From IMG/VR virus record IMGVR_UViG_3300042888_001661, positions 1 through 61,362 of that record: a stretch of DNA of 61,362 nt; one strand, 5' to 3'. Numbering within the stretch: position 1 is the first letter of the stretch; every line of letters begins with the position of its first letter. Both the position numbers and the translations under genes were made by a program. Source of the stretch: a virus. Positions 1-61,362 of the stretch are shown here, one piece after another. Below the pieces are notes generated by a model that saw nothing but the letters and a program-made list of their open reading frames with translations, was not told the origin of the DNA and did not search any database.

Positions 1-3000
1 AAGGAGTTGACGGAGCACAAGGTACCTTAGGGGCGCAAGGCACAACTGGTATCCAAGGTACAGACGGCACTCAAGGCATTCAAGGAGTTACCGGAGCACA
101 AGGCACAACCGGTGCTCAAGGCACAACTGGTATCCAAGGTACTGACGGCATTCAAGGTATTCAAGGAATTACAGGTGCTCAGGGAGTTGGCGGCAGCCAA
201 GGCACCACGGGCATTCAGGGAGTAACTGGAGCACAAGGCACTCAAGGAGTAACCGGAGCACAAGGTACTCTAGGTGCGCAAGGCACCATAGGAGCACAAG
301 GCACAACAGGTGTTGGTACACAAGGTACAACAGGTGCTCAGGGAGTTGGTGGCGCACAAGGCACTACAGGACAAGATGGCACTTCGGTCAATATCATTGG
401 ATCAATCAGCACAGTAGGGGCTACTCCACAAACAGCCCTAAATGCGGCATTTCCTGGTGCTGTAGATGGAAATGGAGTGATTGCTCTAGATACCGGAAAC
501 TTATGGGTATATACATCGGGCACCTGGGTAGATGTAGGCACTATTGTGGGTCCACAGGGTACCACAGGCGCACAAGGTACAACAGGTGCTGGTAGTCAAG
601 GAACAACAGGTGCTCAAGGCACCACAGGCACACAGGGTGTTGACGGCACTCAAGGTACAGACGGCACTCAAGGCATTCAAGGTGTTGACGGTACTCAAGG
701 CACTACAGGTGTTCAAGGCATCGACGGCACTCAAGGTACAGACGGCACTCAAGGCATTCAAGGTGTTGACGGCACTCAAGGCACTACAGGTGTTCAAGGC
801 ATCAACGGCACTCAAGGTACAGACGGCACTCAAGGCATTCAAGGTGTTGAAGGCACTCAAGGTATTACAGGCACACAGGGCGTTGACGGCACTCAAGGTA
901 CAGACGGCACTCAAGGCATTCAAGGTGTAACTGGAGCACAAGGCACCACAGGTGCTCAAGGTACCACAGGCACACAAGGCACGCTTGGCACTCAAGGCAT
1001 TCAGGGTGTAACTGGAGCGCAAGGCACAGACGGCACTCAAGGTACCACAGGCACTCAGGGTGTTGACGGCATTCAAGGTACGCAAGGCGTAACCGGTGCG
1101 CAAGGCACCACAGGTGCTCAAGGCACCACAGGTGCACAAGGCACCACAGGTGCTCAGGGCACAACTGGCATCCAGGGTACAGACGGCACTCAAGGCACAG
1201 ACGGCACTCAAGGTACTCAAGGAATTACTGGAGCACAAGGTACAACTGGCATCCAAGGTACAGACGGCACTCAAGGCACAGACGGCACTCAAGGCACGCA
1301 AGGAATTACTGGAGCACAAGGCATCACAGGTGCCCAAGGAACCGCTGGAACATTCACAGGCAATTTGACTGCCAATCTTGATGGTCAGGGTTATAGCATA
1401 TCAAATGTAAGCCTGATCTCGGTTGTTGGTAACATAACCAGCAACAATGCAAATGTTCAGTACAATTTTGCAGCCGGTGGTAAGCTAAGTGTCACAGGCA
1501 ATGTTGATACTGGTGGTAATATCTTTATAACCACCAGTGGACCCGGTGTTGGCGGATTTTTAAGTGCGGTTGGTGACATATCAACCTCAAGCAATTTCAT
1601 TGCCGGTAACAATATCACAGCAAATGGTAATTTTAGTGTGGGTGGTAACATTTTAAGCAGTGCCAATGTTAACGGCAACATTAGCACCAGTGGTTATATA
1701 AGCGCAACCGGCAATATTAGAACCAGCGGCAATTTGAGTGTTCAAGGTAACATTGTGACCAGTGGGGCAATAAGTGCCACAGGCAATGTTGATACTGGTG
1801 GTAATATTGCCATCACCTCAAGTGGACCCGGTGTTGGTGGATTTTTAAGTGCTGTTGGCGATATATCAACCGCAAGCAATTTCATTGCCGGTAACAATAT
1901 CACAGCAAATGGTAATTTTAGTGTGGGTGGTAACATTTTAAGCAGTGCCAATGTGAATGGCAATATCAGTACCAGTGGCTATGTAAGTGCGGCTGGCAAT
2001 ATTAGAACCAGCGGCAATTTGAGTGTTCAAGGTAACATTGTGACCAGTGGAGCGGTAAGTGCTACAGGCAGCATTGACACCGGTGGCAATATCACTATCA
2101 CCTCAAGTGGCCCGGGCGTTGGTGGATTTTTAAGTGCTGTTGGCGATATATCAACTTCAAGCAATTTCATTGCTGGTAACAGTGTGTCAGCGGCTGGTAA
2201 CGTGACTGGTAACTATATCTTAGGTAATGGTGCATTGTTGACTGGTGTTATCACAAGTGTGGCCAACATCAACAACGGAAACTCAAATGTCACTGTGGTA
2301 AGCGCAGGTGGCAACGTCACCGTTGGTGTTGGCGGAACTTCAAACGTGGCTGTATTTGCCACAACAGGTGAATATGTAACTGGTGTAGTAAGTGCCTCGG
2401 GTAACATAACCGGTGGCAACATCCTGACAGCTGGCCTAATAAGTGCCACATCAAACATAACCGGTGGCAACTTGGACACAGGCGGTACTGTAACTGCCAC
2501 TGCCAACATAACCGGTGGCAACATCCTGACAGCTGGCCTAATAAGTGCCACAGGAAATCTCACAGCTGGCAACATTACTACTGGTGGCGGTCCTGGTGGA
2601 AATTTAACCGGAGCCAACATAATAAGTGGCACAACAGTTTGTGCAACTGGAAATGTCATTGCTGGTAATATATTGACAGCTGGCCTGATCAGTGCCACTG
2701 GTACCATTACTTCAGCGGCCAATATTGCAGGTGGTAATGTACTAACTGGCGGAATCGTAAGTGCTACAGGTGACATCACAGGTGGTAACATTGTGACAGC
2801 TGGTACAATTACAGCCACAGCCAATATTGCAGGTGGAAACATCTTAACAGCTGGCCTAATTTCAGCAACTGGTACAATTACAGCCACAGCCAATATTGCA
2901 GGTGGAAACATCTTAACAGCTGGCCTGATAAGTGCTACAGCAACCATCACAGGTGGCAATTTGTCCACAGGTGGTACTGTAACTGCAACTGCAAATATCA

Positions 3001-5108
3001 CAGGTGGCAATATCCTGACAGCTGGCCTAATTTCAGCAACTGGTACAATCACAGCCACAGCCAATATTGCAGGTGGTAATATCCTGACAGCTGGCCTGAT
3101 CAGTGCCACTGGTAACATTATTGGTGAAAACATTGTAACTGGTGGTGGTACAGGTGGCAATTTGACTGGAGCCAACGTAATAAGTGGCACAACAGTTTGC
3201 GCAAGTGGTAATGTCACAGGCGGTAATGTCATATTTGGTGCTGGTGTTGTGAGCGGAACTGGTAATGTATTTGCAACTAACCTAACCGGTACTTTACAAA
3301 CAGCAAGTCAAACTAATATTACTAGTGTAGGAACACTAGGAAGTTTATCTGTTACTGGAAACGTAACTAGTGGTAATTTAACCACAAACGGCATTGCACG
3401 CATTGGTACATTTGACATTACTAGCAACAGCATTACATCAAGTAATTTTACCATTGTTATTGATCCAAATAGTCCTGGCAGTGTTGATGGCGAAGTCATC
3501 ATTCAAGGTAATTTGGTTGTAAATGGTAACGTGACTTATATCAACAGTAATAACATAACCACAAATGACTTGACCATTAACATGGCCAACAATGCGCCCA
3601 ATGCAACTGCGGCCAATGGTGGTGGCATTGGAGTTGGACCGGCCGGTAGTGAATTCATTAGTTTAACCTATAGCAGTACTGCCAACACCTGGGTGGCCAG
3701 CAATGGCATGCAAGTACAAGGCATATTAAGTGCAAGCGGCAATATCACAGGCGGTAATGTCTTATTTGGGGCCGGTGTTGTCAGTGGCACAGGCAACGTA
3801 TTTGCAACTGACCTGACTGGCACTTTGCAAACTGCAAGTCAAACAAATATCACAAGTGTGGGTACATTGGGCAGTTTGGCTGTTACTGCAAACGTAACCG
3901 GTGGCAACATCCTGACAGCTGGCTTGATAAGTGCCACAGGAAATCTCACAGCTGGCAACATTACTACTGGTGGCGGTCCTGGTGGAAATTTAACCGGAGC
4001 CAACATAATAAGTGGCACAACAGTTTGTGCAACTGGAAATGTAATCAGTGGAAATGTTGTGACAGGTGGATTGATAAGTGCTACCGCAAACGTAATTGGC
4101 GGAAATATCAATACTGGTGGTCAAGTAACTGCTATTGGTAACGTAATTGCAGCTGGTTTCCAGTATGCTAACGGCACACCAGTACAAGGATCTGGAGCTC
4201 AAGGAACTACCGGTACACAAGGCACTACAGGTGCGCAAGGCACAACTGGAGCACAAGGAACCACAGGTACTCAAGGCACAACTGGTACACAAGGTACACA
4301 AGGCATCCAGGGAGTTACTGGAGCACAAGGCACAACTGGCACACAAGGCACTACAGGTGCGCAAGGCACAACTGGCACACAAGGAACAACAGGTGCTCAA
4401 GGCACAACTGGCACACAAGGCACTACAGGTGCGCAAGGCACAACTGGCACACAAGGAACAACAGGTGCTCAAGGCACAGTAGGAACAACAGGTGCTCAAG
4501 GAACTACCGGAACACAAGGCACAGTAGGAACAACAGGTGCGCAAGGCGCCACTGGGCCAAGCACAGCAATCAATGCCACTGCGGTCAGTACAGGCACATT
4601 CTATCCGGTGTTTGTTGCTGCGGCTGGATCAAATCAAACTCCAAGCGTACGAACTACTGCTACTGCGTTCAGCTTTAATGCCGCAACCAATGTGCTCACT
4701 GTTACAGCAACCACAGCACAATACGCTGACTTGGCAGAATGTTACTCGGCAGATTTTGAGTATGCTCCTGGAACTGTGTTGGTATTTGGCGGATCAAATG
4801 AAGTCACAATCAGTACTACACTGAGTAATCCTGCTGTGGCCGGCGTGGTCAGTACAGAACCAGCTCACTTGATGAATGCGTTTCAATCTGGTAAAAACAT
4901 AGTGCCAGTTGCGTTGGTTGGTCGTGTACCATGTCAAGTTACAGGCAAGATAGTCAAGGGCGATCGTTTGGTAACTGGTGATGTTCCTGGAGTAGCTGTG
5001 CGGCTAGATCCGTCTGTGTATCAACCAGGATGTCTGATCGGTAAAGCTCTAGAAGACTATGACAGCGAAACAGTTGGCACAATTGAAGTAGCCGTAGGCC
5101 GAGCATAA
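1..5108 (+). CDS. Collagen-like / beta-repeat tail fibre protein, 5' truncated
   Basis: The reading frame is open from the left edge, so the true start lies outside the window. The GTG at 477 is internal. At least 1,700 residues are visible. First come collagen-like G-X-Y triplets of the GTQGTTGAQ type, broken near 375-555 by a small globular insert rich in Val and Trp. Next is a long Gly/Asn/Thr/Ser-rich middle (about 1350-4190) of short repeats such as GGNILTAGLISATGNI, as in a beta-helix or beta-solenoid. A second collagen stretch follows (about 4195-4555). The C-terminal domain (about 4560-5105) contains YADLAECYSADFEYAPGT and VALVGRVPCQVTG. This resembles the C-terminal domain of cyanophage fibre proteins and, more loosely, peptidase G2-type chaperone tails. 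Role inferred: distal host-binding fibre. Confidence 0.85.
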   Translation, partial: GVDGAQGTLGAQGTTGIQGTDGTQGIQGVTGAQGTTGAQGTTGIQGTDGIQGIQGITGAQGVGGSQGTTGIQGVTGAQGTQGVTGAQGTLGAQGTIGAQGTTGVGTQGTTGAQGVGGAQGTTGQDGTSVNIIGSISTVGATPQTALNAAFPGAVDGNGVIALDTGNLWVYTSGTWVDVGTIVGPQGTTGAQGTTGAGSQGTTGAQGTTGTQGVDGTQGTDGTQGIQGVDGTQGTTGVQGIDGTQGTDGTQGIQGVDGTQGTTGVQGINGTQGTDGTQGIQGVEGTQGITGTQGVDGTQGTDGTQGIQGVTGAQGTTGAQGTTGTQGTLGTQGIQGVTGAQGTDGTQGTTGTQGVDGIQGTQGVTGAQGTTGAQGTTGAQGTTGAQGTTGIQGTDGTQGTDGTQGTQGITGAQGTTGIQGTDGTQGTDGTQGTQGITGAQGITGAQGTAGTFTGNLTANLDGQGYSISNVSLISVVGNITSNNANVQYNFAAGGKLSVTGNVDTGGNIFITTSGPGVGGFLSAVGDISTSSNFIAGNNITANGNFSVGGNILSSANVNGNISTSGYISATGNIRTSGNLSVQGNIVTSGAISATGNVDTGGNIAITSSGPGVGGFLSAVGDISTASNFIAGNNITANGNFSVGGNILSSANVNGNISTSGYVSAAGNIRTSGNLSVQGNIVTSGAVSATGSIDTGGNITITSSGPGVGGFLSAVGDISTSSNFIAGNSVSAAGNVTGNYILGNGALLTGVITSVANINNGNSNVTVVSAGGNVTVGVGGTSNVAVFATTGEYVTGVVSASGNITGGNILTAGLISATSNITGGNLDTGGTVTATANITGGNILTAGLISATGNLTAGNITTGGGPGGNLTGANIISGTTVCATGNVIAGNILTAGLISATGTITSAANIAGGNVLTGGIVSATGDITGGNIVTAGTITATANIAGGNILTAGLISATGTITATANIAGGNILTAGLISATATITGGNLSTGGTVTATANITGGNILTAGLISATGTITATANIAGGNILTAGLISATGNIIGENIVTGGGTGGNLTGANVISGTTVCASGNVTGGNVIFGAGVVSGTGNVFATNLTGTLQTASQTNITSVGTLGSLSVTGNVTSGNLTTNGIARIGTFDITSNSITSSNFTIVIDPNSPGSVDGEVIIQGNLVVNGNVTYINSNNITTNDLTINMANNAPNATAANGGGIGVGPAGSEFISLTYSSTANTWVASNGMQVQGILSASGNITGGNVLFGAGVVSGTGNVFATDLTGTLQTASQTNITSVGTLGSLAVTANVTGGNILTAGLISATGNLTAGNITTGGGPGGNLTGANIISGTTVCATGNVISGNVVTGGLISATANVIGGNINTGGQVTAIGNVIAAGFQYANGTPVQGSGAQGTTGTQGTTGAQGTTGAQGTTGTQGTTGTQGTQGIQGVTGAQGTTGTQGTTGAQGTTGTQGTTGAQGTTGTQGTTGAQGTTGTQGTTGAQGTVGTTGAQGTTGTQGTVGTTGAQGATGPSTAINATAVSTGTFYPVFVAAAGSNQTPSVRTTATAFSFNAATNVLTVTATTAQYADLAECYSADFEYAPGTVLVFGGSNEVTISTTLSNPAVAGVVSTEPAHLMNAFQSGKNIVPVALVGRVPCQVTGKIVKGDRLVTGDVPGVAVRLDPSVYQPGCLIGKALEDYDSETVGTIEVAVGRA
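1491..2180 (+). repeat. Tandem 285-bp repeat inside the fibre gene
   Basis: The block beginning near 1491 (gtcacaggca...) recurs at 1776 and 2061, a spacing of exactly 285 bp (95 codons). The third copy is partial and fades near 2180. Copies differ by scattered, mostly synonymous changes, so this is an in-frame duplication of a 95-residue fibre unit. Confidence 0.85.
2511..2656 (+). repeat. Dispersed 146-bp repeat, copy 1 (copy 2 at 3897-4042)
   Basis: Bases 2511-2656 are almost identical to 3897-4042 (offset 1386 bp, 462 codons). The shared stretch runs from accggtggcaacatcctgac to gtgcaactggaaatgt. It is in frame in both places, so recombination between copies would delete or duplicate fibre shaft without a frameshift. 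Confidence 0.85.
3897..4042 (+). repeat. Dispersed 146-bp repeat, copy 2
   Basis: This is the near-identical partner of 2511-2656, differing at only a few bases. It lies close to the second collagen-like segment of the fibre gene. Confidence 0.85.
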
Positions 5109-5121
5109 AGAGACAAAAATT

Positions 5122-5156
5122 TATACTATCATTTAGCTGTCATAAATGATAGTATA
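5122..5156 (+). other. Perfect 14-bp stem-loop abutting a start codon
   Basis: Bases 5122-5135 (tatactatcattta) are the exact reverse complement of 5143-5156, with a 7-base loop. The right arm ends on the A of the ATG at 5156. No Shine-Dalgarno sequence is visible before this ATG. The loop side contains cataaatg, one base off the late box CATAAATA. The stem could terminate fibre transcription, protect the mRNA or control translation. Confidence 0.7.
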
Positions 5157-6172
5157 TGAATCTCTCACACGCAATCAAACAATCGGGCCTGGTAAAATCT
5201 GTAATTGAGCAAGGAGGTAGCATACATCCTTTGATTATTCCGGCTGAACTTACAAACGGTACTGGGCTGATGAATCCCAGCATTTACGTGGATAATGATC
5301 AACTGATTGTGAACATACGTCACGTCAATTACACACTATATCATTCAGAAAATAAAAAATTCCAACACAGGTATGGTCCATTACAGTATCTGCATCCAGA
5401 AAATGATCGTAATCTGCGGACCTGGAACTTTTATTGCACACTGAATGATGATTTGACTCTGAAACAAATTACCACAATAGACACTTCTAAATTAGATGTA
5501 GACCCAATCTGGGAATTTGTTGGCCTAGAAGATGGACGTCTGTTCCGCTGGAACAACAAGGTCTACATAAGCGGAGTGCGTAGAGACACTACCACAAACG
5601 GGCAAGGCCGCATGGAACTCAGTGAACTCAGTATCAAAACCAATCAAGTAAGAGAAATCAAACGCACAAGAATTCCAGCGCCGGGTGAAAATGCAACCTA
5701 TTGTGAAAAGAACTGGATGCCCATAATAGATCAGCCGTTCCATTATGTCAAATGGAGTAACCCCACAGAAGTGGTTAAATTCAATCCTGCGGACGGTACC
5801 ACTGTCACGGTGCATCTTGATCAAACTAAATTTATCACCGGGCAACCTGATTTTAGAGGTAGCAGCCAGGTCATACCCTACGGCAAATACTATCTGGCCG
5901 TGATACACGAAGTGGATCTGTTTAAAAGCGAAACAGGACAAAAAGACGCTACCTACAAACATAGATTTTTGGTCTGGGATAGAGACTGGAACATAGTGAA
6001 ATTTACCGACGCATTCAGTTTCATGAATGCCGATATTGAATTCTGTTGCGGAGCCGCTTTTTACCGCGATGATCTTTTGTTGAGTTTTGGTTTTCAAGAC
6101 AACTGTGCATACATTCTCAGAATGCCCAAAACCGCACTAGAACAGTATTTGGGAGTATCACATGCTGACTAA
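5156..6172 (+). CDS. GH130/GH43-like five-bladed propeller glycosidase or phosphorylase
   Basis: A 338-residue soluble protein with no signal peptide. Regularly spaced beta-propeller-like blades are visible: NPSIYVDNDQLIVNIRH, GLEDGRLFRWNNKVYISGVR, and near the C terminus NADIEFCCGAAFYRDDLLLS. This is the layout of GH130-type mannoside phosphorylases and related sugar-acting propellers. The substrate cannot be read from sequence. It lies directly after the fibre gene and overlaps the next gene (TPR-methyltransferase-oxygenase) by 11 bp. A role in trimming or modifying a surface or virion glycan is inferred. No SD precedes the ATG; a perfect stem-loop does. Confidence 0.65.
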   Translation: MNLSHAIKQSGLVKSVIEQGGSIHPLIIPAELTNGTGLMNPSIYVDNDQLIVNIRHVNYTLYHSENKKFQHRYGPLQYLHPENDRNLRTWNFYCTLNDDLTLKQITTIDTSKLDVDPIWEFVGLEDGRLFRWNNKVYISGVRRDTTTNGQGRMELSELSIKTNQVREIKRTRIPAPGENATYCEKNWMPIIDQPFHYVKWSNPTEVVKFNPADGTTVTVHLDQTKFITGQPDFRGSSQVIPYGKYYLAVIHEVDLFKSETGQKDATYKHRFLVWDRDWNIVKFTDAFSFMNADIEFCCGAAFYRDDLLLSFGFQDNCAYILRMPKTALEQYLGVSHAD

Positions 6173-8030
6173 ACGCTTGCACGACTACATACAAGAACCT
6201 GAATTGGCTCGAAACAATTTTGCACTGGGTCGCGAGTACGAATTGATTGGACAGACTGGGGCTGCTATCAGTTTTTATCTGCGCACAGCTGAACGTTCGC
6301 AGACCGATCTAGAACAGTACGAGGCCCTGATCAGGATGGCCTTGTGTTTTGAGCGACAGCGCACTCGAGATGGCACGCAGCAGGTCATACTGCAAAAGGC
6401 CATCAGTCTCTTGGTCAAAAGACCCGAAGCTTATTTCCTACTCAGTCGTTTACACGAAGTCAAAAAAGACTGGCACGATTGCTACACCCTGGCTTCTATT
6501 GGCTTGGACACTTGTGATTTTGATCTGCCGCCCTTGACCACTGATGTGGAATATCCTGGACGTTATGGTCTGCTGTTTGAAAAAGGTGTGGCTGCTTGGT
6601 GGGTGGGTCAATGCGAACAGAGTCGTGAGATCATGCACGATCTCAAGTTCAGTTACAAAATGACAGAGGTTTTTACGTCTGCAGTCAACAGGAATCTGGG
6701 CAGTATTGGCTGGCCAAATACGCAATCTTTGTACGATGTCAGCATGCAATCGAGTGCATTGGTCAAGTTTGACGGAATTGAACAGATAGAAAAAAATCAT
6801 TCACAAAGCTATCAAGACATGTTTGTGTTGTGCGCCACCAATGGAAAAAAACAAGGACGTTATTTAGAAATTGGCAGCGCTGAACCGTTTAAAAACAACA
6901 ACACTGCCTTGTTGGAAAGACTAGGATGGACCGGAGTCAGCATAGACATAAATCAAAAAGTAGTTACTGAATTCATGGAACAACGAAACAATCTGGTGTT
7001 TTGTTTGGATGCTACCAAGGTTGATTACGCTAAATTCTTGTATACATTGGGATTTAGTGGAGACATGGATTATCTACAGATAGATTGTGATCCACCTTCT
7101 TACTCGTTTGAAATACTTAAACGCATTCCGTTTGATCAGTATAGGTTTGCTGTGATCACTTTTGAGCATGATTATTATGTTGATACCAGCATCAGAGATC
7201 AGGCCAGACAATATCTACAATCAAAAGGCTACGTGTTAGCCGCAGGTGACATAGCCTACAATCATACACACAGCTACGAAGACTGGTGGATACATCCAGA
7301 ATTGGTCAACGCAGATGTACAGGCTCGATTGGTAGACAGCACCGACGGATTGAAATTTGCCGGCGACTACTTGTTCCCTGTTGCCAAGCCAGTTGACCCG
7401 CTGATAGTTGCGACAACCAGGCCCAGCAGGATTAAGACCAGATCCACGTCAGACATAATCAATCATGATTATAGAAAAGGCATTTGGGTAGTGGATAATT
7501 TCTATCGAGATCCTGACGCCATCAGAGCATTTGCACTAGAACAAGAATATGAACCCAGCGGCCCAGGAAAACCCTACATAGGCAGCAGGACCTACAAGCA
7601 ATTTTTGTTCCCAGGACTCCGAGAAGAATTTGAATACATCATGGGAGAACGAATAACTGCTTGGGAATCACACGGCATGAATGGCCGATTCCAGTACAAT
7701 ATCGAAGGTGAGCCCTTGGTGTATCATGCAGACACGCAAAAATGGGCAGCCATGTTGTATCTTACGCCCGGTGCTCCGCACGAATCAGGAACCATGACAC
7801 ATGCACTCAAAGGCACTAGTATACGGCATCGCACAGACCCTGAGTTCTATCGCTGTTTCAGGTCTGGAGCAAGAAATCTTGACAAGACACCATTTGAGGA
7901 CGTGGATATCATTGGCAATGTGTACAATCGCTTGTTTATCTTTGACGCTGGTTACTTGCACAGCGCCTGTGCTTACTTTGGATGGACTCCTGAAAATTCA
8001 CGCTTGTGGCAAATGTTCTTTTTTGATTGA
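6162..8030 (+). CDS. Three-part protein: TPR-like, FkbM-type methyltransferase, DUF6445-like 2OG-Fe(II) oxygenase
   Basis: 622 residues. Residues 1-200 are helical and TPR-like (NNFALGREYELIGQTGAAIS). Residues about 205-400 look like an FkbM-type SAM methyltransferase: SQSYQDMFVL, then RYLEIGSAEPFKNNNTALLE, the acidic strand VSIDINQ, and MDYLQIDCD. Residues about 437-622 match DUF6445-like 2OG-Fe(II) dioxygenases: GIWVVDNFYRDPDAIRAFAL, an H522-A-D524 iron pair, and a distal H600 in FDAGYLHSACAYFG. TPR plus methyltransferase domains are common in phage glycan or tail modification proteins; the added oxygenase is less usual. It overlaps the upstream GH130-like gene and abuts the convergent Nudix gene with no gap. 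Confidence 0.7.
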   Translation: MLTKRLHDYIQEPELARNNFALGREYELIGQTGAAISFYLRTAERSQTDLEQYEALIRMALCFERQRTRDGTQQVILQKAISLLVKRPEAYFLLSRLHEVKKDWHDCYTLASIGLDTCDFDLPPLTTDVEYPGRYGLLFEKGVAAWWVGQCEQSREIMHDLKFSYKMTEVFTSAVNRNLGSIGWPNTQSLYDVSMQSSALVKFDGIEQIEKNHSQSYQDMFVLCATNGKKQGRYLEIGSAEPFKNNNTALLERLGWTGVSIDINQKVVTEFMEQRNNLVFCLDATKVDYAKFLYTLGFSGDMDYLQIDCDPPSYSFEILKRIPFDQYRFAVITFEHDYYVDTSIRDQARQYLQSKGYVLAAGDIAYNHTHSYEDWWIHPELVNADVQARLVDSTDGLKFAGDYLFPVAKPVDPLIVATTRPSRIKTRSTSDIINHDYRKGIWVVDNFYRDPDAIRAFALEQEYEPSGPGKPYIGSRTYKQFLFPGLREEFEYIMGERITAWESHGMNGRFQYNIEGEPLVYHADTQKWAAMLYLTPGAPHESGTMTHALKGTSIRHRTDPEFYRCFRSGARNLDKTPFEDVDIIGNVYNRLFIFDAGYLHSACAYFGWTPENSRLWQMFFFD

Positions 8031-8471
8031 TCAAGACAGCAAGCCGACCTGTGCTTCCATGGTTTGTATTTTGTCCTGCACTGCAAGAAAGTTCACAGTG
8101 GACCACAAACCTGGATGTAACGGCTTGGGCCAACTGCCGCTGGCAATCCAGGCCCAGCCTTGATGTTCTTCGTTTAATACAGGAATAAATTCGCAACTCA
8201 CGCTGCAAAAAAAAGTATGATACACAAAACCAAGATCAGTTGTGGTGAATTTTTCCAAGGGCACCAGTTTTAGATATTGCGGCATTGAGCCCAATTCTTC
8301 TTCACATTCTCTTGTGATGGCCTGCATGAGAGTCTCTCCCTCCTCCACACGACCACCGGGCAAGCCCCAGGTATCTGGATGTTTTTTATCGTTTCTCATG
8401 AGATACAGGTAACTATGTGTTTGAACACTATAAAACCAAATACCTACTGCTGCTACAACACCAGTGTCCAT
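8031..8471 (-). CDS. Nudix hydrolase
   Basis: A complete Nudix box is visible, GGRVEEGETLMQAITRECEE followed by ELGS, matching GX5EX7REUXEEXGU. The family hydrolyses nucleoside diphosphates linked to other groups (oxidised dNTPs, NAD-type or capped substrates); the substrate here is unknown. I chose the ATG at 8471 because the minus strand reads AAGGGAGG just upstream. The longer frame to 8525 would overlap gp15 by 73 bp instead of 19. Length 146 aa is normal for a single-domain Nudix. It is translationally coupled to gp15. Confidence 0.85.
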   Translation of the reverse strand: MDTGVVAAVGIWFYSVQTHSYLYLMRNDKKHPDTWGLPGGRVEEGETLMQAITRECEEELGSMPQYLKLVPLEKFTTTDLGFVYHTFFCSVSCEFIPVLNEEHQGWAWIASGSWPKPLHPGLWSTVNFLAVQDKIQTMEAQVGLLS

Positions 8472-9853
8472 AGGCCTCCCTTGTATAGACCTTGATAACT
8501 CTTGACCCAGGCTTGGCCAGTCCATCTGTATTGAATTTCTGTGTTGATATTGGTCACGTACTGATCGTTTTGTTCACTGCTGGTGCTGTCAAAGGAAACC
8601 ATCCAGCTGTAGCCATTGTACTCCACTATGTCGTTGGCTGATGCAACCAAGACCTGTTGCAATGCTCCGCCCCAGGCTTCTGCAAACGCACCTTGATAAC
8701 TGCCAGTGGCTTCAGTCAACAGATATCTCTGTCCAAGTTCGGCAGCAGCCAATCCTGCGCCTGGTCCACTCAGCAACGGATTAATCACAGCGTCAACTGG
8801 TTCCAGTGTATTGGCCGGCACTGTGTCTTGGTTAACACTGAACAATAAAAATCTATCATCGCTGGGGTCAAAACTCACAGTACCAATCACGTCAGTGCCA
8901 TCCGGCTGTTCTAGACTCACATAGCTGATGCCCGGTCGTAAAGTACCGTATAAACCAACCACAGCTGACCACATGAGATTGCTGTCTGGACTGGTAGCAG
9001 GAGCAAGACTAGCATTGGATTGATCCACCACCTCGGGCTGTGTCAACACCTGCAGAGTGTTGTTGATCAACAACACCTGATAGTTGTAGGGTGTAAAAGC
9101 CTGTCTGGTGCCCAGCAACAAATCGTTATCGGTAATGGCCAGACTGGCGTCACCGTTGGCATCATAGATACTGGCCACAATACGCTCGACCACTCCTAGT
9201 TTTTTTACCTTGGCCGGGCTGGATATGTACATGGGCAATCTAAAAGTCAAGGTTGCTATGTCTATAGAAGATTCAGTGTTGCCTGCACCAACTGTGCGGC
9301 TTGACCAATTGACATCCTCCAAATAGATAGTGCTGAGACTGGTCCAGTCAATGTAGTTGTCTGTGCTTTGTATTTCCAAGCTGGGATTGAACAGGACCAA
9401 GATCTGTTCCAGCAACTGCATCTTTTGATTGGTGTTACTGGTCCACATGTCCAGTTTTATGGTCAGTTCAAATGGCACTGGCATGAGTCGATCTATACTG
9501 AAGGCATTGCCTTGAGTGGTTTCATAGGTGTCGGTTGCACTGTCATAGGTTCGTTGACGCACTGCTATGGTGCTGACAAAACTGGGATCCTGGATCATGG
9601 CACGATTGTACTTGAGTCCGGTAATGTAAAAGGTCATCATGGGTGTGCTGGGCAACTCATTGGCACTGTTTTGTTGTATGATGGTCTGGGCCTGGCGACT
9701 GCTGTCACCGTAACGAACTGGTACCCGCACCAGGGTGTCATTTTGTCCAGACTCGTTGCGGCCGTATTCAACTTGAAAGTTGCTAAAGATTCTAGCAAAC
9801 TGCAACAAGAAACGCCGTATTTGTTGATCGTAAAAAAATTGTGTAACTGCCAT
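8453..9853 (-). CDS. 15: Tail sheath stabiliser and completion protein (gp15-like)
   Basis: The N-terminal 240 residues resemble T4 gp15, which caps the contracted tail and joins it to the neck: FFYDQQIRRFLLQFARIFSN, the RVPVRYGDSSR strand, and a conserved LTIKLDMWTSN block. At 466 aa it is far longer than T4 gp15 (272 aa). The extra C-terminal half has aromatic-rich beta modules, including GQRYLLTEATGSYQG and EYNGYSWMVSFDS, resembling DUF2793-type virion decoration modules. An AGGA ribosome site precedes ATG 9853. It lies 2 bp after gp14 on the same strand. Confidence 0.85.
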   Translation of the reverse strand: MAVTQFFYDQQIRRFLLQFARIFSNFQVEYGRNESGQNDTLVRVPVRYGDSSRQAQTIIQQNSANELPSTPMMTFYITGLKYNRAMIQDPSFVSTIAVRQRTYDSATDTYETTQGNAFSIDRLMPVPFELTIKLDMWTSNTNQKMQLLEQILVLFNPSLEIQSTDNYIDWTSLSTIYLEDVNWSSRTVGAGNTESSIDIATLTFRLPMYISSPAKVKKLGVVERIVASIYDANGDASLAITDNDLLLGTRQAFTPYNYQVLLINNTLQVLTQPEVVDQSNASLAPATSPDSNLMWSAVVGLYGTLRPGISYVSLEQPDGTDVIGTVSFDPSDDRFLLFSVNQDTVPANTLEPVDAVINPLLSGPGAGLAAAELGQRYLLTEATGSYQGAFAEAWGGALQQVLVASANDIVEYNGYSWMVSFDSTSSEQNDQYVTNINTEIQYRWTGQAWVKSYQGLYKGGLWTLVL

Positions 9854-9855
9854 GG

Positions 9856-11229
9856 TTATCCTGGTGGTCTTGGGTTGGCTGGTGTGATGTTACCACCTTG
9901 ATCGCCGTTGTCAGCTAGCGGTCTAAGTATCTGGCTGAGACTCTGACGACTTGGTATGTTGCCCAGGTCTGTGGTGCTCACTGTGTATGTATTGTTCACA
10001 AAGCTGTTGCGTAAAGTTTCTGCATCCGGTGCCAGGTCAAGATCGGTTCGTACTGCGGATGATATGGCCACCCAACGAACACCGTTGTAGCGAAACAAGC
10101 GGTTGGGCAAGTAGTCCAATCGCAAGGCATAGATACCCACTGTGGGATTGGGTGGAAAGCTCACACCCGGAACCACTGGTAATCCGTTGGGTGGCAACAG
10201 GTATCCAGTTTCAGGATCGTAGCCACCTGTGAGATAGCCCATGGTATAACCAAAATCAACAGGGGTGGTACCACCACCCTCTTGTGTGCCGCTGGATACC
10301 ACTGTGCCATCGCTGGCCACTAGCCCAGCACTGGCTGGAAAGCCTACCGGTGTGGTTGGTAAAATATAAAACTTGGTGTTGTCATAGCCACTGAACGGGA
10401 CATCTGCCTGGGCCTGCGCCAACAGGGCATCGTTGATCTCAAGATCTTTTGGACGAGTACTCATGCGATCACTCACAGTACTGGGAGTAGCAACCGGAGT
10501 CCAGTAGGCAGTATTGGAGATTGCAGTACCAGCTGGCACATTGCCCGAGGATACATAATAGGTGTCACCATCCAGCACAGTAAATCCAGCAGGATAGAAA
10601 TTTCCTGGATCCCAGATATTGTCCGGCATAAACGGTTGGTCCACGATCTGTTTGTATTCTTGGGCATTGACCATGGGAGTGGCTTTCACACGCCATATGT
10701 GTGGCAACCAGGTCTGGCTGAATCCTTCAGTGGCATAAGACCCGTCCTGTATCACATAGTATTTGGGCAGTGGTAACGGTATGGTTGGATCTAACGGATA
10801 GTAATCTTTAAGGTTGGGCAACTCTAACACATCGCCTGACATCAGTTTACGACCAAACGCATCAATCATGTAGTTGTAAGCAAATGTAATAAACAAGGTA
10901 TCATTGTTCAAGAACAGGCCAAATTGTGTAAGATCAAAATCAATATCCTGTTGAGTATAAACACCGCGCATGATGTACACATCGGGATCATAGGCTCTAT
11001 CTCGGTTTTCCAACAACAACAAATCTTCAATGAATAACGGATTTACACTATCGTACACCGGTAATGTAGCGTCATTGTTTCCGGGATCCTCACTTTCGTC
11101 TAGTATCGGCCCTAAATATTTGTGTATGTAGACGTCAACTCCACCCACTGTGTACATCTCTTTGATTGTGCGATCAAGAAACTGGTAGTCATTAGTGCGG
11201 TTTGGCCGCCACATTGATAATCTAGGCAT
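9856..11229 (-). CDS. 14: Neck protein (gp14-like) with inserted beta modules
   Basis: 457 residues. The N terminus fits gp14, the neck protein that with gp13 joins head and tail: RTIKEMYTVGGVDVYIHKYL, FIEDLLLLENRDR, and the QFGLFLNNDTLFITF strand. T4 gp14 is only 256 aa. Residues about 205-248 are an insert with aromatic positions spaced as in CBM5/12-type carbohydrate-binding modules (WDPGNFYPAGFTVLDGDTYY ... NTAYWTP). A second aromatic module is at about 363-390 (LPNRLFRYNGVRWVAI). Adjacent gp15 supports the assignment. Confidence 0.8.
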   Translation of the reverse strand: MPRLSMWRPNRTNDYQFLDRTIKEMYTVGGVDVYIHKYLGPILDESEDPGNNDATLPVYDSVNPLFIEDLLLLENRDRAYDPDVYIMRGVYTQQDIDFDLTQFGLFLNNDTLFITFAYNYMIDAFGRKLMSGDVLELPNLKDYYPLDPTIPLPLPKYYVIQDGSYATEGFSQTWLPHIWRVKATPMVNAQEYKQIVDQPFMPDNIWDPGNFYPAGFTVLDGDTYYVSSGNVPAGTAISNTAYWTPVATPSTVSDRMSTRPKDLEINDALLAQAQADVPFSGYDNTKFYILPTTPVGFPASAGLVASDGTVVSSGTQEGGGTTPVDFGYTMGYLTGGYDPETGYLLPPNGLPVVPGVSFPPNPTVGIYALRLDYLPNRLFRYNGVRWVAISSAVRTDLDLAPDAETLRNSFVNNTYTVSTTDLGNIPSRQSLSQILRPLADNGDQGGNITPANPRPPG

Positions 11230-11234
11230 AGTGT

Positions 11235-11242
11235 ACTATTTA
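11235..11242 (-). promoter_or_regulatory. Possible T4-type late promoter box for gp14-gp15
   Basis: The minus strand reads GGTAAATA, 5 bases before the gp14 ATG at 11229. It resembles the T4 late box TATAAATA and the CATAAATA boxes elsewhere here, but is two bases off, so support is weak. Confidence 0.35.
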
Positions 11243-11251
11243 CCGCAAAGT

Positions 11252-11280
11252 TTGATCAAAAGTTCAAAACAGGATAAAAT
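11252..11280 (+). promoter_or_regulatory. Sigma70-type promoter, leaderless layout
   Basis: TTGATC (11252-11257), 17-bp spacer, TAAAAT (11275-11280). The ATG of the next gene is at 11286, only 5 bases after the -10, so transcription should begin at or beside the start codon. It lies in the divergent gap opposite gp14. Confidence 0.6.
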
Positions 11281-11285
11281 ACTAT

Positions 11286-11540
11286 ATGGAAGATCTATTA
11301 CAGCGTATAGCTCAAGCAGAACGACAGATAGCCGCGGTGCGTAACCGGGCAGCAAGACGAGACTTAGTCAAGATGCTAAAGCCCATTGCTCTAATCCAAC
11401 AAAAACTCAGCCAAGAAAGTGTAGAATGCCGCAGGCTACATCGACCCACTGCCCGCTACCAAACCTTGGAACAAGAGGCTGAAGATTTGGTGAAAAATCT
11501 GGAAACGTACCTGTTATTTGCCTGTTTGCTTGGCGGTTGA
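11286..11540 (+). CDS. Small helical protein, unknown function
   Basis: 84 residues, highly charged and predicted helical or coiled coil (LLQRIAQAERQIAAVRNRAA ... YQTLEQEAEDLVKNLETYL), ending in a short hydrophobic tail LLFACLLGG. No family is recognised. It begins only 5 bases after a good -10 box, so it is probably read from a leaderless message. Its position opposite the neck genes suggests middle or early expression, but no function can be assigned. Confidence 0.6.
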   Translation: MEDLLQRIAQAERQIAAVRNRAARRDLVKMLKPIALIQQKLSQESVECRRLHRPTARYQTLEQEAEDLVKNLETYLLFACLLGG

Positions 11541-11565
11541 CTACAAACGAACTCAGTGTTACAAT
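11537..11565 (+). promoter_or_regulatory. Sigma70-type promoter with extended -10
   Basis: TTGACT (11537-11542), 17-bp spacer, TACAAT (11560-11565) preceded by TG at 11557-11558. The predicted start near 11572 gives a leader of about 20 bases to ATG 11593, with an AAGGA ribosome site at 11582-11586. Confidence 0.7.
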
Positions 11566-11592
11566 TAACAATCATGCAATCAAGGATACCCA

Positions 11593-12744
11593 ATGGTAAA
11601 AACTAAAAAACCCACCACAGAAATCAAGCTACTAAATCCAAAGAGTGCCGACGTAAAGTACACTGGCTCCGAACCTGCCTGGAAGTTGGTCTTGACCGAC
11701 GGAGATAGAACCAGTGCCATGCTCAAGTCCTTTGCCTGGTACAACTATCACTACAGTAAAAAAGATGCCAAAGACATGATTGCTCATTGGCTTGAACACA
11801 ATGACAGATCTCGAGACGCCAAACTCATAAGAGGAATTCCAGATAGCCAAATTCGTAGCACCACAGCCTGGGTATGCAGGATGAATCTGATTGGTCTAGC
11901 TCTAAGCGAACATGAACTCAGCGTGATTGACAGCCAGATCAGTGACATGATGCGTATCAAGCAAGAAGTGGTTCGAGTCGTGACCGAAGAAGAAACAGTA
12001 CAAGCTCGCTTGACCATACAAGATCATTTGCGTGAGCGCATGAGTGAGTGTGCTGGTGAACTAGAAGGCCTGTTTGATGATTTCCTACAACAAGGTGCAA
12101 AGCTGACAGCCGAGTTCAAACCCATGTCACACATCCGTGGCAGGAATGTGGCACCACAGATGATTGGCACTATCAGTGCCATCTGGAAAGATCGCCTGTC
12201 AGAGTTTGAAGAAACTGTAGAAGGACGTGATGCAGATCTAGTGGAAGCATACAGTCATCTTTCCAAGATACAGTTGCGTAATTGCGTAAAATTCTGCGAA
12301 CTGGTAATCAATGACTGTGCCAGTTATGTACAGATTAAAAAGGTAGAACGTAAACCTCGTGCCAAGAAAGCCATCAGTCCTGAAAAGTTATCCAGCAAGT
12401 TCAAATATCTCAAAGATTTTGCAGAACTCAAACTGGTATCCGAAGCACCAGCCAGTCTGGTCAATGCGTCAGAGGCCTGGTTATACGATACCAAAAAACG
12501 CAAGTTGATACATGTGCTAGCCGATGCTCATGTGGGATCATTCACCGTAAAAGGAACCAGTATCGTGGCTTTTGATGCAGTCAATAGCTCGCAGAAGACC
12601 CTACGCAAGCCAGCTGAACAGATTAAATCTATTGTGTCAGTTGGAAAACCTGCGGCCAGAAAAGTGTACAAAGATATAAAAAGCACAGAAATTCGATTCA
12701 ACGGACGTGGCAACGAGAACTTGATCATACTCAAGTCCTGGTAG
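11593..12744 (+). CDS. Conserved-type phage protein, unknown function
   Basis: 383 residues, soluble. The N-terminal third contains SFAWYNYHYSKKDAKDMIAH and a helical segment. The middle is helical with many acidic residues. The C-terminal part (from about 270) is beta-rich and basic: FKYLKDFAELKLVS, EAWLYDTKKRKLIHVLA, and a final EIRFNGRGNENLIILKSW. No catalytic motif is recognised. The start is supported by AAGGA 6 bases upstream and a strong sigma70 promoter at 11537. It precedes gp13 but is driven separately, so a nucleic-acid-associated rather than virion role is possible. That is inference. Confidence 0.8.
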   Translation: MVKTKKPTTEIKLLNPKSADVKYTGSEPAWKLVLTDGDRTSAMLKSFAWYNYHYSKKDAKDMIAHWLEHNDRSRDAKLIRGIPDSQIRSTTAWVCRMNLIGLALSEHELSVIDSQISDMMRIKQEVVRVVTEEETVQARLTIQDHLRERMSECAGELEGLFDDFLQQGAKLTAEFKPMSHIRGRNVAPQMIGTISAIWKDRLSEFEETVEGRDADLVEAYSHLSKIQLRNCVKFCELVINDCASYVQIKKVERKPRAKKAISPEKLSSKFKYLKDFAELKLVSEAPASLVNASEAWLYDTKKRKLIHVLADAHVGSFTVKGTSIVAFDAVNSSQKTLRKPAEQIKSIVSVGKPAARKVYKDIKSTEIRFNGRGNENLIILKSW

Positions 12745-12751
12745 CATACTT

Positions 12752-12759
12752 GATAAATA
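12752..12759 (+). promoter_or_regulatory. T4-type late promoter box for gp13
   Basis: GATAAATA, one base from the T4 late consensus TATAAATA, lies 19 bases before the gp13 ATG at 12779. An AGGAG ribosome site (12767-12771) sits between them. Confidence 0.6.
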
Positions 12760-12778
12760 GTTGTATAGGAGCGACGGT

Positions 12779-13549
12779 ATGGCTATCCAACAAGAATCAA
12801 GTCTTGAAACACTAAAACAAAATCTATTCCAGTATGTGCGTTATCAGCTGGGTGATCAGATCATAGACCTCGAGCTGGATGCCGAACACTACGAAGCAGC
12901 CTACAGAAGCACAGTTGGTACCTACCGTCAGCGGGCACAAAATGCCTACGAAGAAAGCTACACATTCATGGAGCTGGTGGCCAACGTCAACATTTACGAA
13001 TTGCCACAAGAAGTTTACAGTGTGCGCCAGATATTCCGCAGGACTTTTGGCGACAGCACAGGACCGTTTGCCAGCAACTTTGATCCATTCAGTCAAGCAA
13101 GTATGAATGTGTATCTAATGAATTTTAATGTAGCAGGCGGACTTGCTACCTTTGACTTTTATAGCCAGTATGTGGAATTGGCTGGACGCATGTTTGGCGC
13201 CTACATGAACTACACATTCAATCCTGTGACCAAAAAATTACAGTTGATCCGTGATCCCAAAGGTACTGGTGAAAGTGTATTGCTATGGACCTACAACTTC
13301 AAACCTGAATTTAACATGCTGAGTGATCCGTTAATCAGTCAGTGGATGCGCAACTACATGGTGGGCAACAGCAAACTCATAATTGGTGAAGCAAGAGAAA
13401 AGTTTGGCACTATATCTGGCCCACAAGGCGGCTCCACCCTAAACGGTACTGCCATGAAAGCCGAAGGCTTGGCCATCATGGATCGAGGTCTAGAAGATCT
13501 CAAGAACTATGTGGATGGTTCTCAGCCGATTACATTTGTTATCGGATAA
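12779..13549 (+). CDS. 13: Neck protein (gp13-like)
   Basis: 256 residues with features of T4-type gp13: an N-terminal helix (LETLKQNLFQYVRYQLGDQI), AAYRSTVGTYRQRAQNAYEE, ELPQEVYSVRQIFRR, and a C-terminal GLAIMDRGLEDLKNYVDGSQ. gp13 and gp14 form the neck ring that closes the filled head. I chose ATG 12779 because AGGAG lies 7 bases upstream; a TTG six codons earlier has no ribosome site. Unlike T4, gp13 is on the opposite strand from gp14 and gp15, with two other genes between. Confidence 0.85.
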   Translation: MAIQQESSLETLKQNLFQYVRYQLGDQIIDLELDAEHYEAAYRSTVGTYRQRAQNAYEESYTFMELVANVNIYELPQEVYSVRQIFRRTFGDSTGPFASNFDPFSQASMNVYLMNFNVAGGLATFDFYSQYVELAGRMFGAYMNYTFNPVTKKLQLIRDPKGTGESVLLWTYNFKPEFNMLSDPLISQWMRNYMVGNSKLIIGEAREKFGTISGPQGGSTLNGTAMKAEGLAIMDRGLEDLKNYVDGSQPITFVIG

Positions 13550-13583
13550 TTGGTTAAGAATAAATAACGTACATAATAGGATA

Positions 13584-14414
13584 ATGATAAATAGTAGTAT
13601 GAAAGACATACTATTAAATATTATTCAAACTGATAATAGCTATAACAAATCTGCAACGCGATATCTATACAAGACGCATCCTGAGCTCTGGCAACAGATA
13701 GTAGAAAAAACATCATTCCTGCCCGACACAGCGTTGGCTAAACAACGTATTTGGCACATAGTAAATGACACTTACAAAATACCTCTCTGCCCTATAGAAA
13801 ATATTCCAGTTAAGTGGTGGGAAAATCGATATCTTATTACTTCAAGTAGAACCGCCAAACAAAAATACAAATGGGGCAAGGGAGATTATGATAATATACA
13901 TACCCCAGAAATAAACGAAACAAGAGCTAAAAGTAATAGAGGTAAACGAGTTGCATTAGGTACGCGAAAAGCGCCAATAATGACCGACGAGGCTAAACAA
14001 CAAAGAGAAAAAACTAAAAAAGAAACATTCCTAAAAATTTATGGTGTAGATAATCCAAGTAAATCTAAGATAGTATTAGAAAAAATCTATCAACAAGCAG
14101 TAAAACGTGGTTGCACACCAAGAGAAGAAAGATCTCTCCGCCGCCTATACTATGATGCAGTATGGAAAGTCACTGAGGCTAGCTGGCGGAATCATTTTGA
14201 TTCAATAAACCCTGCCCGATTAAATCGCACCTATAACGCACTTGATCATATCTACAGCATACAGCAAGGTTTTCGAGATAGCATACCGCCATATGTAATC
14301 GGACATTACACCAATCTTAGGGTAATCAGTCCGAGTGAAAACGGCATCAAAGGTATGCGGTGCGGTAAAACCAAACAAGAATTATTTGAAGACTTTTATT
14401 TTACTGCTATATGA
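13584..14414 (+). CDS. HNH homing endonuclease (free-standing)
   Basis: 276 residues. It has the phage-endonuclease signature KKETFLKIYGVDNPSKSK, seen in DUF723-type and segregation nucleases. The C-terminal HNH core has LDHIYSIQQGF, IPPYVIGHYTNLRV and a final N-x2-K (SENGIKGMRCG). An upstream Cys (PLCPIENIP) may belong to a zinc-binding N-terminal part. The gene is AT-rich compared with flanking virion genes and sits between gp13 and the adhesins, typical of a mobile intergenic endonuclease. ATG 13584 gives MINSSMKDILLN; ATG 13599 is an alternative. Confidence 0.8.
   Translation: MINSSMKDILLNIIQTDNSYNKSATRYLYKTHPELWQQIVEKTSFLPDTALAKQRIWHIVNDTYKIPLCPIENIPVKWWENRYLITSSRTAKQKYKWGKGDYDNIHTPEINETRAKSNRGKRVALGTRKAPIMTDEAKQQREKTKKETFLKIYGVDNPSKSKIVLEKIYQQAVKRGCTPREERSLRRLYYDAVWKVTEASWRNHFDSINPARLNRTYNALDHIYSIQQGFRDSIPPYVIGHYTNLRVISPSENGIKGMRCGKTKQELFEDFYFTAI
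13586..13593 (+). promoter_or_regulatory. Late-type box before the HNH homing endonuclease
   Basis: GATAAATA lies 5 bases before the alternative ATG 13599. A second, similar box (aataaata) is at 13559-13566. Either could give late transcription of the endonuclease gene. Confidence 0.4.
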
Positions 14415-14456
14415 TCATTGAATAATCCAGTGGTAAAAATGTTTGTGGTTGTATAA

Positions 14457-14603
14457 AGAAGCCCGTTTGCTGTCAGCAAACTGATCTGGGGCGCTAAATA
14501 TGTTGGCGAGTACAAGGATAACAAGCCAAACGGACAAGGTGCGTATACATTTGCTGATAGCACTAGATACGTTGACAAGTCCCTTAGCTGGGTTATTGGA
14601 TAA
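14457..14603 (+). pseudogene. MORN-repeat protein remnant
   Basis: Between the endonuclease and the first adhesin, the frame from 14457 to a TAA at 14601 reads GAKYVGEYKDNKPNGQGAYT followed by FADSTRYVDK. This is one full MORN repeat and the start of a second. There is no ATG, GTG or TTG in this frame after the preceding stop, so it is a decayed fragment rather than a gene. MORN proteins bind membranes or act as scaffolds in cells; here only the relic remains. Confidence 0.65.
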
Positions 14604-14616
14604 ATTAAAGGAAAAT

Positions 14617-15504
14617 ATGGGCATCTCAATTGGACCGGGCATCACAATAGGCAACGGGTTTACTTTGACAGAAGGCCCGCCGCCGCCTAGCATAGAGTAT
14701 CTGGTGGTAGCAGGTGGTGGTGGAGGTGCCCAAAATTACGGCGGCGGTGGAGGTGCAGGTGGTTACAGAACAAACTACGGCGGTGCAGCAATAATTTATA
14801 CTGCACAACTTGTAGTCACAGTGGGTGCTGGCGGCGCTGGACAAATTTGGTTTACTCCTGGGGCTAAAGGTGCAAGTGGTAATGTATCTTCTTTGGTAGG
14901 TGGCACAGTATCAATTGAATCTGCTGGTGGTGGCGGTGGCGGTGCTTATGCCGGAGGTTCTGGTGGAATTGGTGGTAACTCAGGAGGATCTGGCGGTGGT
15001 AGTGGTCCCAATGGGGCTGGTGCAGCACCAGCGCCTGGATCTGGAAATACTCCTAGTGTTAGTCCAAGTCAGGGTAATTCTGGTGGGTATGGTCGTAGTA
15101 ATGCGGACAGTAATAGTCAATACTCTGCTGGTGGAGGTGGTGGCGCAGGAGCCGCAGGCGGCAATGCAGTAAGTAGCGTGGGCGCCGCTGGCGGTGCTGG
15201 GGTATCTAATGCCATAACTGGAGTTGCTGTAACGTATGCTGGTGGAGGTGGTGGCGTAGGCAATGGAGGTAATGGCGCAGGCGGTGCTGGTGGCGGTGGC
15301 GCTGGACAATCAACAGGAACAGTCAACACCGGCGGTGGTGGTGGTGGTGGTACCTCCGGTTCCAGTGGGTTTGCTGGCGGATCAGGAGTTGTGATACTTC
15401 GTACCACAAGTACCGCATTGGCAACCACAGGTAGTCCAACAGTTACAACAGATGCTGGATATAATGTTTATAAATTCACAGCATCGGGAACAATTGAGTT
15501 TTAA
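14617..15504 (+). CDS. Glycine-rich adhesin-type protein 1
   Basis: 295 residues. The N terminus MGISIGPGITIGNGFTL is followed by SIEYLVVAGGGGG and a very long Gly/Ala/Ser-rich body with runs of up to six glycines. The C terminus is beta-rich and hydrophobic (GSGVVILRTTSTALATTG). It belongs to the glycine-rich-domain proteins at phage fibre tips; T4-type gp38 adhesins use similar polyglycine loops. ATG 14617 is chosen because an AAAGGA site is just upstream and the same N-terminal signature starts the paralogue at 15887. The longer frame would begin inside the MORN relic. Confidence 0.75.
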   Translation: MGISIGPGITIGNGFTLTEGPPPPSIEYLVVAGGGGGAQNYGGGGGAGGYRTNYGGAAIIYTAQLVVTVGAGGAGQIWFTPGAKGASGNVSSLVGGTVSIESAGGGGGGAYAGGSGGIGGNSGGSGGGSGPNGAGAAPAPGSGNTPSVSPSQGNSGGYGRSNADSNSQYSAGGGGGAGAAGGNAVSSVGAAGGAGVSNAITGVAVTYAGGGGGVGNGGNGAGGAGGGGAGQSTGTVNTGGGGGGGTSGSSGFAGGSGVVILRTTSTALATTGSPTVTTDAGYNVYKFTASGTIEF

Positions 15505-15532
15505 ATTTTTATATAAAAAAGGAAAGTAGAAA

Positions 15533-15874
15533 ATGAGTCATTTTGCCAAAGTAGAAAACGGAACAGTAACCCAAGTTATTGTGATCGAACAAGATGTTTT
15601 AAATCTAGGACATTGGGGTGACCCGGCAGGTTGGGTACAAACTTCATACAACACACATGGTGGTGTGCATGTGAATGGTGGAACTCCTTTAAGGAAAAAC
15701 TTTGCTGGAATTGGTTACACCTATGACAGTGAACGTGATGCTTTTTATGCACCACAACCATTTGCATCCTGGATCCTGGATGAAGATACCTGTGTGTGGC
15801 AAGCGCCAGTTGAACGACCCACAGAAGGCCGCTATGTCTGGGATGAAGAAACAGTGGCCTGGCTAGCAGTTTAA
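15533..15874 (+). CDS. Small phage fibre-associated protein
   Basis: 113 residues: MSHFAKVENGTVTQVIVIEQ, WVQTSYNTHGG, KNFAGIGYTYDSERDAFYAP and a Trp-rich end PTEGRYVWDEETVAWLAV. This is a widespread small protein found near fibre genes in marine T4-like phages. Its function is not established; it may be a fibre-attached virion protein. It lies between the two glycine-rich adhesins with a GGAAAG site upstream, and the three genes look like one fibre-tip operon. Confidence 0.75.
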   Translation: MSHFAKVENGTVTQVIVIEQDVLNLGHWGDPAGWVQTSYNTHGGVHVNGGTPLRKNFAGIGYTYDSERDAFYAPQPFASWILDEDTCVWQAPVERPTEGRYVWDEETVAWLAV

Positions 15875-15886
15875 TAGAAAGCACAT

Positions 15887-16783
15887 ATGGGCATCTCAAT
15901 CACACCAGGAATAACAATTGGTGGTTTAACACTCTCAGCAGGACCAATTCCATATTCAATTGCTTATCTAGCAGTTGGTGGCGGCGCAGCGGCTGGTACC
16001 TACAATGCTTCAAGTAGCAATGACCTGACTGGCGGTGGAGGTGGTGGAGCTGGCGGAGTGTTGGCTGGAACAGGCGATGTGTTCATTGGTCAATCTTATG
16101 TAATTACCGTGGGTGCGGGCAGTACTCAGTCTGGCAGCTCTGCTAATAACTCACCGAATGGCCAAAACAGTGTGATAGCTGGAATTGCCACAGCCCTGGG
16201 CGGTGGTGGTGGCGGTGTTATCCAAACCAACAACGTACCAAGGGCTGGATCTGCCGGCGGTAGCGGTGGCGGAGCAGCTCCTGCATTTAGTAGCACTACT
16301 ATAGCGGGCGGAGCAGGAACAGCAGGACAAGGATCTGCAGGTGGAGCCAACAACGGTCAAAGTCCCTACAAGGGCGGTGGTGGTGGTGGCGCTGGCGCTG
16401 TTGGTACTGCTGGCGGTAGTGCTGGCAACGGTGCCGGCGGTGCCGGCATATCAAGTAGCATAAGTGGATCTGCTGTGTTTTACGGTGGTGGTGGTGGTGC
16501 CTCCACCTTCAGCGGTAGCGGTGGCGCTGGAGGAACTGGTGGAGGTGGTGCTGGCGCCAATTATAATTCAGGTAGTCCATCAGCTGGTGTAAGTGGCACA
16601 GTTAATACTGGCGGTGGCGGTGGAAGTGGTGTGAGCCAGGGTGCTACCGGTAGTGGTGGATCTGGCATTGTGATTATTTCTTACGCCGGTGCTCAAAAGG
16701 CCACTGGTGGTACTGTTACCTCTAGTGGCGGTAATACCATACATACATTTACTACCAGCAGCACATTTGACTACACAGGATAA
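15887..16783 (+). CDS. Glycine-rich adhesin-type protein 2
   Basis: 298 residues, paralogous to 14617-15504. The N terminus MGISITPGITIGGLTLSAGP is followed by YSIAYLAVGGGAAAG, a Gly-rich body with poly-Gly runs, and a C terminus GSGIVIISYAGAQKATGG. Two diverged adhesins in one locus suggest alternative or combined receptor recognition. It ends the tail-tip block; the next bases hold an exonuclease relic. Confidence 0.75.
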   Translation: MGISITPGITIGGLTLSAGPIPYSIAYLAVGGGAAAGTYNASSSNDLTGGGGGGAGGVLAGTGDVFIGQSYVITVGAGSTQSGSSANNSPNGQNSVIAGIATALGGGGGGVIQTNNVPRAGSAGGSGGGAAPAFSSTTIAGGAGTAGQGSAGGANNGQSPYKGGGGGGAGAVGTAGGSAGNGAGGAGISSSISGSAVFYGGGGGASTFSGSGGAGGTGGGGAGANYNSGSPSAGVSGTVNTGGGGGSGVSQGATGSGGSGIVIISYAGAQKATGGTVTSSGGNTIHTFTTSSTFDYTG

Positions 16784-16833
16784 TGTTTTTGGCTAACACG
16801 CTAACCTTTTTACAACACTGATACCAAAATTTC

Positions 16834-16842
16834 TGTTATACT
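16834..16842 (+). promoter_or_regulatory. Extended -10 promoter before the exonuclease relic
   Basis: TGTTATACT (TG at 16834, TATACT 16837-16842) lies 6 bases before ATG 16849. No good -35 is visible at 16-18 bp. The short -10-to-ATG distance matches the intact copy at 17598. Confidence 0.5.
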
Positions 16843-16848
16843 TGTAGC

Positions 16849-16908
16849 ATGGCAGATTTAATGATAGACCTTGAAGGATTGGGCACAGGACCGGATACCG
16901 TTCAATAA
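16849..16908 (+). pseudogene. 5' remnant of a second DexA-like exonuclease gene
   Basis: From ATG 16849 the frame reads MADLMIDLEGLGTGPDTVQ and stops at 16906. It aligns with the start of the intact exonuclease at 17598 (MSSIMIDIETIGVAPAATIL) and keeps the first D-x-E metal motif. The DNA differs, so it is a diverged homologue rather than a simple duplication. The break falls just before the convergent GIY-YIG endonuclease gene, suggesting a homing or replacement event. Confidence 0.65.
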
Positions 16909-16912
16909 TACA

Positions 16913-17485
16913 TTATTCTAAGTAATCAGATAATTTACGAGTTAGATCTCTAGCTCTCTTTTTAGCACTTATTATTGCCCTGGTTTCAGCTGTTTGAACT
17001 CTTCCTTTTTGTCCATTGCTAATTTTTTGTTTATGTTCGGCGGTTAGCACTCTACCTTTTAAAGTTTTACTTCTTTTAAGATTTGATTCAGCAGTTTGTT
17101 TTTTATTTTGATTATGTAGTCTAAGTTTATTCTTAGATTCCTCTGTCCAAATTCTTTCTCGATTAGATTTAATACAAGCCAATTTTCTTTTTTCTGATGG
17201 TACCGCATTACTACATCCATCACCTCCGTCGGTCATGTTTCGCAAAATTCCAGTTCCTAAATCTTTACGCCCATACCATCTAATAAGTTGTCGTTCAATA
17301 GCAAGAGCACCAACATCTGATAAATTAGCCTCAACTATGACAATACGATAATTGTCTGTTGGAATTTTAACATTATGAGCCTTTGCCCAGGCTCTGCTAC
17401 CAGTGCCTTTGCCAATATAGTACGGAGTTAGTTCTTTTTTACGCAGGTATGCGTAGACATAGAATTTGAGCTGATAAGTATTCAT
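16913..17485 (-). CDS. GIY-YIG homing endonuclease with NUMOD3 repeats
   Basis: 190 residues from ATG 17485. The GIY-YIG core is [20 protein letters not shown], with R in the next helix (SRAWAKAH), E in [11 protein letters not shown] and [11 protein letters not shown]. The C terminus carries NUMOD3-type DNA-binding repeats ([26 protein letters not shown]). ATG 17485 has AAAGGA upstream; a longer frame reaches 17557. It is AT-rich, on the minus strand, and wedged between a truncated exonuclease start and an intact exonuclease. Confidence 0.85.
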
Positions 17486-17562
17486 GCTGATAGTTCCTTT
17501 ATAACTATTAGAGTCGGTGGATATTCCCGTATCGCGATCGACACTCTTATTTACCATAACGG

Positions 17563-17591
17563 TTGATATTTTTTAGCTGTTAGCATATAAT
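17563..17591 (+). promoter_or_regulatory. Strong sigma70 promoter for the exonuclease gene
   Basis: TTGATA (17563-17568), 17-bp spacer, consensus TATAAT (17586-17591). ATG 17598 is 6 bases downstream with no room for a ribosome site, so the mRNA is probably leaderless. Confidence 0.75.
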
Positions 17592-17597
17592 GTTAAT

Positions 17598-18122
17598 ATG
17601 AGCTCAATAATGATTGACATCGAAACCATTGGGGTGGCACCTGCTGCTACTATTTTAACTATAGCTGCCCAATCATTTGACCCTTTGGGTACAGGATACT
17701 ATAAACAACATTACTATGCTAGGGTTTCATTAGAAAGTCAGGAAAATCGAACCATTGATGATAGTACTTTAAATTGGTGGGCAACCCAGCCTGCTGATGC
17801 ACGAGATGAAGCATTTTGTGAACAAGATCGTATTCCGTTAGATCAGGCACTAGATGAATTAGGCAAACTAATTTGGACCAGTAAATTTTTGTATTGTCAA
17901 GGTCCCACATTTGATTGTACAATTCTAGAACATGCCTACAAGAGCTATGGCAAACCCATACCCTGGCAATATTACAACGTTCGTGACAGTCGCACTGTGT
18001 TCAGCCTATGGCCTGGCCTGCCCAAACCCGCCACCAGTCACCATGCACTAGAAGACTGCCGAAGACAAATTGCATTGTTACAAACAACTTTACAACACTT
18101 CAACATTAAGGAATTGGTATGA
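17598..18122 (+). CDS. dexA: DnaQ-fold 3'-5' exonuclease (T4 DexA-like)
   Basis: 174 residues with a DEDDh active site: D7 and E9 in MIDIETIG, D106 in QGPTFDCTIL, and H148-x4-D153 in SHHALEDCRR. It also has the family segment TIDDSTLNWWATQPADAR (compare STIEWWKNQ of T4 DexA). T4 DexA degrades ssDNA from 3' ends; a similar DNA-degrading role is likely. The gene starts 6 bases after a consensus -10 box and overlaps the dNMP kinase by 4 bp (ATGA), so the two nucleotide-metabolism genes are coupled. Confidence 0.8.
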   Translation: MSSIMIDIETIGVAPAATILTIAAQSFDPLGTGYYKQHYYARVSLESQENRTIDDSTLNWWATQPADARDEAFCEQDRIPLDQALDELGKLIWTSKFLYCQGPTFDCTILEHAYKSYGKPIPWQYYNVRDSRTVFSLWPGLPKPATSHHALEDCRRQIALLQTTLQHFNIKELV

Positions 18123-18775
18123 TTATTGGTCTGGTTGGTTTGATTGGTGCTGGCAAAGACACTATAGCAGATTATCTGGTAAACATACACGAATTTAGAC
18201 GTGAAAGTTTTGCCAACACCTTGAAAGATGCTGTGGCCCATGTGTTTGGCTGGGATCGAGACCTGCTGGAAGGTCGTACCAAACAAAGCCGTGCCTGGCG
18301 AGAACAACGTGATGAATGGTGGAGCAATCGTTTGGGCATGGCCATAACCCCTAGATGGGTGCTACAGTATTGGGGAACTGAAGTTGCTCGTCGTGGCTTT
18401 CACGACGATATCTGGATTGCCAGTTTAGAAAACAAATTGCGCAAAATAACCGATGATGTGGTCATAAGTGACTGTAGATTCCCCAACGAAATAGCCAGTA
18501 TCAAATCAGCAGGTGGGCGGGTGATCCGTGTTTGTCGTGGGCCTGATCCTGAGTGGTACCCATTTGCTTTAGCTGTAAACCAAGGACAGAAAAATATCAC
18601 CTGGAGTCGCAGTCGAATCGCACTAGACCGGTACCATATCCATGCCAGCGAAACTGCCTGGATTGGCACTGAATTTGATGCTGTGATCGAAAACAATTCC
18701 AGTCTGGATGCGCTATATCAGCAGATCACACATCTGGTTCAAGATCTCCCGGACGCCAGGTCAGATCAGTCTTGA
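18119..18775 (+). CDS. 1: Deoxynucleoside monophosphate kinase (T4 gp1-like)
   Basis: 218 residues. The P-loop is at residues 7-14 (GLIGAGKD), followed by FANTLKDAVAHVFGWDRDLL, the family motif WVLQYWGTEVARRGFHDDIW, and a Walker B-like VVISDCRFPNEI. The enzyme phosphorylates dNMPs to dNDPs for phage DNA synthesis. It is coupled to the exonuclease that yields dNMPs, so breakdown and salvage sit in one operon. The 3' end overlaps the convergent zinc-finger gene by 50 bp. Confidence 0.85.
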   Translation: MIIGLVGLIGAGKDTIADYLVNIHEFRRESFANTLKDAVAHVFGWDRDLLEGRTKQSRAWREQRDEWWSNRLGMAITPRWVLQYWGTEVARRGFHDDIWIASLENKLRKITDDVVISDCRFPNEIASIKSAGGRVIRVCRGPDPEWYPFALAVNQGQKNITWSRSRIALDRYHIHASETAWIGTEFDAVIENNSSLDALYQQITHLVQDLPDARSDQS

Positions 18776-19070
18776 CTATCTCGATCACACAGTTCTGACA
18801 CACAGTTTTCAAATTACGCACAGTAACATTGTTCATGTTGCCATCCACATGATATACCAGCAACTGGGTGCCATACTTGGCTCGGAAGCTACATCTATCA
18901 CAGGCAACTTTTTTCTTGTAACCCGAGCTTTTCCAGCGTGGAACTGCGGCTTTTTGCTGTAGACTTTTTCTGATACACACCGTGCATCGGCTACGATAGT
19001 ATATTTTATCATAGCGATGATAGGCCACTGCACGTGGCCGTTGCTTGCAGATAGCACAGATGGGTCTCAT
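18726..19070 (-). CDS. HNH-like zinc-binding protein
   Basis: 114 residues with a Cys pair ICAICK, then CTVC, then a C-terminal treble-clef region VACDRCSFRAKYGTQLLVYH, DGNMNNVTVRNLKTVCQNC. The H-x-D-x-N...N...C-x2-C pattern matches HNH-type folds in small T4-like phage proteins. Nuclease activity is not certain; it could be a DNA-binding regulator. It is convergent with dNMP kinase and overlaps it by 50 bp, and diverges from the sheath gene across a structured 100-bp gap. Confidence 0.7.
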   Translation of the reverse strand: MRPICAICKQRPRAVAYHRYDKIYYRSRCTVCIRKSLQQKAAVPRWKSSGYKKKVACDRCSFRAKYGTQLLVYHVDGNMNNVTVRNLKTVCQNCVIEIVKTDLTWRPGDLEPDV

Positions 19071-19083
19071 ACTGTACTTATGA

Positions 19084-19132
19084 GCATGGGCCTATATATA
19101 GGCCATCAACTACCAATCTTTTAGGCCCATGC
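19084..19132 (+). other. Nested competing stem-loops upstream of the sheath gene
   Basis: GCATGGGCCTA (19084-19094) pairs perfectly with TAGGCCCATGC (19122-19132). The left arm also belongs to a perfect 16-bp palindrome, GGCCTATATATAGGCC (19089-19104). The two hairpins are mutually exclusive. They end one base before the late box at 19133. Confidence 0.75.
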
Positions 19133-19140
19133 CATAAATA
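19133..19140 (+). promoter_or_regulatory. T4-type late promoter box for the sheath gene
   Basis: CATAAATA lies 26 bases before ATG 19167, with an AAAAAAGGA ribosome site between. It is one base off the T4 late consensus TATAAATA. Confidence 0.75.
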
Positions 19141-19166
19141 TCTATACTAGAAAAAAGGATTTTGAT

Positions 19167-22100
19167 ATGGCCCTAACATCCCCCGGCGTAGAAGTAACCA
19201 TAATTGATCAGAGCAATTATGTTCCTGGCGCTACCAATTCGGTACCGTTTATTTTGTTGGCAACAGCACAGAACAAAATTTCTGGCGCTGGCGTTGGTGT
19301 AGCCTCAGGCACACTGGCTGTCAATGCAAACAAGACTTTCTTAATGACCAGTCAGCGCGACTTGTTGAGCACGTTTGGCGTGCCGTTCTTTTACAATACC
19401 ACAGCAGGTACTCCGATCAACGGATACGAGCTTAATGAATATGGCCTGTTAGCCGCTTACTCGGCATTGGGCATTACCAATCAATGCTATGTGCAACGAG
19501 TAGACGTGGACTTGGCTGCCTTAACTGCCAGTCTAACTAGACCGTTGGGTGCTCCTGACAACAATACCTACTGGCTGGATACTACCAACACTGCTTGGGG
19601 AATTTTTGAGTGGAATTTGACCACTGGTGCATTTACCAATAAGGTTCCGCTGGTGATCACAGACACAGCTGATCTAGAAACTGCCAGTGTGGTGCCACTA
19701 CAAAGTATTGGCAGCATAGGTGACTACGCAGTCACAACCGGTCAAACACAAACTGCCAACGTGGCTGGCGCCTTGCAAAATCCTGAATACTACAAGCGCG
19801 GTGGACCAACCAGCACACAAACAAGTTCAACCGCACTAAGTGATTTATACAACACCTGGGTTGATGTTGGTAGCGATGACTGGAAAACTGCCTGGCCCTC
19901 AATAAGCGGCACCTTGGCTCCTAGTACTCTTGTAGCAGCCAATTCAATCAGAATCAACAACACCAACACTGTAGCAGTACCAGCCTCAGCAAACAACACG
20001 CCTACCGGACTTTCTGCTGCTATCAACACTGCCAACATAGCTGGTGTTTACTCGGCTGTAATTGGCGGAGCCATGTTTGTGTATGCTGACAGCACTTCAA
20101 CCGGATTTAACGGCACTGTGTCAGCAGGTGTAGCCAATGTTACCACTGGCATAGCCACATTGACATTTACCAACACAGGTAATGCTGTACCAACACCGTA
20201 TGCTGTGGGCAGTACAATCACAGTAGCAGGCACAGACAGTAGTAACTATAACGGATCTTATGTGGTTACTGCATCTACAAATATTTCAGTGAGTTTTAGC
20301 TTTGATGGGGCCAACGTGGCCACAGGCAACGGCCTTATAACCAGTAGTGGCACTGTGTCCATAAACAATGTGACCGGCACACCATTAGCCTCACTGGGCA
20401 TCACAGCAGGAGCATATTCAACACCAACCTATTTGGCCAACCCCAGTTATCTAAACCCAAGATGGAACAGCAGCAACAGTTTTCCGCAACCAACTGGCTC
20501 AGTATGGCAAAAGACCAACAATGTAAATCTAGGTACCAATCTTGTTGTCAAGAGATACAATGGCACACTGGGATTGTTTGTACAGCAGGCCTGTCCGGTA
20601 TATGCTACCAACGAAGCAGCCTTGTATGCGCTGGATCCTGCAGGCGGTGGCTTGAATATTTCAGCCGGCAGTACCTATGCTCAAGTTGATCCATACGGCA
20701 ACACCACTGGTGGCTTTATGTTGTTCAGCAGATACGTGGCTGGACCAACCAATATTACTGGCTACACAGTACCAGGAACATTTACAAGCAGTGAGACATT
20801 CACTATCAGTGCCAGCGAAAGCGGCAGCAGTGTGTTGAACACTGCCACAGCAACCTTGACAGGAACTTCAGTAGAAGACTTTATTGCGGCAGTCAGTGCT
20901 GCAGCAGTCCCTTATGTGAGTGCTTCGATAGACAGTTCAGGATTTGTAGTGTTTACACACAGCCAAGGCGGTGATATACAACTATTAGATGTCACAGGTA
21001 CTCCGGTAGCAGATGCAGGCTTTGCAATTGGACAAAACATTGTGGGACTGACCTTGCTCAACGTTACTGGTCCAACACTGGTTCTCAGCAACTGGGTCAG
21101 CTATCCAACATTCAGTTATACCAGCAGTGACACAGCACCTGATCAAGATCCAGCAAATGGTACCTACTGGTACTATAGTGATCCTACACAAGTGGATATC
21201 ATGATCCAGGATGGCGGAAGATGGCAAGGTTATCAGAATGTGACCAGCGACATACGTGGTTATGACCTTAGCATAACCAACGCTACCGGTCCTATTATCA
21301 GTGCCACAGCACCAACCACACAGACCGACACAGCAGAAAGTCCACTAGAACTGGGCGATCTCTGGATTGACACCAGTAATCTTGAATTGTACCCAGTGAT
21401 TTATCGTTGGGAATCTGTGGACGGAGTTGAACAGTGGGTTGAAATTGACAACAGCAATCAGACCACACAGAATGGTGTGCTGTTTGCTGATGCCAGATGG
21501 GCACCAAATGGTACCACAGATCCTGTGGCCGATCCATTGCCTACCATAATCAGCTTGCTGACCAGCGATTATCTTGATCCTGATGCAGTCAGTCCAAGCC
21601 TGTATCCAGAAGGTATCCTGTTGTTTAACACTCGCAGAAGTGGGTTCAATGTGAAAACATTCCAGAGCAATTACTTCAATGCCACAGATTATCCAGCGTA
21701 TCCTTGGAGTAGCACTACCACTTACAGTATCGGTAATTTGGTCACAGTGGCCAGTATAACCTACATCAGTTTGGCCGACAACAACTTTAACAACGCTGTG
21801 GGTACCAATGCATTTTGGACTCCGATTACAGTGACCAACACCTGGTTGACTGCCAGTGGCAATCGAGCAGATGGCAGTCCATACATGGGTCGTCAGGCAC
21901 AACGTAGCATAATCAATCAGGCCTTGCGTGCTGGTATTGACAGCAACACCGTGATTAGAGAAGAACAAAACCAGTTTAACTTGATTGCATGCCCGGCATA
22001 TCCTGAGTTGGCCCCCAATTTGGCCTTGCTCAATGCCGACCGTGGAGAAACTGCATTTGTGGTAGTAGACACTCCGTTGAGATTGACACCGCAAGAAGTT

Positions 22101-22829
22101 GTAACTTGGGCAACCAACAACAACGGACTGGGTGTGATCACAGGTGACGGTAATCTAAACGCTGGTGATTCTTATGCGGCTGCTTTCTATCCAAGCTGTA
22201 CTACTAATGACCTTAGTGGTAACTTGGTAGTAACTGCACCAAGTCACATGATGTTGCGTACAATTATTCGCAGTGATGAAGTTAGTTTTCCATGGCTAGC
22301 ACCAGCTGGCACACGACGCGGTGTAGTAGACAATGCCACACAGATTGGTTATTTGAATGCACAAACTGGTGAATTTGAACCTCTGGGTGTGAGCCAAGGC
22401 TTGCGTGATGTGTTGTATCAAAACAATGTGAATCCAATCACGTTCATTCCGGGTGTGGGTATTACCAACTTTGGTAATCATACACTGCAAGGCACAACTA
22501 CAGCACTGGATCGTATCAATGTGGCCAGACTGGTAGCGTTCCTGCGTGCCAGACTAGCAGAAATTGGAAAAACATATCTGTTTGAACCAAATGACACAAT
22601 TACACGCCAGCAGATAACCAATGCAATTACCAACTTGATGATCGATCTTGTGGCCAAGCGAGGTATCTATGATTACTTGGTTGTGTGCGATCTTTCAAAC
22701 AACACACCAGCCAGAATTGATGCCAACGAACTGTATGTTGACATCGCAATTGAGCCAGTGAAAGCCGTGGAGTTTATCTACATACCAGTACGTATACAAA
22801 ACACAGGCACTATTGGTGCAACGGTATAA
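19167..22829 (+). CDS. 18: Tail sheath protein (gp18-like), greatly expanded
   Basis: 1220 residues, against 659 in T4. The N terminus MALTSPGVEVTIIDQSNYVP and the C-terminal 350 residues are typical sheath: RSGFNVKTFQSNYFN, SHMMLRTIIRSDEVSFPWLA, PAGTRRGVVDNATQIGYL, NPITFIPGVGITNFGNHTLQ and DRINVARLVAFLRARL. The middle (about 125-890) is an insertion rich in Thr/Ser/Asn. It has aromatic modules near residue 127 (NNTYWLDTTNTAWGIFEW), 654 (DQDPANGTYWYYSD), 726 (LGDLWIDTSNLELYPV) and 841 (YPWSSTTTYSIGNLV, like a CBM5/12 module). The insert probably decorates the outside of the sheath. Confidence 0.9.
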   Translation: MALTSPGVEVTIIDQSNYVPGATNSVPFILLATAQNKISGAGVGVASGTLAVNANKTFLMTSQRDLLSTFGVPFFYNTTAGTPINGYELNEYGLLAAYSALGITNQCYVQRVDVDLAALTASLTRPLGAPDNNTYWLDTTNTAWGIFEWNLTTGAFTNKVPLVITDTADLETASVVPLQSIGSIGDYAVTTGQTQTANVAGALQNPEYYKRGGPTSTQTSSTALSDLYNTWVDVGSDDWKTAWPSISGTLAPSTLVAANSIRINNTNTVAVPASANNTPTGLSAAINTANIAGVYSAVIGGAMFVYADSTSTGFNGTVSAGVANVTTGIATLTFTNTGNAVPTPYAVGSTITVAGTDSSNYNGSYVVTASTNISVSFSFDGANVATGNGLITSSGTVSINNVTGTPLASLGITAGAYSTPTYLANPSYLNPRWNSSNSFPQPTGSVWQKTNNVNLGTNLVVKRYNGTLGLFVQQACPVYATNEAALYALDPAGGGLNISAGSTYAQVDPYGNTTGGFMLFSRYVAGPTNITGYTVPGTFTSSETFTISASESGSSVLNTATATLTGTSVEDFIAAVSAAAVPYVSASIDSSGFVVFTHSQGGDIQLLDVTGTPVADAGFAIGQNIVGLTLLNVTGPTLVLSNWVSYPTFSYTSSDTAPDQDPANGTYWYYSDPTQVDIMIQDGGRWQGYQNVTSDIRGYDLSITNATGPIISATAPTTQTDTAESPLELGDLWIDTSNLELYPVIYRWESVDGVEQWVEIDNSNQTTQNGVLFADARWAPNGTTDPVADPLPTIISLLTSDYLDPDAVSPSLYPEGILLFNTRRSGFNVKTFQSNYFNATDYPAYPWSSTTTYSIGNLVTVASITYISLADNNFNNAVGTNAFWTPITVTNTWLTASGNRADGSPYMGRQAQRSIINQALRAGIDSNTVIREEQNQFNLIACPAYPELAPNLALLNADRGETAFVVVDTPLRLTPQEVVTWATNNNGLGVITGDGNLNAGDSYAAAFYPSCTTNDLSGNLVVTAPSHMMLRTIIRSDEVSFPWLAPAGTRRGVVDNATQIGYLNAQTGEFEPLGVSQGLRDVLYQNNVNPITFIPGVGITNFGNHTLQGTTTALDRINVARLVAFLRARLAEIGKTYLFEPNDTITRQQITNAITNLMIDLVAKRGIYDYLVVCDLSNNTPARIDANELYVDIAIEPVKAVEFIYIPVRIQNTGTIGATV

Positions 22830-22834
22830 TGTGT

Positions 22835-22852
22835 CGGGACAAAAATGTCCCG
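22835..22852 (+). other. GC-rich stem-loop between sheath and tube genes
   Basis: CGGGACA (22835-22841) and TGTCCCG (22846-22852) form a perfect 7-bp stem with an AAAA loop. No U-run follows, so it is more likely an mRNA-stabilising or processing hairpin than a terminator. Confidence 0.6.
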
Positions 22853-22861
22853 GCTCATTGC

Positions 22862-22869
22862 CATAAATA
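22862..22869 (+). promoter_or_regulatory. T4-type late promoter box for the tube gene
   Basis: CATAAATA lies 25 bases before ATG 22895, with an AGGAG ribosome site near 22880. Confidence 0.75.
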
Positions 22870-22894
22870 AAAGCATAACAGGAGATTAGACAAA

Positions 22895-23506
22895 ATGCCT
22901 TCATCATTATTAAATATGACCGTACCGTTTGGTGACGGGGGTCAGGGATTGTTGATGCCCAAACTGAAGTATCGCTTTAGAGTGAGCTTTCAGAATTTTG
23001 GAGTATCAAGCCCAGTAACTGAATTGACCAAGCAGGTGGTGGATTTTCAACGGCCAAATGTGACCTTTGACAACATTGATCTTCCTGTCTACAACAGCAC
23101 AATCAAATTGGCTGGAAAATACACCTGGAATGATATCACCTGCAATCTACGTGATGACGCAGGTGGCAATGTGACCCGATTGGTTGGCGAACAACTACAG
23201 AAGCAACTGGACTTTGCTGAAATGAGTTCAGCCAGTGCCGGTAATGATTATAAATTTACCACAGTATTTGAAGTGCTCGACGGTGGTAATGGAGCCAACG
23301 TTCCAATTGCTCTTGAAACTTGGGAAATCTACGGTTGTTATCTACAAGGTGTCAACTACGGCGACATGAACTATGGCTCCAACGAAGCGGCGCAGATCGC
23401 CTTGACCATTAGATTTGACAATGCCCTACAAACCCCACCAGGATCTGGTGTTGGAGCGGCTATTGGTCGTACTCTAGGTGACGTGGCCACAGGTGTTGGT
23501 GTATAA
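22895..23506 (+). CDS. 19: Tail tube protein (gp19-like)
   Basis: 203 residues, close to T4 gp19 (163) with a longer C-terminal tail. Typical features: MPKLKYRFRVSFQNFG, VDFQRPNVTFDNIDLPVYNS, KYTWNDITCNLRDD, a central LQKQLDFAEMSSASAG and WEIYGCYLQGVNYGDMNYGS. The protein polymerises as hexameric rings to form the inner tube. The sheath is immediately upstream and a related protein follows 15 bp later. Own late box and strong AGGAG site fit high late expression. Confidence 0.9.
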   Translation: MPSSLLNMTVPFGDGGQGLLMPKLKYRFRVSFQNFGVSSPVTELTKQVVDFQRPNVTFDNIDLPVYNSTIKLAGKYTWNDITCNLRDDAGGNVTRLVGEQLQKQLDFAEMSSASAGNDYKFTTVFEVLDGGNGANVPIALETWEIYGCYLQGVNYGDMNYGSNEAAQIALTIRFDNALQTPPGSGVGAAIGRTLGDVATGVGV

Positions 23507-23521
23507 CAATCCAGATCTGAC

Positions 23522-24748
23522 ATGAATCTAGGCTCGTTTGGCCAGAACATACTACAGGGATTTGTTGGAGTCAACGGACTTCGTGATTACACCCATGCTA
23601 GTAAAACGTTCAGGAGCAACAACTATGAACTGACACCCAGGACAAAGTTCCTATTTCATTGTTATTTCAACATAAACACTGGACAAATTCCAGCGTTGGC
23701 CAAGGCGTTTGCCAACAACGATGTGGCCAGTATAGGACTCATGGTCAAAACTACAGATCTGCCCAGTTACCAGATCACCAACGAAACACTAAATCAATAC
23801 AATCGCAAGAGAATTGTCCAGACCAAGATAAACTATTCTCCGGTCACGATCACCCTGCATGATGATCAAAGCGATCTCATACGCAATCTCTGGTACAACT
23901 ACTATACCTATTATTACAAAGACAGCACATATGGTTATAATAATATACCCAATCAATCAGGCAGTCTAGGACCTTCTGCTACCTTGCAAAACGGGTTTGG
24001 ATACGGCACACGCGACACCTACAGTGGCAGACAAAACACTGACTGGGGCTATATTGGCGAAGGCTATGCTGACACCAGTCCAGGCACAGCCTCAGGTAAC
24101 AATGATGGCAAGCCCAGATTTTTCAATGATATAACCATATATGGTCTGGCACAAAAACGTTTTGCCAGTTATACCTTGATCAATCCCATCATCACAGATT
24201 GGAAAAGTGATCAATATGACTACAGTCAAGGCGCTGGAACCATGGCTCATACCTTGACTGTGGCCTACGAAACTGTGAAATATCAGAGTGGTACCATCGG
24301 TGGTTCTCAACCCAGCACCAGCGTGCCAGGATTTGCTGATCCAGCACATTACGATTCTACCAAGAGCTCGTTGTCAAGACCCGGCGGAACAAACTCAGTG
24401 TTTGGTCAAGGTGGACTCGTTGATGCATTTGCTGGTGGTGTTGAAGATCTACAAGCCTTGAGAGGTCCGCATGGTGGATTACAAAATGTTATCGGTGCAG
24501 TACAAACAGCAGGCACAGCCTACAACACATTTAAAAATTCAAATCTTGGACAGATTGCCGGAGCCGAAGCCAGAGCCGGAGCCAAAAGTGTACTACAACA
24601 AGGCCTGGCCGGCAGTGTGCGACAAGCAGTCAACGCCGGCAATGGTCAGTTTTTTCCAAAAGCACCAATCGATGATGCTACTGGGCGACGTAGTAATATT
24701 TTATCTACCGCAGGTGTGCCAACTGTGCGATCTCAGATTGGATTATGA
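23522..24748 (+). CDS. Tail tube-related protein (gp19/gp54-like baseplate-tube junction)
   Basis: 408 residues. The N-terminal 270 residues carry tube-fold signatures shared by gp19 and the tube initiator gp54: YELTPRTKFLFHCYFNINTG, MVKTTDLPSYQITNETLNQY, RKRIVQTKINYSPVTITLHD and MAHTLTVAYETVKY. A Gly/Ala-rich flexible C-terminal region follows. Its place after gp19 and its size suggest a specialised first or last ring of the tube; gp54 (320 aa) is the nearest T4 role. The exact T4 counterpart is uncertain. Confidence 0.7.
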   Translation: MNLGSFGQNILQGFVGVNGLRDYTHASKTFRSNNYELTPRTKFLFHCYFNINTGQIPALAKAFANNDVASIGLMVKTTDLPSYQITNETLNQYNRKRIVQTKINYSPVTITLHDDQSDLIRNLWYNYYTYYYKDSTYGYNNIPNQSGSLGPSATLQNGFGYGTRDTYSGRQNTDWGYIGEGYADTSPGTASGNNDGKPRFFNDITIYGLAQKRFASYTLINPIITDWKSDQYDYSQGAGTMAHTLTVAYETVKYQSGTIGGSQPSTSVPGFADPAHYDSTKSSLSRPGGTNSVFGQGGLVDAFAGGVEDLQALRGPHGGLQNVIGAVQTAGTAYNTFKNSNLGQIAGAEARAGAKSVLQQGLAGSVRQAVNAGNGQFFPKAPIDDATGRRSNILSTAGVPTVRSQIGL

Positions 24749-24751
24749 TCC

Positions 24752-25111
24752 ATGGGTACTGTAAACTATTCTGATCCCAAAACTGATCTATCAGTTAGAA
24801 TTTTTGATAGATTCTACGGATACGAAGTGAGTGTGCCGGTTGATGCCTATGATGCAGTACGCAGCTACTTTAGCAGTGTGTTCGGCACCGGGGAAGCTGC
24901 TGATAATTTTGCAGTGACCTTGTTCCGTGTGGCCGAGACCAGTGAAATTCCAGTCATGACCCTGTTGCAACAGATTCGAGGACAGACCGGTCCTGACTTG
25001 ACCTTGACCTTGGCCTACTATCTGAACGGTACTAGAAGCAACAGTACCTTGTTAGGACTGAACGTGGCCACAACGCCTAACTTCTACGTGGCACACAACA
25101 TCCGTAACTGA
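24752..25111 (+). CDS. Conserved T4-like phage protein next to tube genes
   Basis: 119 residues: SVRIFDRFYGYEVSVPVDAY, FSSVFGTGEAADNFAVTLFR, VMTLLQQIRGQTGPDLTLTL and YYLNGTRSNSTLLGLNV. Similar proteins occur beside gp19-type genes in marine T4-like phages. No role is established. It ends 8 bp before the gp4-like gene and is probably cotranscribed; a minor virion or assembly function is inferred from position only. Confidence 0.7.
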   Translation: MGTVNYSDPKTDLSVRIFDRFYGYEVSVPVDAYDAVRSYFSSVFGTGEAADNFAVTLFRVAETSEIPVMTLLQQIRGQTGPDLTLTLAYYLNGTRSNSTLLGLNVATTPNFYVAHNIRN

Positions 25112-25119
25112 AAACTGCC

Positions 25120-25563
25120 ATGGCCAACTTTAGACAAGGCATATACATTCCACAAAATCCACAGAAGTACGTGGGCCGCGGCAATATAAAATACAGATCT
25201 GGATGGGAAATGACTTTCATGATGTTCCTGGACAGCAACGACAACGTGCTACAATGGGCCAGCGAAAGCATTAGAATTCCTTACAGACATCCCCTAACCG
25301 GCAAGATGACCAACTATGTGCCAGACTTCCTGGTCACATATCGCGGTCCAAACAATACCACTGTGGCTGAACTGATAGAAATCAAACCCAAGAAACAAAG
25401 CCTGCTTGAAAGCAAAATGAACGACCGTGATAGAGCCATTGTGGCTGTTAACTACTGCAAATGGGATGCCGCGACCAAATGGGCCAAGGCACAAGGTCTA
25501 CGTTTTCGCGTAGTGACAGAGGATGATATATTTCACCAAGGTAACAAAAAACGCGGTAAATAG
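25120..25563 (+). CDS. 4: Head completion protein (gp4-like, nuclease fold)
   Basis: 147 residues. YIPQNPQKYVGRGNIKYRS, GWEMTFMMFLDSNDNVLQWA, ESIRIPYRHPLTGKMTNYVP and D-F-L ... ELIEIKPKKQSL are hallmarks of the gp4/gp50 head-completion family. It has a TnsA/PD-(D/E)XK-type core, visible here as E52, D-F and E-x-K (ELIEIKPK). In T4 the protein acts after packaging so that tails can join. It lies 3 bp before the small terminase gene. Confidence 0.85.
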   Translation: MANFRQGIYIPQNPQKYVGRGNIKYRSGWEMTFMMFLDSNDNVLQWASESIRIPYRHPLTGKMTNYVPDFLVTYRGPNNTTVAELIEIKPKKQSLLESKMNDRDRAIVAVNYCKWDAATKWAKAQGLRFRVVTEDDIFHQGNKKRGK

Positions 25564-25566
25564 GGT

Positions 25567-26058
25567 ATGACAAAGAAATTAGAAGAGCTGTTTGAATTTG
25601 ACCGACTTGAAACAGCCGAAGAATCTGATACTCCAGTTCTCACAGTAGAACAGACCCGTGCCGCTATTGTGGCAATTGATACCAACATAGACAAGATTGA
25701 CCTGGCCCTGCCGGCTGTGCGTGATCTTGATGCCAGTGATCGTGAACTGGATGAACTGGCTGATCTGGCCAAACAAAGCTATCAAGACCTTAGTGATCTT
25801 GGCATGAATGTAGACTCACGTTTTGCCGCTGAACTGTTTGCAGTAGCTGGCACCATGCTGGGACATGCTCTTGTTGCCAAAACTACCAAACTGAACAAAA
25901 AACTAAAGATGATTGATCTACAGTTGAAAAAAGCCCGACTGGATCAACAGGCACCTAACACTGAACTGTTGCCCACAGCCGAAGGGCAAATACTAAGCCG
26001 CAACGATTTATTGGAACGCCTAATAGGCTCAAGAGATCAAAAAGACAAAAGTTCATAA
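25567..26058 (+). CDS. 16: Terminase small subunit (gp16-like)
   Basis: 163 residues, helical throughout. An acidic N terminus (KKLEELFEFDRLETAEESDT) is followed by two long helices: LADLAKQSYQDLSDLGMNVD, then RFAAELFAVAGTMLGHALVA and KTTKLNKKLKMIDLQLKKAR. This is the central coiled-coil layout of T4-type gp16, which recognises DNA ends and regulates gp17. The C terminus LSRNDLLERLIGS resembles gp16 tails. Unlike T4, about 8.7 kb of other genes separates it from gp17. Confidence 0.7.
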   Translation: MTKKLEELFEFDRLETAEESDTPVLTVEQTRAAIVAIDTNIDKIDLALPAVRDLDASDRELDELADLAKQSYQDLSDLGMNVDSRFAAELFAVAGTMLGHALVAKTTKLNKKLKMIDLQLKKARLDQQAPNTELLPTAEGQILSRNDLLERLIGSRDQKDKSS

Positions 26059-26061
26059 ATA
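26054..26061 (+). promoter_or_regulatory. T4-type late promoter box overlapping the gp16 stop
   Basis: CATAAATA begins inside the last codons of the small terminase gene and lies 18 bases before ATG 26080. It marks a likely new late transcript for the 26080-30441 group. Confidence 0.7.
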
Positions 26062-26079
26062 TCATATAGGGAAAAAAGT

Positions 26080-26688
26080 ATGAAAAAATTTCAAGAATAC
26101 CTCGCTGAATCAGAAAGAACCTACAATTATCGTATCAAGATCGTGGGCGACACTCCTCCAAATTTCTTAAAAGATATGGAAGAGAAACTCAAACAGTTTG
26201 ATATCGTCAAGATCTCAGCACCCAAGACCACACCAGTGCAGGCCAAGCCTGCAGACTTTCCAGCTTTTGATAACGAGCGTGTGACACATGTGGATGTGGA
26301 GTTCCGTTATCCAGCTATTGAGCCACAGATCCAACAGATCGCACAGTTGTTGATGTTTGATCCTAACCGAATCAGAATGCTTACAACTCCATATGAAAAT
26401 AGCATGGATCAAGAGCGTGCAGAAGTAGAAGCTCAAAATAAAAATCTCTTGACTGATACAGATTTTCCTGCACCAAACCGAGAACAAAAAGCCTTGTACA
26501 AAGACTACAGTGCTGAATACAACAATCATGCTGTGCTTAAAAATGCTTACCGCAGTGACTTTACTGTGGCTGGTGGCAAGACACCACCTGCACAAACCAC
26601 AAACGATTTGCCAATGGGAAACAAAAGTCCAATGAGCAAGATCAAGTTACCACCTAGGCCAGCAACTGGCAACAAACCAAGAGGATAA
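26080..26688 (+). CDS. Virion-type protein with capsid-targeting-like N terminus
   Basis: 202 residues. The first ten residues, MKKFQEYLAE, closely match the T4 capsid-targeting sequence MKTYQEFIAE of internal proteins, and L-A-E fits the gp21 protease site (L/I-x-E). The next 90 residues form an alpha/beta domain (YNYRIKIVGDTPPNFLKDME, HVDVEFRYPAIEPQIQQIAQ). The C terminus is Pro/Lys-rich and disordered. Similar proteins occur in marine T4-like phages without known function. Packaging into the head is inferred from the N terminus. Confidence 0.75.
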   Translation: MKKFQEYLAESERTYNYRIKIVGDTPPNFLKDMEEKLKQFDIVKISAPKTTPVQAKPADFPAFDNERVTHVDVEFRYPAIEPQIQQIAQLLMFDPNRIRMLTTPYENSMDQERAEVEAQNKNLLTDTDFPAPNREQKALYKDYSAEYNNHAVLKNAYRSDFTVAGGKTPPAQTTNDLPMGNKSPMSKIKLPPRPATGNKPRG

Positions 26689-26691
26689 ACA

Positions 26692-28656
26692 ATGGATAAT
26701 TTTTTCTACAACCTAAACAAAAAGATGTCAGATTTGGCCAAACGCCAGGACCTGGCTGAAAGTGCTGTTACTGAACGTGACATGGGCAAACACAATAATG
26801 CCACAACTGGATTCAAGGCCTTGGCCAAGAAAGCTGGAGACAAATACGGAAGCAAAGCCGCAGGTGAACGTGTTGCTGGTGCTCAATTCCAGAAGATGAA
26901 AAAAGCTGGACAGTTGGAAGAAACCGACATGGACGAAAGTGCATTGCAAGCCTACATTGGCGATAAAAAGTATGGCCGTGATGGCATGGAAGCACTGCGT
27001 AAGGCCGGACGAGATGGTGCCAGCAAAGACAAAATGTCCAGCATCAGAAACAAATACAACAAGATGGACGAAGACGATGTAGAAGAAGGCAACCGGTTTG
27101 CTCATAATGTGCTCAAGGCCAAGGCTGCAGGAGTCAAGAAAGCCGATCTTGATGGTGACGGTGATATGGAAACAGTGCGCGAAGCTGACAAGCCAATGAG
27201 CCCTAAACAAAAATCATTTGCCAAACTGGCACCTCCCGCAGATAAAATCACTTTTGCTGACAAGATTGCTGGCGCTAAAAAAGAAGTTGATGAGATGTTG
27301 GGCGACGTAGCAGCCACAGCAATGAAAAATGCAGTTGCTCCAAGAAAGAATCAAGATGCCATGGCCGGCAAGCAAGATCTAAAAAGACCCAGCAAAGAAA
27401 CTCCATTGAAGAATGTTGGCAAAGGATTGAAAGCATTTGTGCAAGGCAAAGACGAACCCATGGATGAGGAAAAGACTCAGGAGCCACGGAGCAAAGGCAC
27501 AGCATTTGATCCTGATTATCAGGCTCAGGCAAAAAAAGAAAAAGAAGGAACCGGCAATTTTGACAAGAAAAAAATCAGCACTGGCACTGTTTACACTCGT
27601 CGACACAAGGATGACGAGGAAGAAGTCAAATCAGATGAACCAAAAGCCAAAGGTCGTCCAAAAGGTCCTGCCAAGGGTCCTGAGCGTGTGACAGCCAAGA
27701 GCTACAAGTACAAAGGTGGTCGTCCAGTAAAAGAAAATGACATCTCTATTGCTGACCGTGGCGAGTACGATCAAGAAGGCGACATGGCCAAGGAACAGTT
27801 ACACACTATTAAATTGGCTGCAAGAGAACTGGCCAGTATTCTCAGCGACAATGAAAATTTACCAGAATGGGTACAAAGCAAAATCACCAAGGCCATGGAC
27901 TATATTGACACAGCACGTGATTACATGATAGCAACCAAGGCTGATCGAGAAACAATGGCTGAACGATCGGCGCGGCCAGTGCAAAAATCTGCCAAAGGTC
28001 GCAAACCAGATTTCTTGGATATTGACGGCGACGGCGACAAAAAAGAGCCAATGAAAAAAGCAGTTGCCGACAAGAAAGAGAAAAAAGTCGCTGAAACAAC
28101 CACAAGTGGTAGTGTGGCAACAGCTCCAGAAACTAAAAAATCATCAGGCAGTATGCAGTTTGGCAAAGGTGTTTATGAAGGTGCCATTGCAGAAAGCTAT
28201 CAAAAGAAATTGAATACAGTGCTTGCTGAAGCCATGAATGTGACTGTGACCATGAACAATCAAGATGACGGCAATCCTACCAAGACCATAAATGTCAGTG
28301 CTGATGGAGAAGATGCTGAGAAATTGGCAGAGATTTTAAAGTTGGCTGGCCTAGGCGGCCAATCTGGTGGATGTAGCTCATGTGGTCAGGCACCATGCGG
28401 TTGCCAAACCATGGACGAAGCCTACGGTGATACAACTGCTACCATGAATAGTCCAGACTACCCAACTGATACTGAAACCATCGACGGTGACGATCCATAC
28501 CTACGCAGATTCAGCGGCGGTCTAAATGGTGCCAAGTCAACTGGTCAGACCACCATTCCGGTCATTGCCGGTCAAATGCGTAGAACAAGTACCATGGAAG
28601 AAAATGTGGAACTTGAGCGCAGTTTGTTTAACACTTGGAAAACGTACAAAGGCTAA
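26692..28656 (+). CDS. Large Lys/Ala/Asp-rich internal or scaffold-type virion protein
   Basis: 654 residues, mostly low-complexity and charged. Two EF-hand-like calcium loops are visible: DLDGDGDMETV (about residue 153) and DIDGDGDKKEPM (about 444). Near the C terminus is a Cys cluster, GGCSSCGQAPCGCQ (about 560-572), then ENVELERSLFNTWKTYKG. Several L/I-x-E sites (DLAE, QLEE) suggest processing by a prohead protease. Comparable proteins occur in marine T4-like phages, where they are uncharacterised. It starts 3 bp after the previous gene. Confidence 0.7.
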   Translation: MDNFFYNLNKKMSDLAKRQDLAESAVTERDMGKHNNATTGFKALAKKAGDKYGSKAAGERVAGAQFQKMKKAGQLEETDMDESALQAYIGDKKYGRDGMEALRKAGRDGASKDKMSSIRNKYNKMDEDDVEEGNRFAHNVLKAKAAGVKKADLDGDGDMETVREADKPMSPKQKSFAKLAPPADKITFADKIAGAKKEVDEMLGDVAATAMKNAVAPRKNQDAMAGKQDLKRPSKETPLKNVGKGLKAFVQGKDEPMDEEKTQEPRSKGTAFDPDYQAQAKKEKEGTGNFDKKKISTGTVYTRRHKDDEEEVKSDEPKAKGRPKGPAKGPERVTAKSYKYKGGRPVKENDISIADRGEYDQEGDMAKEQLHTIKLAARELASILSDNENLPEWVQSKITKAMDYIDTARDYMIATKADRETMAERSARPVQKSAKGRKPDFLDIDGDGDKKEPMKKAVADKKEKKVAETTTSGSVATAPETKKSSGSMQFGKGVYEGAIAESYQKKLNTVLAEAMNVTVTMNNQDDGNPTKTINVSADGEDAEKLAEILKLAGLGGQSGGCSSCGQAPCGCQTMDEAYGDTTATMNSPDYPTDTETIDGDDPYLRRFSGGLNGAKSTGQTTIPVIAGQMRRTSTMEENVELERSLFNTWKTYKG

Positions 28657-29147
28657 TGAAAACTCTTAAAGACTACATCACAGAAAGTGAAAACTGGATG
28701 CAGACTCCTGCCGAAGGTGATAACTTTGGCATTGAATTGTCTGATGGCACCTTGATTGAATCTTATATCCTTGAGCTGGCAGATGACAGTATCCTACTTG
28801 ATGCCACAGTAGATATAGTAAGTGTGTTAGAGTCCTGGAACTTGCTTAGTGAGCAGGAATCAGAAGACACAGTGATCCTGGAAACTCAGGATGACGACAT
28901 GGACGAAGCCAAATACCAAGGTCGCGAAGTTCCGTTAGGAAAACCCATGAAGGGAGATGTAAAAAAATCCAAGGTGTATGTGCGAGATCCGTCAACAGGC
29001 AACATCAAAAAAGTAAACTTTGGTGATCCCAACATGCGTATCAAGAAAACCAGTCCTGCACGTAGGAAAAGTTTCAGAGCCAGACACAACTGTGCAAACC
29101 CGGGCCCTAGAACAAAGGCTCGATATTGGTCGTGCCGAGCTTGGTAA
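28656..29147 (+). CDS. Conserved virion-type protein with capsid-targeting-like N terminus
   Basis: 163 residues from ATG 28656, which overlaps the previous stop by one base (TAATG). The N terminus MKTLKDYITES again mimics the T4 capsid-targeting sequence, with I-T-E as possible cleavage site. The C-terminal third is a strongly basic conserved block: VYVRDPSTGNIKKVNFGDPN, then RRKSFRARHNC and TKARYWSCRAW. This block is widespread in large T4-like phages, but I know of no assigned function. Basic, DNA-facing character fits a head-internal protein. Confidence 0.75.
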   Translation: MKTLKDYITESENWMQTPAEGDNFGIELSDGTLIESYILELADDSILLDATVDIVSVLESWNLLSEQESEDTVILETQDDDMDEAKYQGREVPLGKPMKGDVKKSKVYVRDPSTGNIKKVNFGDPNMRIKKTSPARRKSFRARHNCANPGPRTKARYWSCRAW

Positions 29148-29163
29148 TTAAAAGGAAAATAAA

Positions 29164-29679
29164 ATGAGTGAAGCAAATGTCTCAATAGGAAATATAGCCA
29201 ACGCAGTCTGGTACACAGACAAAGCAGAAATTGTCACTGGAAATACAGTAGCCTCCTACAACATCTTTGAAGTCAACGTAGCTCAGCCTGTGACTCTGGG
29301 CGGATTTGTTGTAAACGGCAATGCCGCATTGACCACTACCTATACAGGAGCCAACATTATTGGATGTGCCATAACCGGCACAGGCATAGCGGCCAATACG
29401 ACCATATCAAGTCAGACCAAAAATAGTGATTCAGTCACTACCAGTTTCACACTCAGCGCCAATGCCACAGCCAATAACGGTAATGCCGCCAGCTTCTCAC
29501 AGTTTACTGTGAACTTTCCTGCTCCGGGCAATATCTACAGTGCGGCTCCACAAGTGGCTGCAAGTTCAAGACAACAGATCTATGTTGGTGCTGGAAATTA
29601 TCTCACAGTGACCAGCACAGGTAACACAACAACCACAAGAGAATTGGGCACAGCAAGTTCAGCCACTGCGGCAGGATAA
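29164..29679 (+). CDS. Thr/Ala/Asn-rich virion protein, unknown
   Basis: 171 residues, beta-rich and rich in Thr, Ala, Asn and Gly: NVSIGNIANAVWYTDKAEIV, TVASYNIFEVNVAQPVTLGG, IYVGAGNYLTVTSTGN. It has no membrane segment or catalytic motif. Its composition and position among virion proteins suggest a capsid-decorating or fibre-like role. A good AAAAGGA ribosome site precedes ATG 29164. Confidence 0.65.
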   Translation: MSEANVSIGNIANAVWYTDKAEIVTGNTVASYNIFEVNVAQPVTLGGFVVNGNAALTTTYTGANIIGCAITGTGIAANTTISSQTKNSDSVTTSFTLSANATANNGNAASFSQFTVNFPAPGNIYSAAPQVAASSRQQIYVGAGNYLTVTSTGNTTTTRELGTASSATAAG

Positions 29680-29683
29680 TCCA

Positions 29684-30058
29684 GTGAGAGCCCAAGAGTT
29701 TGTTGTTGAGCACAAAAAAGGAAAAATCACCCGGCGTTTGCAAAATGCTACAGTTGGTTTGCACACCTTTATTGACAACGAATACAAGGATCGTGTATAC
29801 GAATTGAACCGCGTGATGATGGCAGTAGCCATGGCTGACGGGTCAGGTGATCCTATAGATATTGACAGCGAATCATGGGCCGGTCGTAATGATATAGCGG
29901 CTCCTTATACTGAGCTAGAAGATCGAATGATGCATCAGGCATTTAAAGCAATTGGATCCAAGCATAAAGATCTAAATCGTGGCGACACAAGCAGCCAAGA
30001 ACATCCATCAGTTCACATTGCCAGTCCTGTACAGGCATTCAAAGGTTACCCTAGATGA
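29684..30058 (+). CDS. Small protein with N- and C-terminal conserved tags (paralogue A)
   Basis: 124 residues starting at GTG 29684 (AGGA upstream). The N terminus MRAQEFVVE is capsid-targeting-like. The middle is helical (VYELNRVMMAVAMADGSGDP, LEDRMMHQAFKAIGSKHKDL). The C terminus ends ASPVQAFKGYPR, nearly the same as the next gene. Proteins with this tail occur in marine T4-like phages; function unknown. It overlaps the next gene by 4 bp (ATGA). Confidence 0.7.
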   Translation: MRAQEFVVEHKKGKITRRLQNATVGLHTFIDNEYKDRVYELNRVMMAVAMADGSGDPIDIDSESWAGRNDIAAPYTELEDRMMHQAFKAIGSKHKDLNRGDTSSQEHPSVHIASPVQAFKGYPR

Positions 30059-30441
30059 GAGCACGAGAGTTTATCACTGAAGAACAACGGTTGCCGCCCG
30101 AGCAAGCGGACCCAATGCGTCAAACTTTTCTACTTCCTGGCTTGAGTTCTGATGCACCATATCAAACTTATAGATTTGGCATGGCCATGGCCCGTGCCAG
30201 GAGCAATGCAATCAAGGACAATATAAATCCTTATATGTTGTCTTGGAATCAAGAAGAAGTCTTTGGCAATCATGCTGTAGTAGCCGGTATAGACAGTAAT
30301 GTAGATCCCATCATAGATCAAGCATTACAAATGACTCAGACTCCAGGCGGAAAACAATTGATAGGCGATGCCCACAGTCATGAACCTCCTGGCATTGACA
30401 CAACCAGTCCTGTTACAGCATTCAAAGGCTATCCAAGGTAA
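30055..30441 (+). CDS. Small protein with N- and C-terminal conserved tags (paralogue B)
   Basis: 128 residues. It begins MRAREFITE (paralogue A: MRAQEFVVE) and ends TSPVTAFKGYPR (A: ASPVQAFKGYPR), but the 95-residue middle is unrelated to A. The middle has YRFGMAMARARSNAI and NPYMLSWNQEEVFGNHAVVA. Same ends with different centres suggests modular cargo carrying common packaging or docking tags. It is coupled to A by ATGA and followed 7 bp later by the thermonuclease gene. Confidence 0.7.
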   Translation: MRAREFITEEQRLPPEQADPMRQTFLLPGLSSDAPYQTYRFGMAMARARSNAIKDNINPYMLSWNQEEVFGNHAVVAGIDSNVDPIIDQALQMTQTPGGKQLIGDAHSHEPPGIDTTSPVTAFKGYPR

Positions 30442-30448
30442 ATATTGG

Positions 30449-30886
30449 ATGAAAAAACTACTCCTACTTTTACTGATTGTTCCTGCTCTAGTCACAGCAC
30501 AACCCCGACAACGTCCTGGAGTAACATACGATGCAGTTATTACTCGAGTAATCGACGGTGACACCGTGGCTTTTCAAGCCTCCTTTCTACCAGCACCACT
30601 CAAAAAAGAACTCAGCATTAGAGTTTTTGGCGTAGACACTCCTGAAAAAGGATTCCGCGCCCAGTGTGAAAGTGAAAAGCAACGAGGAGAAGCGGCATCG
30701 GCATTTACAAAACAAGCCATTGCTCAGGCAACTCAACGGCAGATTGTGCTGATTGACTGGGACAAATATGGCGGTCGTGTGCTAGGAGATGTGCTGTTAA
30801 ACGGACAGAGCCTACGTCAAATGCTTATTGCCAACGGTTTTGCACGTGAATATTACGGCGAAGCAAAGCAAAGCTGGTGTAATTAG
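30449..30886 (+). CDS. Secreted thermonuclease (staphylococcal nuclease family)
   Basis: 145 residues from ATG 30449. Residues 1-17 are a clear signal peptide (MKKLLLLLLIVPALVTA, likely cut before QP). The SNase core follows with the three catalytic residues: R58 in IRVFGVDTPE, E81 in RGEAAS and R110 in KYGGRVLGD. Metal-binding acidic positions are DGDT (36-38) and D63. It ends with the family tail YYGEAKQSWCN. It should cleave DNA or RNA outside the cytoplasm. The upstream longer frame is ignored because it overlaps paralogue B and hides the signal peptide. Confidence 0.85.
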   Translation: MKKLLLLLLIVPALVTAQPRQRPGVTYDAVITRVIDGDTVAFQASFLPAPLKKELSIRVFGVDTPEKGFRAQCESEKQRGEAASAFTKQAIAQATQRQIVLIDWDKYGGRVLGDVLLNGQSLRQMLIANGFAREYYGEAKQSWCN

Positions 30887-30955
30887 ACTAAATAAGGGTG
30901 TAGTTCGCGGAAGTGGAATTCCCAACTACTCTAACGCTTATAAGGAGCAATCAGC

Positions 30956-31636
30956 GTGGATATTTACCACTACACTTATCAAATCACAAACAAGATCAAT
31001 GGCCATATCTATGTTGGCGTAAGGCAATCGAAAGTTATTCCAACCGACGATACCAGCTATATGGGATCAGGCAATGCTATTAAAGCTGCTATCTTAAAAT
31101 ATGGAATACAGAACTTTGAAAAAACTATCATTTCACTTTACGAGAGTAGAGAAGAAGCATTAGTTGCCGAAGCCGCAATAGTAATTTTAGAGTTCGTTCA
31201 AAGAAAAGACACATATAATCTAAAACTTGGAGGTAAAGGTGGTTCCTTGAAAGGAAGACCTGTTTCAGACAAAACTAGGCAAAAAATATCCAAAGCTAAT
31301 ACAGGAAAATATATGCCACCTTTTTCTGAAGAGCATAAACGAAAAATGTCTGAGTCTATGAAAGGAAGGTCCACTCATAACAAAGGAAAATCCCCATCTG
31401 AAGAAACTAAAAGAAAAATGTCAGAGTCTGGAAAAAGACGAAACCCTATGTCTGAGGAAACCCGACAAAAATTATCCAAGGTAGGAAAAGGAAGACCTCA
31501 TTCTGAAGAACATAAACGAAAAATATCTGAATCGAAACAAGGAAATCGCAGAAAGCCATTTTCAGAAGAGCATAAGAAAAAAATATCAGAAGCTCATAAG
31601 AAAAAATTATTATCCGCAGTAAGCACCGAGGCATAA
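30956..31636 (+). CDS. GIY-YIG homing endonuclease (Seg-like) with six NUMOD3 repeats
   Basis: 226 residues from GTG 30956, with AAGGAG 9 bases upstream. The N-terminal nuclease core is [36 protein letters not shown] and a Glu-rich helix ([11 protein letters not shown]). The rest is six tandem NUMOD3-like repeats of the type [16 protein letters not shown], which bind DNA. The gene is AT-rich and Lys-rich and interrupts the run between the thermonuclease and the radical SAM genes, as expected for a mobile free-standing endonuclease. Confidence 0.85.
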
Positions 31637-31643
31637 TTACAGT

Positions 31644-32780
31644 ATGACCAACTTCTATTGCGCAGCCCCCTGGCGGGGCTTGCATATCAACCCGCGCGGT
31701 GATGTAAAAACCTGCTGTGCTGGCAATCCCAACATGCTGGGCAATCTCAATACACAAACCATTGAACAGATACTTAATAGTTCGCTTATGGCCAAAATCC
31801 GCACCAGTCTGGCACAGGGCAAACCGCATGACTACTGTTCTAATTGTGTGAGAGCAGAAAGATTTGGTGCTGACAGCGAACGGCAATGGCACAACAATGT
31901 GAATCCTGGCTTTGACTATGCCACAGCCGGAGATCAATACCACTATCCTGTGATTGTAGATGTACGCTGGAACACCACTTGTAATCTGAGTTGTAACTAC
32001 TGTGGCGAAGCATGCAGTAGCAAATGGGCCGCAATCAAAGGTATTCCATTCAAGTCCGGAGCAAGACCTTATTACGATGCAGTATGTGATTTTATTGCTG
32101 AACATTACGAACACATACATGAAGTGGCCTTGGTTGGTGGCGAACCTTTGTTGTTGCCAGAAAACGAACGTCTGCTAGATGTCATACCCCAGGATGCCAT
32201 AGTTACACTGATTACTAATCTCAGTGTTGATTTAGAAAACAATAAAATTTTTAAAAAGCTATGCAATAGATCCCGGGTAGGCTGGAGTATGAGTTTTGAC
32301 AACACAGGTGATCGACTGGAATATGTCAGACACGGAGCCAAATGGGATCAAATACAGCAAAACTTGTCCACTATCAAAGGACTTATGAAGTCGCAAGGCC
32401 AATGGGGCGGCATACATGCAGTATACAATATTTACAATGCCACACGCATTTGTGAGTTGCGTGAGTTTGCTGAACAAACCGGAACCACTGTGCTATGGCA
32501 AAACTTGTTTCAACCCGAATATCTTGATCCGTTTTTGCATGGACCCAGAGTTGCGCTAGAGGCCATTGCCGAGATTGAACGTTTTTATGCCATGAACATT
32601 GCAACACCCGCAGAAAAATCATTCTTTGATCAGGCCTTGACCAATTATCATGCTGTGACCCAAGCCAGAAACGGCATTGAACACCAGTTTGCACAACATA
32701 TTCAACGGATTGAAACCCAATATCACCCTGCCACACAAGGACAGTTTGCCCGATTGTGGCCTGAACTGGCAACGCTATGA
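31644..32780 (+). CDS. Radical SAM protein with twitch/SPASM-like domain, copy 1
   Basis: 378 residues. The 4Fe-4S/SAM motif CNLSCNYC is near residues 114-121 (CxxxCxxC), followed by VALVGGEPLLL, the SAM-contacting GGE motif. Before the core lies a Cys-rich block, FYCAAPWRGLHINPRGDVKT CC, with GNPNMLGNL and DYCSNC, resembling the SPASM/twitch auxiliary cluster region but placed N-terminally. It ends FARLWPELATL. Such enzymes modify peptides, RNA or small molecules; no substrate is evident. It overlaps copy 2 by 4 bp (ATGA). Confidence 0.8.
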   Translation: MTNFYCAAPWRGLHINPRGDVKTCCAGNPNMLGNLNTQTIEQILNSSLMAKIRTSLAQGKPHDYCSNCVRAERFGADSERQWHNNVNPGFDYATAGDQYHYPVIVDVRWNTTCNLSCNYCGEACSSKWAAIKGIPFKSGARPYYDAVCDFIAEHYEHIHEVALVGGEPLLLPENERLLDVIPQDAIVTLITNLSVDLENNKIFKKLCNRSRVGWSMSFDNTGDRLEYVRHGAKWDQIQQNLSTIKGLMKSQGQWGGIHAVYNIYNATRICELREFAEQTGTTVLWQNLFQPEYLDPFLHGPRVALEAIAEIERFYAMNIATPAEKSFFDQALTNYHAVTQARNGIEHQFAQHIQRIETQYHPATQGQFARLWPELATL

Positions 32781-33916
32781 CAATCTTAAAGAGCCCTACA
32801 TTTTGTTCTGCACCCTGGACCAGTTTAAATATTGATCAAACTGGTCGAGTAAGTCCTTGCTTTCACTGCCGTAGTGTGGTAGGCAATATCAAAGAGACGT
32901 CTATTCAAGAAGTTATCCATGGACCTGCATTAACAAGCATGCGCGAACACATGGCTCGTGGAGAATGGTACCCAGGATGTAGCTGGTGCAAAGAACTTGA
33001 AGAAACCACAGGCGTCAGTGGGCGTACAGTTCGATCTGCAAGCGAGCAAACTTTGAAAGCTATCGAGCATGATCCAGTTGATTATTTTGAACTACAACAC
33101 ATTGTGGTCAACTGGAGCAATTTGTGCAATCTTGCCTGTACCTATTGCAATCCCGATACCAGTACAGCCTGGCAAAGCATCAAGGGTATTCCTATTAACC
33201 ATGTCAAAAACGAACATCCAGATTTAATTGAATTGATTCAAACACAAGGACACACTGTAAAAGGGCTGGCATTGGGTGGTGGTGAACCGCTTTTGCAAAA
33301 AGGTCTCGTGGATTTTTTGCAATATCTTGTGCCCGAGCAGGTGCAAGTGTTGGTTACGACTAATCTCAGCATTGACATTACCAACAACCCCATATACAAT
33401 GAACTACGCACCTGGCCAGGAGTACAGTGGCAAATCAGTTTTGACAATGTCAACAAAGATAAATTTGAATATGTCCGACATGGTGCCACGTGGGAAACTT
33501 TTGTTGACAATATTAAAATCATGAAACAGCATGGGCAACGTGTAGTGGCACATCCTGCATATAGCATATATTGTGCTATGGATTTGGTTGAGTATTATGA
33601 ATTTTGTATTGCGTACCAACTTGATTTATTCTGGTGCGAACTGATACATCCACAACATCTGGATGTAAGACGCTATTCAGAGTCAATACGACAACAAGCC
33701 ATTGCGGAAATTGATCGAGTGGTGGAAAAATACAGTGATCATAAGAATCTGGCCATAGACACCTTGAAACGTTACCGTATGACCCTGGTAGACAATAGTT
33801 ATCTTTATAAATTTCCAGAGTTTAACCCTCCACAGTTTCATGAAACAAAGGAACGAGAACTAAAAACAGCGCATACATTTGCACAACTATGGCCAGAACT
33901 GGAAAATCAAATATGA
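32777..33916 (+). CDS. Radical SAM protein with twitch/SPASM-like domain, copy 2
   Basis: 379 residues, a tandem paralogue of copy 1 with the same order: Cys block FCSAPWTSLNIDQTGRVSPC and GCSWCKELEE, then radical SAM motif CNLACTYC, GLALGGGEPLL, and QISFDNVNKDKFEYVRHGA (copy 1: MSFDNTGDRLEYVRHGA). It ends FAQLWPELENQI. The copies share perhaps a third of residues by eye, so they diverged long ago and probably act on different sites or as a pair. It is coupled by ATGA to both neighbours. Confidence 0.8.
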   Translation: MTILKSPTFCSAPWTSLNIDQTGRVSPCFHCRSVVGNIKETSIQEVIHGPALTSMREHMARGEWYPGCSWCKELEETTGVSGRTVRSASEQTLKAIEHDPVDYFELQHIVVNWSNLCNLACTYCNPDTSTAWQSIKGIPINHVKNEHPDLIELIQTQGHTVKGLALGGGEPLLQKGLVDFLQYLVPEQVQVLVTTNLSIDITNNPIYNELRTWPGVQWQISFDNVNKDKFEYVRHGATWETFVDNIKIMKQHGQRVVAHPAYSIYCAMDLVEYYEFCIAYQLDLFWCELIHPQHLDVRRYSESIRQQAIAEIDRVVEKYSDHKNLAIDTLKRYRMTLVDNSYLYKFPEFNPPQFHETKERELKTAHTFAQLWPELENQI

Positions 33917-34755
33917 CAAACAATACTACTGAATCATCGGGCTTTGCAATTGAAATGGCCAACCCTAGTCAAGCAAGTTTAAAAGCAACTCAGCTGGACA
34001 TTCCAGAACATAGTGGAAAACATCACGTCAATCAAACGCTAGAGTGGCTACCCACTGATACTAAAGAAAACTATGAAAAACTAATACAGGATCCAGAGCA
34101 TCGTGCCTATTTTTCAGAACAAGGGTGGGATCAGCCTGGCGCAATCACTTATCGATTTAATAGTCACGGATTCCGTGCTGATGAATTTGATGGCGGCCCA
34201 TATATGGTTGCTCTAGGATGTAGTTACACCATAGGGATTGGTCTACCCAATTCAGTGACCTGGCCTCAACAGACAGCCACAGCTATGGGACTTAAATGTG
34301 CCAACCTGGCATGGGGAGGATACAGTGCAGATTCTTGTTATCGCCTGGCTGAGTATTGGATTCCTGAACTCCGACCCAAATATGTATGCATGCTGGTACC
34401 ACCCAGTCATAGAGTAGAAGTGCTTTTGGATGCTGGGGATCCATTGGTAATGCCTCACCAGTCTCTATTTGAAATTTTTATGCCACAAAATAAAAGTCAA
34501 CTGTACAATCCCAATGATCATTATCTCAAACATTGGTTTTTAAATGATGAAAATGCCATGGTAAACCAGCGTAAGAATATTCGAGCTATATATCAATTGT
34601 GTGCAGAATTTGATATACCATGTACCATATTAGATGCTGTCGAACACATGTGTTGGAGTCGCGAAGAAATTGGCTATGCTAGAGATTTTTTACACGGTGG
34701 TCCCAGGATTCATAAAATACTTGCAGAAAAATTTGTAAATGCCTACACCAAATAA
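33913..34755 (+). CDS. SGNH-hydrolase-like protein with atypical GCS motif
   Basis: 280 residues from ATG 33913 (ATGA overlap with the radical SAM gene). Block I of SGNH/GDSL hydrolases reads VALGCSYTIGIGLP, with GCS in place of GDS but the Ser kept. The C-terminal catalytic pair is D-x2-H (RDFLHGGPRIHKILAEKF). The Gly block is LAWGGYSADS. Esterase or deacetylase action on a glycan or peptide is possible. The message is coupled to radical SAM copy 2 and runs 17 bp into the large terminase gene. Confidence 0.7.
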   Translation: MTNNTTESSGFAIEMANPSQASLKATQLDIPEHSGKHHVNQTLEWLPTDTKENYEKLIQDPEHRAYFSEQGWDQPGAITYRFNSHGFRADEFDGGPYMVALGCSYTIGIGLPNSVTWPQQTATAMGLKCANLAWGGYSADSCYRLAEYWIPELRPKYVCMLVPPSHRVEVLLDAGDPLVMPHQSLFEIFMPQNKSQLYNPNDHYLKHWFLNDENAMVNQRKNIRAIYQLCAEFDIPCTILDAVEHMCWSREEIGYARDFLHGGPRIHKILAEKFVNAYTK

Positions 34756-36304
34756 CACTGAAAGTGTACTGGTCAAAGCACCATACCGTCGCACAGTATT
34801 CACGGAACAGCAATTGGCCGAGTTTATCGCCTGTGCTGATCCTGAGACTGGTCCAGAGTATTTCATGGATAACTTCTTTCATATACAACATCCTACTCGA
34901 GGAAAAATGTTGTATCATCCGTTTGAATATCAAAAACGCCTGATCCACACCTATCACAACTACAGATTCAGCATCAGCATGATGCCCAGGCAAACTGGTA
35001 AAAGTACCAGTGCTGCTGGGTACCTGTTATGGATGGCCATGTTTCACCCAGATTCAACCATCCTGATCGCCGCACACAAGTACACTGGCTCACAGGAGAT
35101 CATGCAACGTATCCGTTATGCTTATGAACTGTGCCCAGATCATATTAGAGCTGGAGTGACCAGCTACAACAAAGGTAACCTAGACTTTGAAAACGGATCA
35201 AGAATAGTATCAACTACCACAACTGAAAACACTGGCCGGGGTATGAGTATATCACTCTTGTACTGTGACGAGTTTGCGTTTGTGCGACCCACTATAGCTA
35301 AAGAATTTTGGACATCCATAAGCCCTACCTTGGCAACTGGTGGTAAGGCAATTATTACAAGTACACCAAACAGTGATGAAGATCAATTTGCCCTGCTTTG
35401 GAAGGGTGCTAACAAGTGTGAAGATAGCTATGGTAATCCTACAGAAATGGGCGTGAATGGATTCCGAGCATATCGCAGTTACTGGAATGAACATCCTGAT
35501 CGTGATGAGACCTGGGCCTCGGAACAACGGGCACAACTGGGCGACGATCGATTCAGACGTGAAATGGGCTGTGAATTTTTAATCTTTGATGAGACCTTGA
35601 TTGCACCAGCCAAACTGGTTGAAATGACTGGCTCAGAACCCACTCACATGATGGGACAGGTACGCTGGTATCAAACACCCAAGAAAGATAGAATCTACAC
35701 AGTTGCTCTAGATCCCAGTCTGGGCACCGGCGGAGACAATGCAGCCATACAGGTATTTGAAGCCAACACCACCGAACAGATTGCTGAATGGAAACACAAT
35801 CGCACACCTATACCCGAACAGATCCGGTTGTTGGCGTCTATATGTAATCACCTAAACGAAACTGTACAAAATCCAGAAAGCATATACTACAGCGTGGAAA
35901 ACAATACCATTGGTGAAGCGGCCTTGATCAGTATAAATCAGTATGGCGAAGAAAATATCAAAGGATACTTTTTGTCCGACCGAAGCAATAACAGTTACCG
36001 GAAAGGGTTTAACACCACAAACAAGAGCAAACTCACTGCCTGTAGCAAGTTAAAAACTCTGATTGAAACGGGCAAAATGAAAGTACGCAGTAGATCTTTG
36101 ATCAGCGAGCTCAAAACCTTTGTAGCAAGTGGACTGGGATATGCAGCCAAAGTGGGCGAATCAGATGATTTGGTCATGAGTACAATCCTGGCAGTAAGAA
36201 TGATGCAACAGTTACAGGGCTATCACCCAGAAATGGACAAACAGTTGCGAGATTTTGCTGATACCTACATACCTCCTATGCCGTTCATAGCAACCATGCG
36301 CTAA
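34739..36304 (+). CDS. 17: Terminase large subunit (gp17-like)
   Basis: 521 residues. The ATPase domain has Walker A MPRQTGKST (82-90), Walker B SLLYCDEFAF (D177, E178) and the coupling motif ITSTPNS (206-212). The nuclease domain has VALDPSLGTGGDN, a YYSVENNT strand and a late DDLVMS acidic pair, giving the RNase H-like metal centre. T4 gp17 has 610 residues; this is a compact version. It packages DNA into the head. It follows the SGNH gene with an overlap, not gp16 as in T4. Confidence 0.92.
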   Translation: MPTPNNTESVLVKAPYRRTVFTEQQLAEFIACADPETGPEYFMDNFFHIQHPTRGKMLYHPFEYQKRLIHTYHNYRFSISMMPRQTGKSTSAAGYLLWMAMFHPDSTILIAAHKYTGSQEIMQRIRYAYELCPDHIRAGVTSYNKGNLDFENGSRIVSTTTTENTGRGMSISLLYCDEFAFVRPTIAKEFWTSISPTLATGGKAIITSTPNSDEDQFALLWKGANKCEDSYGNPTEMGVNGFRAYRSYWNEHPDRDETWASEQRAQLGDDRFRREMGCEFLIFDETLIAPAKLVEMTGSEPTHMMGQVRWYQTPKKDRIYTVALDPSLGTGGDNAAIQVFEANTTEQIAEWKHNRTPIPEQIRLLASICNHLNETVQNPESIYYSVENNTIGEAALISINQYGEENIKGYFLSDRSNNSYRKGFNTTNKSKLTACSKLKTLIETGKMKVRSRSLISELKTFVASGLGYAAKVGESDDLVMSTILAVRMMQQLQGYHPEMDKQLRDFADTYIPPMPFIATMR

Positions 36305-36314
36305 ATACAACACC

Positions 36315-38675
36315 ATGGCAAAAGAAACCACAGAAAAGAAACTCTACGATCTACTAGCAACCAGAGATTACGAAAACTTCCAGGCCCTAGATAGTCGCAC
36401 TGGAAAAGTACCCACCAACCCACAAACCGGTGCGCAAGATGTCAGCCAGGCTGATATGTTTGTGTTTGACTGGAGTAGCAGCCGCGGCAAACATTATGGC
36501 ACCGCAGTTATATTGCTAACTCCTCAACACGAACTAGAACTGTACTTTGGTGACAACCTGGGCAAGACCATGGAAGATCCCGACGACAAAAACGAATGGT
36601 TTGCGTTCATGGAGCAACTGAGACATTTTGCCACAAGAACAAACTTCAACGGATTTAGACCCTTGAACATCAATCAGCTTAGACACAGCCTACAAGGCCA
36701 GGCTGCAATCAAGGAAGGCCTATTTGAAAGCTGGCAAGGTCGTAAAAACATGAGCTGGAGTGCTGGTCCTACAGAAGCTAGATTAATGATCAAACACAAA
36801 CGTAACCTGGACGAAACAGATGCTAGACATTTGTATATTGAAAGCCTGTTTATTGAAACAGCCGAAGGTGAGCGTTACAAATTACCATTTAACAAACTGA
36901 CAGGTGGCCGTGCCATGCTGGAGCATGTGCGCCAAGGTGGCAGACCCTACGACATCCGTGGACAGCATATAACTGACATAGTAGAAGAACTCAACGTGCT
37001 GGGTCGCTTTGAACGAAGTGTTGCCAGAGAAACTGTACTAGAAGGCGATACTGCCCAGTTGGTATCAGAAGCCGCTGTGTATCGCAAAACGCTAAAAGAA
37101 AATCTTAAAAGACTAGGAACCGGTCGTGGATATGCCACTTACTTTGAATCATGGAATCCGGTAGAACTGACCGAACAGGATGTGGTGATTGAAAGTTTAA
37201 AACACATGTTTGTCAAACAGACATTAGACGCAAGGATTGAGCAGGCACTGCCCGTGTTAGCTCGTATACAACAACAAGGAAACGCTATGAAAGAAGCTAA
37301 CATATTTGAAGCCTGGGCTGAACGCCTGGTAGAAGGAACCTGGAGCACTCCAGATTCTCCAGAAGCCCAACAAAAATTATTGGACTTGATGAGTAAGGAA
37401 TTGCCAGTGGGTGCTGATGCTACCAACGCCACTGAGCAGTTGTATGACTTGTTGGGCGATGACAAATTGTTTGATTTACTAGAATCTTTAGCCCAACAAG
37501 ATCCCAATGCTGACTGCCGTCAGGTGATACTGGACCGCATGCAAGAACTCAGCGACAATCCTGATGTGCGTGAGGTGCTTGAACAGTTGAACATTGATGC
37601 TGATGCCACAATGAATCCTCCAGAAAGCATGCCTGCTGATCTAGGTGACGAGGAACAAGCCATGGCTGAAGGATCAGATCACAGCCTTAAAAAAGTTTTT
37701 GATCGATATGCCAGACATCTTCCAGCTTCACGTGGTGATACTTCCGATGTCGATCAAATGATGCGTAGTAGTAAAATTTTGAAAGATATTACAAAATACG
37801 TAAGAGATAACTACGGCGAAGATGCGGTAGACAACATGGAACGTTACGCCAATCGGCAACCTGGCGTGACTGAAGATGCAGTCAGATCTCTACGCAGAGC
37901 CGCTGGCCTAACCGAAGGTCGCATGCTGGACGAAGATAAATCAAAACTTGATCATATCCTGGATCGTTTCAAATATGAAGTTCGCAACTTTGAACAAGGT
38001 GGCGATTTAGACGACGATTTATATGATGCCTTGTTTGACTACTATATGGACACTGGTGACATGCCGTATGGCACAGCCAAGGCACGTGATGGCGATCCAT
38101 ATGAATGGGTAGCACAGAACCTAGAAAGCCATTTACGTGGCGGTGGTATCATTGGTGGTGTTCCTGATGAAGACTACGGTCTTGAGCGTGAAAGTGCAGG
38201 CGACTATGCACCAGAAGAAATCCGTTCCGCACACAGCGTGGATGGTGGCATGGACAATTCAATCTTGTACGATGACTCCACTTGTAACATGACCGAAGCT
38301 GGTGAAGCATGTCCAGTACACGGTGTCCAAGAGTGCTGGGGATCTATGGCCAATGAAGGAGAATTGGGCACAGCCGTTGGTGCTGGCCTTGGAGGCACAT
38401 TTGGTGGACTTCCTGGGGCTGCTATCGGTGGTACAGCCGGGCACCTTTTAACCAAAGACGAAACTGACGAAGGCACCAATTCGGATAACATAAAAAATTC
38501 AGCAGTTGGTGGACTTGCATGGGGAGCTGGAGCCACAGCCGCACAGGCCGCACTCAGTGCATTGGAAGAAAAATCACCCTTAGCTGGCCAGTATGGTCAC
38601 TCGGGCAAGATGAAGGAAGTGGATAAAGACACCAGTTTCTTGGATCGCCTAAAAACACTTTCTGGAATGAAATAG
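36315..38675 (+). CDS. Large internal-type virion protein with glycine-zipper segment
   Basis: 786 residues. The N-terminal 260 residues are globular (DMFVFDWSSSRGKHYGTAVI, HKRNLDETDARHLYIESLFI). The middle is helical and acidic. From about residue 655 there is a small Cys motif (CNMTEAGEACPVHGVQECWG), then a glycine-zipper hydrophobic stretch, GTAVGAGLGGTFGGLPGAAI, that could enter a membrane. It resembles uncharacterised large proteins of marine T4-like phages. Ejection with DNA is inferred from the zipper segment. CTAAATA at its start may be a weak late box. Confidence 0.65.
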   Translation: MAKETTEKKLYDLLATRDYENFQALDSRTGKVPTNPQTGAQDVSQADMFVFDWSSSRGKHYGTAVILLTPQHELELYFGDNLGKTMEDPDDKNEWFAFMEQLRHFATRTNFNGFRPLNINQLRHSLQGQAAIKEGLFESWQGRKNMSWSAGPTEARLMIKHKRNLDETDARHLYIESLFIETAEGERYKLPFNKLTGGRAMLEHVRQGGRPYDIRGQHITDIVEELNVLGRFERSVARETVLEGDTAQLVSEAAVYRKTLKENLKRLGTGRGYATYFESWNPVELTEQDVVIESLKHMFVKQTLDARIEQALPVLARIQQQGNAMKEANIFEAWAERLVEGTWSTPDSPEAQQKLLDLMSKELPVGADATNATEQLYDLLGDDKLFDLLESLAQQDPNADCRQVILDRMQELSDNPDVREVLEQLNIDADATMNPPESMPADLGDEEQAMAEGSDHSLKKVFDRYARHLPASRGDTSDVDQMMRSSKILKDITKYVRDNYGEDAVDNMERYANRQPGVTEDAVRSLRRAAGLTEGRMLDEDKSKLDHILDRFKYEVRNFEQGGDLDDDLYDALFDYYMDTGDMPYGTAKARDGDPYEWVAQNLESHLRGGGIIGGVPDEDYGLERESAGDYAPEEIRSAHSVDGGMDNSILYDDSTCNMTEAGEACPVHGVQECWGSMANEGELGTAVGAGLGGTFGGLPGAAIGGTAGHLLTKDETDEGTNSDNIKNSAVGGLAWGAGATAAQAALSALEEKSPLAGQYGHSGKMKEVDKDTSFLDRLKTLSGMK

Positions 38676-38676
38676 T

Positions 38677-38684
38677 CATAAATA
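38677..38684 (+). promoter_or_regulatory. T4-type late promoter box upstream of gp32
   Basis: CATAAATA lies just upstream of a sigma70-type promoter (38688-38716), so the gp32 region may be expressed early and late. Confidence 0.5.
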
Positions 38685-38687
38685 CTC

Positions 38688-38716
38688 TTGCAATAAAAAG
38701 TAGTGCATGCTATAAT
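38688..38716 (+). promoter_or_regulatory. Sigma70 promoter with extended -10
   Basis: TTGCAA (38688-38693), 17-bp spacer, TATAAT (38711-38716) preceded by TG at 38708-38709. ATG 38722 is 5 bases later. The string TATAATAACAC recurs at 38794. Confidence 0.7.
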
Positions 38717-38721
38717 AACAC

Positions 38722-38868
38722 ATGCGCCCGACAGGCAACCCAAATAAAAAAAGTAATTTAACCAGTTTTGTAGCAAACACAATCAGTGATGTGTATAATA
38801 ACACTGTAGGCAACCATTTAAGGCAACTTAAATCAATCATATTAAATCAACTCGGAAAGGCAACATAA
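38722..38868 (+). CDS. Small 48-residue protein upstream of gp32
   Basis: ATG 38722 opens 48 codons: MRPTGNPNKKSNLTSF, then VANTISDVYNNTVGNHL and a basic end ILNQLGKAT. It stops at TAA 38866, one base before the gp32 ATG. It has no ribosome site but starts 5 bases after a strong extended -10, like other leaderless genes here. It may be a real small protein or a leader peptide coupled to gp32. A second TATAAT (38794) inside it could drive gp32 alone. Confidence 0.5.
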   Translation: MRPTGNPNKKSNLTSFVANTISDVYNNTVGNHLRQLKSIILNQLGKAT

Positions 38869-38869
38869 T

Positions 38870-39850
38870 ATGGCATCCTTAGCAGAAATCAGAGCAAGAC
38901 TAGCAGCATCAGAAAACAAACCAGGCAGTGGTGGATCCGGCGGCGATGGATCAATTTATCCACACTGGAACATGGAAGAAGGTCAGTCGGCCACACTACG
39001 CTTCCTACCAGACGGCAACACTAAAAACACATTCTTTTGGGCAGAACGGGCCATGATCCGATTGCCATTCAATGGCGTCAAAGGTGAGATGGAATCCAAA
39101 CAAGTTTTTGTACAAGTACCTTGCGTGGAAATGTGGGGAGACACTTGTCCAGTACTTACCGAAGTAAGAACCTGGTTCAAGGACAAGAGCCTGGAAGATA
39201 TGGGTCGTAAGTATTGGAAGAAACGCAGTTACATTTTCCAAGGCTTTGTGCGTGAGAATCCCTTGCACGATGACAAGACACCGGCCAACCCAATCCGTAG
39301 ATTTATCATTGGTCCTCAGATCTTTACCATTATCAAAGGTGCCTTGATGGATCCAGAATTAGAAGAATTGCCAACAGACCTGTTGCGTGGCCTGGACTTC
39401 CGTATTACCAAAGGCGCCAAAGGTGGCTTTGCTGACTACAACAGCAGTAAGTGGAGCAGAAAAGAAAGTGCCTTGACTGAAGTGGAACAGGCGGCCATTG
39501 CTGAACACGGCTTGTATGATCTTGGATCGTTCTTGCCCAAGAAGCCAACTGACGTTGAACTCAAGATTGTCAAAGAAATGTTTGAAGCAAGTGTTGATGG
39601 TCAGAGTTATGACACCGAGCGTTGGGGTACTTACTTCAGACCAGCAGGTGTATCTGCTCCAGCAGGCGCAACTCCAGCAGTGGAAACTGATGAAGATGCT
39701 CCGGCACCAGTGGCTAAACCAGCACCGGTTGCGACCAGCAACTTTGATGACGATGAACCAGCAGTGGCCACAGCACCAGTTGCGGCAAAAGCATCCACAG
39801 ACAAGGCTCAAGATATCTTGGCCATGATCCGTAGCCGTCAAAAAGCGTAA
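38870..39850 (+). CDS. 32: Single-stranded DNA-binding protein (gp32-like)
   Basis: 326 residues. The N-terminal basic cooperativity segment is ASLAEIRARLAASENKP. The OB-fold core has IYPHWNMEEGQSATLRFLPD, FFWAERAMIRLPF, RSYIFQGFV and PIRRFIIGPQI. The C-terminal third is acidic and Ala/Pro-rich, ending DKAQDILAMIRSRQKA, which recruits partners in T4. The zinc site is altered: T4 has C-x9-C-x2-C, whereas here PCVEMWGDTCPVL lacks the last Cys, so zinc is probably not bound. GGAAAGG upstream is the ribosome site. Confidence 0.9.
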   Translation: MASLAEIRARLAASENKPGSGGSGGDGSIYPHWNMEEGQSATLRFLPDGNTKNTFFWAERAMIRLPFNGVKGEMESKQVFVQVPCVEMWGDTCPVLTEVRTWFKDKSLEDMGRKYWKKRSYIFQGFVRENPLHDDKTPANPIRRFIIGPQIFTIIKGALMDPELEELPTDLLRGLDFRITKGAKGGFADYNSSKWSRKESALTEVEQAAIAEHGLYDLGSFLPKKPTDVELKIVKEMFEASVDGQSYDTERWGTYFRPAGVSAPAGATPAVETDEDAPAPVAKPAPVATSNFDDDEPAVATAPVAAKASTDKAQDILAMIRSRQKA

Positions 39851-39858
39851 CTTAAAAT

Positions 39859-39883
39859 AGTCCAGGTGCTCTGCATCTGGACT
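39859..39883 (+). other. Stem-loop after gp32
   Basis: AGTCCAG (39859-39865) pairs with CTGGACT (39877-39883), loop 11. An alternative pairing ATAGTC (39857-39862) with GACTAT (39885-39890) is possible. No U-run follows. It may protect the gp32 mRNA or, like T4's translational operator, serve regulation. Confidence 0.5.
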
Positions 39884-39899
39884 TGACTATTATACAAAA

Positions 39900-40808
39900 A
39901 TGAAATTTTCTTTGGTGTTCGATAACTCCGGCGATATTATACCTTTTGAAGTTCTATACAATCACGAATTGTTTGAGTTTTTTGTAGATAAATCAAACAA
40001 AGAAGGACAAAACAGTTTTTCAAATCGGCAAGTGTTGTTTCGAGATCTTGATAAAAAAATTACACATTTGCATTGGGCTATTTCAAAGATCAATGAAGTG
40101 TTGTATTTTTTAACGGGCAAGTCATTGGATCAACATAACAATTTAGAAAATTATTTGAACCAAGATTTCTTAAATAAGACACATTGTGATTGGGTTTTTT
40201 CTCAGGCAAATACTGTTGATATTGATAGTCTTAGATTTAGTAACGATTCAAATTTGGCCAGAATTGGTAATCAGTTACATGACATGTATCCAGATCACAT
40301 ACGCATTGTAAAAGTGGCTGCTGTACTAGAAAAGTTAGGATATATATATCCATATGAAGAAGTAAACATAGGAGTACACAGGTTGGAAAATTCTTTCATC
40401 AAAACAAATTTAGAATTCAGTGCCGACAACAAATGGGAAGTGTTTCCAAATCCATTTCAGGATTCAATGGTTTCTAATAATAACGTAGTAAATTTTTCTT
40501 TTGGATACACTTATGTGGGTAGGCAATACTATAACAAGTTTCTATATTTTGATAATGATTTGAAATACCAAGACCATTACAATTATGAAACCTTGGAATT
40601 TTCATTCCAGATAAATTTACAACAACCACAGACGATAGCGTACAGTCCTGAATCAGTTGCGTGGGCAGAAAAAAATAATATTCCGTTAATTGCTGAACAA
40701 TTACCTATAGCCAATATATCAAATTTGACAGAAAATTTATTTGAGTATAGAAAACTTTTATATCGTAATTCTCGAGATAACAACCGAGCAACGCTTGTTT
40801 TAAATTAA
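39900..40808 (+). CDS. AT-rich accessory protein, unknown
   Basis: 302 residues, rich in Asn, Phe, Tyr and Asp. It starts MKFSLVFDNSGDIIPFEVLY and has DLDKKITHLHWAISKINEVL, NQDFLNKTHCDWVFSQ and a late beta region YQDHYNYETLEFSFQINLQQ. It resembles the 43947 protein in plan (short N-terminal strand, then an N-x2-H helix), suggesting a distant family of marine phage proteins. No known domain. It interrupts gp32 and UvsX and its base composition is much more AT-rich than theirs, suggesting late acquisition. Confidence 0.7.
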   Translation: MKFSLVFDNSGDIIPFEVLYNHELFEFFVDKSNKEGQNSFSNRQVLFRDLDKKITHLHWAISKINEVLYFLTGKSLDQHNNLENYLNQDFLNKTHCDWVFSQANTVDIDSLRFSNDSNLARIGNQLHDMYPDHIRIVKVAAVLEKLGYIYPYEEVNIGVHRLENSFIKTNLEFSADNKWEVFPNPFQDSMVSNNNVVNFSFGYTYVGRQYYNKFLYFDNDLKYQDHYNYETLEFSFQINLQQPQTIAYSPESVAWAEKNNIPLIAEQLPIANISNLTENLFEYRKLLYRNSRDNNRATLVLN

Positions 40809-40830
40809 TACACGAAAGAGAGAATATAAC

Positions 40831-41889
40831 ATGGGAAAACCATTTGACGTAAGTAAATTTAGAAGAGACATCACCAAAAGTATCGATGGTCTCAGTATTG
40901 GATTTAATGATCCCACAGACTGGATCAGCACAGGCAACTTTGCCTTGAACTATTTGATCAGCGGAGACTTCAACAGGGGTATTCCGCTGGGCAAAGTAAC
41001 TGTGTTTGCTGGCGAGTCAGGTGCGGGCAAGAGTTACATCTGTTCAGGCAACATAGTCAAGAACGCACAGGATCAGGGCATCTTTGTGATCCTGGTCGAT
41101 ACAGAAAATGCGCTAGACGAAGATTGGCTCAAGCGATTGAACGTGGACACCAGTGAAGAAAAACTGCTCAAGCTAAACATGAGCATGATTGATGATGTGG
41201 CCAAAGCCATTAGCACATTCATGAGCGACTACAAGGCCCTGCCAGATGGCGAGCGAATGAAAGTGTTATGGGTAATCGACAGCCTAGGCATGATGCTGAC
41301 ACCCACAGATGTAAATCAATTTGATGCAGGTGAAATGAAAGGTGACCTGGGTCGTAAGCCTAAAGCACTCACAGCCCTGGTGCGTAACTGTGTCAACATG
41401 TTTGGTAGTTACAATGTTGGATTAGTGTGCACCAACCATACCTATGCCAGTCAAGACATGTTTGATCCAGATGACAAGATATCAGGCGGACAAGGATTTA
41501 TCTATGCGTCAAGTATTGTAGTTGCCATGAAGAAAATGAAACTCAAAGAAGACGAAGATGGCAACAAGATCTCCGAAGTCATGGGTATCCGTGCCGGTTG
41601 TAAGGTAATGAAAACACGTTATGCCAAGCCGTTTGAAGGCATGCAGGTCAAGATTCCATACGAAACAGGAATGAATCCTTACTCAGGCCTAACTGACTTG
41701 GCCGAGAAAAAAGGCCTGTTAAAGAAAGATGGTAATAGACTGATGTTTGTTACTAGCGATGGCGAAATCATCAAACAGTTCCGCAAGGCCTGGGAATCAA
41801 ACGAAGCTGGCTGTCTCGACAAGGTCATGGCAGACTTTGTAAATCAGAAAGAAACGGTAAGTACAGAAGAAACTGCAACGGAGGAATAA
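40831..41889 (+). CDS. uvsX: RecA-like recombinase (UvsX)
   Basis: 352 residues. Walker A is GESGAGKS (61-68), followed by VILVDTENALDEDWL (Walker B region), MKVLWVIDSLGMML, the DNA-binding loop DLGRKPKALTALVRNCVNM, VGLVCTNHTYASQDMF and KISGGQGFIYASSIVV. UvsX forms filaments on ssDNA and drives strand exchange and recombination-dependent replication. The C terminus is acidic, as in T4. UvsY follows two genes later. Confidence 0.92.
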   Translation: MGKPFDVSKFRRDITKSIDGLSIGFNDPTDWISTGNFALNYLISGDFNRGIPLGKVTVFAGESGAGKSYICSGNIVKNAQDQGIFVILVDTENALDEDWLKRLNVDTSEEKLLKLNMSMIDDVAKAISTFMSDYKALPDGERMKVLWVIDSLGMMLTPTDVNQFDAGEMKGDLGRKPKALTALVRNCVNMFGSYNVGLVCTNHTYASQDMFDPDDKISGGQGFIYASSIVVAMKKMKLKEDEDGNKISEVMGIRAGCKVMKTRYAKPFEGMQVKIPYETGMNPYSGLTDLAEKKGLLKKDGNRLMFVTSDGEIIKQFRKAWESNEAGCLDKVMADFVNQKETVSTEETATEE

Positions 41890-41891
41890 CA

Positions 41892-42152
41892 ATGAGCATT
41901 GAACTAAGTCGAGAAATTTGGAGTGAATTAAAACGCTATATCAACACAGTTGATCGTGATGAAGCTGCTGAGACACTAGTAGCTGTGTTAATTGACAACG
42001 ATGGTGCCGCAGACGAAATTAAATCGGTCTTCAAGACTGATCCAGACATCAAACGTGCCTTGGCCAGTTATCTCAAAGATCATGCTGATGACGAAGATGA
42101 TGACGAGGATCTACACGACGATGAGGATGATCCATACAGCGATCAGTACTGA
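41892..42152 (+). CDS. Small acidic protein between uvsX and uvsY
   Basis: 86 residues. The first 60 form a helical domain (IELSREIWSELKRYINTVDR, DEAAETLVAVLIDNDGAADE). The last 25 are almost all Asp/Glu (DDEDDDEDLHDDEDD). Acidic tails often mimic DNA or contact recombination proteins. Small proteins of this kind lie next to uvsX in marine T4-like phages. It is 2 bp after uvsX and shares one base with uvsY. Confidence 0.75.
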   Translation: MSIELSREIWSELKRYINTVDRDEAAETLVAVLIDNDGAADEIKSVFKTDPDIKRALASYLKDHADDEDDDEDLHDDEDDPYSDQY

Positions 42153-42604
42153 TGTGGTATAGTCGAGTAGTAGCAGATCTCTCTGCGATTCCTGATTTCA
42201 TAAGCTATTATGAACAGGAATTGCTGTCAGCTAAAAAAGAATGTCATGTGGGCGGCTTGGTTGAAAAAAACATAACCAACTTGCCCGGCATCACTGAACA
42301 CAGATTTAATCAACTGCAAGAGATCGAAGCGGTACTGAATCTTCTCAACATACAGTTGAGAAAGATCCGTCGCAAGCACTTCCAAAAGTATCTGGAAGGA
42401 TATGCCAGGGCATTGACTGCTCGAGACGCTGAAAAGTATGTGGATGGCGAAGACGAAGTAATTGACTTTGAAACACTAATCAATGAAGTGGCATTGTTAC
42501 GCAACAAATTCCTGGGCATCATCAAGGCATTCGAAAGCAAGAATTTTATGCTAGGGCATGTGGTACGCCTTAGAGCCGCTGGGATGGAAGATATCCAGGT
42601 ATGA
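42152..42604 (+). CDS. uvsY: Recombination mediator (UvsY-like)
   Basis: 150 residues, close to T4 UvsY (137). It is helical: HRFNQLQEIEAVLNLLNIQL, RKIRRKHFQKYLEGYARALT, a DAEKYVDGE turn, EVIDFETLINEVALLRNKFL and GIIKAFESKNFMLGHVVRLR, the family C-terminal signature. UvsY loads UvsX onto gp32-covered ssDNA. Its place in the uvsX operon and the terminator just after it support the call. Confidence 0.8.
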   Translation: MWYSRVVADLSAIPDFISYYEQELLSAKKECHVGGLVEKNITNLPGITEHRFNQLQEIEAVLNLLNIQLRKIRRKHFQKYLEGYARALTARDAEKYVDGEDEVIDFETLINEVALLRNKFLGIIKAFESKNFMLGHVVRLRAAGMEDIQV

Positions 42605-42630
42605 TCGTGTAGTTCAAATTCAAACAGAAG

Positions 42631-42652
42631 CCCTACTAAGTGGGGTTTTTTT
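42631..42652 (+). terminator. Rho-independent terminator after uvsY
   Basis: CCCTAC (42631-42636), loop TAA, GTGGGG (42640-42645; one U-G pair), followed by seven Ts. It ends the gp32-uvsX-uvsY transcription unit. A new promoter begins 5 bases later. Confidence 0.8.
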
Positions 42653-42656
42653 ATGG

Positions 42657-42685
42657 TTGACCCCAAATGCTTTTTAGCTTATAAT
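42657..42685 (+). promoter_or_regulatory. Sigma70 promoter, first of two similar copies
   Basis: TTGACC (42657-42662), 17-bp spacer, consensus TATAAT (42680-42685). It shares its -35 flank (ggttgaccc) and TATAATAG with the second promoter 114 bp downstream. Confidence 0.8.
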
Positions 42686-42691
42686 AGCTTT

Positions 42692-42760
42692 ATGAAATCA
42701 AGTGCTGTAGACCTAGCGTTTACGGAGTGTTGTTTTTATGCAACACTCAAAAAACAGTAG
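42692..42760 (+). other. Short transcribed leader with mini-ORF and hairpin
   Basis: ATG 42692, 6 bases after the -10, opens a 22-codon frame (MKSSAVDLAFTECCFYATLK ...) to TAG 42758. Inside is a perfect hairpin: GAGTGTTG (42725-42732), loop TTTTTATG, CAACACTC (42741-42748). The segment lies between two near-identical promoters and could be a small RNA, an attenuator or a tiny leaderless peptide. It occupies the only non-genic stretch of more than 200 bases in this part. Confidence 0.35.
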
Positions 42761-42770
42761 AATACAGTGG

Positions 42771-42799
42771 TTGACCCAAAATACGCCATTTGTTATAAT
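42771..42799 (+). promoter_or_regulatory. Sigma70 promoter with extended -10 for the AAA ATPase gene
   Basis: TTGACC (42771-42776), 17-bp spacer, TATAAT (42794-42799) preceded by TG at 42791-42792. The expected start near 42806 gives a 25-base leader with an AGGAG site (42819-42823) before TTG 42831. Confidence 0.8.
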
Positions 42800-42830
42800 A
42801 GTAGTATAGTAACTAAACAGGAGCAGAAAA

Positions 42831-43850
42831 TTGAGTAAAGTCAATATTAAAAACGGAACATACCGTAACCAACCCGTAAGGGACGTAGCATTTACCCTGG
42901 TAAAAGGTTTACAAACCGGTACCCGAGGTAGTTTTGTAACAGTGGACAGTGATGGCTATTTTGGTCCAGATCATGATGTAGTCCGCGTCAAGGTAGACAG
43001 TATCGAAGATGTAGAGTTTGTAGGAGGAGACACAGCAACAGCCGTTCCAGTAGTTAAAACAGTCGCTCCAGTGGAGACTGACGACGAAGTAATGGCCCGT
43101 ATCGGCGAACGCTTCGATATCTTGGATCAAATGACCAAGGCCACCATTGCTGGCGATGTTAGAGCAATGATCGTGGTTGGGCCTCCTGGAGTAGGCAAGA
43201 GTTACGGTGTAGAAAAACAACTAGAACAGTCAGGTCTTTTTGACAAGTTAGCTGGACGTAGAATCAAGTATGAAATTATCAAGGGTGCAATGACTCCAAT
43301 CGGCCTGTACTGTACCTTGTACAAGAGTTCGGATCCGTGTAATGTGCTGGTATTTGATGACTGTGATAGTGTATTCCAAGATGACTTGAGCTTGAACATT
43401 CTCAAGGCGGCCCTGGATTCAGGCAAGAAGCGTAGAATCTACTGGAACAGCGATAGTGCCATGCTAAGACGTGAAGGTGTTCCTGACTGTTTTGACTTCA
43501 AGGGTGCCTGTATCTTTATCACCAACTTGCAGTTCCAGAATCTCAAAAGCAAGAAGCTACAAGACCACTTGGCGGCCTTACAGAGTCGGTGTCACTTTCT
43601 TGATCTTACTTTGAACACACAACGTGACCGTTTCTTGCGTATCAAACAGATCTTCCGCAAGGGCGACCTGTTCCAGGACTATGATTTTACACCTGAACAA
43701 GGTGAAGAGATCTTGGCATTCATGGACCAGAACAAGAATCGCCTGAGAGAAATGAGCCTGCGCATGGCACTCAAGATTGCAGACTTGACCAAGGTTAGTG
43801 CAACCAACTGGAAGGCACTTGCGGCATCAACATGTATGAACAATGCATAA
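42831..43850 (+). CDS. MoxR/AAA-type ATPase
   Basis: 339 residues from TTG 42831, 7 bases after AGGAG. Residues 1-65 form a small beta-rich domain (YRNQPVRDVAFTLVKGLQTG). The AAA core has Walker A VVGPPGVGKSYGVEK (about 112-126), Walker B VLVFDDCDSVF, sensor-1 ACIFITNLQF and an arginine-rich LQSRCHFLDL. Such ATPases remodel DNA-bound or virion complexes. The partner is not evident. It is a stand-alone transcription unit with its own promoter and terminator. Confidence 0.8.
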   Translation: MSKVNIKNGTYRNQPVRDVAFTLVKGLQTGTRGSFVTVDSDGYFGPDHDVVRVKVDSIEDVEFVGGDTATAVPVVKTVAPVETDDEVMARIGERFDILDQMTKATIAGDVRAMIVVGPPGVGKSYGVEKQLEQSGLFDKLAGRRIKYEIIKGAMTPIGLYCTLYKSSDPCNVLVFDDCDSVFQDDLSLNILKAALDSGKKRRIYWNSDSAMLRREGVPDCFDFKGACIFITNLQFQNLKSKKLQDHLAALQSRCHFLDLTLNTQRDRFLRIKQIFRKGDLFQDYDFTPEQGEEILAFMDQNKNRLREMSLRMALKIADLTKVSATNWKALAASTCMNNA

Positions 43851-43862
43851 ACAGTAGCTCCT

Positions 43863-43882
43863 GGACAGTATTAATACTGTCC
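43863..43882 (+). other. Perfect 20-bp palindrome after the ATPase gene
   Basis: GGACAGTATTAATACTGTCC (43863-43882) is fully self-complementary. It can form a hairpin ahead of the terminator or be bound by a dimeric protein. It has no U-run of its own. Confidence 0.7.
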
Positions 43883-43890
43883 ATTTTACA

Positions 43891-43915
43891 CAGGCACTTA
43901 GGTGCCTGTTTTTTT
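43891..43915 (+). terminator. Rho-independent terminator
   Basis: CAGGCAC (43891-43897), loop TTAG, GTGCCTG (43902-43908), then seven Ts. It closes the AAA ATPase transcription unit. Confidence 0.88.
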
Positions 43916-43934
43916 AATATTAGCAAAAGGCTTC

Positions 43935-43942
43935 AATAAATA
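43935..43942 (+). promoter_or_regulatory. Late-type box before the AT-rich cassette
   Basis: AATAAATA lies 4 bases before ATG 43947. It matches the ATAAATA core of the other late boxes. With the terminator just upstream, it is the likeliest promoter for the three-gene cassette. Confidence 0.45.
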
Positions 43943-43946
43943 ACTT

Positions 43947-44747
43947 ATGAAATTATTGTTTTCAAACAATGAAGCTATTGATTTTCACATAGACGATAGT
44001 CCTTTGGGACTAATGTATCAAAAAATTTATAAGAATCTTTCAAAAGTGCCAATTCCGTGGCGACCATGGGACAATCCTTGTTACAAGGAAAATTTAACTT
44101 ACTCAGAAATGGTCGATCACTTGGTGCATTATGCACAAAACTTATCAATTGATATTGATACCGCAAAATGTATCAACCGTGACCAAGACTATTTTAATAG
44201 CATACACAAAATTTACGAAGACAATTATAACGGTAATCCAGTCTGGCTAGACTTTCATGAACATATTCATTTGTGCGAGTACTATAACTATCCACCTAAG
44301 GAATTTTTGTGCATAGATTATCGAGAAAAATCTGGATTGTTAGAAAAACCCATGGATCCAATTTGGTTACTTAATACCACAACAAAAATTTGTGCTGGAG
44401 ACATATACGTGCGATGGGCCGAGTTAGGCAAAACTCCTTACCACTATTGGGAAAATAACGAACCCAATGACCTGCAACGGATGTGTCAATTGGCCAAACC
44501 GTGGTTAAAACTTAGACCAAACATACATATAGCACTTAAAGATATAGATACATTGAAAGATATACAGTGTAACAACTTTGCAACCTGGTGGAAAACTTAT
44601 CAAACCGGGTGGACAGCACACTGGAATATATCCAAGTGGACTATTGACGATATTTTTGGAGTCAGTGTATTCGGAAAAACAACTCAGACTGCTTTATTAA
44701 AAAAGCAATTAAAAAATAATTTGATTCCAACCAAGATTACCCTGTAA
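43947..44747 (+). CDS. AT-rich accessory protein, unknown, cassette gene 1
   Basis: 266 residues, rich in Asn, Trp, Tyr and Lys. It starts MKLLFSNNEAIDFHIDDSPL. A helix near residue 90 reads RDQDYFNSIHKIYEDNYNG, then HEHIHLCEYYNYPPKEFLCI. Its plan is like 39900-40808 (short strand, then N-x2-H helix), so both may belong to one diverged family. No known fold is recognised. It shares one base with gene 2 of the cassette. Confidence 0.7.
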   Translation: MKLLFSNNEAIDFHIDDSPLGLMYQKIYKNLSKVPIPWRPWDNPCYKENLTYSEMVDHLVHYAQNLSIDIDTAKCINRDQDYFNSIHKIYEDNYNGNPVWLDFHEHIHLCEYYNYPPKEFLCIDYREKSGLLEKPMDPIWLLNTTTKICAGDIYVRWAELGKTPYHYWENNEPNDLQRMCQLAKPWLKLRPNIHIALKDIDTLKDIQCNNFATWWKTYQTGWTAHWNISKWTIDDIFGVSVFGKTTQTALLKKQLKNNLIPTKITL

Positions 44748-45901
44748 TGACCTGGCCAGTAATTATTAAAGATGGACCCGACAGAAATCAAACTTTAGCA
44801 ACCATAAAGTTTGACACGTTTGGTAACAACACCAACCAGCAAATTTTTATTTGCAAAGAGTGGACAGAAGGATTTACCTGGGTCAAACAACAAGGCCACA
44901 CTCAGGCTCTTTTTGTCAAAAGCGGAACCATAATCACTGATTGGGTACAATGGAAACAACTAGTTGATCAGTATCCACACTATGGTTTGATTGCTCATTT
45001 AATTTGGCACCCAGAGCAACTGTTATATCTTGACGACCAATGTTGGTTCATGAATATCAACAATTTTGAAGTTGATGATTTTACACTTACAAAAGTTAAT
45101 CATCCCTTACCGGTAAGAAGTGACCAGAATTTGCACGACGATTACACACCATTGTGGGTTAGGCCGAGCGTGAATCAAACTGAATATCTTGTTACTAATT
45201 TTGGGCAAGGATTGATAGCTCGTCAATTACAAAATAATCGACCTATTGTAAATTGGAATAATTCTGCTAGAGATTTGAAATCATACCTCTACAACAGACC
45301 ACTAGACTTATCTAAATTTCAAGACTACAAAGATATTGCTGAAAATCAATTATGGATTTTCAATAATGAGCCTATTGTAGTGGTCAAAAAAGCTAACATA
45401 GTGTCACCAGGGTCAGGATTGTCTTGGATACTAAACTGTTTAGATCCTGCCACAACTGAAATACAAATAGTCGATATAAGCAACATACAGATTAAATTTT
45501 GCCAGGCGTTGTGGAATACGTGGACAGGTGTTGACTATGGAAATTTTGTTTGGAATTTTATTGAAGAAAATAAACTTGTACATTATGAATTAGACAACCC
45601 TGATTTAACTCCATTGGAGAGACTAAAGTTAAAAGGAAAAACAAAATTTATAGAATATGTCAATGATAGATTTAACACCATTGTCGATAAAAATTTTGAA
45701 GCCCAGTGGTTGATAGCAAAACAAACAAAACAAGTTAATTTTTGTAATGATAATTTAATCAACTGGGTATTGGTCAATGACACCGATAAGTATGATAACA
45801 TATGGTGTTCAAACATACTAGAATATAAATGGACACTTTTACATACCACTGTTGAACAGTATAACATATTTCAAGAAAAAATATGCAAAAGCAAAAAATA
45901 A
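44747..45901 (+). CDS. Two-part protein with methyltransferase-like C-terminal domain, cassette gene 2
   Basis: 384 residues. Residues 1-140 resemble a glycosyltransferase-like phage domain: ALFVKSGTIITDWVQW and YGLIAHLIWHPEQLLYLDDQ. From about residue 208 comes a Rossmann-like segment VVVKKANIVSPGSGLSWILN, with an acidic strand TEIQIVDISNIQIKFCQALW as in SAM methyltransferases, though the Gly-rich loop is degenerate. Function unproven. It is AT-rich, shares one base with gene 1 and overlaps gene 3 by 19 bp, so the three are one operon. Confidence 0.6.
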   Translation: MTWPVIIKDGPDRNQTLATIKFDTFGNNTNQQIFICKEWTEGFTWVKQQGHTQALFVKSGTIITDWVQWKQLVDQYPHYGLIAHLIWHPEQLLYLDDQCWFMNINNFEVDDFTLTKVNHPLPVRSDQNLHDDYTPLWVRPSVNQTEYLVTNFGQGLIARQLQNNRPIVNWNNSARDLKSYLYNRPLDLSKFQDYKDIAENQLWIFNNEPIVVVKKANIVSPGSGLSWILNCLDPATTEIQIVDISNIQIKFCQALWNTWTGVDYGNFVWNFIEENKLVHYELDNPDLTPLERLKLKGKTKFIEYVNDRFNTIVDKNFEAQWLIAKQTKQVNFCNDNLINWVLVNDTDKYDNIWCSNILEYKWTLLHTTVEQYNIFQEKICKSKK

Positions 45902-46608
45902 GCCAGTTAATGGCTAAAAAATATATTGAATATCAATATCAATTGCCTGAATACAATTCAATGGCAGACTTTAATTGGATACAATCTTGGTCAGGACTAC
46001 CATGGTTGCCGTTAACTTTATCAATCCCGCATGAATCTATTTTGGCAGAAATTAAAAATATAGAACCATTACTGTCAATACATCGTGATGACTATGGTGA
46101 GCATTTTGGGTGGAAGAGTTTTTGCATTCATGGTAAAGCATATAACGCCACTAGAGAAACTGAATACTACGCAGACCATCGCCCATACAACTGGACACAA
46201 GAAGCACAAACACTTATGCCTGCAACTGTTGACTATTTTAAAACACAATGGCCAGGCGATCAATTTGGGAGATTACGTGTTATGCTTTTAGAGCCCGGGG
46301 GGTATGTAAGCATTCATCAAGACTACACAACCCCAGGGCTAACTGCAATTAATATTGCTATAACTCAACCTATTGGTTGTAATTTTGTTATGGAGAAAAA
46401 AGGAACTGTGCCGTTTGCTCCAGGTACAGCTTTTTGGTTGGATATTTCCAATAATCATACCGTTTTTAATAATAGTGATCAAAATCGTTGGCATATTATT
46501 GTCCATCAAAATATTAAAAATCTAAAATTTCAAGAAGAGGTTGTAAAATCTTACAATACAATGTATAATAATTACAATGAGAACAGCCACAATAATCATA
46601 CGAGATGA
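45883..46608 (+). CDS. Aspartyl/asparaginyl beta-hydroxylase-like 2OG-Fe(II) oxygenase, cassette gene 3
   Basis: 241 residues. The double-stranded beta-helix core is visible: RLRVMLLEPGGYVSIHQDYT with the H-x-D iron pair, INIAITQPIGCNFVMEKKGT, PFAPGTAFWLDISNNHTVFN and the distal NRWHIIVHQ with the third His and nearby Arg for 2OG. Family members hydroxylate Asp/Asn in proteins or small molecules. The substrate may be a protein made or modified by its cassette partners. Its 3' end carries the uvsW promoter. Confidence 0.75.
   Translation: MQKQKISQLMAKKYIEYQYQLPEYNSMADFNWIQSWSGLPWLPLTLSIPHESILAEIKNIEPLLSIHRDDYGEHFGWKSFCIHGKAYNATRETEYYADHRPYNWTQEAQTLMPATVDYFKTQWPGDQFGRLRVMLLEPGGYVSIHQDYTTPGLTAINIAITQPIGCNFVMEKKGTVPFAPGTAFWLDISNNHTVFNNSDQNRWHIIVHQNIKNLKFQEEVVKSYNTMYNNYNENSHNNHTR
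46541..46569 (+). promoter_or_regulatory. Sigma70 promoter for uvsW, leaderless layout
   Basis: TTGTAA (46541-46546), 17-bp spacer, TATAAT (46564-46569), 7 bases before ATG 46577. It lies inside the end of the beta-hydroxylase gene. No ribosome site is visible before the uvsW start. Confidence 0.65.
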
Positions 46609-48037
46609 AGTCAACGTCAAGATAGAAGGCTTAGAACTTGATGCTCGCCGTGCCCTAGTTAACGCATTCAAGTATGATGTTCCGGGTGCTAGATATCTTC
46701 CTGCTGTTAGACTAGGCAGGTGGGATGGCAAGGTCAGTTACTTCCAGTTAGGCGGTAGCAGTTATGTAAACCTACTGCCCGAGATCATTCCTATCTTGGA
46801 AAAGTTCAATTATGATATTGAACTGGATGACCAAAGAGAGTACAGCACCACATTTGAATTTTCTGAAGTGACAGAAAGCACATTCAGTCACATTGCCTGG
46901 GGCAAGGGTCATCCGTTAGAAGGTCAACCCATGGTCATGCGTGACTACCAAGTGGAAGTGATCAATCGCTTCCTGGCCAATCCACAATGCATACAAGAAA
47001 TAGCAACCGGCGCTGGTAAAACAGTAATCACAGCTGCCTTGAGCAATGCCGTGGCACCGCATGGACGTACGATCATCATTGTTCCAAATAAAAGCCTGGT
47101 AACACAAACAGAACGAGACTACATCAACATGCAACAGGATGTGGGTGTGTTTTTTGGAGACCGCAAGGAGTGGGGTCGCCAGCATACCATCTGTACTTGG
47201 CAAAGTTTAAATGTGCTATTAAAAAACACCAAGAACAGCGTGGGCGATGTCACCATACAAGAGTTCTTGGAAGATGTAGTATGTGTCATTGTTGATGAAG
47301 TACACATGGCCAAGGCCGACGCATTAAAGACCTTGTTAACTGGTGTCATGAGCCGTGTGCCATTGCGCTGGGGACTCACAGGAACTGTGCCCAAGGAACC
47401 CTACGAATTCCAAGCACTCAAATGCAGTCTCGGCCCGGTTATCAATCAGCTCAGTGCCAGCGAACTACAGGACCGTGGTGTACTGGCACAATGCCATGTA
47501 AATGTGGTGCAGTTGGTAGACCATGCTGAGTTTACCAACTATCAAAGTGAATTAAAGTTCTTGTTAGAAGAACCCGATCGACTCAAGACCATGGCTGGAT
47601 TAATAGCACAGGTCAACGCCACAGGCAATACCTTGGTGTTAGTAGACCGTGTGGCCGCAGGACATGCCTTGGCTGAACTGCTAGGCGAAGCGGCAGTATT
47701 TGTATCAGGAGCAACCAAAGCAAAGGCCAGACAGGATGAATACGATGAGATTAGCGTCAGTAGTGGTAAGATTATTATTGCTACCTATGGCATTGCTGCT
47801 GTTGGTATTAATATTCCTAGGATATTCAATCTTGTGCTTATTGAACCGGGCAAATCCTTTGTCAGGGTTATACAGTCGATCGGGCGGGGCATTCGCAAGG
47901 CCGAAGACAAAGACCACGTGGAAATCTGGGACGTGACCAGCACTTGCAAGTTTGCAAAAAGACACCTGACCAAACGCAAAGTATTTTATAAGGAAGCCAA
48001 CTATCCATTCACACAAGAAAAGCTGGAATGGAAATGA
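46577..48037 (+). CDS. uvsW: DNA/RNA helicase (UvsW)
   Basis: 486 residues. The N-terminal domain (VRLGRWDGKVSYFQLGGSSY) is the UvsW-specific DNA-binding part. SF2 motifs follow: Q-motif MRDYQVEVINRF, Walker A ATGAGKT (143-149), DEVH (240-243), LTGTVPK, and motif VI VIQSIGRGIRK. UvsW unwinds R-loops and branched DNA and ends origin-type replication in T4. It overlaps the beta-hydroxylase gene by 32 bp but has its own promoter. Confidence 0.92.
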   Translation: MRTATIIIRDEVNVKIEGLELDARRALVNAFKYDVPGARYLPAVRLGRWDGKVSYFQLGGSSYVNLLPEIIPILEKFNYDIELDDQREYSTTFEFSEVTESTFSHIAWGKGHPLEGQPMVMRDYQVEVINRFLANPQCIQEIATGAGKTVITAALSNAVAPHGRTIIIVPNKSLVTQTERDYINMQQDVGVFFGDRKEWGRQHTICTWQSLNVLLKNTKNSVGDVTIQEFLEDVVCVIVDEVHMAKADALKTLLTGVMSRVPLRWGLTGTVPKEPYEFQALKCSLGPVINQLSASELQDRGVLAQCHVNVVQLVDHAEFTNYQSELKFLLEEPDRLKTMAGLIAQVNATGNTLVLVDRVAAGHALAELLGEAAVFVSGATKAKARQDEYDEISVSSGKIIIATYGIAAVGINIPRIFNLVLIEPGKSFVRVIQSIGRGIRKAEDKDHVEIWDVTSTCKFAKRHLTKRKVFYKEANYPFTQEKLEWK

Positions 48038-48723
48038 CAACTGTGTACTCGTTAGGGTGCAGTTTCATGAGTTCAGACACTCGTTGGCCTGAGCAACCCA
48101 GTTTCCTAGATCAGTATGCTGACTATCGTGGGTGGCAACATGTGAGTCTAGCCAGACCTGGAGCCACCAACTTGTGCATACATCTGCAGATAGAACGTGC
48201 CATACAGGATCATGCCGATTATGTCATAATAGGTGCAACCAGCAGTGACCGTATTGACGTCGCAGGCAACGCCTACAGTCAAAACTTGCCCATTAGATTA
48301 GATCTGATACACTATGCCAACTATCATGCTGCCAGCGAACAGTGGGTCGATCACACACAGGCCTGTATCATAAGTGATACACTCAACAACGTAATCGAGC
48401 ACAGCTATACGGATTTAGATGTTACAACAAAAAACACCGTCAAGCAATACCTACGTGATGTACACAACTTTGATATAGAAGATCGACGAAACTACTACAT
48501 CATTCGGGACGGACTACGCGAACTTGAGCGGGCTGGCATTCCGTATTTGTTCATTCCAGGCCCGTTGTTTTATTTTGATTGGTCAGGATTCTCAGTCTGG
48601 CAAGGCACACAACCCTGGGACATGCCCGACGGAGTTGGAACCAGAATAATCAATCATAATCCACCCAGCGCACACAAGAAGTTTTTTGATCTTGTTGTGC
48701 AACAAACAGCCGAATGGGCTTGA
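48028..48723 (+). CDS. SGNH-hydrolase-like protein 2
   Basis: 231 residues. Block I is VYSLGCSFMSSDTRWPEQPS, again GCS rather than GDS. LARPGATNLCIHLQIERAIQ has the Gly block, and the C-terminal NHNPPSAHKKFFDLV supplies a His, though the usual D-x2-H Asp is not obvious. Catalysis is therefore less certain than for the protein at 33913. It overlaps uvsW by 10 bp; a second ATG at 48034 would give an ATGA overlap and is equally plausible. Confidence 0.65.
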   Translation: MEMTTVYSLGCSFMSSDTRWPEQPSFLDQYADYRGWQHVSLARPGATNLCIHLQIERAIQDHADYVIIGATSSDRIDVAGNAYSQNLPIRLDLIHYANYHAASEQWVDHTQACIISDTLNNVIEHSYTDLDVTTKNTVKQYLRDVHNFDIEDRRNYYIIRDGLRELERAGIPYLFIPGPLFYFDWSGFSVWQGTQPWDMPDGVGTRIINHNPPSAHKKFFDLVVQQTAEWA

Positions 48724-48746
48724 CTTTTACCTTTAATTACTATAAT
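48720..48746 (+). promoter_or_regulatory. Sigma70-type promoter, short spacer
   Basis: TTGACT (48720-48725) and TATAAT (48741-48746) with a 15-bp spacer, shorter than optimal. ATG 48755 follows 8 bases later with no ribosome site between. Confidence 0.5.
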
Positions 48747-48754
48747 ATACAACT

Positions 48755-49258
48755 ATGCGGATCCTTACCTTAGACAACAATACAGCATTTGATCTTGACC
48801 ATCTTCCAGAAGAAGTAGATGATATGAGATTTGCCATCCTGGACAATTCAAACCCACAAGATCCAGACTATCATTACATACCCTTGATCTTTCTGGAGAG
48901 TTTTACTGCGCCAGCTTTGGTATTGAGAATAGGTAACAACAAGATACGCATGCCTGTAGACTGGCAGATCTTGATTGGAGAACCCGATCTGGGCGATCTC
49001 GAAGTGTTGCCACTCACTGCAATCAATGATCGAGGATTCAAGGCATTCCAGTTCAATCCACTTACCAGCTTCCGTCCTAGCTTTTTGGATATTGAAATTG
49101 TGGATGTGTATCAAGAGATGTCCTGGTATGCTCCTAAATTAAAAAATGGACAGATGTTGTGTGTGCCAGTCACCGAAGGAGATCGACCTGACTGTGTGTA
49201 TTTTGTCAAAGACATCAGTCGTAACTGTGAAATTGTAGATTATAACAAGGCTTGGTAA
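48755..49258 (+). CDS. Conserved T4-like phage protein of the uvsW block
   Basis: 167 residues, beta-rich: YHYIPLIFLESFTAPALVLR, IRMPVDWQILIGEPDLGDLE, VLPLTAINDRGFKAFQFNPL and CVYFVKDISRNCEIVDYNKA. The same protein is well conserved in marine T4-like phages near uvsW and gp55 genes, but I know of no function. Strong conservation suggests a core role in replication or late transcription (inference). A leaderless start is likely. Confidence 0.8.
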   Translation: MRILTLDNNTAFDLDHLPEEVDDMRFAILDNSNPQDPDYHYIPLIFLESFTAPALVLRIGNNKIRMPVDWQILIGEPDLGDLEVLPLTAINDRGFKAFQFNPLTSFRPSFLDIEIVDVYQEMSWYAPKLKNGQMLCVPVTEGDRPDCVYFVKDISRNCEIVDYNKAW

Positions 49259-49259
49259 T

Positions 49260-49544
49260 ATGGGTACCCTTACACCCGGAGCAACATACATATACGAACG
49301 CAATGGTGATATTGTGTATGCCAGAGAGTTGGGAGCAGATCCCAGCACAAGAAAAGAGATAGGTTGGGATTATGATCCTAGCAATCCCGACCATCTTGAA
49401 CGTCAAGAACGACTGAATTCTCTTAGAGATGACCAGTTATGGCACAAAATTAGGCTAGCGGCACGGAACAATGTCACACTACAAGATGCATTGGATCGTG
49501 TGATAGAACTATATCATTTGAGCAAAGACGATGGACAAACTTAG
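49260..49544 (+). CDS. Small conserved protein, unknown
   Basis: 94 residues: LTPGATYIYERNGDIVYARE, then a helical C terminus DDQLWHKIRLAARNNVTLQD. It is seen in the same block of other marine T4-like phages. It starts 1 bp after the previous gene and overlaps the next by 14 bp. No function known. Confidence 0.75.
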   Translation: MGTLTPGATYIYERNGDIVYARELGADPSTRKEIGWDYDPSNPDHLERQERLNSLRDDQLWHKIRLAARNNVTLQDALDRVIELYHLSKDDGQT

Positions 49545-49983
49545 TATAGGCAATGAAATGGCACAGTTTGATTCAAAGAATCGACAGTTCTTTGATGAGC
49601 TCTCTGATGAAGAACGCAAAAAGTTCAGCCCATTTCTCATGATACGCTACGGCAGTTCAGTATCGGGCAATCGAGACCTGCAGGAGTTTTACTTGATTGC
49701 TACAAACGAACGCCTGAACAAAAAGTTCTTTGCTGTGAATACCGCCCAGCATAAAAAACTACAGTGGTTGATGGCCACCACAGTAAGTCCAGGACTGGGT
49801 AACTTTAGACACAACTGGATCGCACCTAAAAAGAAAGAACCCGGTGCAGGCAGCATGCGTAAACAGTTGATGGAACTGTTTCCACACTTGAAAGATGACG
49901 AAATAGATCTATTGTCGCAGATAACTACTAAAAAAGAACTTGACGCACACTTACGAGAACTCGGCCAGGACAAATCAAAATAG
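49531..49983 (+). CDS. Possible clamp-loader small subunit (gp62-like)
   Basis: 150 residues, helical: FDELSDEERKKFSPFLMIRY, GNRDLQEFYLIATNERLNKK, KLQWLMATTVSPGLGNFRHN and a C-terminal LKDDEIDLLSQITTKKELDA. The order of a K-x4-F-x3-R segment, an N-rich helix and a basic W-containing loop resembles gp62 of marine T4-like phages. Similarity to T4 gp62 is too weak to be sure, and gp44 or gp45 is not in view. The alternative is a conserved protein of unknown role. Confidence 0.45.
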   Translation: MDKLSIGNEMAQFDSKNRQFFDELSDEERKKFSPFLMIRYGSSVSGNRDLQEFYLIATNERLNKKFFAVNTAQHKKLQWLMATTVSPGLGNFRHNWIAPKKKEPGAGSMRKQLMELFPHLKDDEIDLLSQITTKKELDAHLRELGQDKSK

Positions 49984-49984
49984 C

Positions 49985-50659
49985 ATGAAGTATACCTGTC
50001 AGTACTGCAAGAAAGACTTTGTGAAAGAAGCAAGCCTGTCAGTACATAGTTGCGAACCACGTCGTCGTAGGCAAGAGCAAAATGAAGCTGGAGTGAGATT
50101 GGGATTCCAGGCCTATATCAAGTTCTATGAACTCACACAAGGATCTGCACGTCTTAAAACATTTGATAACTTTGCTGACAGTCCGTATTACCGAGCATTT
50201 GTGCGGTTTGGAAGATATTGTGTAGATATCCGTGCCGTCAATCCGGCCAGATTTGTTGAATGGGTACTCAAACAAAACAAAAAAATTGATCATTGGTGTC
50301 GAGACACTGTGTACACTGAATACTTGATTGCATATTTACAAGTGGAAAATGTCAATGACGCTCTAGCTCGTGCCATGGAGTTTGGCCTAGACTGGAATGA
50401 GAAGACTGGCAACCCACCTGAACATTGTTTACGTTATGGCAATACCAACAGCATGGTGTATGCTGTCACAACTGGTCGAGTCAGTCCATGGGTGATCTAC
50501 AACAGTGATTCAGGACAGAAATTCCTAAGCGAACTAGATGCCAGCCAAGTGGCCATGGTATGGCCCTACATTGATGCAGACATATGGCAAAAGAAATTTA
50601 AGGACTATCCAGCAGACCAAGAGTATGCTAGAGATATATTACAAAAGGCAGGTTGGTAA
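49985..50659 (+). CDS. C2H2-type zinc finger phage protein, conserved
   Basis: 224 residues from ATG 49985. The N-terminal finger is YTCQYCKKDFVKEASLSVHS followed by C (C-x2-C...H-x1-C type). Then a conserved body: GFQAYIKFYELTQGSARLKT, YYRAFVRFGRYCVDIRAVNP and WPYIDADIWQKKFKDYPADQ. It is conserved in marine T4-like phages and likely binds nucleic acid. No activity is assigned. The stop overlaps the next start (TAATG). Confidence 0.75.
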   Translation: MKYTCQYCKKDFVKEASLSVHSCEPRRRRQEQNEAGVRLGFQAYIKFYELTQGSARLKTFDNFADSPYYRAFVRFGRYCVDIRAVNPARFVEWVLKQNKKIDHWCRDTVYTEYLIAYLQVENVNDALARAMEFGLDWNEKTGNPPEHCLRYGNTNSMVYAVTTGRVSPWVIYNSDSGQKFLSELDASQVAMVWPYIDADIWQKKFKDYPADQEYARDILQKAGW

Positions 50660-51237
50660 TGAGCGCAGATATTGATTTGGACTTTGCTGACAGAGACACA
50701 GTACTACGACTCGTAAAGGCTACTCCCGCACATCAAGTACACCAAGGACAGATACGCCGACACAATTCTGGTGTGTATGTCACAGACATACCGTATGATC
50801 CCATCAACCAGTGTGCGGCTATAGATTATGAAACAGCAGAAACACGTGGATACTTCAAGATAGATCTCTTAAACATGACAGTGTATCAGTTGATTAAAAA
50901 TCCTGAACACTATCAGACCATGTTGGATCAAGAACCTGATTGGACACGTCTATGGACAGATTCTACGTGGGCTAGTCAATTGGCCCATGTGGGCAATTAC
51001 ACACAGTTATTAAACGCTATGCGTCCTGATAGTATACCAAGGATGGCCGCATTTATCAGTATAATCAGGCCCGGCAAAGCACATTTACAAAATCGTCCGT
51101 GGGCAGAAGTGTTTGAAACTGTTTGGGATGGTGATGATTCTAAAGGGTTTGTGTTTAAAAAGGCTCATGCTGTTGGCTATGCGGCCTTGGTAGCACTACA
51201 CATGAACTTGCTCAGTCAAGACGTCGTACCAGCGTAA
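50659..51237 (+). CDS. DnaE/PolC-like fragment protein
   Basis: 192 residues from ATG 50659. ADIDLDFADRDTVLRLVKAT matches the start of a catalytic-palm segment of bacterial replicative DNA polymerase III alpha (PDIDLDF). RGYFKIDLLNMTVYQLI, PRMAAFISIIRPGKAHL and FVFKKAHAVGYAALVALHMN match later DnaE segments. It is far too short for a polymerase. Similar stand-alone proteins occur in marine T4-like phages. It may be a regulatory decoy or a distinct enzyme; function unknown. Confidence 0.65.
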   Translation: MSADIDLDFADRDTVLRLVKATPAHQVHQGQIRRHNSGVYVTDIPYDPINQCAAIDYETAETRGYFKIDLLNMTVYQLIKNPEHYQTMLDQEPDWTRLWTDSTWASQLAHVGNYTQLLNAMRPDSIPRMAAFISIIRPGKAHLQNRPWAEVFETVWDGDDSKGFVFKKAHAVGYAALVALHMNLLSQDVVPA

Positions 51238-51589
51238 TCGATTTACGTTTGGATTTTTTACGGGCCATTTCAAGCAAGCTGCAAACGGGTCCATGTAGCA
51301 CAGCTAAATCTTTGTTGATAAAAGTGCGCAGACAAGGTCTGAACTGATCCCATTCTGTTTTGAGGAATATGTTGATGGGTATGGTCCTGTTGCTTTCCCA
51401 CCACCAAACATTGGCTAGTTCTAAGAAACGACGTTTATCTTCTAGATCTTGTATGCTACCAAAGTCATAAATCGTAGTCACAATTTCGTCTTGATTTTGT
51501 ATGATTCCCACATATTCTGTAGTAGCATAAACACAGAGGGAGATAAAAGGGTACTTGTCAGCCAGTTGGGCAAAGATATCATTACCCAT
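51212..51589 (-). CDS. Conserved T4-like phage protein, unknown
   Basis: 125 residues: MGNDIFAQLADKYPFISLCV, YATTEYVGIIQNQDEIVTTI, RFLELANVWWWESNRTIPIN and a basic C terminus ARKKSKRKSITLVRRLD. Proteins nearly identical in plan occur in cyanophages and pelagiphages; no function is known. It is convergent with the DnaE-like gene, overlapping it by 26 bp. Its upstream region (51590-51610) is extremely AT-rich and contains possible -10 boxes. Confidence 0.75.
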   Translation of the reverse strand: MGNDIFAQLADKYPFISLCVYATTEYVGIIQNQDEIVTTIYDFGSIQDLEDKRRFLELANVWWWESNRTIPINIFLKTEWDQFRPCLRTFINKDLAVLHGPVCSLLEMARKKSKRKSITLVRRLD

Positions 51590-51686
51590 AAATATTATAT
51601 AATAAATTGATCACGAGATATTTACCAAAAATGAATCCAACCCAAACGAATGAGTCACCGGATGACACCGCCGCTAAATAGTATGT

Positions 51687-52835
51687 ATGTACTCAACCAC
51701 CCTATATCTGTACCAACAAATAACCCAGGTCCTGAGCATAGACACCGGCGCTGGTTCCACATTCACCTACAGGTATAATCCCGTGTACGCCAAAGTCCTA
51801 ACCATAAACAAAGGCATCGACAATGTGTTGCTGTTTGAGTTTATCAATCAAAATGAAAAACCGGTCAATATCACTGGCAGTAGTTTTGTGTTCCGTGTGA
51901 TCAACACTGAAGGAACCACTGTATTGCTAGAAGAGCCCTTGGTTGCACTCAATGCTGCCACAGGCCGGGCCAAGGTCACTTTGTTGACCAGTCAGTTGTT
52001 GACAGTGCTTGCTCAACCAGCCTTTTATAGTATAACTAGAGCCAGTGGAAACTTGATAGAACCAGTATTTGTTGATGCCCAGTCGGGCGGTCGTGCACCT
52101 CTTAACATAGTGGACAGTGTGTTGCCACAGTATGTGCCCAGTGCTCCACTTACTATACCCACAGTCAAGCTCTCGGCACAAGGATCAGCAGATGGCACCA
52201 GTTTTGGAAACGCCGGCGGAGACTATTATTGGAATGGTAACCCCAACGGAGCCAACTATTTTAACAGTTTTGCTCTTACCGAATACTACAGCAGTTTTAT
52301 TACACCCAGACAAGGCATTACTACCATACAAATGACCCTGGATGGCTATACAGGCACAATCAAGGCACAGGCAGCTGCTGACTACGAAAGTGTACCGTAC
52401 AACGTGACCGAAAGTACTACCTATCTCAATGAGACCAGTACCATTTATCTCAATGTGATTGGTTGGCATCCACTATTGCGAGTATGTTTCAACAACAGTA
52501 TCTTTGCTGTGCCTGGTGGTCAAGGCATACCGGCACAGGCCACTGCCATCTGTGAAGACGGTGTAGTGACCAGTATCAACGTTATCAATGCTGGTAACGG
52601 TTATTTGGCTCCGCCCCGGATCAGCATTGTGGGCGAAGGTGCCGGTGCCACTGCTACTGCCACCATAGGTGGCGATGGCGAAATAGCAAGTATCACAGTG
52701 ACTGACGGCGGATCTGGTTATTGGTTTGCACCCAATGCCGGAATCAACACACCTTATTATCCGGTGCCTGCCAACAACCAAGGTGCCGCAGTGGTGATCA
52801 GCACTGGCTATGTAGTGGACCTTTTCTATAGGTAA
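51687..52835 (+). CDS. Virion structural protein, unknown
   Basis: 382 residues, beta-rich and low in Lys: VYAKVLTINKGIDNVLLFEF, INQNEKPVNITGSSFVFRVI, FVDAQSGGRAPLNIVDSVLP and a C-terminal Gly-rich repeat region INAGNGYLAPPRISIVGEGA / GSGYWFAPN. Similar proteins in marine T4-like phages are counted as virion proteins. A CTAAATA box (51675-51681) lies 5 bases before the ATG. The 97 bases before it are AT-rich and include CATAAATA at 51587. Confidence 0.65.
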   Translation: MYSTTLYLYQQITQVLSIDTGAGSTFTYRYNPVYAKVLTINKGIDNVLLFEFINQNEKPVNITGSSFVFRVINTEGTTVLLEEPLVALNAATGRAKVTLLTSQLLTVLAQPAFYSITRASGNLIEPVFVDAQSGGRAPLNIVDSVLPQYVPSAPLTIPTVKLSAQGSADGTSFGNAGGDYYWNGNPNGANYFNSFALTEYYSSFITPRQGITTIQMTLDGYTGTIKAQAAADYESVPYNVTESTTYLNETSTIYLNVIGWHPLLRVCFNNSIFAVPGGQGIPAQATAICEDGVVTSINVINAGNGYLAPPRISIVGEGAGATATATIGGDGEIASITVTDGGSGYWFAPNAGINTPYYPVPANNQGAAVVISTGYVVDLFYR

Positions 52836-52848
52836 ATGCAAAAAATCG

Positions 52849-52857
52849 TGCTATAAT
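52849..52857 (+). promoter_or_regulatory. Extended -10 promoter for primase, leaderless layout
   Basis: TGCTATAAT (TG 52849-52850, TATAAT 52852-52857), 5 bases before ATG 52863. No clear -35 is seen, which extended -10 promoters can tolerate. Confidence 0.6.
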
Positions 52858-52862
52858 AAAGC

Positions 52863-53819
52863 ATGATTGATGTGATCGCTTTCTTACCTGGCAAACGCAA
52901 ACAAACCAGTAGTGGTTGGATTTCAGTAAATGCACCTTGTTGTGTACATCGTGGAGAATCAGCTGACCGACGATTGCGTGGCGGCATAAAAAATACAGAT
53001 ACAGGCTGGAATTGGCATTGTTTCAATTGTGGATACACCGCCAGTTTTGTACTTGGGCGCACACTCACCTTCAAGGCCCGCAAGTTATTGTCATGGTTGA
53101 ATGTGCCACAAGAAGAAATTGAACGTATCAATCTTGAAAGCCTTAGACATAAAAACATCGAAGGCATACTGAACGAACGACAACAGGCTGTTCGACCAGT
53201 TGAGATAGAATTTGAAGAATGCGATTTACCAGCCGACACTGAGGAACTGACAGACACAGCCCGAGCATATTTGACCAACCGCGGTATCATGTTAGACTAT
53301 CCATACCTGTCCAAGCGAGGAACAAGACCTGGCATTGTTGTGCCATTTACCCACGATAATCAGATAGTTGGACACACTACAAGATTTTTAGATGATAGAA
53401 CACCCAAATATATCCAGGACATACAGCCAGGATATGTGTTTGGCACAGACCTACAACGTAACAATTGGCAATCAGTGATTGTTGTAGAAGGAGTATTTGA
53501 TGCACTCAGCGTCAACGGTGTGGCTGTGCTACACGCAGACATAAATGATGCACAGGTCAGATTGATAAGAAGTCTTGAACGAGAAATAGTTGTTGTGCCA
53601 GATCAAGATGTACCGGGCATGCGATTGGTAGAACGTGCAGTTGAACTAGGTTGGTCAGTCAGCATGCCCGAATGGCCAGCGGGAATCAAAGATGTGAATG
53701 ATGCAGTAATTTGTATGGGAAGGTTGGCCACTTTGCTAACTATAATGCGATACAAAGAAACCAGTCGAATTAAAATAGAACTAAGGAAAAAACAACTTGT
53801 TAAAAGATTACGGACTTGA
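52863..53819 (+). CDS. 61: DNA primase (gp61-like)
   Basis: 318 residues. The N-terminal zinc-binding domain has PCCVHRGE and WHCFNCGYTA (C26/C27, H29, C53, C56). A Toprim catalytic core follows: VIVVEGVFDALSVNG with the catalytic Glu, then VVVPDQDVPG with the DxD-type acid pair, and AGIKDVNDA. Like T4 gp61 it should make RNA primers with the gp41 helicase, which is the next gene and overlaps it by 23 bp. Confidence 0.88.
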   Translation: MIDVIAFLPGKRKQTSSGWISVNAPCCVHRGESADRRLRGGIKNTDTGWNWHCFNCGYTASFVLGRTLTFKARKLLSWLNVPQEEIERINLESLRHKNIEGILNERQQAVRPVEIEFEECDLPADTEELTDTARAYLTNRGIMLDYPYLSKRGTRPGIVVPFTHDNQIVGHTTRFLDDRTPKYIQDIQPGYVFGTDLQRNNWQSVIVVEGVFDALSVNGVAVLHADINDAQVRLIRSLEREIVVVPDQDVPGMRLVERAVELGWSVSMPEWPAGIKDVNDAVICMGRLATLLTIMRYKETSRIKIELRKKQLVKRLRT

Positions 53820-55200
53820 TGTCCAACGCTTATTCTTAGAAATGATGTTGCAGGACGCAGAGAGTTATGTGCGTGTACAAAACATTTACAATCCAGAAAA
53901 CTTTGATCGCAGTCTAAGACCAGCAGCCGAGTTTATTGCTAAACACAGCAATGACCATAAAACTCTACCTTCTGCGGAACAGATATCTGCAACAACAGGG
54001 GTTAAACTACAACACATTCCTGATCTCAATGCAGGACACTTTGATTGGTTCATGGAAGAGTTTGAAGCATTTACTCGACGCCAAGAACTGGAACGTGCCA
54101 TCCTTAAGAGTGCAGACCTATTAGAAAAAGGTGAGTATGATCCGGTGGAAAAACTGATCAAGGATGCAGTGCAGATCAGCTTGACCAAGGACATGGGCAC
54201 AGACTACTGGGCCGACCCAAGAGCCCGAATAGACAAGTATTTTAACAGTGGCGGACAAGTTTCAACAGGCTGGCCACAGATGGATCGTATCTTGTATGGC
54301 GGATTCAGTCGCGGAGAACTTAATATTTTTGCTGGTGGATCTGGATCGGGCAAGAGTCTTGTCATGATGAATATAGCATTGAGTTGGCTACAGGCCGGTC
54401 TAAGTGGTGTGTATATCAGTCTAGAATTAAGCGAAGAACTTTGTGCGTTGAGAACTGATGCCATGTTGGCTGGAATGAGCACAAAAGAAATACGCAAAGA
54501 CATCGACCAAACAGAACTTAAAGTTAAATTGGTTAGTAAGAAAGCTGGACAGTATAGAATCAAGGCCATACCAGCGCAGAGCAACATCAACGACATCCGT
54601 AGTTATATCAAAGAAGTGCAGGTACAGACCGGAATTCGAGTAGACTTTGTGATGTGTGATTACCTAGATTTATTAATGCCGGTCAGTGCCAAGGTAAGCC
54701 CAAATGACCTGTTTGTCAAAGACAAGTATGTGAGTGAAGAACTACGAAACTTGGCCAAGGAACTCAATGTGTTGTTTGTGACTGCGTCGCAGTTGAATCG
54801 TAGTGCAGTAGAAGAAGTTGAGTTTGATCATAGTCATATTAGTGGCGGTATCAGCAAGATTAATACTGCGGACAATGTGTTTGGTATTTTTACAAGCAGA
54901 GCTATGAAAGAGCGTGGCAAGTACCAGATACAATGCATGAAGTCAAGAAGCAGTACTGGTGTGGGCATGAAGATTGATCTAGACTACAATATTGAAACCA
55001 TGCGGATTACCGACCCAGGCGATGATGAGCAGACCAGTAGTGGGTTTAAAAAGCCCAACATCTACGAAAGCATCAAGGCACAAAGCAGAGTTACTCCGAC
55101 AGAAACTGTAGATCAGACTACTGGTGAAATCAGCAAGATTAATGCTGATGTGCAAAATGCCAAACTAAAACAATTACTAGGACAGATTAAAACCGGCTGA
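53797..55200 (+). CDS. 41: Replicative DNA helicase (gp41-like, DnaB family)
   Basis: 467 residues from TTG 53797 (AAGGA 9 bases upstream). The N-terminal domain is helical (FLEMMLQDAESYVRVQNIYN). The RecA-like core has STGWPQMDRILYGGFSRGEL, Walker A AGGSGSGKS, YISLELSEELCALRTDAML, Walker B DFVMCDYLDLLMP and FVTASQLNRSAVEE. gp41 is the 5'-3' hexameric replication helicase. It overlaps primase, matching T4's 61-41 pairing, and the start in the primase frame suggests translational coupling. Confidence 0.9.
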   Translation: MLKDYGLDVQRLFLEMMLQDAESYVRVQNIYNPENFDRSLRPAAEFIAKHSNDHKTLPSAEQISATTGVKLQHIPDLNAGHFDWFMEEFEAFTRRQELERAILKSADLLEKGEYDPVEKLIKDAVQISLTKDMGTDYWADPRARIDKYFNSGGQVSTGWPQMDRILYGGFSRGELNIFAGGSGSGKSLVMMNIALSWLQAGLSGVYISLELSEELCALRTDAMLAGMSTKEIRKDIDQTELKVKLVSKKAGQYRIKAIPAQSNINDIRSYIKEVQVQTGIRVDFVMCDYLDLLMPVSAKVSPNDLFVKDKYVSEELRNLAKELNVLFVTASQLNRSAVEEVEFDHSHISGGISKINTADNVFGIFTSRAMKERGKYQIQCMKSRSSTGVGMKIDLDYNIETMRITDPGDDEQTSSGFKKPNIYESIKAQSRVTPTETVDQTTGEISKINADVQNAKLKQLLGQIKTG

Positions 55201-55201
55201 T

Positions 55202-55249
55202 TCAGGACCAATTAGTTTAAAAACCCACTAAATAATACAAAGGTCCTGA
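55202..55249 (+). other. Inverted repeat around the helicase stop region
   Basis: TCAGGACC (55202-55209) is the reverse complement of GGTCCTGA (55242-55249), with 32 bases between. No U-run follows. The right arm lies where the ribosome would bind for ATG 55255, and CTAAATA (55228-55234) sits in the loop. Confidence 0.5.
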
Positions 55250-55254
55250 CCCGT

Positions 55255-55503
55255 ATGCAAAAGAAAACCCGTAGTATTCTCGAAGAATTAGAAACCTTGT
55301 ACGCCGAGCGTGATCAGCGTCATGTGATCGAAAATCGTGCCGCAAACATCATTGCCAGTGCCATACGCCTGCTTGAGCAAATAGATAGTAGTTACACAGC
55401 TGAACAGGCTGAAAACCTACAGCGCAAGTTGATCAATGCTATCAAACTGAGAGATCCTGCTAAATTTACAAGAACAGTGAGACGTACTGATGCAAATACA
55501 TGA
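55255..55503 (+). CDS. Small conserved protein, unknown
   Basis: 82 residues, helical: TRSILEELETLYAERDQRHV, ENRAANIIASAIRLLEQIDS and KLINAIKLRDPAKFTRTVRR. The N-terminal 'EEL..LY.ERD' pattern is shared by small proteins beside gp41 in marine T4-like phages. It could bind nucleic acid or the helicase, but this is not shown. It overlaps the next gene by 14 bp. Confidence 0.7.
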   Translation: MQKKTRSILEELETLYAERDQRHVIENRAANIIASAIRLLEQIDSSYTAEQAENLQRKLINAIKLRDPAKFTRTVRRTDANT

Positions 55504-56692
55504 ACTAACACAGCCCAAAAAATCTAAATTGGATGAAGTTGATTTTGTTGGTCCTGACAGTGTGTTTGCACAGGCCAAATCTGCTATACAGACCCGCGGC
55601 CGATCACTAATCGATCCACAAGCAGCCAAGGATGCTCAACAAGCCAGATACCAGGCTGATATTGCAAACAGCCTGGCACAAGGTAAAGCAGCTGGACTTG
55701 ATAAAAAGCCCACTCTGAATTCAGCATTGATTAAATTAAAAGCAAATCCTGCAGCCACGCAGTATGTTGCTGGAATAGTGGCCAAGTGGCCCAGTGTAAG
55801 TAGCATGGGTGGCACGTTAACACAAACAACCACTGGTCAGATAAACAAAGCCAATCCAAATAATCCCAATGTTGAGTTGGATTATTATAAGCGCAATCCA
55901 CCAAAGACTCAACCGGCTCAGCCTGCTCCAACTACTCCTGTTGCAGGCACACCAGCAACAGCACCCGTCGCTGATAAAGCAGCAAAGAATAAAGCAGATG
56001 CTGCTCAACGCAATGCTGACATAGAAAAAACAAAACAAGCAAATGCCGTAAAAAATCAACAAGATGCTGCTATCAAAGCAGCCGCTGACGCAGCCAAGGC
56101 CAAACCTGGATTTCAACAAACAGCCGCTGACAAACTAGCTATCAAATCCGCTAACACTAGAGGTATACGTGAAGATAACGCACAGGCATTTCAAGACACG
56201 ACACAGAAACTTGGTCAAACATTCAAAGATGGAGAACGTGTATTGAATCCAAACGATGAACAGGTCAAGGCAAAAATTAAAGCCTGGATCGATAGCCAAC
56301 TAAAAACAACCAGTCTAGAGACCCTCTATAAGGCTGAACAGGATGGGCTTGAAGGACTAAAAGGATTTGGCGAACAAATAGGAATCTATCTAGATAGCAT
56401 GGTCCAAGATCACAACAACATACCTGCACAACAAAAAACTCTAGAAAGTCTTGTGTCCTTGGTTGTGGCTGCCAACCACTTGGTTGATTTTGAACGGCGT
56501 ATAGGAGCCGGAAACAATTTACGCTATCAGGCTCGGCAAGGTACACAGGCTCAACCGGTCCAGACTGGATTGACCCCTGCTCAATTACAGAAGCTAAATG
56601 CTCAGGCTGCACAAGCTGGTGGGCCCGATCCCCAAAAAACTGGAAACGACTTCTGGGACAATCTAATAATACAAGCACTAGGATCAAGATAA
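55490..56692 (+). CDS. Ala/Gln/Lys-rich virion-type protein, unknown
   Basis: 400 residues. The N terminus MQIHELTQPKKSKLDEV is short and processing-like. The middle (about 150-230) is an Ala/Lys/Gln-rich coiled coil (NKADAAQRNADIEKTKQANA). The C-terminal part is helical: DEQVKAKIKAWIDSQLKTTS, GFGEQIGIYLDSMVQDH. No catalytic motif. It overlaps the next gene by one base. A head-internal or core role is inferred from composition. Confidence 0.65.
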   Translation: MQIHELTQPKKSKLDEVDFVGPDSVFAQAKSAIQTRGRSLIDPQAAKDAQQARYQADIANSLAQGKAAGLDKKPTLNSALIKLKANPAATQYVAGIVAKWPSVSSMGGTLTQTTTGQINKANPNNPNVELDYYKRNPPKTQPAQPAPTTPVAGTPATAPVADKAAKNKADAAQRNADIEKTKQANAVKNQQDAAIKAAADAAKAKPGFQQTAADKLAIKSANTRGIREDNAQAFQDTTQKLGQTFKDGERVLNPNDEQVKAKIKAWIDSQLKTTSLETLYKAEQDGLEGLKGFGEQIGIYLDSMVQDHNNIPAQQKTLESLVSLVVAANHLVDFERRIGAGNNLRYQARQGTQAQPVQTGLTPAQLQKLNAQAAQAGGPDPQKTGNDFWDNLIIQALGSR

Positions 56693-58617
56693 TGAAGATT
56701 TTTGAAGGTGGCAACGTATTCAAAGATGCCGACGGTCGTGCGCTCACACAACGCATCAATCAGGCCGATGTCAAACCTACTCTGGCCTGGCTAGAACAAC
56801 TGGTTCCTGGCCTGGATCTACTGAACAACACACTGGGCAGTACTGGTATCAAGGACACATCGGGTGATCTAGATATCGCCGTGGATGCCAATAAAGTTAC
56901 CAAAGAACAACTGCAACAAAGACTGGAGCAATGGGCTATCAGCCACGGCTTCAAACCACAAGAATGGGTCAGGAAGTCGGGCACAGCGGTGCATTTCAAA
57001 ACACCCATCACAGGCAGACCCGACCGCGGCTATGTGCAAACTGATTTTATGTTGATGAACAATGTGCCATGGTCCAAGTTTGTGCTAGGTGCCATGCCAG
57101 TAGACAGCCAGTTCAAAGGCCGTGAGCGTAATGTGTTAATGAACAGTCTGGCCAAAAGTATGGGTTACAAACTGAATCAAATAGCTGGTATAGCCGATCG
57201 TGACACAAACAAAATAATCACTGACGATCCTGATCGAGTGGCCAAATTGCTCCTGAACAAAACTGCCACACGCCAAGACTTGGCCAGTGTAGAAAGCATA
57301 GTACAGGCATTGAGCCGAGACCCCCAACGTGATGCCAAGTTGGCTGACTTTCGGGCACACCTGGAACGTGAAGGCATTCCATTCATGGAAAGTGCCGTGG
57401 TCAATCCTTATCAAGCGTACGACGAAGTAAACTTCCTGGCTAGACTACGAGATCGTATAGTCAATCAAGGCATGCAGATCATTGTAGAAGCCGAAGTACA
57501 AGGAGGACGTGCCAAGGGCATTGAACATCTAGAAGACTATGTGTTCCGTAACGGTAGTGCAGGTATTAAAAAAGCCATGGACATAGTAAAGAACACGGCA
57601 GAGAACACTGGTGCCACTACCACAGTCAAGTGGGATGGCAAACCAGCATTAGTATTTGGTCGTGATCCAGCAGGAACTTTTGTCTTGACTGATGTGTCTG
57701 GGTTTACAGCCAAAGGCTACAATGGCCTGTTTACCAGTCCACGTCAAGCAATTGGATTGTTAGCACAGCGCGATCAAGATGCAGCCGCCAAAGGCAAGCC
57801 AGCTGGGCGTGTGGAATATCTTGGTCCCATATATGAAAAATTATGGCCTTTATTAAGTGCCGCATTACCCAAAACATTCCGTGGCTATGTACAAGGTGAT
57901 TTGTTATACACCGACCGGCCCCCTGAGGATGCTGGCAATTTTGTGTTTACTCCTAATGCTATTACCTATAGGATCCCTATTGCCAGCGACGTAGGACAAC
58001 GTATAGGCAATAGTGAAGTTGGCATCGCCATGCATACCCGGTACGATGAACCTGGTTCGCCAAAAGAACCAATCGGTAATGTTGATTTCAAACGTGTTCC
58101 AGGACTGTTGTTACTAGAACCTGTGTATGCCAAAGAAAATGTACGACCAAATAGAAACTTGGTACAAGCTCTTAGAGACGTATACAAAACATCAGGATCG
58201 GCCATAGATGGCCTATTCAATCCAACAGAACTACGAGCCTTGCAAATCACTGACTTGCCTAAACTGTGCATTGATTATATCAACAGTAGGGTTGGTGCTG
58301 ACTTTGATAACTTGATCGCCGGCTTTGGACCTTGGCTACAAAGCACACAAAGTCCAAGAAAGTTTGCCAACATTGTAGAATATCTACAAAGTCCACGTAG
58401 CAATCTAGAAGGCATGGCCGCGGCATTTGAAGCCTGGGCCTTGCTACACGACATCAAGATGGACATATTACGCCAGCTGGATCTACAACATCCAGGACAA
58501 GAAGGCTGGGTAATGGCCACAGCAGGTGGCATGGCCAAGGCTGTGAACCGACTGGCAGGTGGATTCACCAGCGCCAACCGTGCCATAAACAATCCAGATC
58601 AACTGCCTACACCGTGA
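56692..58617 (+). CDS. Nucleotidyltransferase + RNA-ligase-like fusion protein
   Basis: 641 residues. The N-terminal domain has a DNA-polymerase-beta-type nucleotidyltransferase core: LGSTGIKDTSGDLDIAVD (G49-S50, D59, D61), then YVQTDFMLMN with the third Asp (D118). From about residue 290 there is a ligase/capping-type adenylyltransferase motif I, VKWDGKPALVFGRD, with K313 as the likely AMP-linked Lys (K-x-D-G), then LTDVSGFTAKGYN, GYVQGDLLYTD and VGIAMHTRYD. Similar fusions occur in large T4-like phages (DUF6267-type) without proven function. RNA end repair or nucleotide attachment is inferred. Confidence 0.7.
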   Translation: MKIFEGGNVFKDADGRALTQRINQADVKPTLAWLEQLVPGLDLLNNTLGSTGIKDTSGDLDIAVDANKVTKEQLQQRLEQWAISHGFKPQEWVRKSGTAVHFKTPITGRPDRGYVQTDFMLMNNVPWSKFVLGAMPVDSQFKGRERNVLMNSLAKSMGYKLNQIAGIADRDTNKIITDDPDRVAKLLLNKTATRQDLASVESIVQALSRDPQRDAKLADFRAHLEREGIPFMESAVVNPYQAYDEVNFLARLRDRIVNQGMQIIVEAEVQGGRAKGIEHLEDYVFRNGSAGIKKAMDIVKNTAENTGATTTVKWDGKPALVFGRDPAGTFVLTDVSGFTAKGYNGLFTSPRQAIGLLAQRDQDAAAKGKPAGRVEYLGPIYEKLWPLLSAALPKTFRGYVQGDLLYTDRPPEDAGNFVFTPNAITYRIPIASDVGQRIGNSEVGIAMHTRYDEPGSPKEPIGNVDFKRVPGLLLLEPVYAKENVRPNRNLVQALRDVYKTSGSAIDGLFNPTELRALQITDLPKLCIDYINSRVGADFDNLIAGFGPWLQSTQSPRKFANIVEYLQSPRSNLEGMAAAFEAWALLHDIKMDILRQLDLQHPGQEGWVMATAGGMAKAVNRLAGGFTSANRAINNPDQLPTP

Positions 58618-58631
58618 TTTTCTCTCCAGAT

Positions 58632-58639
58632 CATAAATA
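58632..58639 (+). promoter_or_regulatory. T4-type late promoter box
   Basis: CATAAATA lies 40 bases before ATG 58680. The leader has an AAAGGAG ribosome site (58667-58673) and a small GGAC/GTCC hairpin. Confidence 0.75.
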
Positions 58640-58679
58640 ATAGTAGGACCTTAGAGTCCATACATAAAGGAGATTCAAA

Positions 58680-59108
58680 ATGGCATTCATAACCGTAGTT
58701 TCCGGTGGCGCACAACCGGTATTCGCAACAGACGTACTCAATGGTAATCCAGCACAAACAGCCAACATGGCTAACGCTGCAGTTACCAACTTCCAAGGTC
58801 CTAAATTAGACTTTTTTGCTTTGGTAGCTAACACAGCTTTAACTGGCACAGTTGGTAATGCAGGTGGATACGTTAGTAACGTTCTACAAGCAATCCAGCA
58901 AACAGCTACAGTAGCTATGTATCAAATTAGTGGTGCACAAAATGCAACCATCAACTTGGCAGTGTATCCAGTTGCTGCTTACACAACCTCAACTTTGGTT
59001 GCTGCTGCTCAAACAGCCAATGCAAGTGGTGGTGTAAACATTGGTATTCCAACTGCTAACGTAAGCGCAACTGCAAGCTTCATCACTCAAGGTACATTCT
59101 ACGTTTAA
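58680..59108 (+). CDS. Small Ala/Thr/Asn-rich virion protein, probably abundant
   Basis: 142 residues: MAFITVVSGGAQPVFATDVL, LDFFALVANTALTGTVGNAG and a C terminus VSATASFITQGTFYV. It has no Trp and almost no charge, typical of a self-assembling shell or decoration protein. A clean late box, a strong ribosome site and a strong terminator frame this single gene, which suggests very high late expression. No family is recognised. A capsid decoration role is inferred. Confidence 0.7.
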   Translation: MAFITVVSGGAQPVFATDVLNGNPAQTANMANAAVTNFQGPKLDFFALVANTALTGTVGNAGGYVSNVLQAIQQTATVAMYQISGAQNATINLAVYPVAAYTTSTLVAAAQTANASGGVNIGIPTANVSATASFITQGTFYV

Positions 59109-59140
59109 TTGAGTTGATAGCACGACTTTCGTCGTTGATC

Positions 59141-59172
59141 AACCCCAGATTAAAAACCTGGGGTTTTTCTTT
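59141..59172 (+). terminator. Strong Rho-independent terminator
   Basis: AACCCCAG (59141-59148), 9-base A-rich loop, CTGGGGTT (59158-59165), with a T-run at 59164-59168 followed by CTTT. A smaller hairpin ACGAC-TTTC-GTCGT (59122-59135) precedes it. Together they isolate the 58680 gene. Confidence 0.88.
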
Positions 59173-59208
59173 GGCATTAAATATACACTCGATGCTACAC
59201 ACTAATCA

Positions 59209-59628
59209 ATGAGATTCTCCTGCACCACTTTGTTTGATATCACTGCCACCGGCGTCACTGGACACTTTAAATCGTCGCGAATACCTTTTGAAGATCGTGC
59301 TGGCAATACCATACTGGATGTTGCAGATTGGAATAGATCCAGGAACCAACAACGCAACTGGGAAACAGTAAATCAAATTATTGGCATGCGAACACAGGTC
59401 GATTCGACCATGCCGCAACGCCAAGGTTCCAGTTGGAGTTTTGAATTTGAAACAGAAACTCCTGGAGCATATGGCACTGATACTGATCCTGTGGCAGTAT
59501 TGTACAGCGATGCAGCGGGTGTTCCCATGCTGACTGATCTGGATAACCGTCAAGACTTGGCATCAGTACTGGTAACGTCTGGACCCGAACAAAACATCTG
59601 GTTCAGTCCAATCACGGTAAATAAGTGA
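59209..59628 (+). CDS. Conserved phage protein, unknown
   Basis: 139 residues: MRFSCTTLFDITATGVTGHF, ADWNRSRNQQRNWETVNQII, SSWSFEFETETPGAYGTDTD. The Asn/Arg/Gln-rich block is a recognisable signature of a protein found in several large T4-like phages, but its role is unknown. TTAAATA (59177) may be a weak late box. It follows the terminator of the 58680 gene. Confidence 0.7.
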   Translation: MRFSCTTLFDITATGVTGHFKSSRIPFEDRAGNTILDVADWNRSRNQQRNWETVNQIIGMRTQVDSTMPQRQGSSWSFEFETETPGAYGTDTDPVAVLYSDAAGVPMLTDLDNRQDLASVLVTSGPEQNIWFSPITVNK

Positions 59629-59642
59629 ACTAGGAAAAAGCC

Positions 59643-59906
59643 ATGAGTGGAACCACAGAAATTGAAAAAAAGAGCCTGGAAGCACATGTTGAATTGTGTG
59701 CCGAAAGATACAATGCCTTGGAAGACCGCATAGACAATGTGGATAGCAAAATCTCCAGTCTGGCTACCGTGGTCCGCGAAGTGCATGACATGATACAACA
59801 CATGGGCAACAAGCAAACAGATCGGTTGATTGCCTGGGGAATTGGTATTATTGGTTCATTAGTGGCCACTATTGCCTGGTTGGTAGCACACTACGTTATT
59901 AAATGA
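59643..59906 (+). CDS. Small coiled-coil protein with one C-terminal membrane helix (XhlA-like)
   Basis: 87 residues. Residues 1-60 are a charged coiled coil (KKSLEAHVELCAERYNALED, RIDNVDSKISSLATVVREVH). Residues about 63-85 form a single membrane helix (LIAWGIGIIGSLVATIAWLV). The layout matches XhlA/haemolysin-type small phage proteins, which sit in the inner membrane and often accompany holins. A lysis-related role is possible but unproven. It overlaps the next gene by 4 bp. Confidence 0.65.
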   Translation: MSGTTEIEKKSLEAHVELCAERYNALEDRIDNVDSKISSLATVVREVHDMIQHMGNKQTDRLIAWGIGIIGSLVATIAWLVAHYVIK

Positions 59907-60397
59907 ATACAGAACAAGAATTTGACCGGATTTTCCGACAGGAATTCCGAGGCCTGATGGACCAGATGATTTTCCAAAATGACAATGGTGAATACGAAGC
60001 ATTTGGCCGTTACGTTATACAACCAGGACCCACAGGATACAGGGTATCTTGCGCCGCAACTGATGTGGGTGTGTTTACCAATACTCGTCATGCACTAAGT
60101 TGGTGTATAGCCGACAAAAATCAATCATACGCATTGGCACGAGATCTATTCAATCTAGATCAAAAATTAGGATATATCACCGACGACATAGCCGTAAGAG
60201 CCGCTATTGGCGACCGTAGCACCCGACCGCAGTTCCGTGAAGATATCGAAATCAAGCTGGAAGGTAAGATAATACTGAAAAAACAACTTGAACTGGCGTT
60301 GGCCAAATGTGTCAATCAGGCTAAATATTATCAACAACGAGGATTAGACAATGAAACTGCAAGAACTGGCCGCAAGCCCAACAAAACAAGCCGCTAA
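59903..60397 (+). CDS. Conserved-type phage protein, unknown
   Basis: 164 residues: IFRQEFRGLMDQMIFQNDNG, YEAFGRYVIQPGPTGYRVSC and a helical C terminus. The central strands YRVSCAATDVGVFTNTRHAL and a helical QLELALAKCVNQAKYYQQ suggest a small alpha/beta fold. The C terminus is basic (TARTGRKPNKTSR). No known domain. It overlaps the next gene by 47 bp, unusually long for this genome. Confidence 0.65.
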   Translation: MNTEQEFDRIFRQEFRGLMDQMIFQNDNGEYEAFGRYVIQPGPTGYRVSCAATDVGVFTNTRHALSWCIADKNQSYALARDLFNLDQKLGYITDDIAVRAAIGDRSTRPQFREDIEIKLEGKIILKKQLELALAKCVNQAKYYQQRGLDNETARTGRKPNKTSR

Positions 60398-61274
60398 GGT
60401 ATTTGAAAGTTATTTTGGTGGTCGTATACGCCTGAATACCATCAGTCGTCGACAAACTCGCGATTTGCTTGGCCGTGTACGTGGCCTAGTAAAAGAGCAT
60501 CGCAAGACTCCAGAATTTCATCAGAGTGAAAAGAATCCCACCTATTTAAAATTGATCATGCTTGAGCAAGTGTTGACCAAGAAGATGCACGAAGAGATTG
60601 CTGGTGGAGCCACAGTGCCCATGGGTCAGCCCACTAACGGAACTCCTAGCACTACCCCTACTACCAATCCTGCACAAGCCGAACAGGCACGCAAAAAAGC
60701 ATTGACTGATCAAATTGCAGCCACTACCAAACAGATAGAAGAATTAAACAAGCGTAAAACTCAGTTGTCACAGGCCATGAACAATCCTGCAGCCATGGCG
60801 GCCATGGAAAATCGCAAGCACAATCGTTTATATCGTCGCCTACAAGAAAGTGAAATTCAGCAGGCACAGGTAGTATTGGCCGCCCAGGACATGGTTGACC
60901 GTGTTCAAAAGATGTTGGAAGATGTGACCAGCATGCAGTTCAAAGATTTACCTGCATTAGCTGATCAAGTCAAAAATGAAGTTGGTGTTGAACAGTCTGC
61001 ACAATTCAACGCTGATGCCACTGCCGCATTGGGTGGGCTGGTACAAAATTTACAGGCCAGCAAACAACAACTAGAACAGGCTCTTGGTGTAGTAACTGGC
61101 CAAGGCAGTGGTGCCCCTCCAGCCATGGATGCACTGGCTGGCGCAGAATTACCAGACGATGGTCAAATGCCTGCTCCAGATTCTGACAATGACACAGCTG
61201 ATCTTGAAGCCGATCTTGACATTGATGCCAACCTGGAAACACCCCCAGCAGCGTTGGGTCGTGGTCGTAGATAA
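60351..61274 (+). CDS. Helical scaffold/core-type virion protein
   Basis: 307 residues. MKLQELAASPTKQAAKVFES starts a helical domain (RQTRDLLGRVRGLVKEHRKT, LIMLEQVLTKKMHEEI). A Thr/Pro linker (PTNGTPSTTPTTNP) is followed by coiled coil (TKQIEELNKRKTQLSQAM), then a conserved block AAQDMVDRVQKMLEDVTSMQ / FKDLPALADQVKNEVGVEQS, and an acidic C terminus. The block is known from cyanophage proteins of unknown function. Prohead core or internal scaffold role is inferred. It joins the next gene by TAATG. Confidence 0.65.
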   Translation: MKLQELAASPTKQAAKVFESYFGGRIRLNTISRRQTRDLLGRVRGLVKEHRKTPEFHQSEKNPTYLKLIMLEQVLTKKMHEEIAGGATVPMGQPTNGTPSTTPTTNPAQAEQARKKALTDQIAATTKQIEELNKRKTQLSQAMNNPAAMAAMENRKHNRLYRRLQESEIQQAQVVLAAQDMVDRVQKMLEDVTSMQFKDLPALADQVKNEVGVEQSAQFNADATAALGGLVQNLQASKQQLEQALGVVTGQGSGAPPAMDALAGAELPDDGQMPAPDSDNDTADLEADLDIDANLETPPAALGRGRR

Positions 61275-61362
61275 TGCGTTTCCGTGAAATTTGTGAGTCT
61301 GCTGATGCCAGCACACAAAAATTATTGGCCTTGAGTCAATTTTTATCTGGTCGGGCCGATGA
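61274..61362 (+). CDS. Start of a virion-type protein, truncated by the window end
   Basis: ATG 61274 overlaps the previous stop by one base. Only 29 residues are visible: MRFREICESADASTQKLLAL, then SQFLSGRAD. The N terminus resembles the capsid-targeting-like ends at 26080-30055, with I-C-E at the expected protease site. The rest lies outside the window. Confidence 0.65.
   Translation, partial: MRFREICESADASTQKLLALSQFLSGRAD

Follow-up and report, generated by a model that had tools for sequence, protein, structure and literature searches.

Predicted leaderless expression from promoters at the start codon in a clade of T4-related jumbo phages

Introduction

Among proteobacteria and the phages that infect them, leaderless translation is usually regarded as a minor phenomenon. 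Here, analysing a viral DNA window of 61,362 nucleotides together with its relatives, we find promoters placed directly in front of start codons, in a layout that recurs too frequently and is too well conserved for chance. The window belongs to a clade of T4-related jumbo phages that very probably, judging from sequence, has a conserved leaderless mode of expression, fed by host-sigma-type and T4-type late promoters, beside a mode based on Shine-Dalgarno (SD) sites. What the sequence itself shows is where the promoters lie, that this position is conserved, that SD sites are lacking and that a pyrimidine precedes the ATG.

Results

Promoters at the starts of genes in the window

A sequence-only reading of the window had noted eight -10 boxes lying 5-8 bases before start codons, and all eight were located with the spacings it gave. 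The gap between the end of the -10 box and the ATG is 5 nt at 11286 (TAAAAT), 38722 and 52863, 6 nt at 16849 (TATACT), 17598 and 42692, and 7 nt at 46577; at 48755 a TATAAT ends 8 nt from the ATG, while the TAATAT overlapping it stops 6 nt short of the ATG and is paired with an upstream TTGACT at 17 bp. Its further statement that most sites carry a -35 box at 17 bp or an extended TG holds as well, with the former at six sites (11286, 17598, 38722, 42692, 46577 and 48755) and the latter at 38722, 52863 and 16849; the TTGACA/TATAAT-like hexamers 16-18 bp apart that define a sigma-70-type promoter are present. As gene starts, however, the eight divide: five (11286, 17598, 46577, 48755 and 52863) precede real genes with a layout that recurs in relatives, while 16849, 38722 and 42692 are weaker sites in front of mini-ORFs of 19, 48 and 22 codons, respectively, which are not convincing genes.

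The clearest case is the primase gene (52863-53819, +; phrog_47, E 1.8e-34), predicted to be leaderless, whose extended -10 element TGC-TATAAT (52852-52857, +) ends 5 nt before the ATG. This layout is shared by 42 of 44 divergent relatives, none of which has an SD (0/44), and in the alignment of their promoters the columns for the TTG of the -35 box, the TG and the TATAAT are conserved at 0.88-1.00. The N-terminus, MIDV, is conserved in relatives from residue 1, and a few of these use a GTG start. A similar picture emerges for a conserved gene of 167 aa (48755-49258, +), also predicted to be leaderless and assigned to phrog_11279, a family without assigned function. Its promoter is TTGACT-17-TAATAT (48720-48748, +; overlapping TATAAT at 48741-48746). 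Of 69 divergent relatives, 65 likewise have a -10 box near the start codon, and in 49 the spacing is 6 nt; here too the N-terminus of the product is conserved from residue 1.

The gene for a 3'-5' exonuclease (17598-18122, +; PF16473, E 6.5e-36; phrog_255), predicted to be leaderless, follows TTGATA-17-TATAAT (17563-17591, +) after 6 nt; a -10 box near the start is shared by 29 of 39 relatives, with a gap of 6 nt in 16 of them, and 2/39 have an SD. An 84-aa gene (11286-11540, +), identified as an open reading frame with an ortholog in the clade contig G001 and likewise predicted to be leaderless, lies divergent from 11229(-) and 5 nt behind TTGATC-17-TAAAAT (11252-11280, +); the G001 ortholog (52% identity) has TTGACT-17-TATAAT-7-ATG. 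The UvsW-type helicase gene (46577-48037, +; phrog_16, E 7e-72), to which relatives align from residue 1, is preceded at 7 nt by TTGTAA-17-TATAAT (46541-46569, +). Among its relatives, 21 of 68 have a start-proximal promoter of their own and many others lie closely behind an upstream gene, with an SD in 1/68. Since many of these uvsW relatives, and some primase relatives, have no such promoter and sit behind another gene, the layout is not obligatory.

Weaker sites and a leadered contrast

The site at 16849 (TG-N-TATACT, 16837-16842, +, 6 nt before the ATG) is probably a relic of the exonuclease start: its peptide resembles the N-terminus of the G001 exonuclease, and a homing-endonuclease-like (GIY-YIG-type) gene (16913-17557, -; phrog_15526, phrog_314) lies between the putative relic and the intact exonuclease. 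At 38722, TTGCAA-17-TATAAT with TG (38688-38716, +, 5 nt before the ATG) is probably a duplicated or extra ssb leader promoter rather than a gene start, serving ssb at 38870; the ORF is found in only three other loci, and an inner TATAATAACAC copy likewise lies upstream of ssb. In the case of 42692, TTGACC-17-TATAAT (42657-42685, +) ends 6 nt before the ATG, and both the ATG and the spacing are retained in the five nearest relatives. A second promoter nearby (42771-42799, +) provides the contrast, as it belongs to a leadered gene, 42831, with the SD CAGGAG, whose relatives have an SD in 22/22 and a start-proximal promoter in 0/22.

T4-type late words at starts

The sequence-only reading had missed a second set, in which TAAATA lies 4-7 nt before the ATG at 11229(-), 25567, 36315, 43947 and 51687. 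At 11229 the word (11237-11242, -) stands 7 nt before the start of a virion protein gene (9856-11229, -), and CATAAATA is retained in the G001 ortholog. The word at 36302-36307 (+), 7 nt before another virion protein gene (36315; phrog_13484), is kept at 5-7 nt in the G001, G002 and G003 orthologs. That at 51675-51680 (+), 6 nt before 51687, is retained in G001-G003 and precedes a gene for a product of 382 aa with structural-protein PHROG matches in its C-terminal part. The remaining two lie 4 nt before their starts, at 43937-43942 (+, for 43947) and at 25557-25562 (+, for 25567; retained in G001). TAAATA is the core of the T4-type late promoter octamer TATAAATA, recognised with the gp55 sigma; in the clade this core is strongly over-represented and the first two octamer bases are not fixed. 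A gene for a gp55-type sigma factor is present in G001 (271656-272477), the only match in a search of clade contigs, with none in G002, G003, G005 and G006, which are fragments.

Placement across the clade

We then counted words in the window and three related contigs, which together hold 894 genes with mechanically called starts. The hexamers enriched 4-7 nt before starts were SD words, TAAATA and TATAAT, with 22 TATAAT observed against 2.7 expected and 53 TAAATA against 2.8. Both words are bimodal, with a peak at 4-7 nt, a trough, and a second peak, which falls at 17-27 nt for TAAATA and at about 28-32 nt for TATAAT. Promoters ending 4-8 nt before a start numbered 29 in the window and its three relatives, compared with a mean of 6.6 (maximum 15) in 100 shuffles, and 26 of the 29 ended at 5-6 nt. 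The total of promoter-like sites over whole regions was not above shuffles (46 vs 39.5 and 33 vs 27.8); it is placement, not raw site number, that carries the excess.

Those whole-region totals, and the AT-rich phage PA5oct with 5 such genes against 5.2 expected, are what one would predict if AT-rich, compact genomes simply set TATAAT and TAAATA near starts by accident. This explanation is nevertheless vanishingly improbable, being already contradicted by the deep conservation among orthologs and by the comparison between phages: the clade has 75 such genes against about 10 expected, six of the seven other phages compared have no excess, and the odds ratio between clade and others is 9.8 (P 3e-20), with 4 observed and 4.7 expected in a reverse-complement control.

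Genes with a start-proximal promoter also differ in their translation signals. An SD is found in 1/79 of them and in 89/124 leadered genes, and tail sheath orthologs, as a contrast, have an SD in 30/30 and a start-proximal promoter in 0/30. C or T directly precedes the ATG in 68/79 (86%) compared with 379/717 (53%; P 4e-9), as expected if the A of the ATG is +1. The start codon is ATG in 79/79, with a gene caller that itself prefers ATG. Given such mechanical start choice, the promoters could be real and the start codons wrong, with translation from a downstream SD-led codon on mRNAs with ordinary leaders, as fits 38722. For the set as a whole we regard this as very unlikely, since an in-frame SD-led ATG or GTG occurs within codons 2-31 in only 3/79 genes (8% of other genes), and the conserved N-termini examined, those of the primase and the 48755 product, begin at the promoter-proximal ATGs.

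Alternatively, the words might be AT-rich translation enhancers or stop-start coupling signals on transcripts that come from far upstream; some TAAATA words do overlap the stop codon of the upstream gene, and several of the promoterless uvsW and primase relatives abut theirs. Such a role is highly improbable, however, in view of the pyrimidine at -1, the -35 boxes at 17 bp (often with TG) of the early sites, and the recurrence of the same words 17-32 nt before the starts of other, SD-bearing genes. Nor is any other non-SD TAA-NNN word enriched comparably at 4-7 nt in the 894 genes, whereas TAAATA has 53 occurrences there against 42 in a control region 15 times as large.

Discussion

Conserved leaderless expression thus accounts best for these observations. 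In the sampled contigs, about 9% of the genes would be transcribed from promoters whose start point is the start codon, yielding leaderless mRNAs. The TTGACA-17-TATAAT sites, whose genes of known function are mostly for replication, repair and nucleotide metabolism, would be used by host RNA polymerase with the housekeeping sigma, and the TAAATA sites, at structural and other genes, by polymerase with a phage gp55-type late sigma. With both promoter classes, RNA synthesis would begin at the A of the ATG, within about 2 nt, and the 5'-terminal AUG would be bound by an undissociated 70S ribosome; RNA starts 2-3 nt off, or extra upstream transcripts, may also occur. A further set of genes would keep leaders of about 12-25 nt and an SD, so that every gene would belong to one mode of translation or the other.

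At the sequence level this bears out two proposals of the sequence-only reading, namely that transcription should begin at or near the start codon and that two translation modes, which appear gene-specific and conserved, may coexist. Its restriction to replication and nucleotide genes was too narrow, as TAAATA genes (53), structural ones included, outnumber TATAAT genes (22); so was its restriction to early infection, because late genes share the layout, and nothing indicates the particular exploitation of host ribosomes that it envisaged.

For T4-like and jumbo phages, the open-access literature searched held no description of such a layout, and a near-identity search of a phage collection with the window gave no match. 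No such excess was seen in T4, RaK2, S-PM2, P-SSM2, Phosso, Atu_ph07 or PA5oct, and SD words are the only ones enriched 4-7 nt before starts in T4, PA5oct, Phosso and Atu_ph07. T4 has TAAATA there in 0/250 genes, whereas in the clade this is one of two preferred positions, although TAAATA core and gp55 homolog are common to both. Phosso, Atu_ph07 and PA5oct, the closest isolated relatives by UvsW, share orthologous genes with the clade, but their primase and 48755 orthologs have other upstream layouts. The pelagiphage HTVC008M does have an excess: TAAATA stands 4-7 nt before the start in 13 of its genes, and at 11 the distance to the ATG is exactly 5 nt, usually in the form ATAAATAG. It is, however, a smaller T4-like phage (Kyanoviridae) of another host, and it has only a weak peak of the early TATAAT (2 genes), unlike the clade.

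In the Thermus phages phiYS40 and P23-45 many transcripts begin at the initiation codon, but these phages are thermophilic and their host is rich in leaderless genes, whereas here we deal with a T4-related jumbo phage. In AR9, another jumbo phage, leaders measure 26-491 nt. The lambda cI mRNA is leaderless, with 70S initiation at its 5'-terminal AUG (PMC9031893), and resembles the clade in lacking an SD and in a 5' end at the AUG, which for the clade is predicted; cI is a single gene, whereas in the T4-related clade phage dozens of genes are predicted to be arranged in this manner, with two promoter classes.

A very common environmental (aquatic) jumbo phage group thus appears to use a leaderless mode for essential replication genes and late genes alongside SD-led genes, offering a conserved natural experiment on what makes genes leaderless; start and promoter annotation in such phages would change. 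Late-promoter prediction has been reported to fail in pelagimyophages (PMC7029224), which start-proximal late promoters may explain, and HTVC008M, with Pelagibacter HTCC1062 as its laboratory host, is a cultured system open to direct test. More tentatively, and with rather less than even confidence, we suggest that several T4-superfamily phage lineages of aquatic bacteria (the jumbo clade and HTVC008M) independently shifted promoters, mainly late ones, to the start codons themselves. Leaderless translation would then be a major route of lytic gene expression to which particular genes are committed, and it may be linked to the way in which phages control initiation, for instance through a phage IF3 that occurs where leaderless genes are lacking.

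IF3 is encoded by Phosso and Atu_ph07, but searches of the clade contigs and of PA5oct yielded none, a pattern that is only suggestive of a relation to the leaderless layout. Two other candidate factors were set aside: bS21, present in every genome tested, and a phage initiator tRNA, since the CAT tRNA of G001 has a long variable arm and, by eye, is not initiator-like. RegB cleaves SD sites in T4; a search for it gave no match, and neither did its control anywhere. As for the host, a Bacteroidetes assignment was rejected as too weak, the sole match in a genome collection being a single contig of 4.8 kb from a Bacteroidetes MAG. G001 carries a tmRNA of betaproteobacterial type, which hints against a Bacteroidetes host.

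Promoter words directly before start codons

The window, one 61-kb IMG/VR virus record, has T4-like gene content (UvsW, a UvsX-like recombinase, SSB, primase, a DnaB-type helicase, tail sheath and exonuclease). The closest isolated relatives of its UvsW are from jumbo phages (Sinorhizobium phage Phosso, 53%; Agrobacterium phage Atu_ph07, 49%; the PA5oct group, 48%), and at least 597 environmental stretches encode UvsW, with a top match of 98% among the matches listed. Genes were called mechanically in the window and three long relatives that were sampled piecewise as contig fragments (G001, 337 kb; G002, 177 kb; G003, 149 kb), yielding 894 genes, the counts across which are not fully independent because these contigs are related to one another.

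Among these genes, TATAAT lies at exactly 5-6 nt before the start in 20, with a second hump at about 28-32 nt, and the T4-type late word TAAATA lies at 4-7 nt in 53, at 8-16 nt in few and at 17-27 nt in 69. This stronger, late-word class was absent from the sequence-only reading. An unbiased hexamer ranking at 4-7 nt returned Shine-Dalgarno (SD) words, TAAATA (53 versus 2.8 expected) and TATAAT (22 versus 2.7 expected); the same ranking in T4, PA5oct, Phosso and Atu_ph07 returned SD words only. The four clade contigs differ from seven other phages with an odds ratio of 9.8 (P = 3e-20), a conservative comparison since the Pelagibacter phage HTVC008M, counted among the seven, shows an excess itself. 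Reverse-complement control words showed no excess (4 versus 4.7). An SD was present in 1/79 genes with such a start-proximal word versus 89/124 with a word at 16-36 nt.

Predicted RNA starts and translation

Transcription starts about 7 nt past the -10 at sigma-70 promoters and about 6 nt past the octamer at T4 late promoters. The modal word-to-ATG spacings of 6 nt (sigma-type) and 5 nt (late word) thus predict a +1 on the A of the ATG for both classes. Since initiation is expected at a pyrimidine(-1)/purine(+1) step, the pyrimidine found before the ATG in 68/79 start-proximal genes versus 379/717 others (P = 4e-9) agrees with an RNA start there. Hidden downstream SD-led starts were not in excess (3/79 start-proximal genes versus 63/815 others), and protein conservation starts right at the predicted ATGs. 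RNA from these genes would then begin at the AUG, on which 70S ribosomes would initiate; sequence-level support comes from placement, conservation, SD absence, the -1 pyrimidine and a gp55-type sigma factor in G001.

Conservation among orthologs

Upstream regions of orthologs were clustered below 85% identity and scored for a -10 match of at least 5/6. For primase, 42/44 relatives had a close -10, always at 5-6 nt (SD-like words, 0/44); for gene 48755, 65/69 did, 49 of them at 6 nt (SD-like words, 3/69). The counts for the exonuclease and uvsW were 29/39 (SD-like words, 2/39) and 21/68 (SD-like words, 1/68). In contrast, an SD preceded tail sheath (30/30), gene 42831 (22/22) and gene 58680 (15/15), none of which had a close -10. 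In the primase alignment the -35 TTG, the TG and TATAAT are the best conserved columns, while most spacer positions drift. The promoter is missing from the G002 primase and from many relatives of uvsW; these genes lie closely behind an upstream gene, likewise without an SD.

The eight sites of the sequence-only reading

All eight -10 boxes proposed in that reading lie 5-8 nt upstream of an ATG with no intervening SD. The total number of promoter-like sites is ordinary (46 versus 39.5 and 33 versus 27.8 in shuffles); three score 11/12, two of which (17563 and 42657) are among the eight. As gene starts, five of the eight have real genes behind them, and those at 16849, 38722 and 42692 are unconvincing.

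The ORF from 16849 has 19 codons (MADLMIDLEGLGTGPDTVQ) and resembles the G001 exonuclease N-terminus (MSTSLMIDIEGLATGPDATI). At 16849-17600 this ORF, with its own close promoter, and the intact exonuclease (17598) flank a homing-endonuclease-like gene, the ORF being on its left; we therefore read the ORF as a putative exonuclease relic of that gene's insertion. The arrangement is likely a trace of homing with co-conversion.

The 48-codon ORF from 38722, found in just three other loci, sits within the ssb leader, where the inner promoter and SD-like site also serve ssb. AGGCAAC words are repeated in this leader, the final copy adjoining the start codon (38722-38870 and about 50 relatives); they could be where SSB acts to regulate its own translation. 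The ORF from 42692 has 22 codons, and the five nearest relatives retain both its ATG and the 6-nt spacing. At 42650-42830 similar promoters stand in tandem, the upstream one driving this ORF, which runs into a GTGTTG...CAACAC inverted repeat, a layout also kept in those five.

Genes using the layout

Start-proximal sigma-type promoters in the window precede primase (52863), UvsW (46577), exonuclease (17598), the 167-aa gene 48755 and the 84-aa gene 11286. They precede further proteins in relatives, some of which look like nucleases or a phosphatase, judging N-termini by eye. Start-proximal late words precede virion proteins 36315 and 11229(-) and genes 51687, 25567 and 43947, and additional long ORFs in relatives; the layout thus extends past early or replication genes. 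At 11229(-)/11286, late-word and sigma-type promoters face each other inside 56 bp.

Occurrence beyond the clade

In the cultured T4-like phage HTVC008M, TAAATA lies 4-7 nt before the ATG in 13 genes, 11 of them at exactly 5 nt (L502, L504, L505); samples of S-PM2, P-SSM2 and RaK2 had no such excess. The layout therefore arose, or was retained, in at least two T4-superfamily lineages. Late-promoter prediction failed in a published study of pelagimyophages (PMC7029224), which start-proximal placement may explain. In the open-access library searched, no report of the layout in T4-like or jumbo phages came up, and its unreported status is provisional.

Leaderless translation is reported to be inhibited by IF3 and enhanced by initiator tRNA (PMC9031893). 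Phosso and Atu_ph07, both without the layout, encode IF3 (W01 382560-382817; W02 256-501), and none was found in the clade contigs, which are fragments. Because PA5oct has neither IF3 nor the layout, a tie between the two is only a lead.

Host and other features

G001 carries a permuted, betaproteobacterial-type tmRNA gene and several tRNAs (L168 16326-17206; L169 4247-5977), among them one that combines a CAT anticodon with a long variable arm. The tmRNA type hints at the clade's host; a Bacteroidetes-labelled contig is a weak pointer. At 31644-33916 in the window two genes adjoin, the first (31644) matching radical-SAM PHROGs and the second having a similar N-terminus.

Follow-up and report, generated by a model that had tools for sequence, protein, structure and literature searches.

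The window analysed here, i.e., the whole stretch of 61,362 nucleotides of the virus record IMGVR_UViG_3300042888_001661, carries a three-gene operon whose last gene encodes a 641-aa protein with a nucleotidyltransferase-like N-terminal part and a ligase-like C-terminal part. The features of this locus are as follows (window positions; a slash marks a candidate cut):

55228–55234, plus strand: CTAAATA, preceding the operon and resembling a T4 late promoter motif; its position is kept in 11 of 12 relatives
55255–55503, plus strand: 82-aa operon gene (MQKKTRS[IL]LEEL...), which precedes the fusion in 11 of the 12 relatives examined
55490–56692, plus strand: 400-aa low-complexity operon gene starting MQIHE[LI]T, whose stop overlaps the ATG of the fusion
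56692–58617, plus strand: fusion gene, 641 aa, ATG start; C-terminal part is DUF6267 / phrog_455
56698–56709, plus strand: candidate prohead-protease site 1, I3-F4-E5/G6 (IFE/GG), in 102 of 102 fusions
56707–57396, plus strand: N-domain, palm and thumb, family-X-polymerase-like, residues about 6–235 (AlphaFold2, Foldseek, hhalign)
56836–56874, plus strand: metal-binding motif G49-S50 ... S57-G58-D59-L-D61, invariant apart from S50T in 5 of 102
57043–57045, plus strand: D118, third catalytic Asp (VQTDF), in 102 of 102 fusions and also in Phosso 447 and Atu_ph07 gp065
57481–57492, plus strand: candidate prohead-protease site 2, in the linker, I264-V265-E266/A267, in 101 of 101 fusions
57490–58614, plus strand: C-domain DUF6267, residues 267–641, ligase-like covalent nucleotidyltransferase containing a helical insertion, about 130 aa long (AlphaFold2, Foldseek, BFVD)
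57628–57639, plus strand: motif I, K313-W-D-G316, predicted lysyl-nucleotide site, in 141 of 141 sequences
57895–57903, plus strand: motif III candidate G402-D403-L404, G and D 100% conserved (n = 141)
58501–58539, plus strand: motif IV and V candidates E604-G605 ... K616, 100% conserved (n = 141)

Elsewhere in the window, two radical-SAM-like genes lie in tandem (31644–33916, plus strand) and adjoin a homing endonuclease-like gene (30956–31636).

The open reading frame at 56692–58617 is not a chance one because residues 379–629 of its 641-aa product match the Pfam family DUF6267 with an E-value of 1e-28; in addition, 101 GenBank phages match the protein (tblastn), and the frame was judged to result neither from chance nor from a chimeric contig. 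Among the GenBank matches listed, the matched region is the C-terminal part (about 256–633), mostly in cyanophages, and the N-terminal part alone (6–154) is matched by the Sinorhizobium phage Phosso and the Agrobacterium phage Atu_ph07. At least 585 IMG/VR stretches encode relatives of the full-length query, most of the 80 loci kept from the IMG/VR scan cover residues 1 to about 636 with 52–100% identity, and the fusion protein is carried by a large and widespread family of freshwater phages; no relative of the fusion was found in the bacterial and archaeal genomes searched. DUF6267 itself occurs in many cultured cyanophages and in at least 585–594 IMG/VR stretches in each of two scans, and without a fusion partner in 25 binned contigs, which are probably phage; no paper found by our literature search names this family.

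Within the 102 unique fusions, residues G49, D59, D61, D118, K313, D315, G316, D403, H448, E604, G605 and K616 are 100% conserved, and position 50 is Ser or Thr (Thr in 5 of 102). Those located in the C-domain show the same full conservation among 39 standalone DUF6267 proteins that are only 20–25% identical to the window protein, leading to a conservation set of 141 sequences for this domain. The initial annotation had read G49-S50, D59, D61, D118 and K313-W-D-G in this 641-aa protein, all of which indeed lie at these residues, and its impression that both active sites look intact agrees with their invariance among the fusions (S50T in five).

The AlphaFold2 model of the N-domain (48 homologues) reached a pLDDT of 88, and all 50 PDB matches listed by Foldseek were Pol lambda, Pol beta or bacterial PolX, with E-values of 2e-5 to 3e-4, a probability of 1.0 and a TM-score of about 0.45. 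Among the families compared with hhalign, PolX also gave the best sequence-profile match (E-values of 0.0016 for bacterial PolX, 0.22 for RlaP and 0.26 for CCA), with the catalytic residues in register: SGDLDI pairs with IGDIDI, QTDFM with QVDLR, and RNVLMNSLAKSMGYKLN with HNVVMRQRARDKKLTLN. The kinship proposed earlier, with the tRNA-nucleotidyltransferase, poly(A) and antitoxin families, is therefore not supported, since by both comparisons the nearest relatives are family X DNA polymerases. Membership in RlaP was rejected (no PF10127 match in the Pfam scan and an hhalign E-value of only 0.22), and so was membership in the CCA/poly(A) polymerases (no Pfam PolyA_pol match, an hhalign E-value of 0.26, and none among the 50 fold matches listed). 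Note that the Pfam scan gave no match to PF14792 (PolX palm) in the window protein or in six relatives, that PDB sequence searches with each of the two domains returned chance matches only, and that the lyase (8-kDa) and fingers (HhH) domains are not present, only about 45 aa lying ahead of the palm. Standalone relatives of the domain are Phosso 447, Atu_ph07 gp065 and Lak megaphage proteins. As shown by computation, residues about 6–235 are modelled as a family-X-polymerase-like nucleotidyltransferase with all catalytic residues conserved, for which the corresponding activity is predicted.

The model of the C-domain (82 homologues) displayed a pLDDT of 90.9, and the PDB matches listed by Foldseek were polynucleotide ligases only (DNA ligase IV, archaeal DNA ligases, Lig1/3, Trl1, REL1 and Rnl1), although low-scoring (best E-value 5e-3, TM-score about 0.2), as expected because about 130 aa of inserted helices separate the H448 region from E604. 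Against BFVD, DUF6267-type proteins came first, followed by DNA and RNA ligases, including a 324-aa ‘RNA ligase’ of Atu_ph07. Beyond motif I, ligase motifs III, IV and V are fitted by GD (402–403), EG (604–605) and K616-V-x-R, which the initial annotation had not listed, and the conserved KxDG, EG and basic motif V thus occur together with the nucleotidyltransferase-domain fold, as required for the ligase/capping superfamily of covalent nucleotidyltransferases. A C-terminal OB domain with motif VI was not found, as only 25 residues follow K616 and the secondary structure of the model contains no OB barrel; T4 Rnl1 and Rnl2 likewise have no OB domain. By computation, residues 267–641 are shown as a ligase-superfamily nucleotidyltransferase, with all catalytic residues conserved and a predicted activity. 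The ‘RNA-ligase-like’ identity given to this part is not separable from a DNA-ligase-like one, the top PDB matches being DNA ligases. Both folds announced by the initial annotation were recovered for each domain separately (pLDDT of 88 and 91), and neither the absence of a fold nor a loss of D59/D61 or K313 was observed across the homologues.

The same two parts were encountered as neighbours in the rhizobial phages. Phosso carries adjacent, overlapping genes 446 (KLDG, ligase-like) and 447 (nucleotidyltransferase), and in Atu_ph07 gp066 (KLDG) overlaps and lies just upstream of gp065, the homologue of the N-domain. DUF6267 aligns with Phosso 446 and Atu_ph07 gp066 with an hhalign E-value of 0.0017; gp066 shows a weak RNA_ligase similarity (E-value 0.002), and we infer that it is the Atu_ph07 ‘RNA ligase’ of BFVD because both are 324 aa long. 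The association of the two enzymes thus spans three lineages, as neighbouring genes in Phosso and Atu_ph07 and within one protein in the fusion. A separate RlaP gene is found elsewhere in Atu_ph07 and in a Lak phage. Among the GenBank matches listed, no DUF6267 protein bears the PolX-like N-domain, the members being either standalone or fused to a HIGH-superfamily domain. In S-PM2, the fusion partner of DUF6267 is a HIGH-superfamily cytidylyltransferase (T4-GC 71, 591 aa in total; loci L087, 6019–7798, and L349, 3486–5261), the older S-PM2 record having the two parts annotated as separate genes, and a HIGH gene adjoins DUF6267 in S-CAM4, Melnitz and DLP6; a search of the window and of most of the 344-kb relative revealed no HIGH-motif gene. 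A second type of DUF6267 fusion (L165, 1138–2779; L232 is similar) has another upstream domain and an internal leader-like site, LSFESFLAE/D. In Atu_ph07, the neighbouring gp061–063 (L085, 7576–10192) share a PLYRG stretch and have an L-x-E leader at the start; they are possibly Alt-like ADP-ribosyltransferases, with no Pfam support.

Regarding expression, [CA]TAAATA occurs 17 times on the plus strand of the window versus once on the minus strand, and 9 times in gene-upstream zones versus 0.8 expected (e.g., at 19134, 22863, 26055, 36301, 43936, 51674, 55228, 58633 and 60321), the tail sheath and tube genes being among those it precedes. This sequence pattern is a probable late promoter of this phage group; the exact T4 late promoter, TATAAATA, was searched for and is absent. 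The tail sheath protein (19167–22829, plus strand; phrog_10581) is, with 1220 aa, far above the usual length. The neighbours of the fusion, described as virion-type by the initial annotation, are so only by half, since primase (52863) and helicase (53797) genes lie directly upstream of the operon and the operon starts at its own late-type promoter motif; given this motif at 55228, the primase and helicase probably belong to another transcription unit. The 400-aa operon gene, whose N-terminus MQI[HY]E is common to the relatives retaining it, matches neither a Pfam family above the cut-off nor a PHROG, and no kinase or phosphatase domain for RNA-end healing was identified in the operon.

In T4, gp21 cleaves after L/I-x-E, and residues 1–10 of IPIII are enough for targeting (PMC9026906). 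A leader resembling those of the T4 internal proteins was identified in 62 of 71 standalone DUF6267 proteins (e.g., MINFNSFITE/D, MKFTEYLTE/S and MLNFRDYLTE/A), the cyanophage versions having none. In the fusions, candidate site 1 follows the pattern M-x(0-5)-[LIV]-x-E/GGN (P3 L, I or V, variable P2, P1 E, P1′ G; propeptide of 4–9 aa; 102 of 102), and candidate site 2 the pattern G-M-x-x-[LI]-x-E/[ASGT..] (P3 L or I, P1 E, P1′ mostly A, S, G or T, Met in 99; 101 of 101), in which P2, P1′ and the next spacer vary and P3 and P1 remain constant. Both lie in regions predicted to be disordered (pLDDT<50), i.e., residues 1–5 and the linker residues 263–268. Candidate site 2 is in register with the N-terminal LAE/S of the standalone DUF6267 protein of phage DLP6, and the nearly invariant Met261 may be a former start codon. 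However, [LI]xE is a short motif, which calls for caution in reading these sites: the fusion leader, with 5 aa, is shorter than T4 leaders and has no usual aromatic core, and genome-wide the N-terminal [LI]xE displays a modest excess in the 344-kb relative (13 versus 6.5 expected), a laxer pattern displaying none. This relative encodes a gp21-type protease (Peptidase_S77, E-value 4e-23) and a gp23 with an [LI]xE-rich N-terminus; the 61-kb window, being only part of a genome, yielded no such protease. Classic leaders of the T4 internal-protein type also begin two further window proteins, MKKFQEYLAE/S (26080–26688, plus strand) and MKTLKDYITE/S (28656–29147, plus strand), which are candidate injected head proteins. 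In Atu_ph07, 29 proteins of CDS 31–76 were detected in virions by mass spectrometry (PMC6102473), and gp065 and gp066 fall within this range. Head targeting, predicted from the leaders and the [LI]xE sites, is well supported at the level of sequence, and the earlier suggestion that the protein might even be packaged gains support from the capsid-targeting-like N-termini, the conserved [LI]xE and the late promoter motif.

Altogether, the gene product would be a late, head-targeted precursor of two enzymes. A gp21-type prohead protease would cut behind E5 and E266, the last residues of the two [L/I]-x-E motifs, as the sequence conservation of both sites suggests, removing the leader and freeing both enzymes within the head; more tentatively, these may be injected with the genome and act jointly at entry, the polymerase-like part replacing missing nucleotides and the ligase-like part sealing the strand. 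The targets would more likely be nicks, gaps and ends in the incoming DNA and less likely host or phage RNA. We give an even chance to this reading, in which a polymerase-like and ligase-like enzyme is packaged in the head, split there into its two parts and delivered with the DNA to repair ends or gaps of nucleic acids. As substrate, DNA is slightly favoured over RNA: DNA polymerases and DNA ligases have the most similar folds, a packaged protein would lie next to the genome, and Phaeocystis globosa virus provides an example of a PolX-ligase fusion with such an activity; RNA is still a candidate because the pairing of RlaP with RNA ligase is an established phage precedent and the ligase part has no OB domain. 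A canonical DNA ligase is encoded by all six longer relatives, and the idea that the fusion is the only DNA ligase of the phage was rejected on this ground. The stronger proposal remains tentative, with somewhat less than even confidence: a pre-made repair kit packed in the head as a polyprotein, split by the prohead protease and injected, would mend the phage's own DNA at entry, before any phage gene expression, and DUF6267 would generally be a head-delivered ligase of marine and freshwater phages of the T4 superfamily.

Repair of RNA, in which the pair would restore and rejoin tRNAs and other RNAs cleaved by host defence RNases and packaging would supply it at entry, is the less likely reading; the tRNA repair after anticodon-nuclease attack suggested by the initial annotation would be one such case. 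The ligase part has no OB domain, as in T4 Rnl1/Rnl2, Trl1, REL1 and Rnl1 are among its PDB matches, and gp066, the partner of the N-domain homologue in Atu_ph07, is weakly RNA_ligase-like. The pairing of a nucleotidyltransferase with an RNA ligase is moreover an established prediction for RlaP in jumbo phages (PMC7824862), but the N-domain does not match RlaP (Pfam; hhalign 0.22), Atu_ph07 and a Lak phage have RlaP as a separate gene, DNA polymerases and DNA ligases rank first by fold, and the operon revealed no kinase or phosphatase domain that could heal RNA ends.

The position of the gene directly behind the primase and helicase genes could instead mark an unpackaged, intracellular replication and repair enzyme (pol X and ligase) with coincidental [LI]xE motifs, the cyanophage DUF6267 being perhaps a missing ligase: cyanomyoviruses have no g30 (PMC2984593), a known ligase is missing from most subgroup 2.1 jumbo phages (PMC7824862), and the cyanophage versions carry no leader. 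We consider this improbable, since the operon has its own late promoter motif, leaders like those of T4 internal proteins occur in most standalone homologues (62 of 71), the invariant [LI]xE lie in disordered linkers, and the fusion phages have another DNA ligase. Still less probable is a non-joining role of the ligase fold, such as AMP transfer to nucleotide ends, cofactors or proteins, as the fusion or adjacency of DUF6267 with the HIGH superfamily (NadM/cytidylyltransferase-like; S-PM2, S-CAM4, Melnitz and DLP6), the missing OB domain and a motif III of GD instead of the usual acidic-Glu may suggest; the PolX-like or KLDG partner in the fusion and the rhizobial phages fits polynucleotide repair better, and the window and most of the 344-kb relative have no HIGH-motif gene.

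What is new here is the presence of capsid-targeting-type leaders on standalone DUF6267 proteins and of [L/I]-x-E twice in the fusion. Considering DUF6267 as a conserved, usually head-targeted enzyme of the ligase superfamily would give an unassigned family a testable role, and makes it a candidate for the ligase seemingly missing from cyanomyoviruses, whose versions have no leader. It also suggests that the genome of a phage can be accompanied into the cell by ready-made proteins for nucleic-acid repair and, if true, the two-site fusion would be a natural phage polyprotein matured within the head.

Several known systems resemble parts of this arrangement. PgVPolX of Phaeocystis globosa virus (gene 401) joins an N-terminal family X polymerase to a C-terminal DNA ligase, for which gap filling and sealing were shown (PMC5537341), and thus likewise has both parts in one viral protein and in the same order. 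However, it has a full Pol-beta core with lyase and fingers domains and a complete NAD+-dependent ligase within 1093 aa (PMC5537341), whereas the phage fusion consists of a palm and thumb without these two domains, followed by an atypical ligase part devoid of an OB domain, and carries candidate protease and capsid signals; we infer that the likeness is probably convergent. ASFV PolX is likewise a minimal family X polymerase without 8-kDa and fingers domains (PMC5537341), but it is separate from its own ligase and recognisable as PolX by sequence. The RlaP and RNA ligase systems of jumbo phages also tie a Pol-beta-superfamily nucleotidyltransferase to a KxDG-type ligase, but their predicted substrate is RNA and the part of PMC7824862 available to us describes no packaging signal; the phage fusion differs by having no Pfam RlaP match, and in Atu_ph07 and Lak RlaP is encoded by a gene of its own. 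T4 IPI-III and Alt have an N-terminal leader ending in [LI]xE, are cut by gp21, packaged and injected (PMC9026906), and the fusion has candidate [LI]xE sites; in contrast, the T4 proteins are small and basic or an ADP-ribosyltransferase, with no polymerase-ligase among them. The C-domain of the fusion is a member of DUF6267 / T4-GC 71 / phrog_455 (Pfam E-value 1e-28). Both kinds, PolX-ligase repair enzymes and head-delivered proteins of the T4 type, are thus already known, and it is their combination that is unusual.
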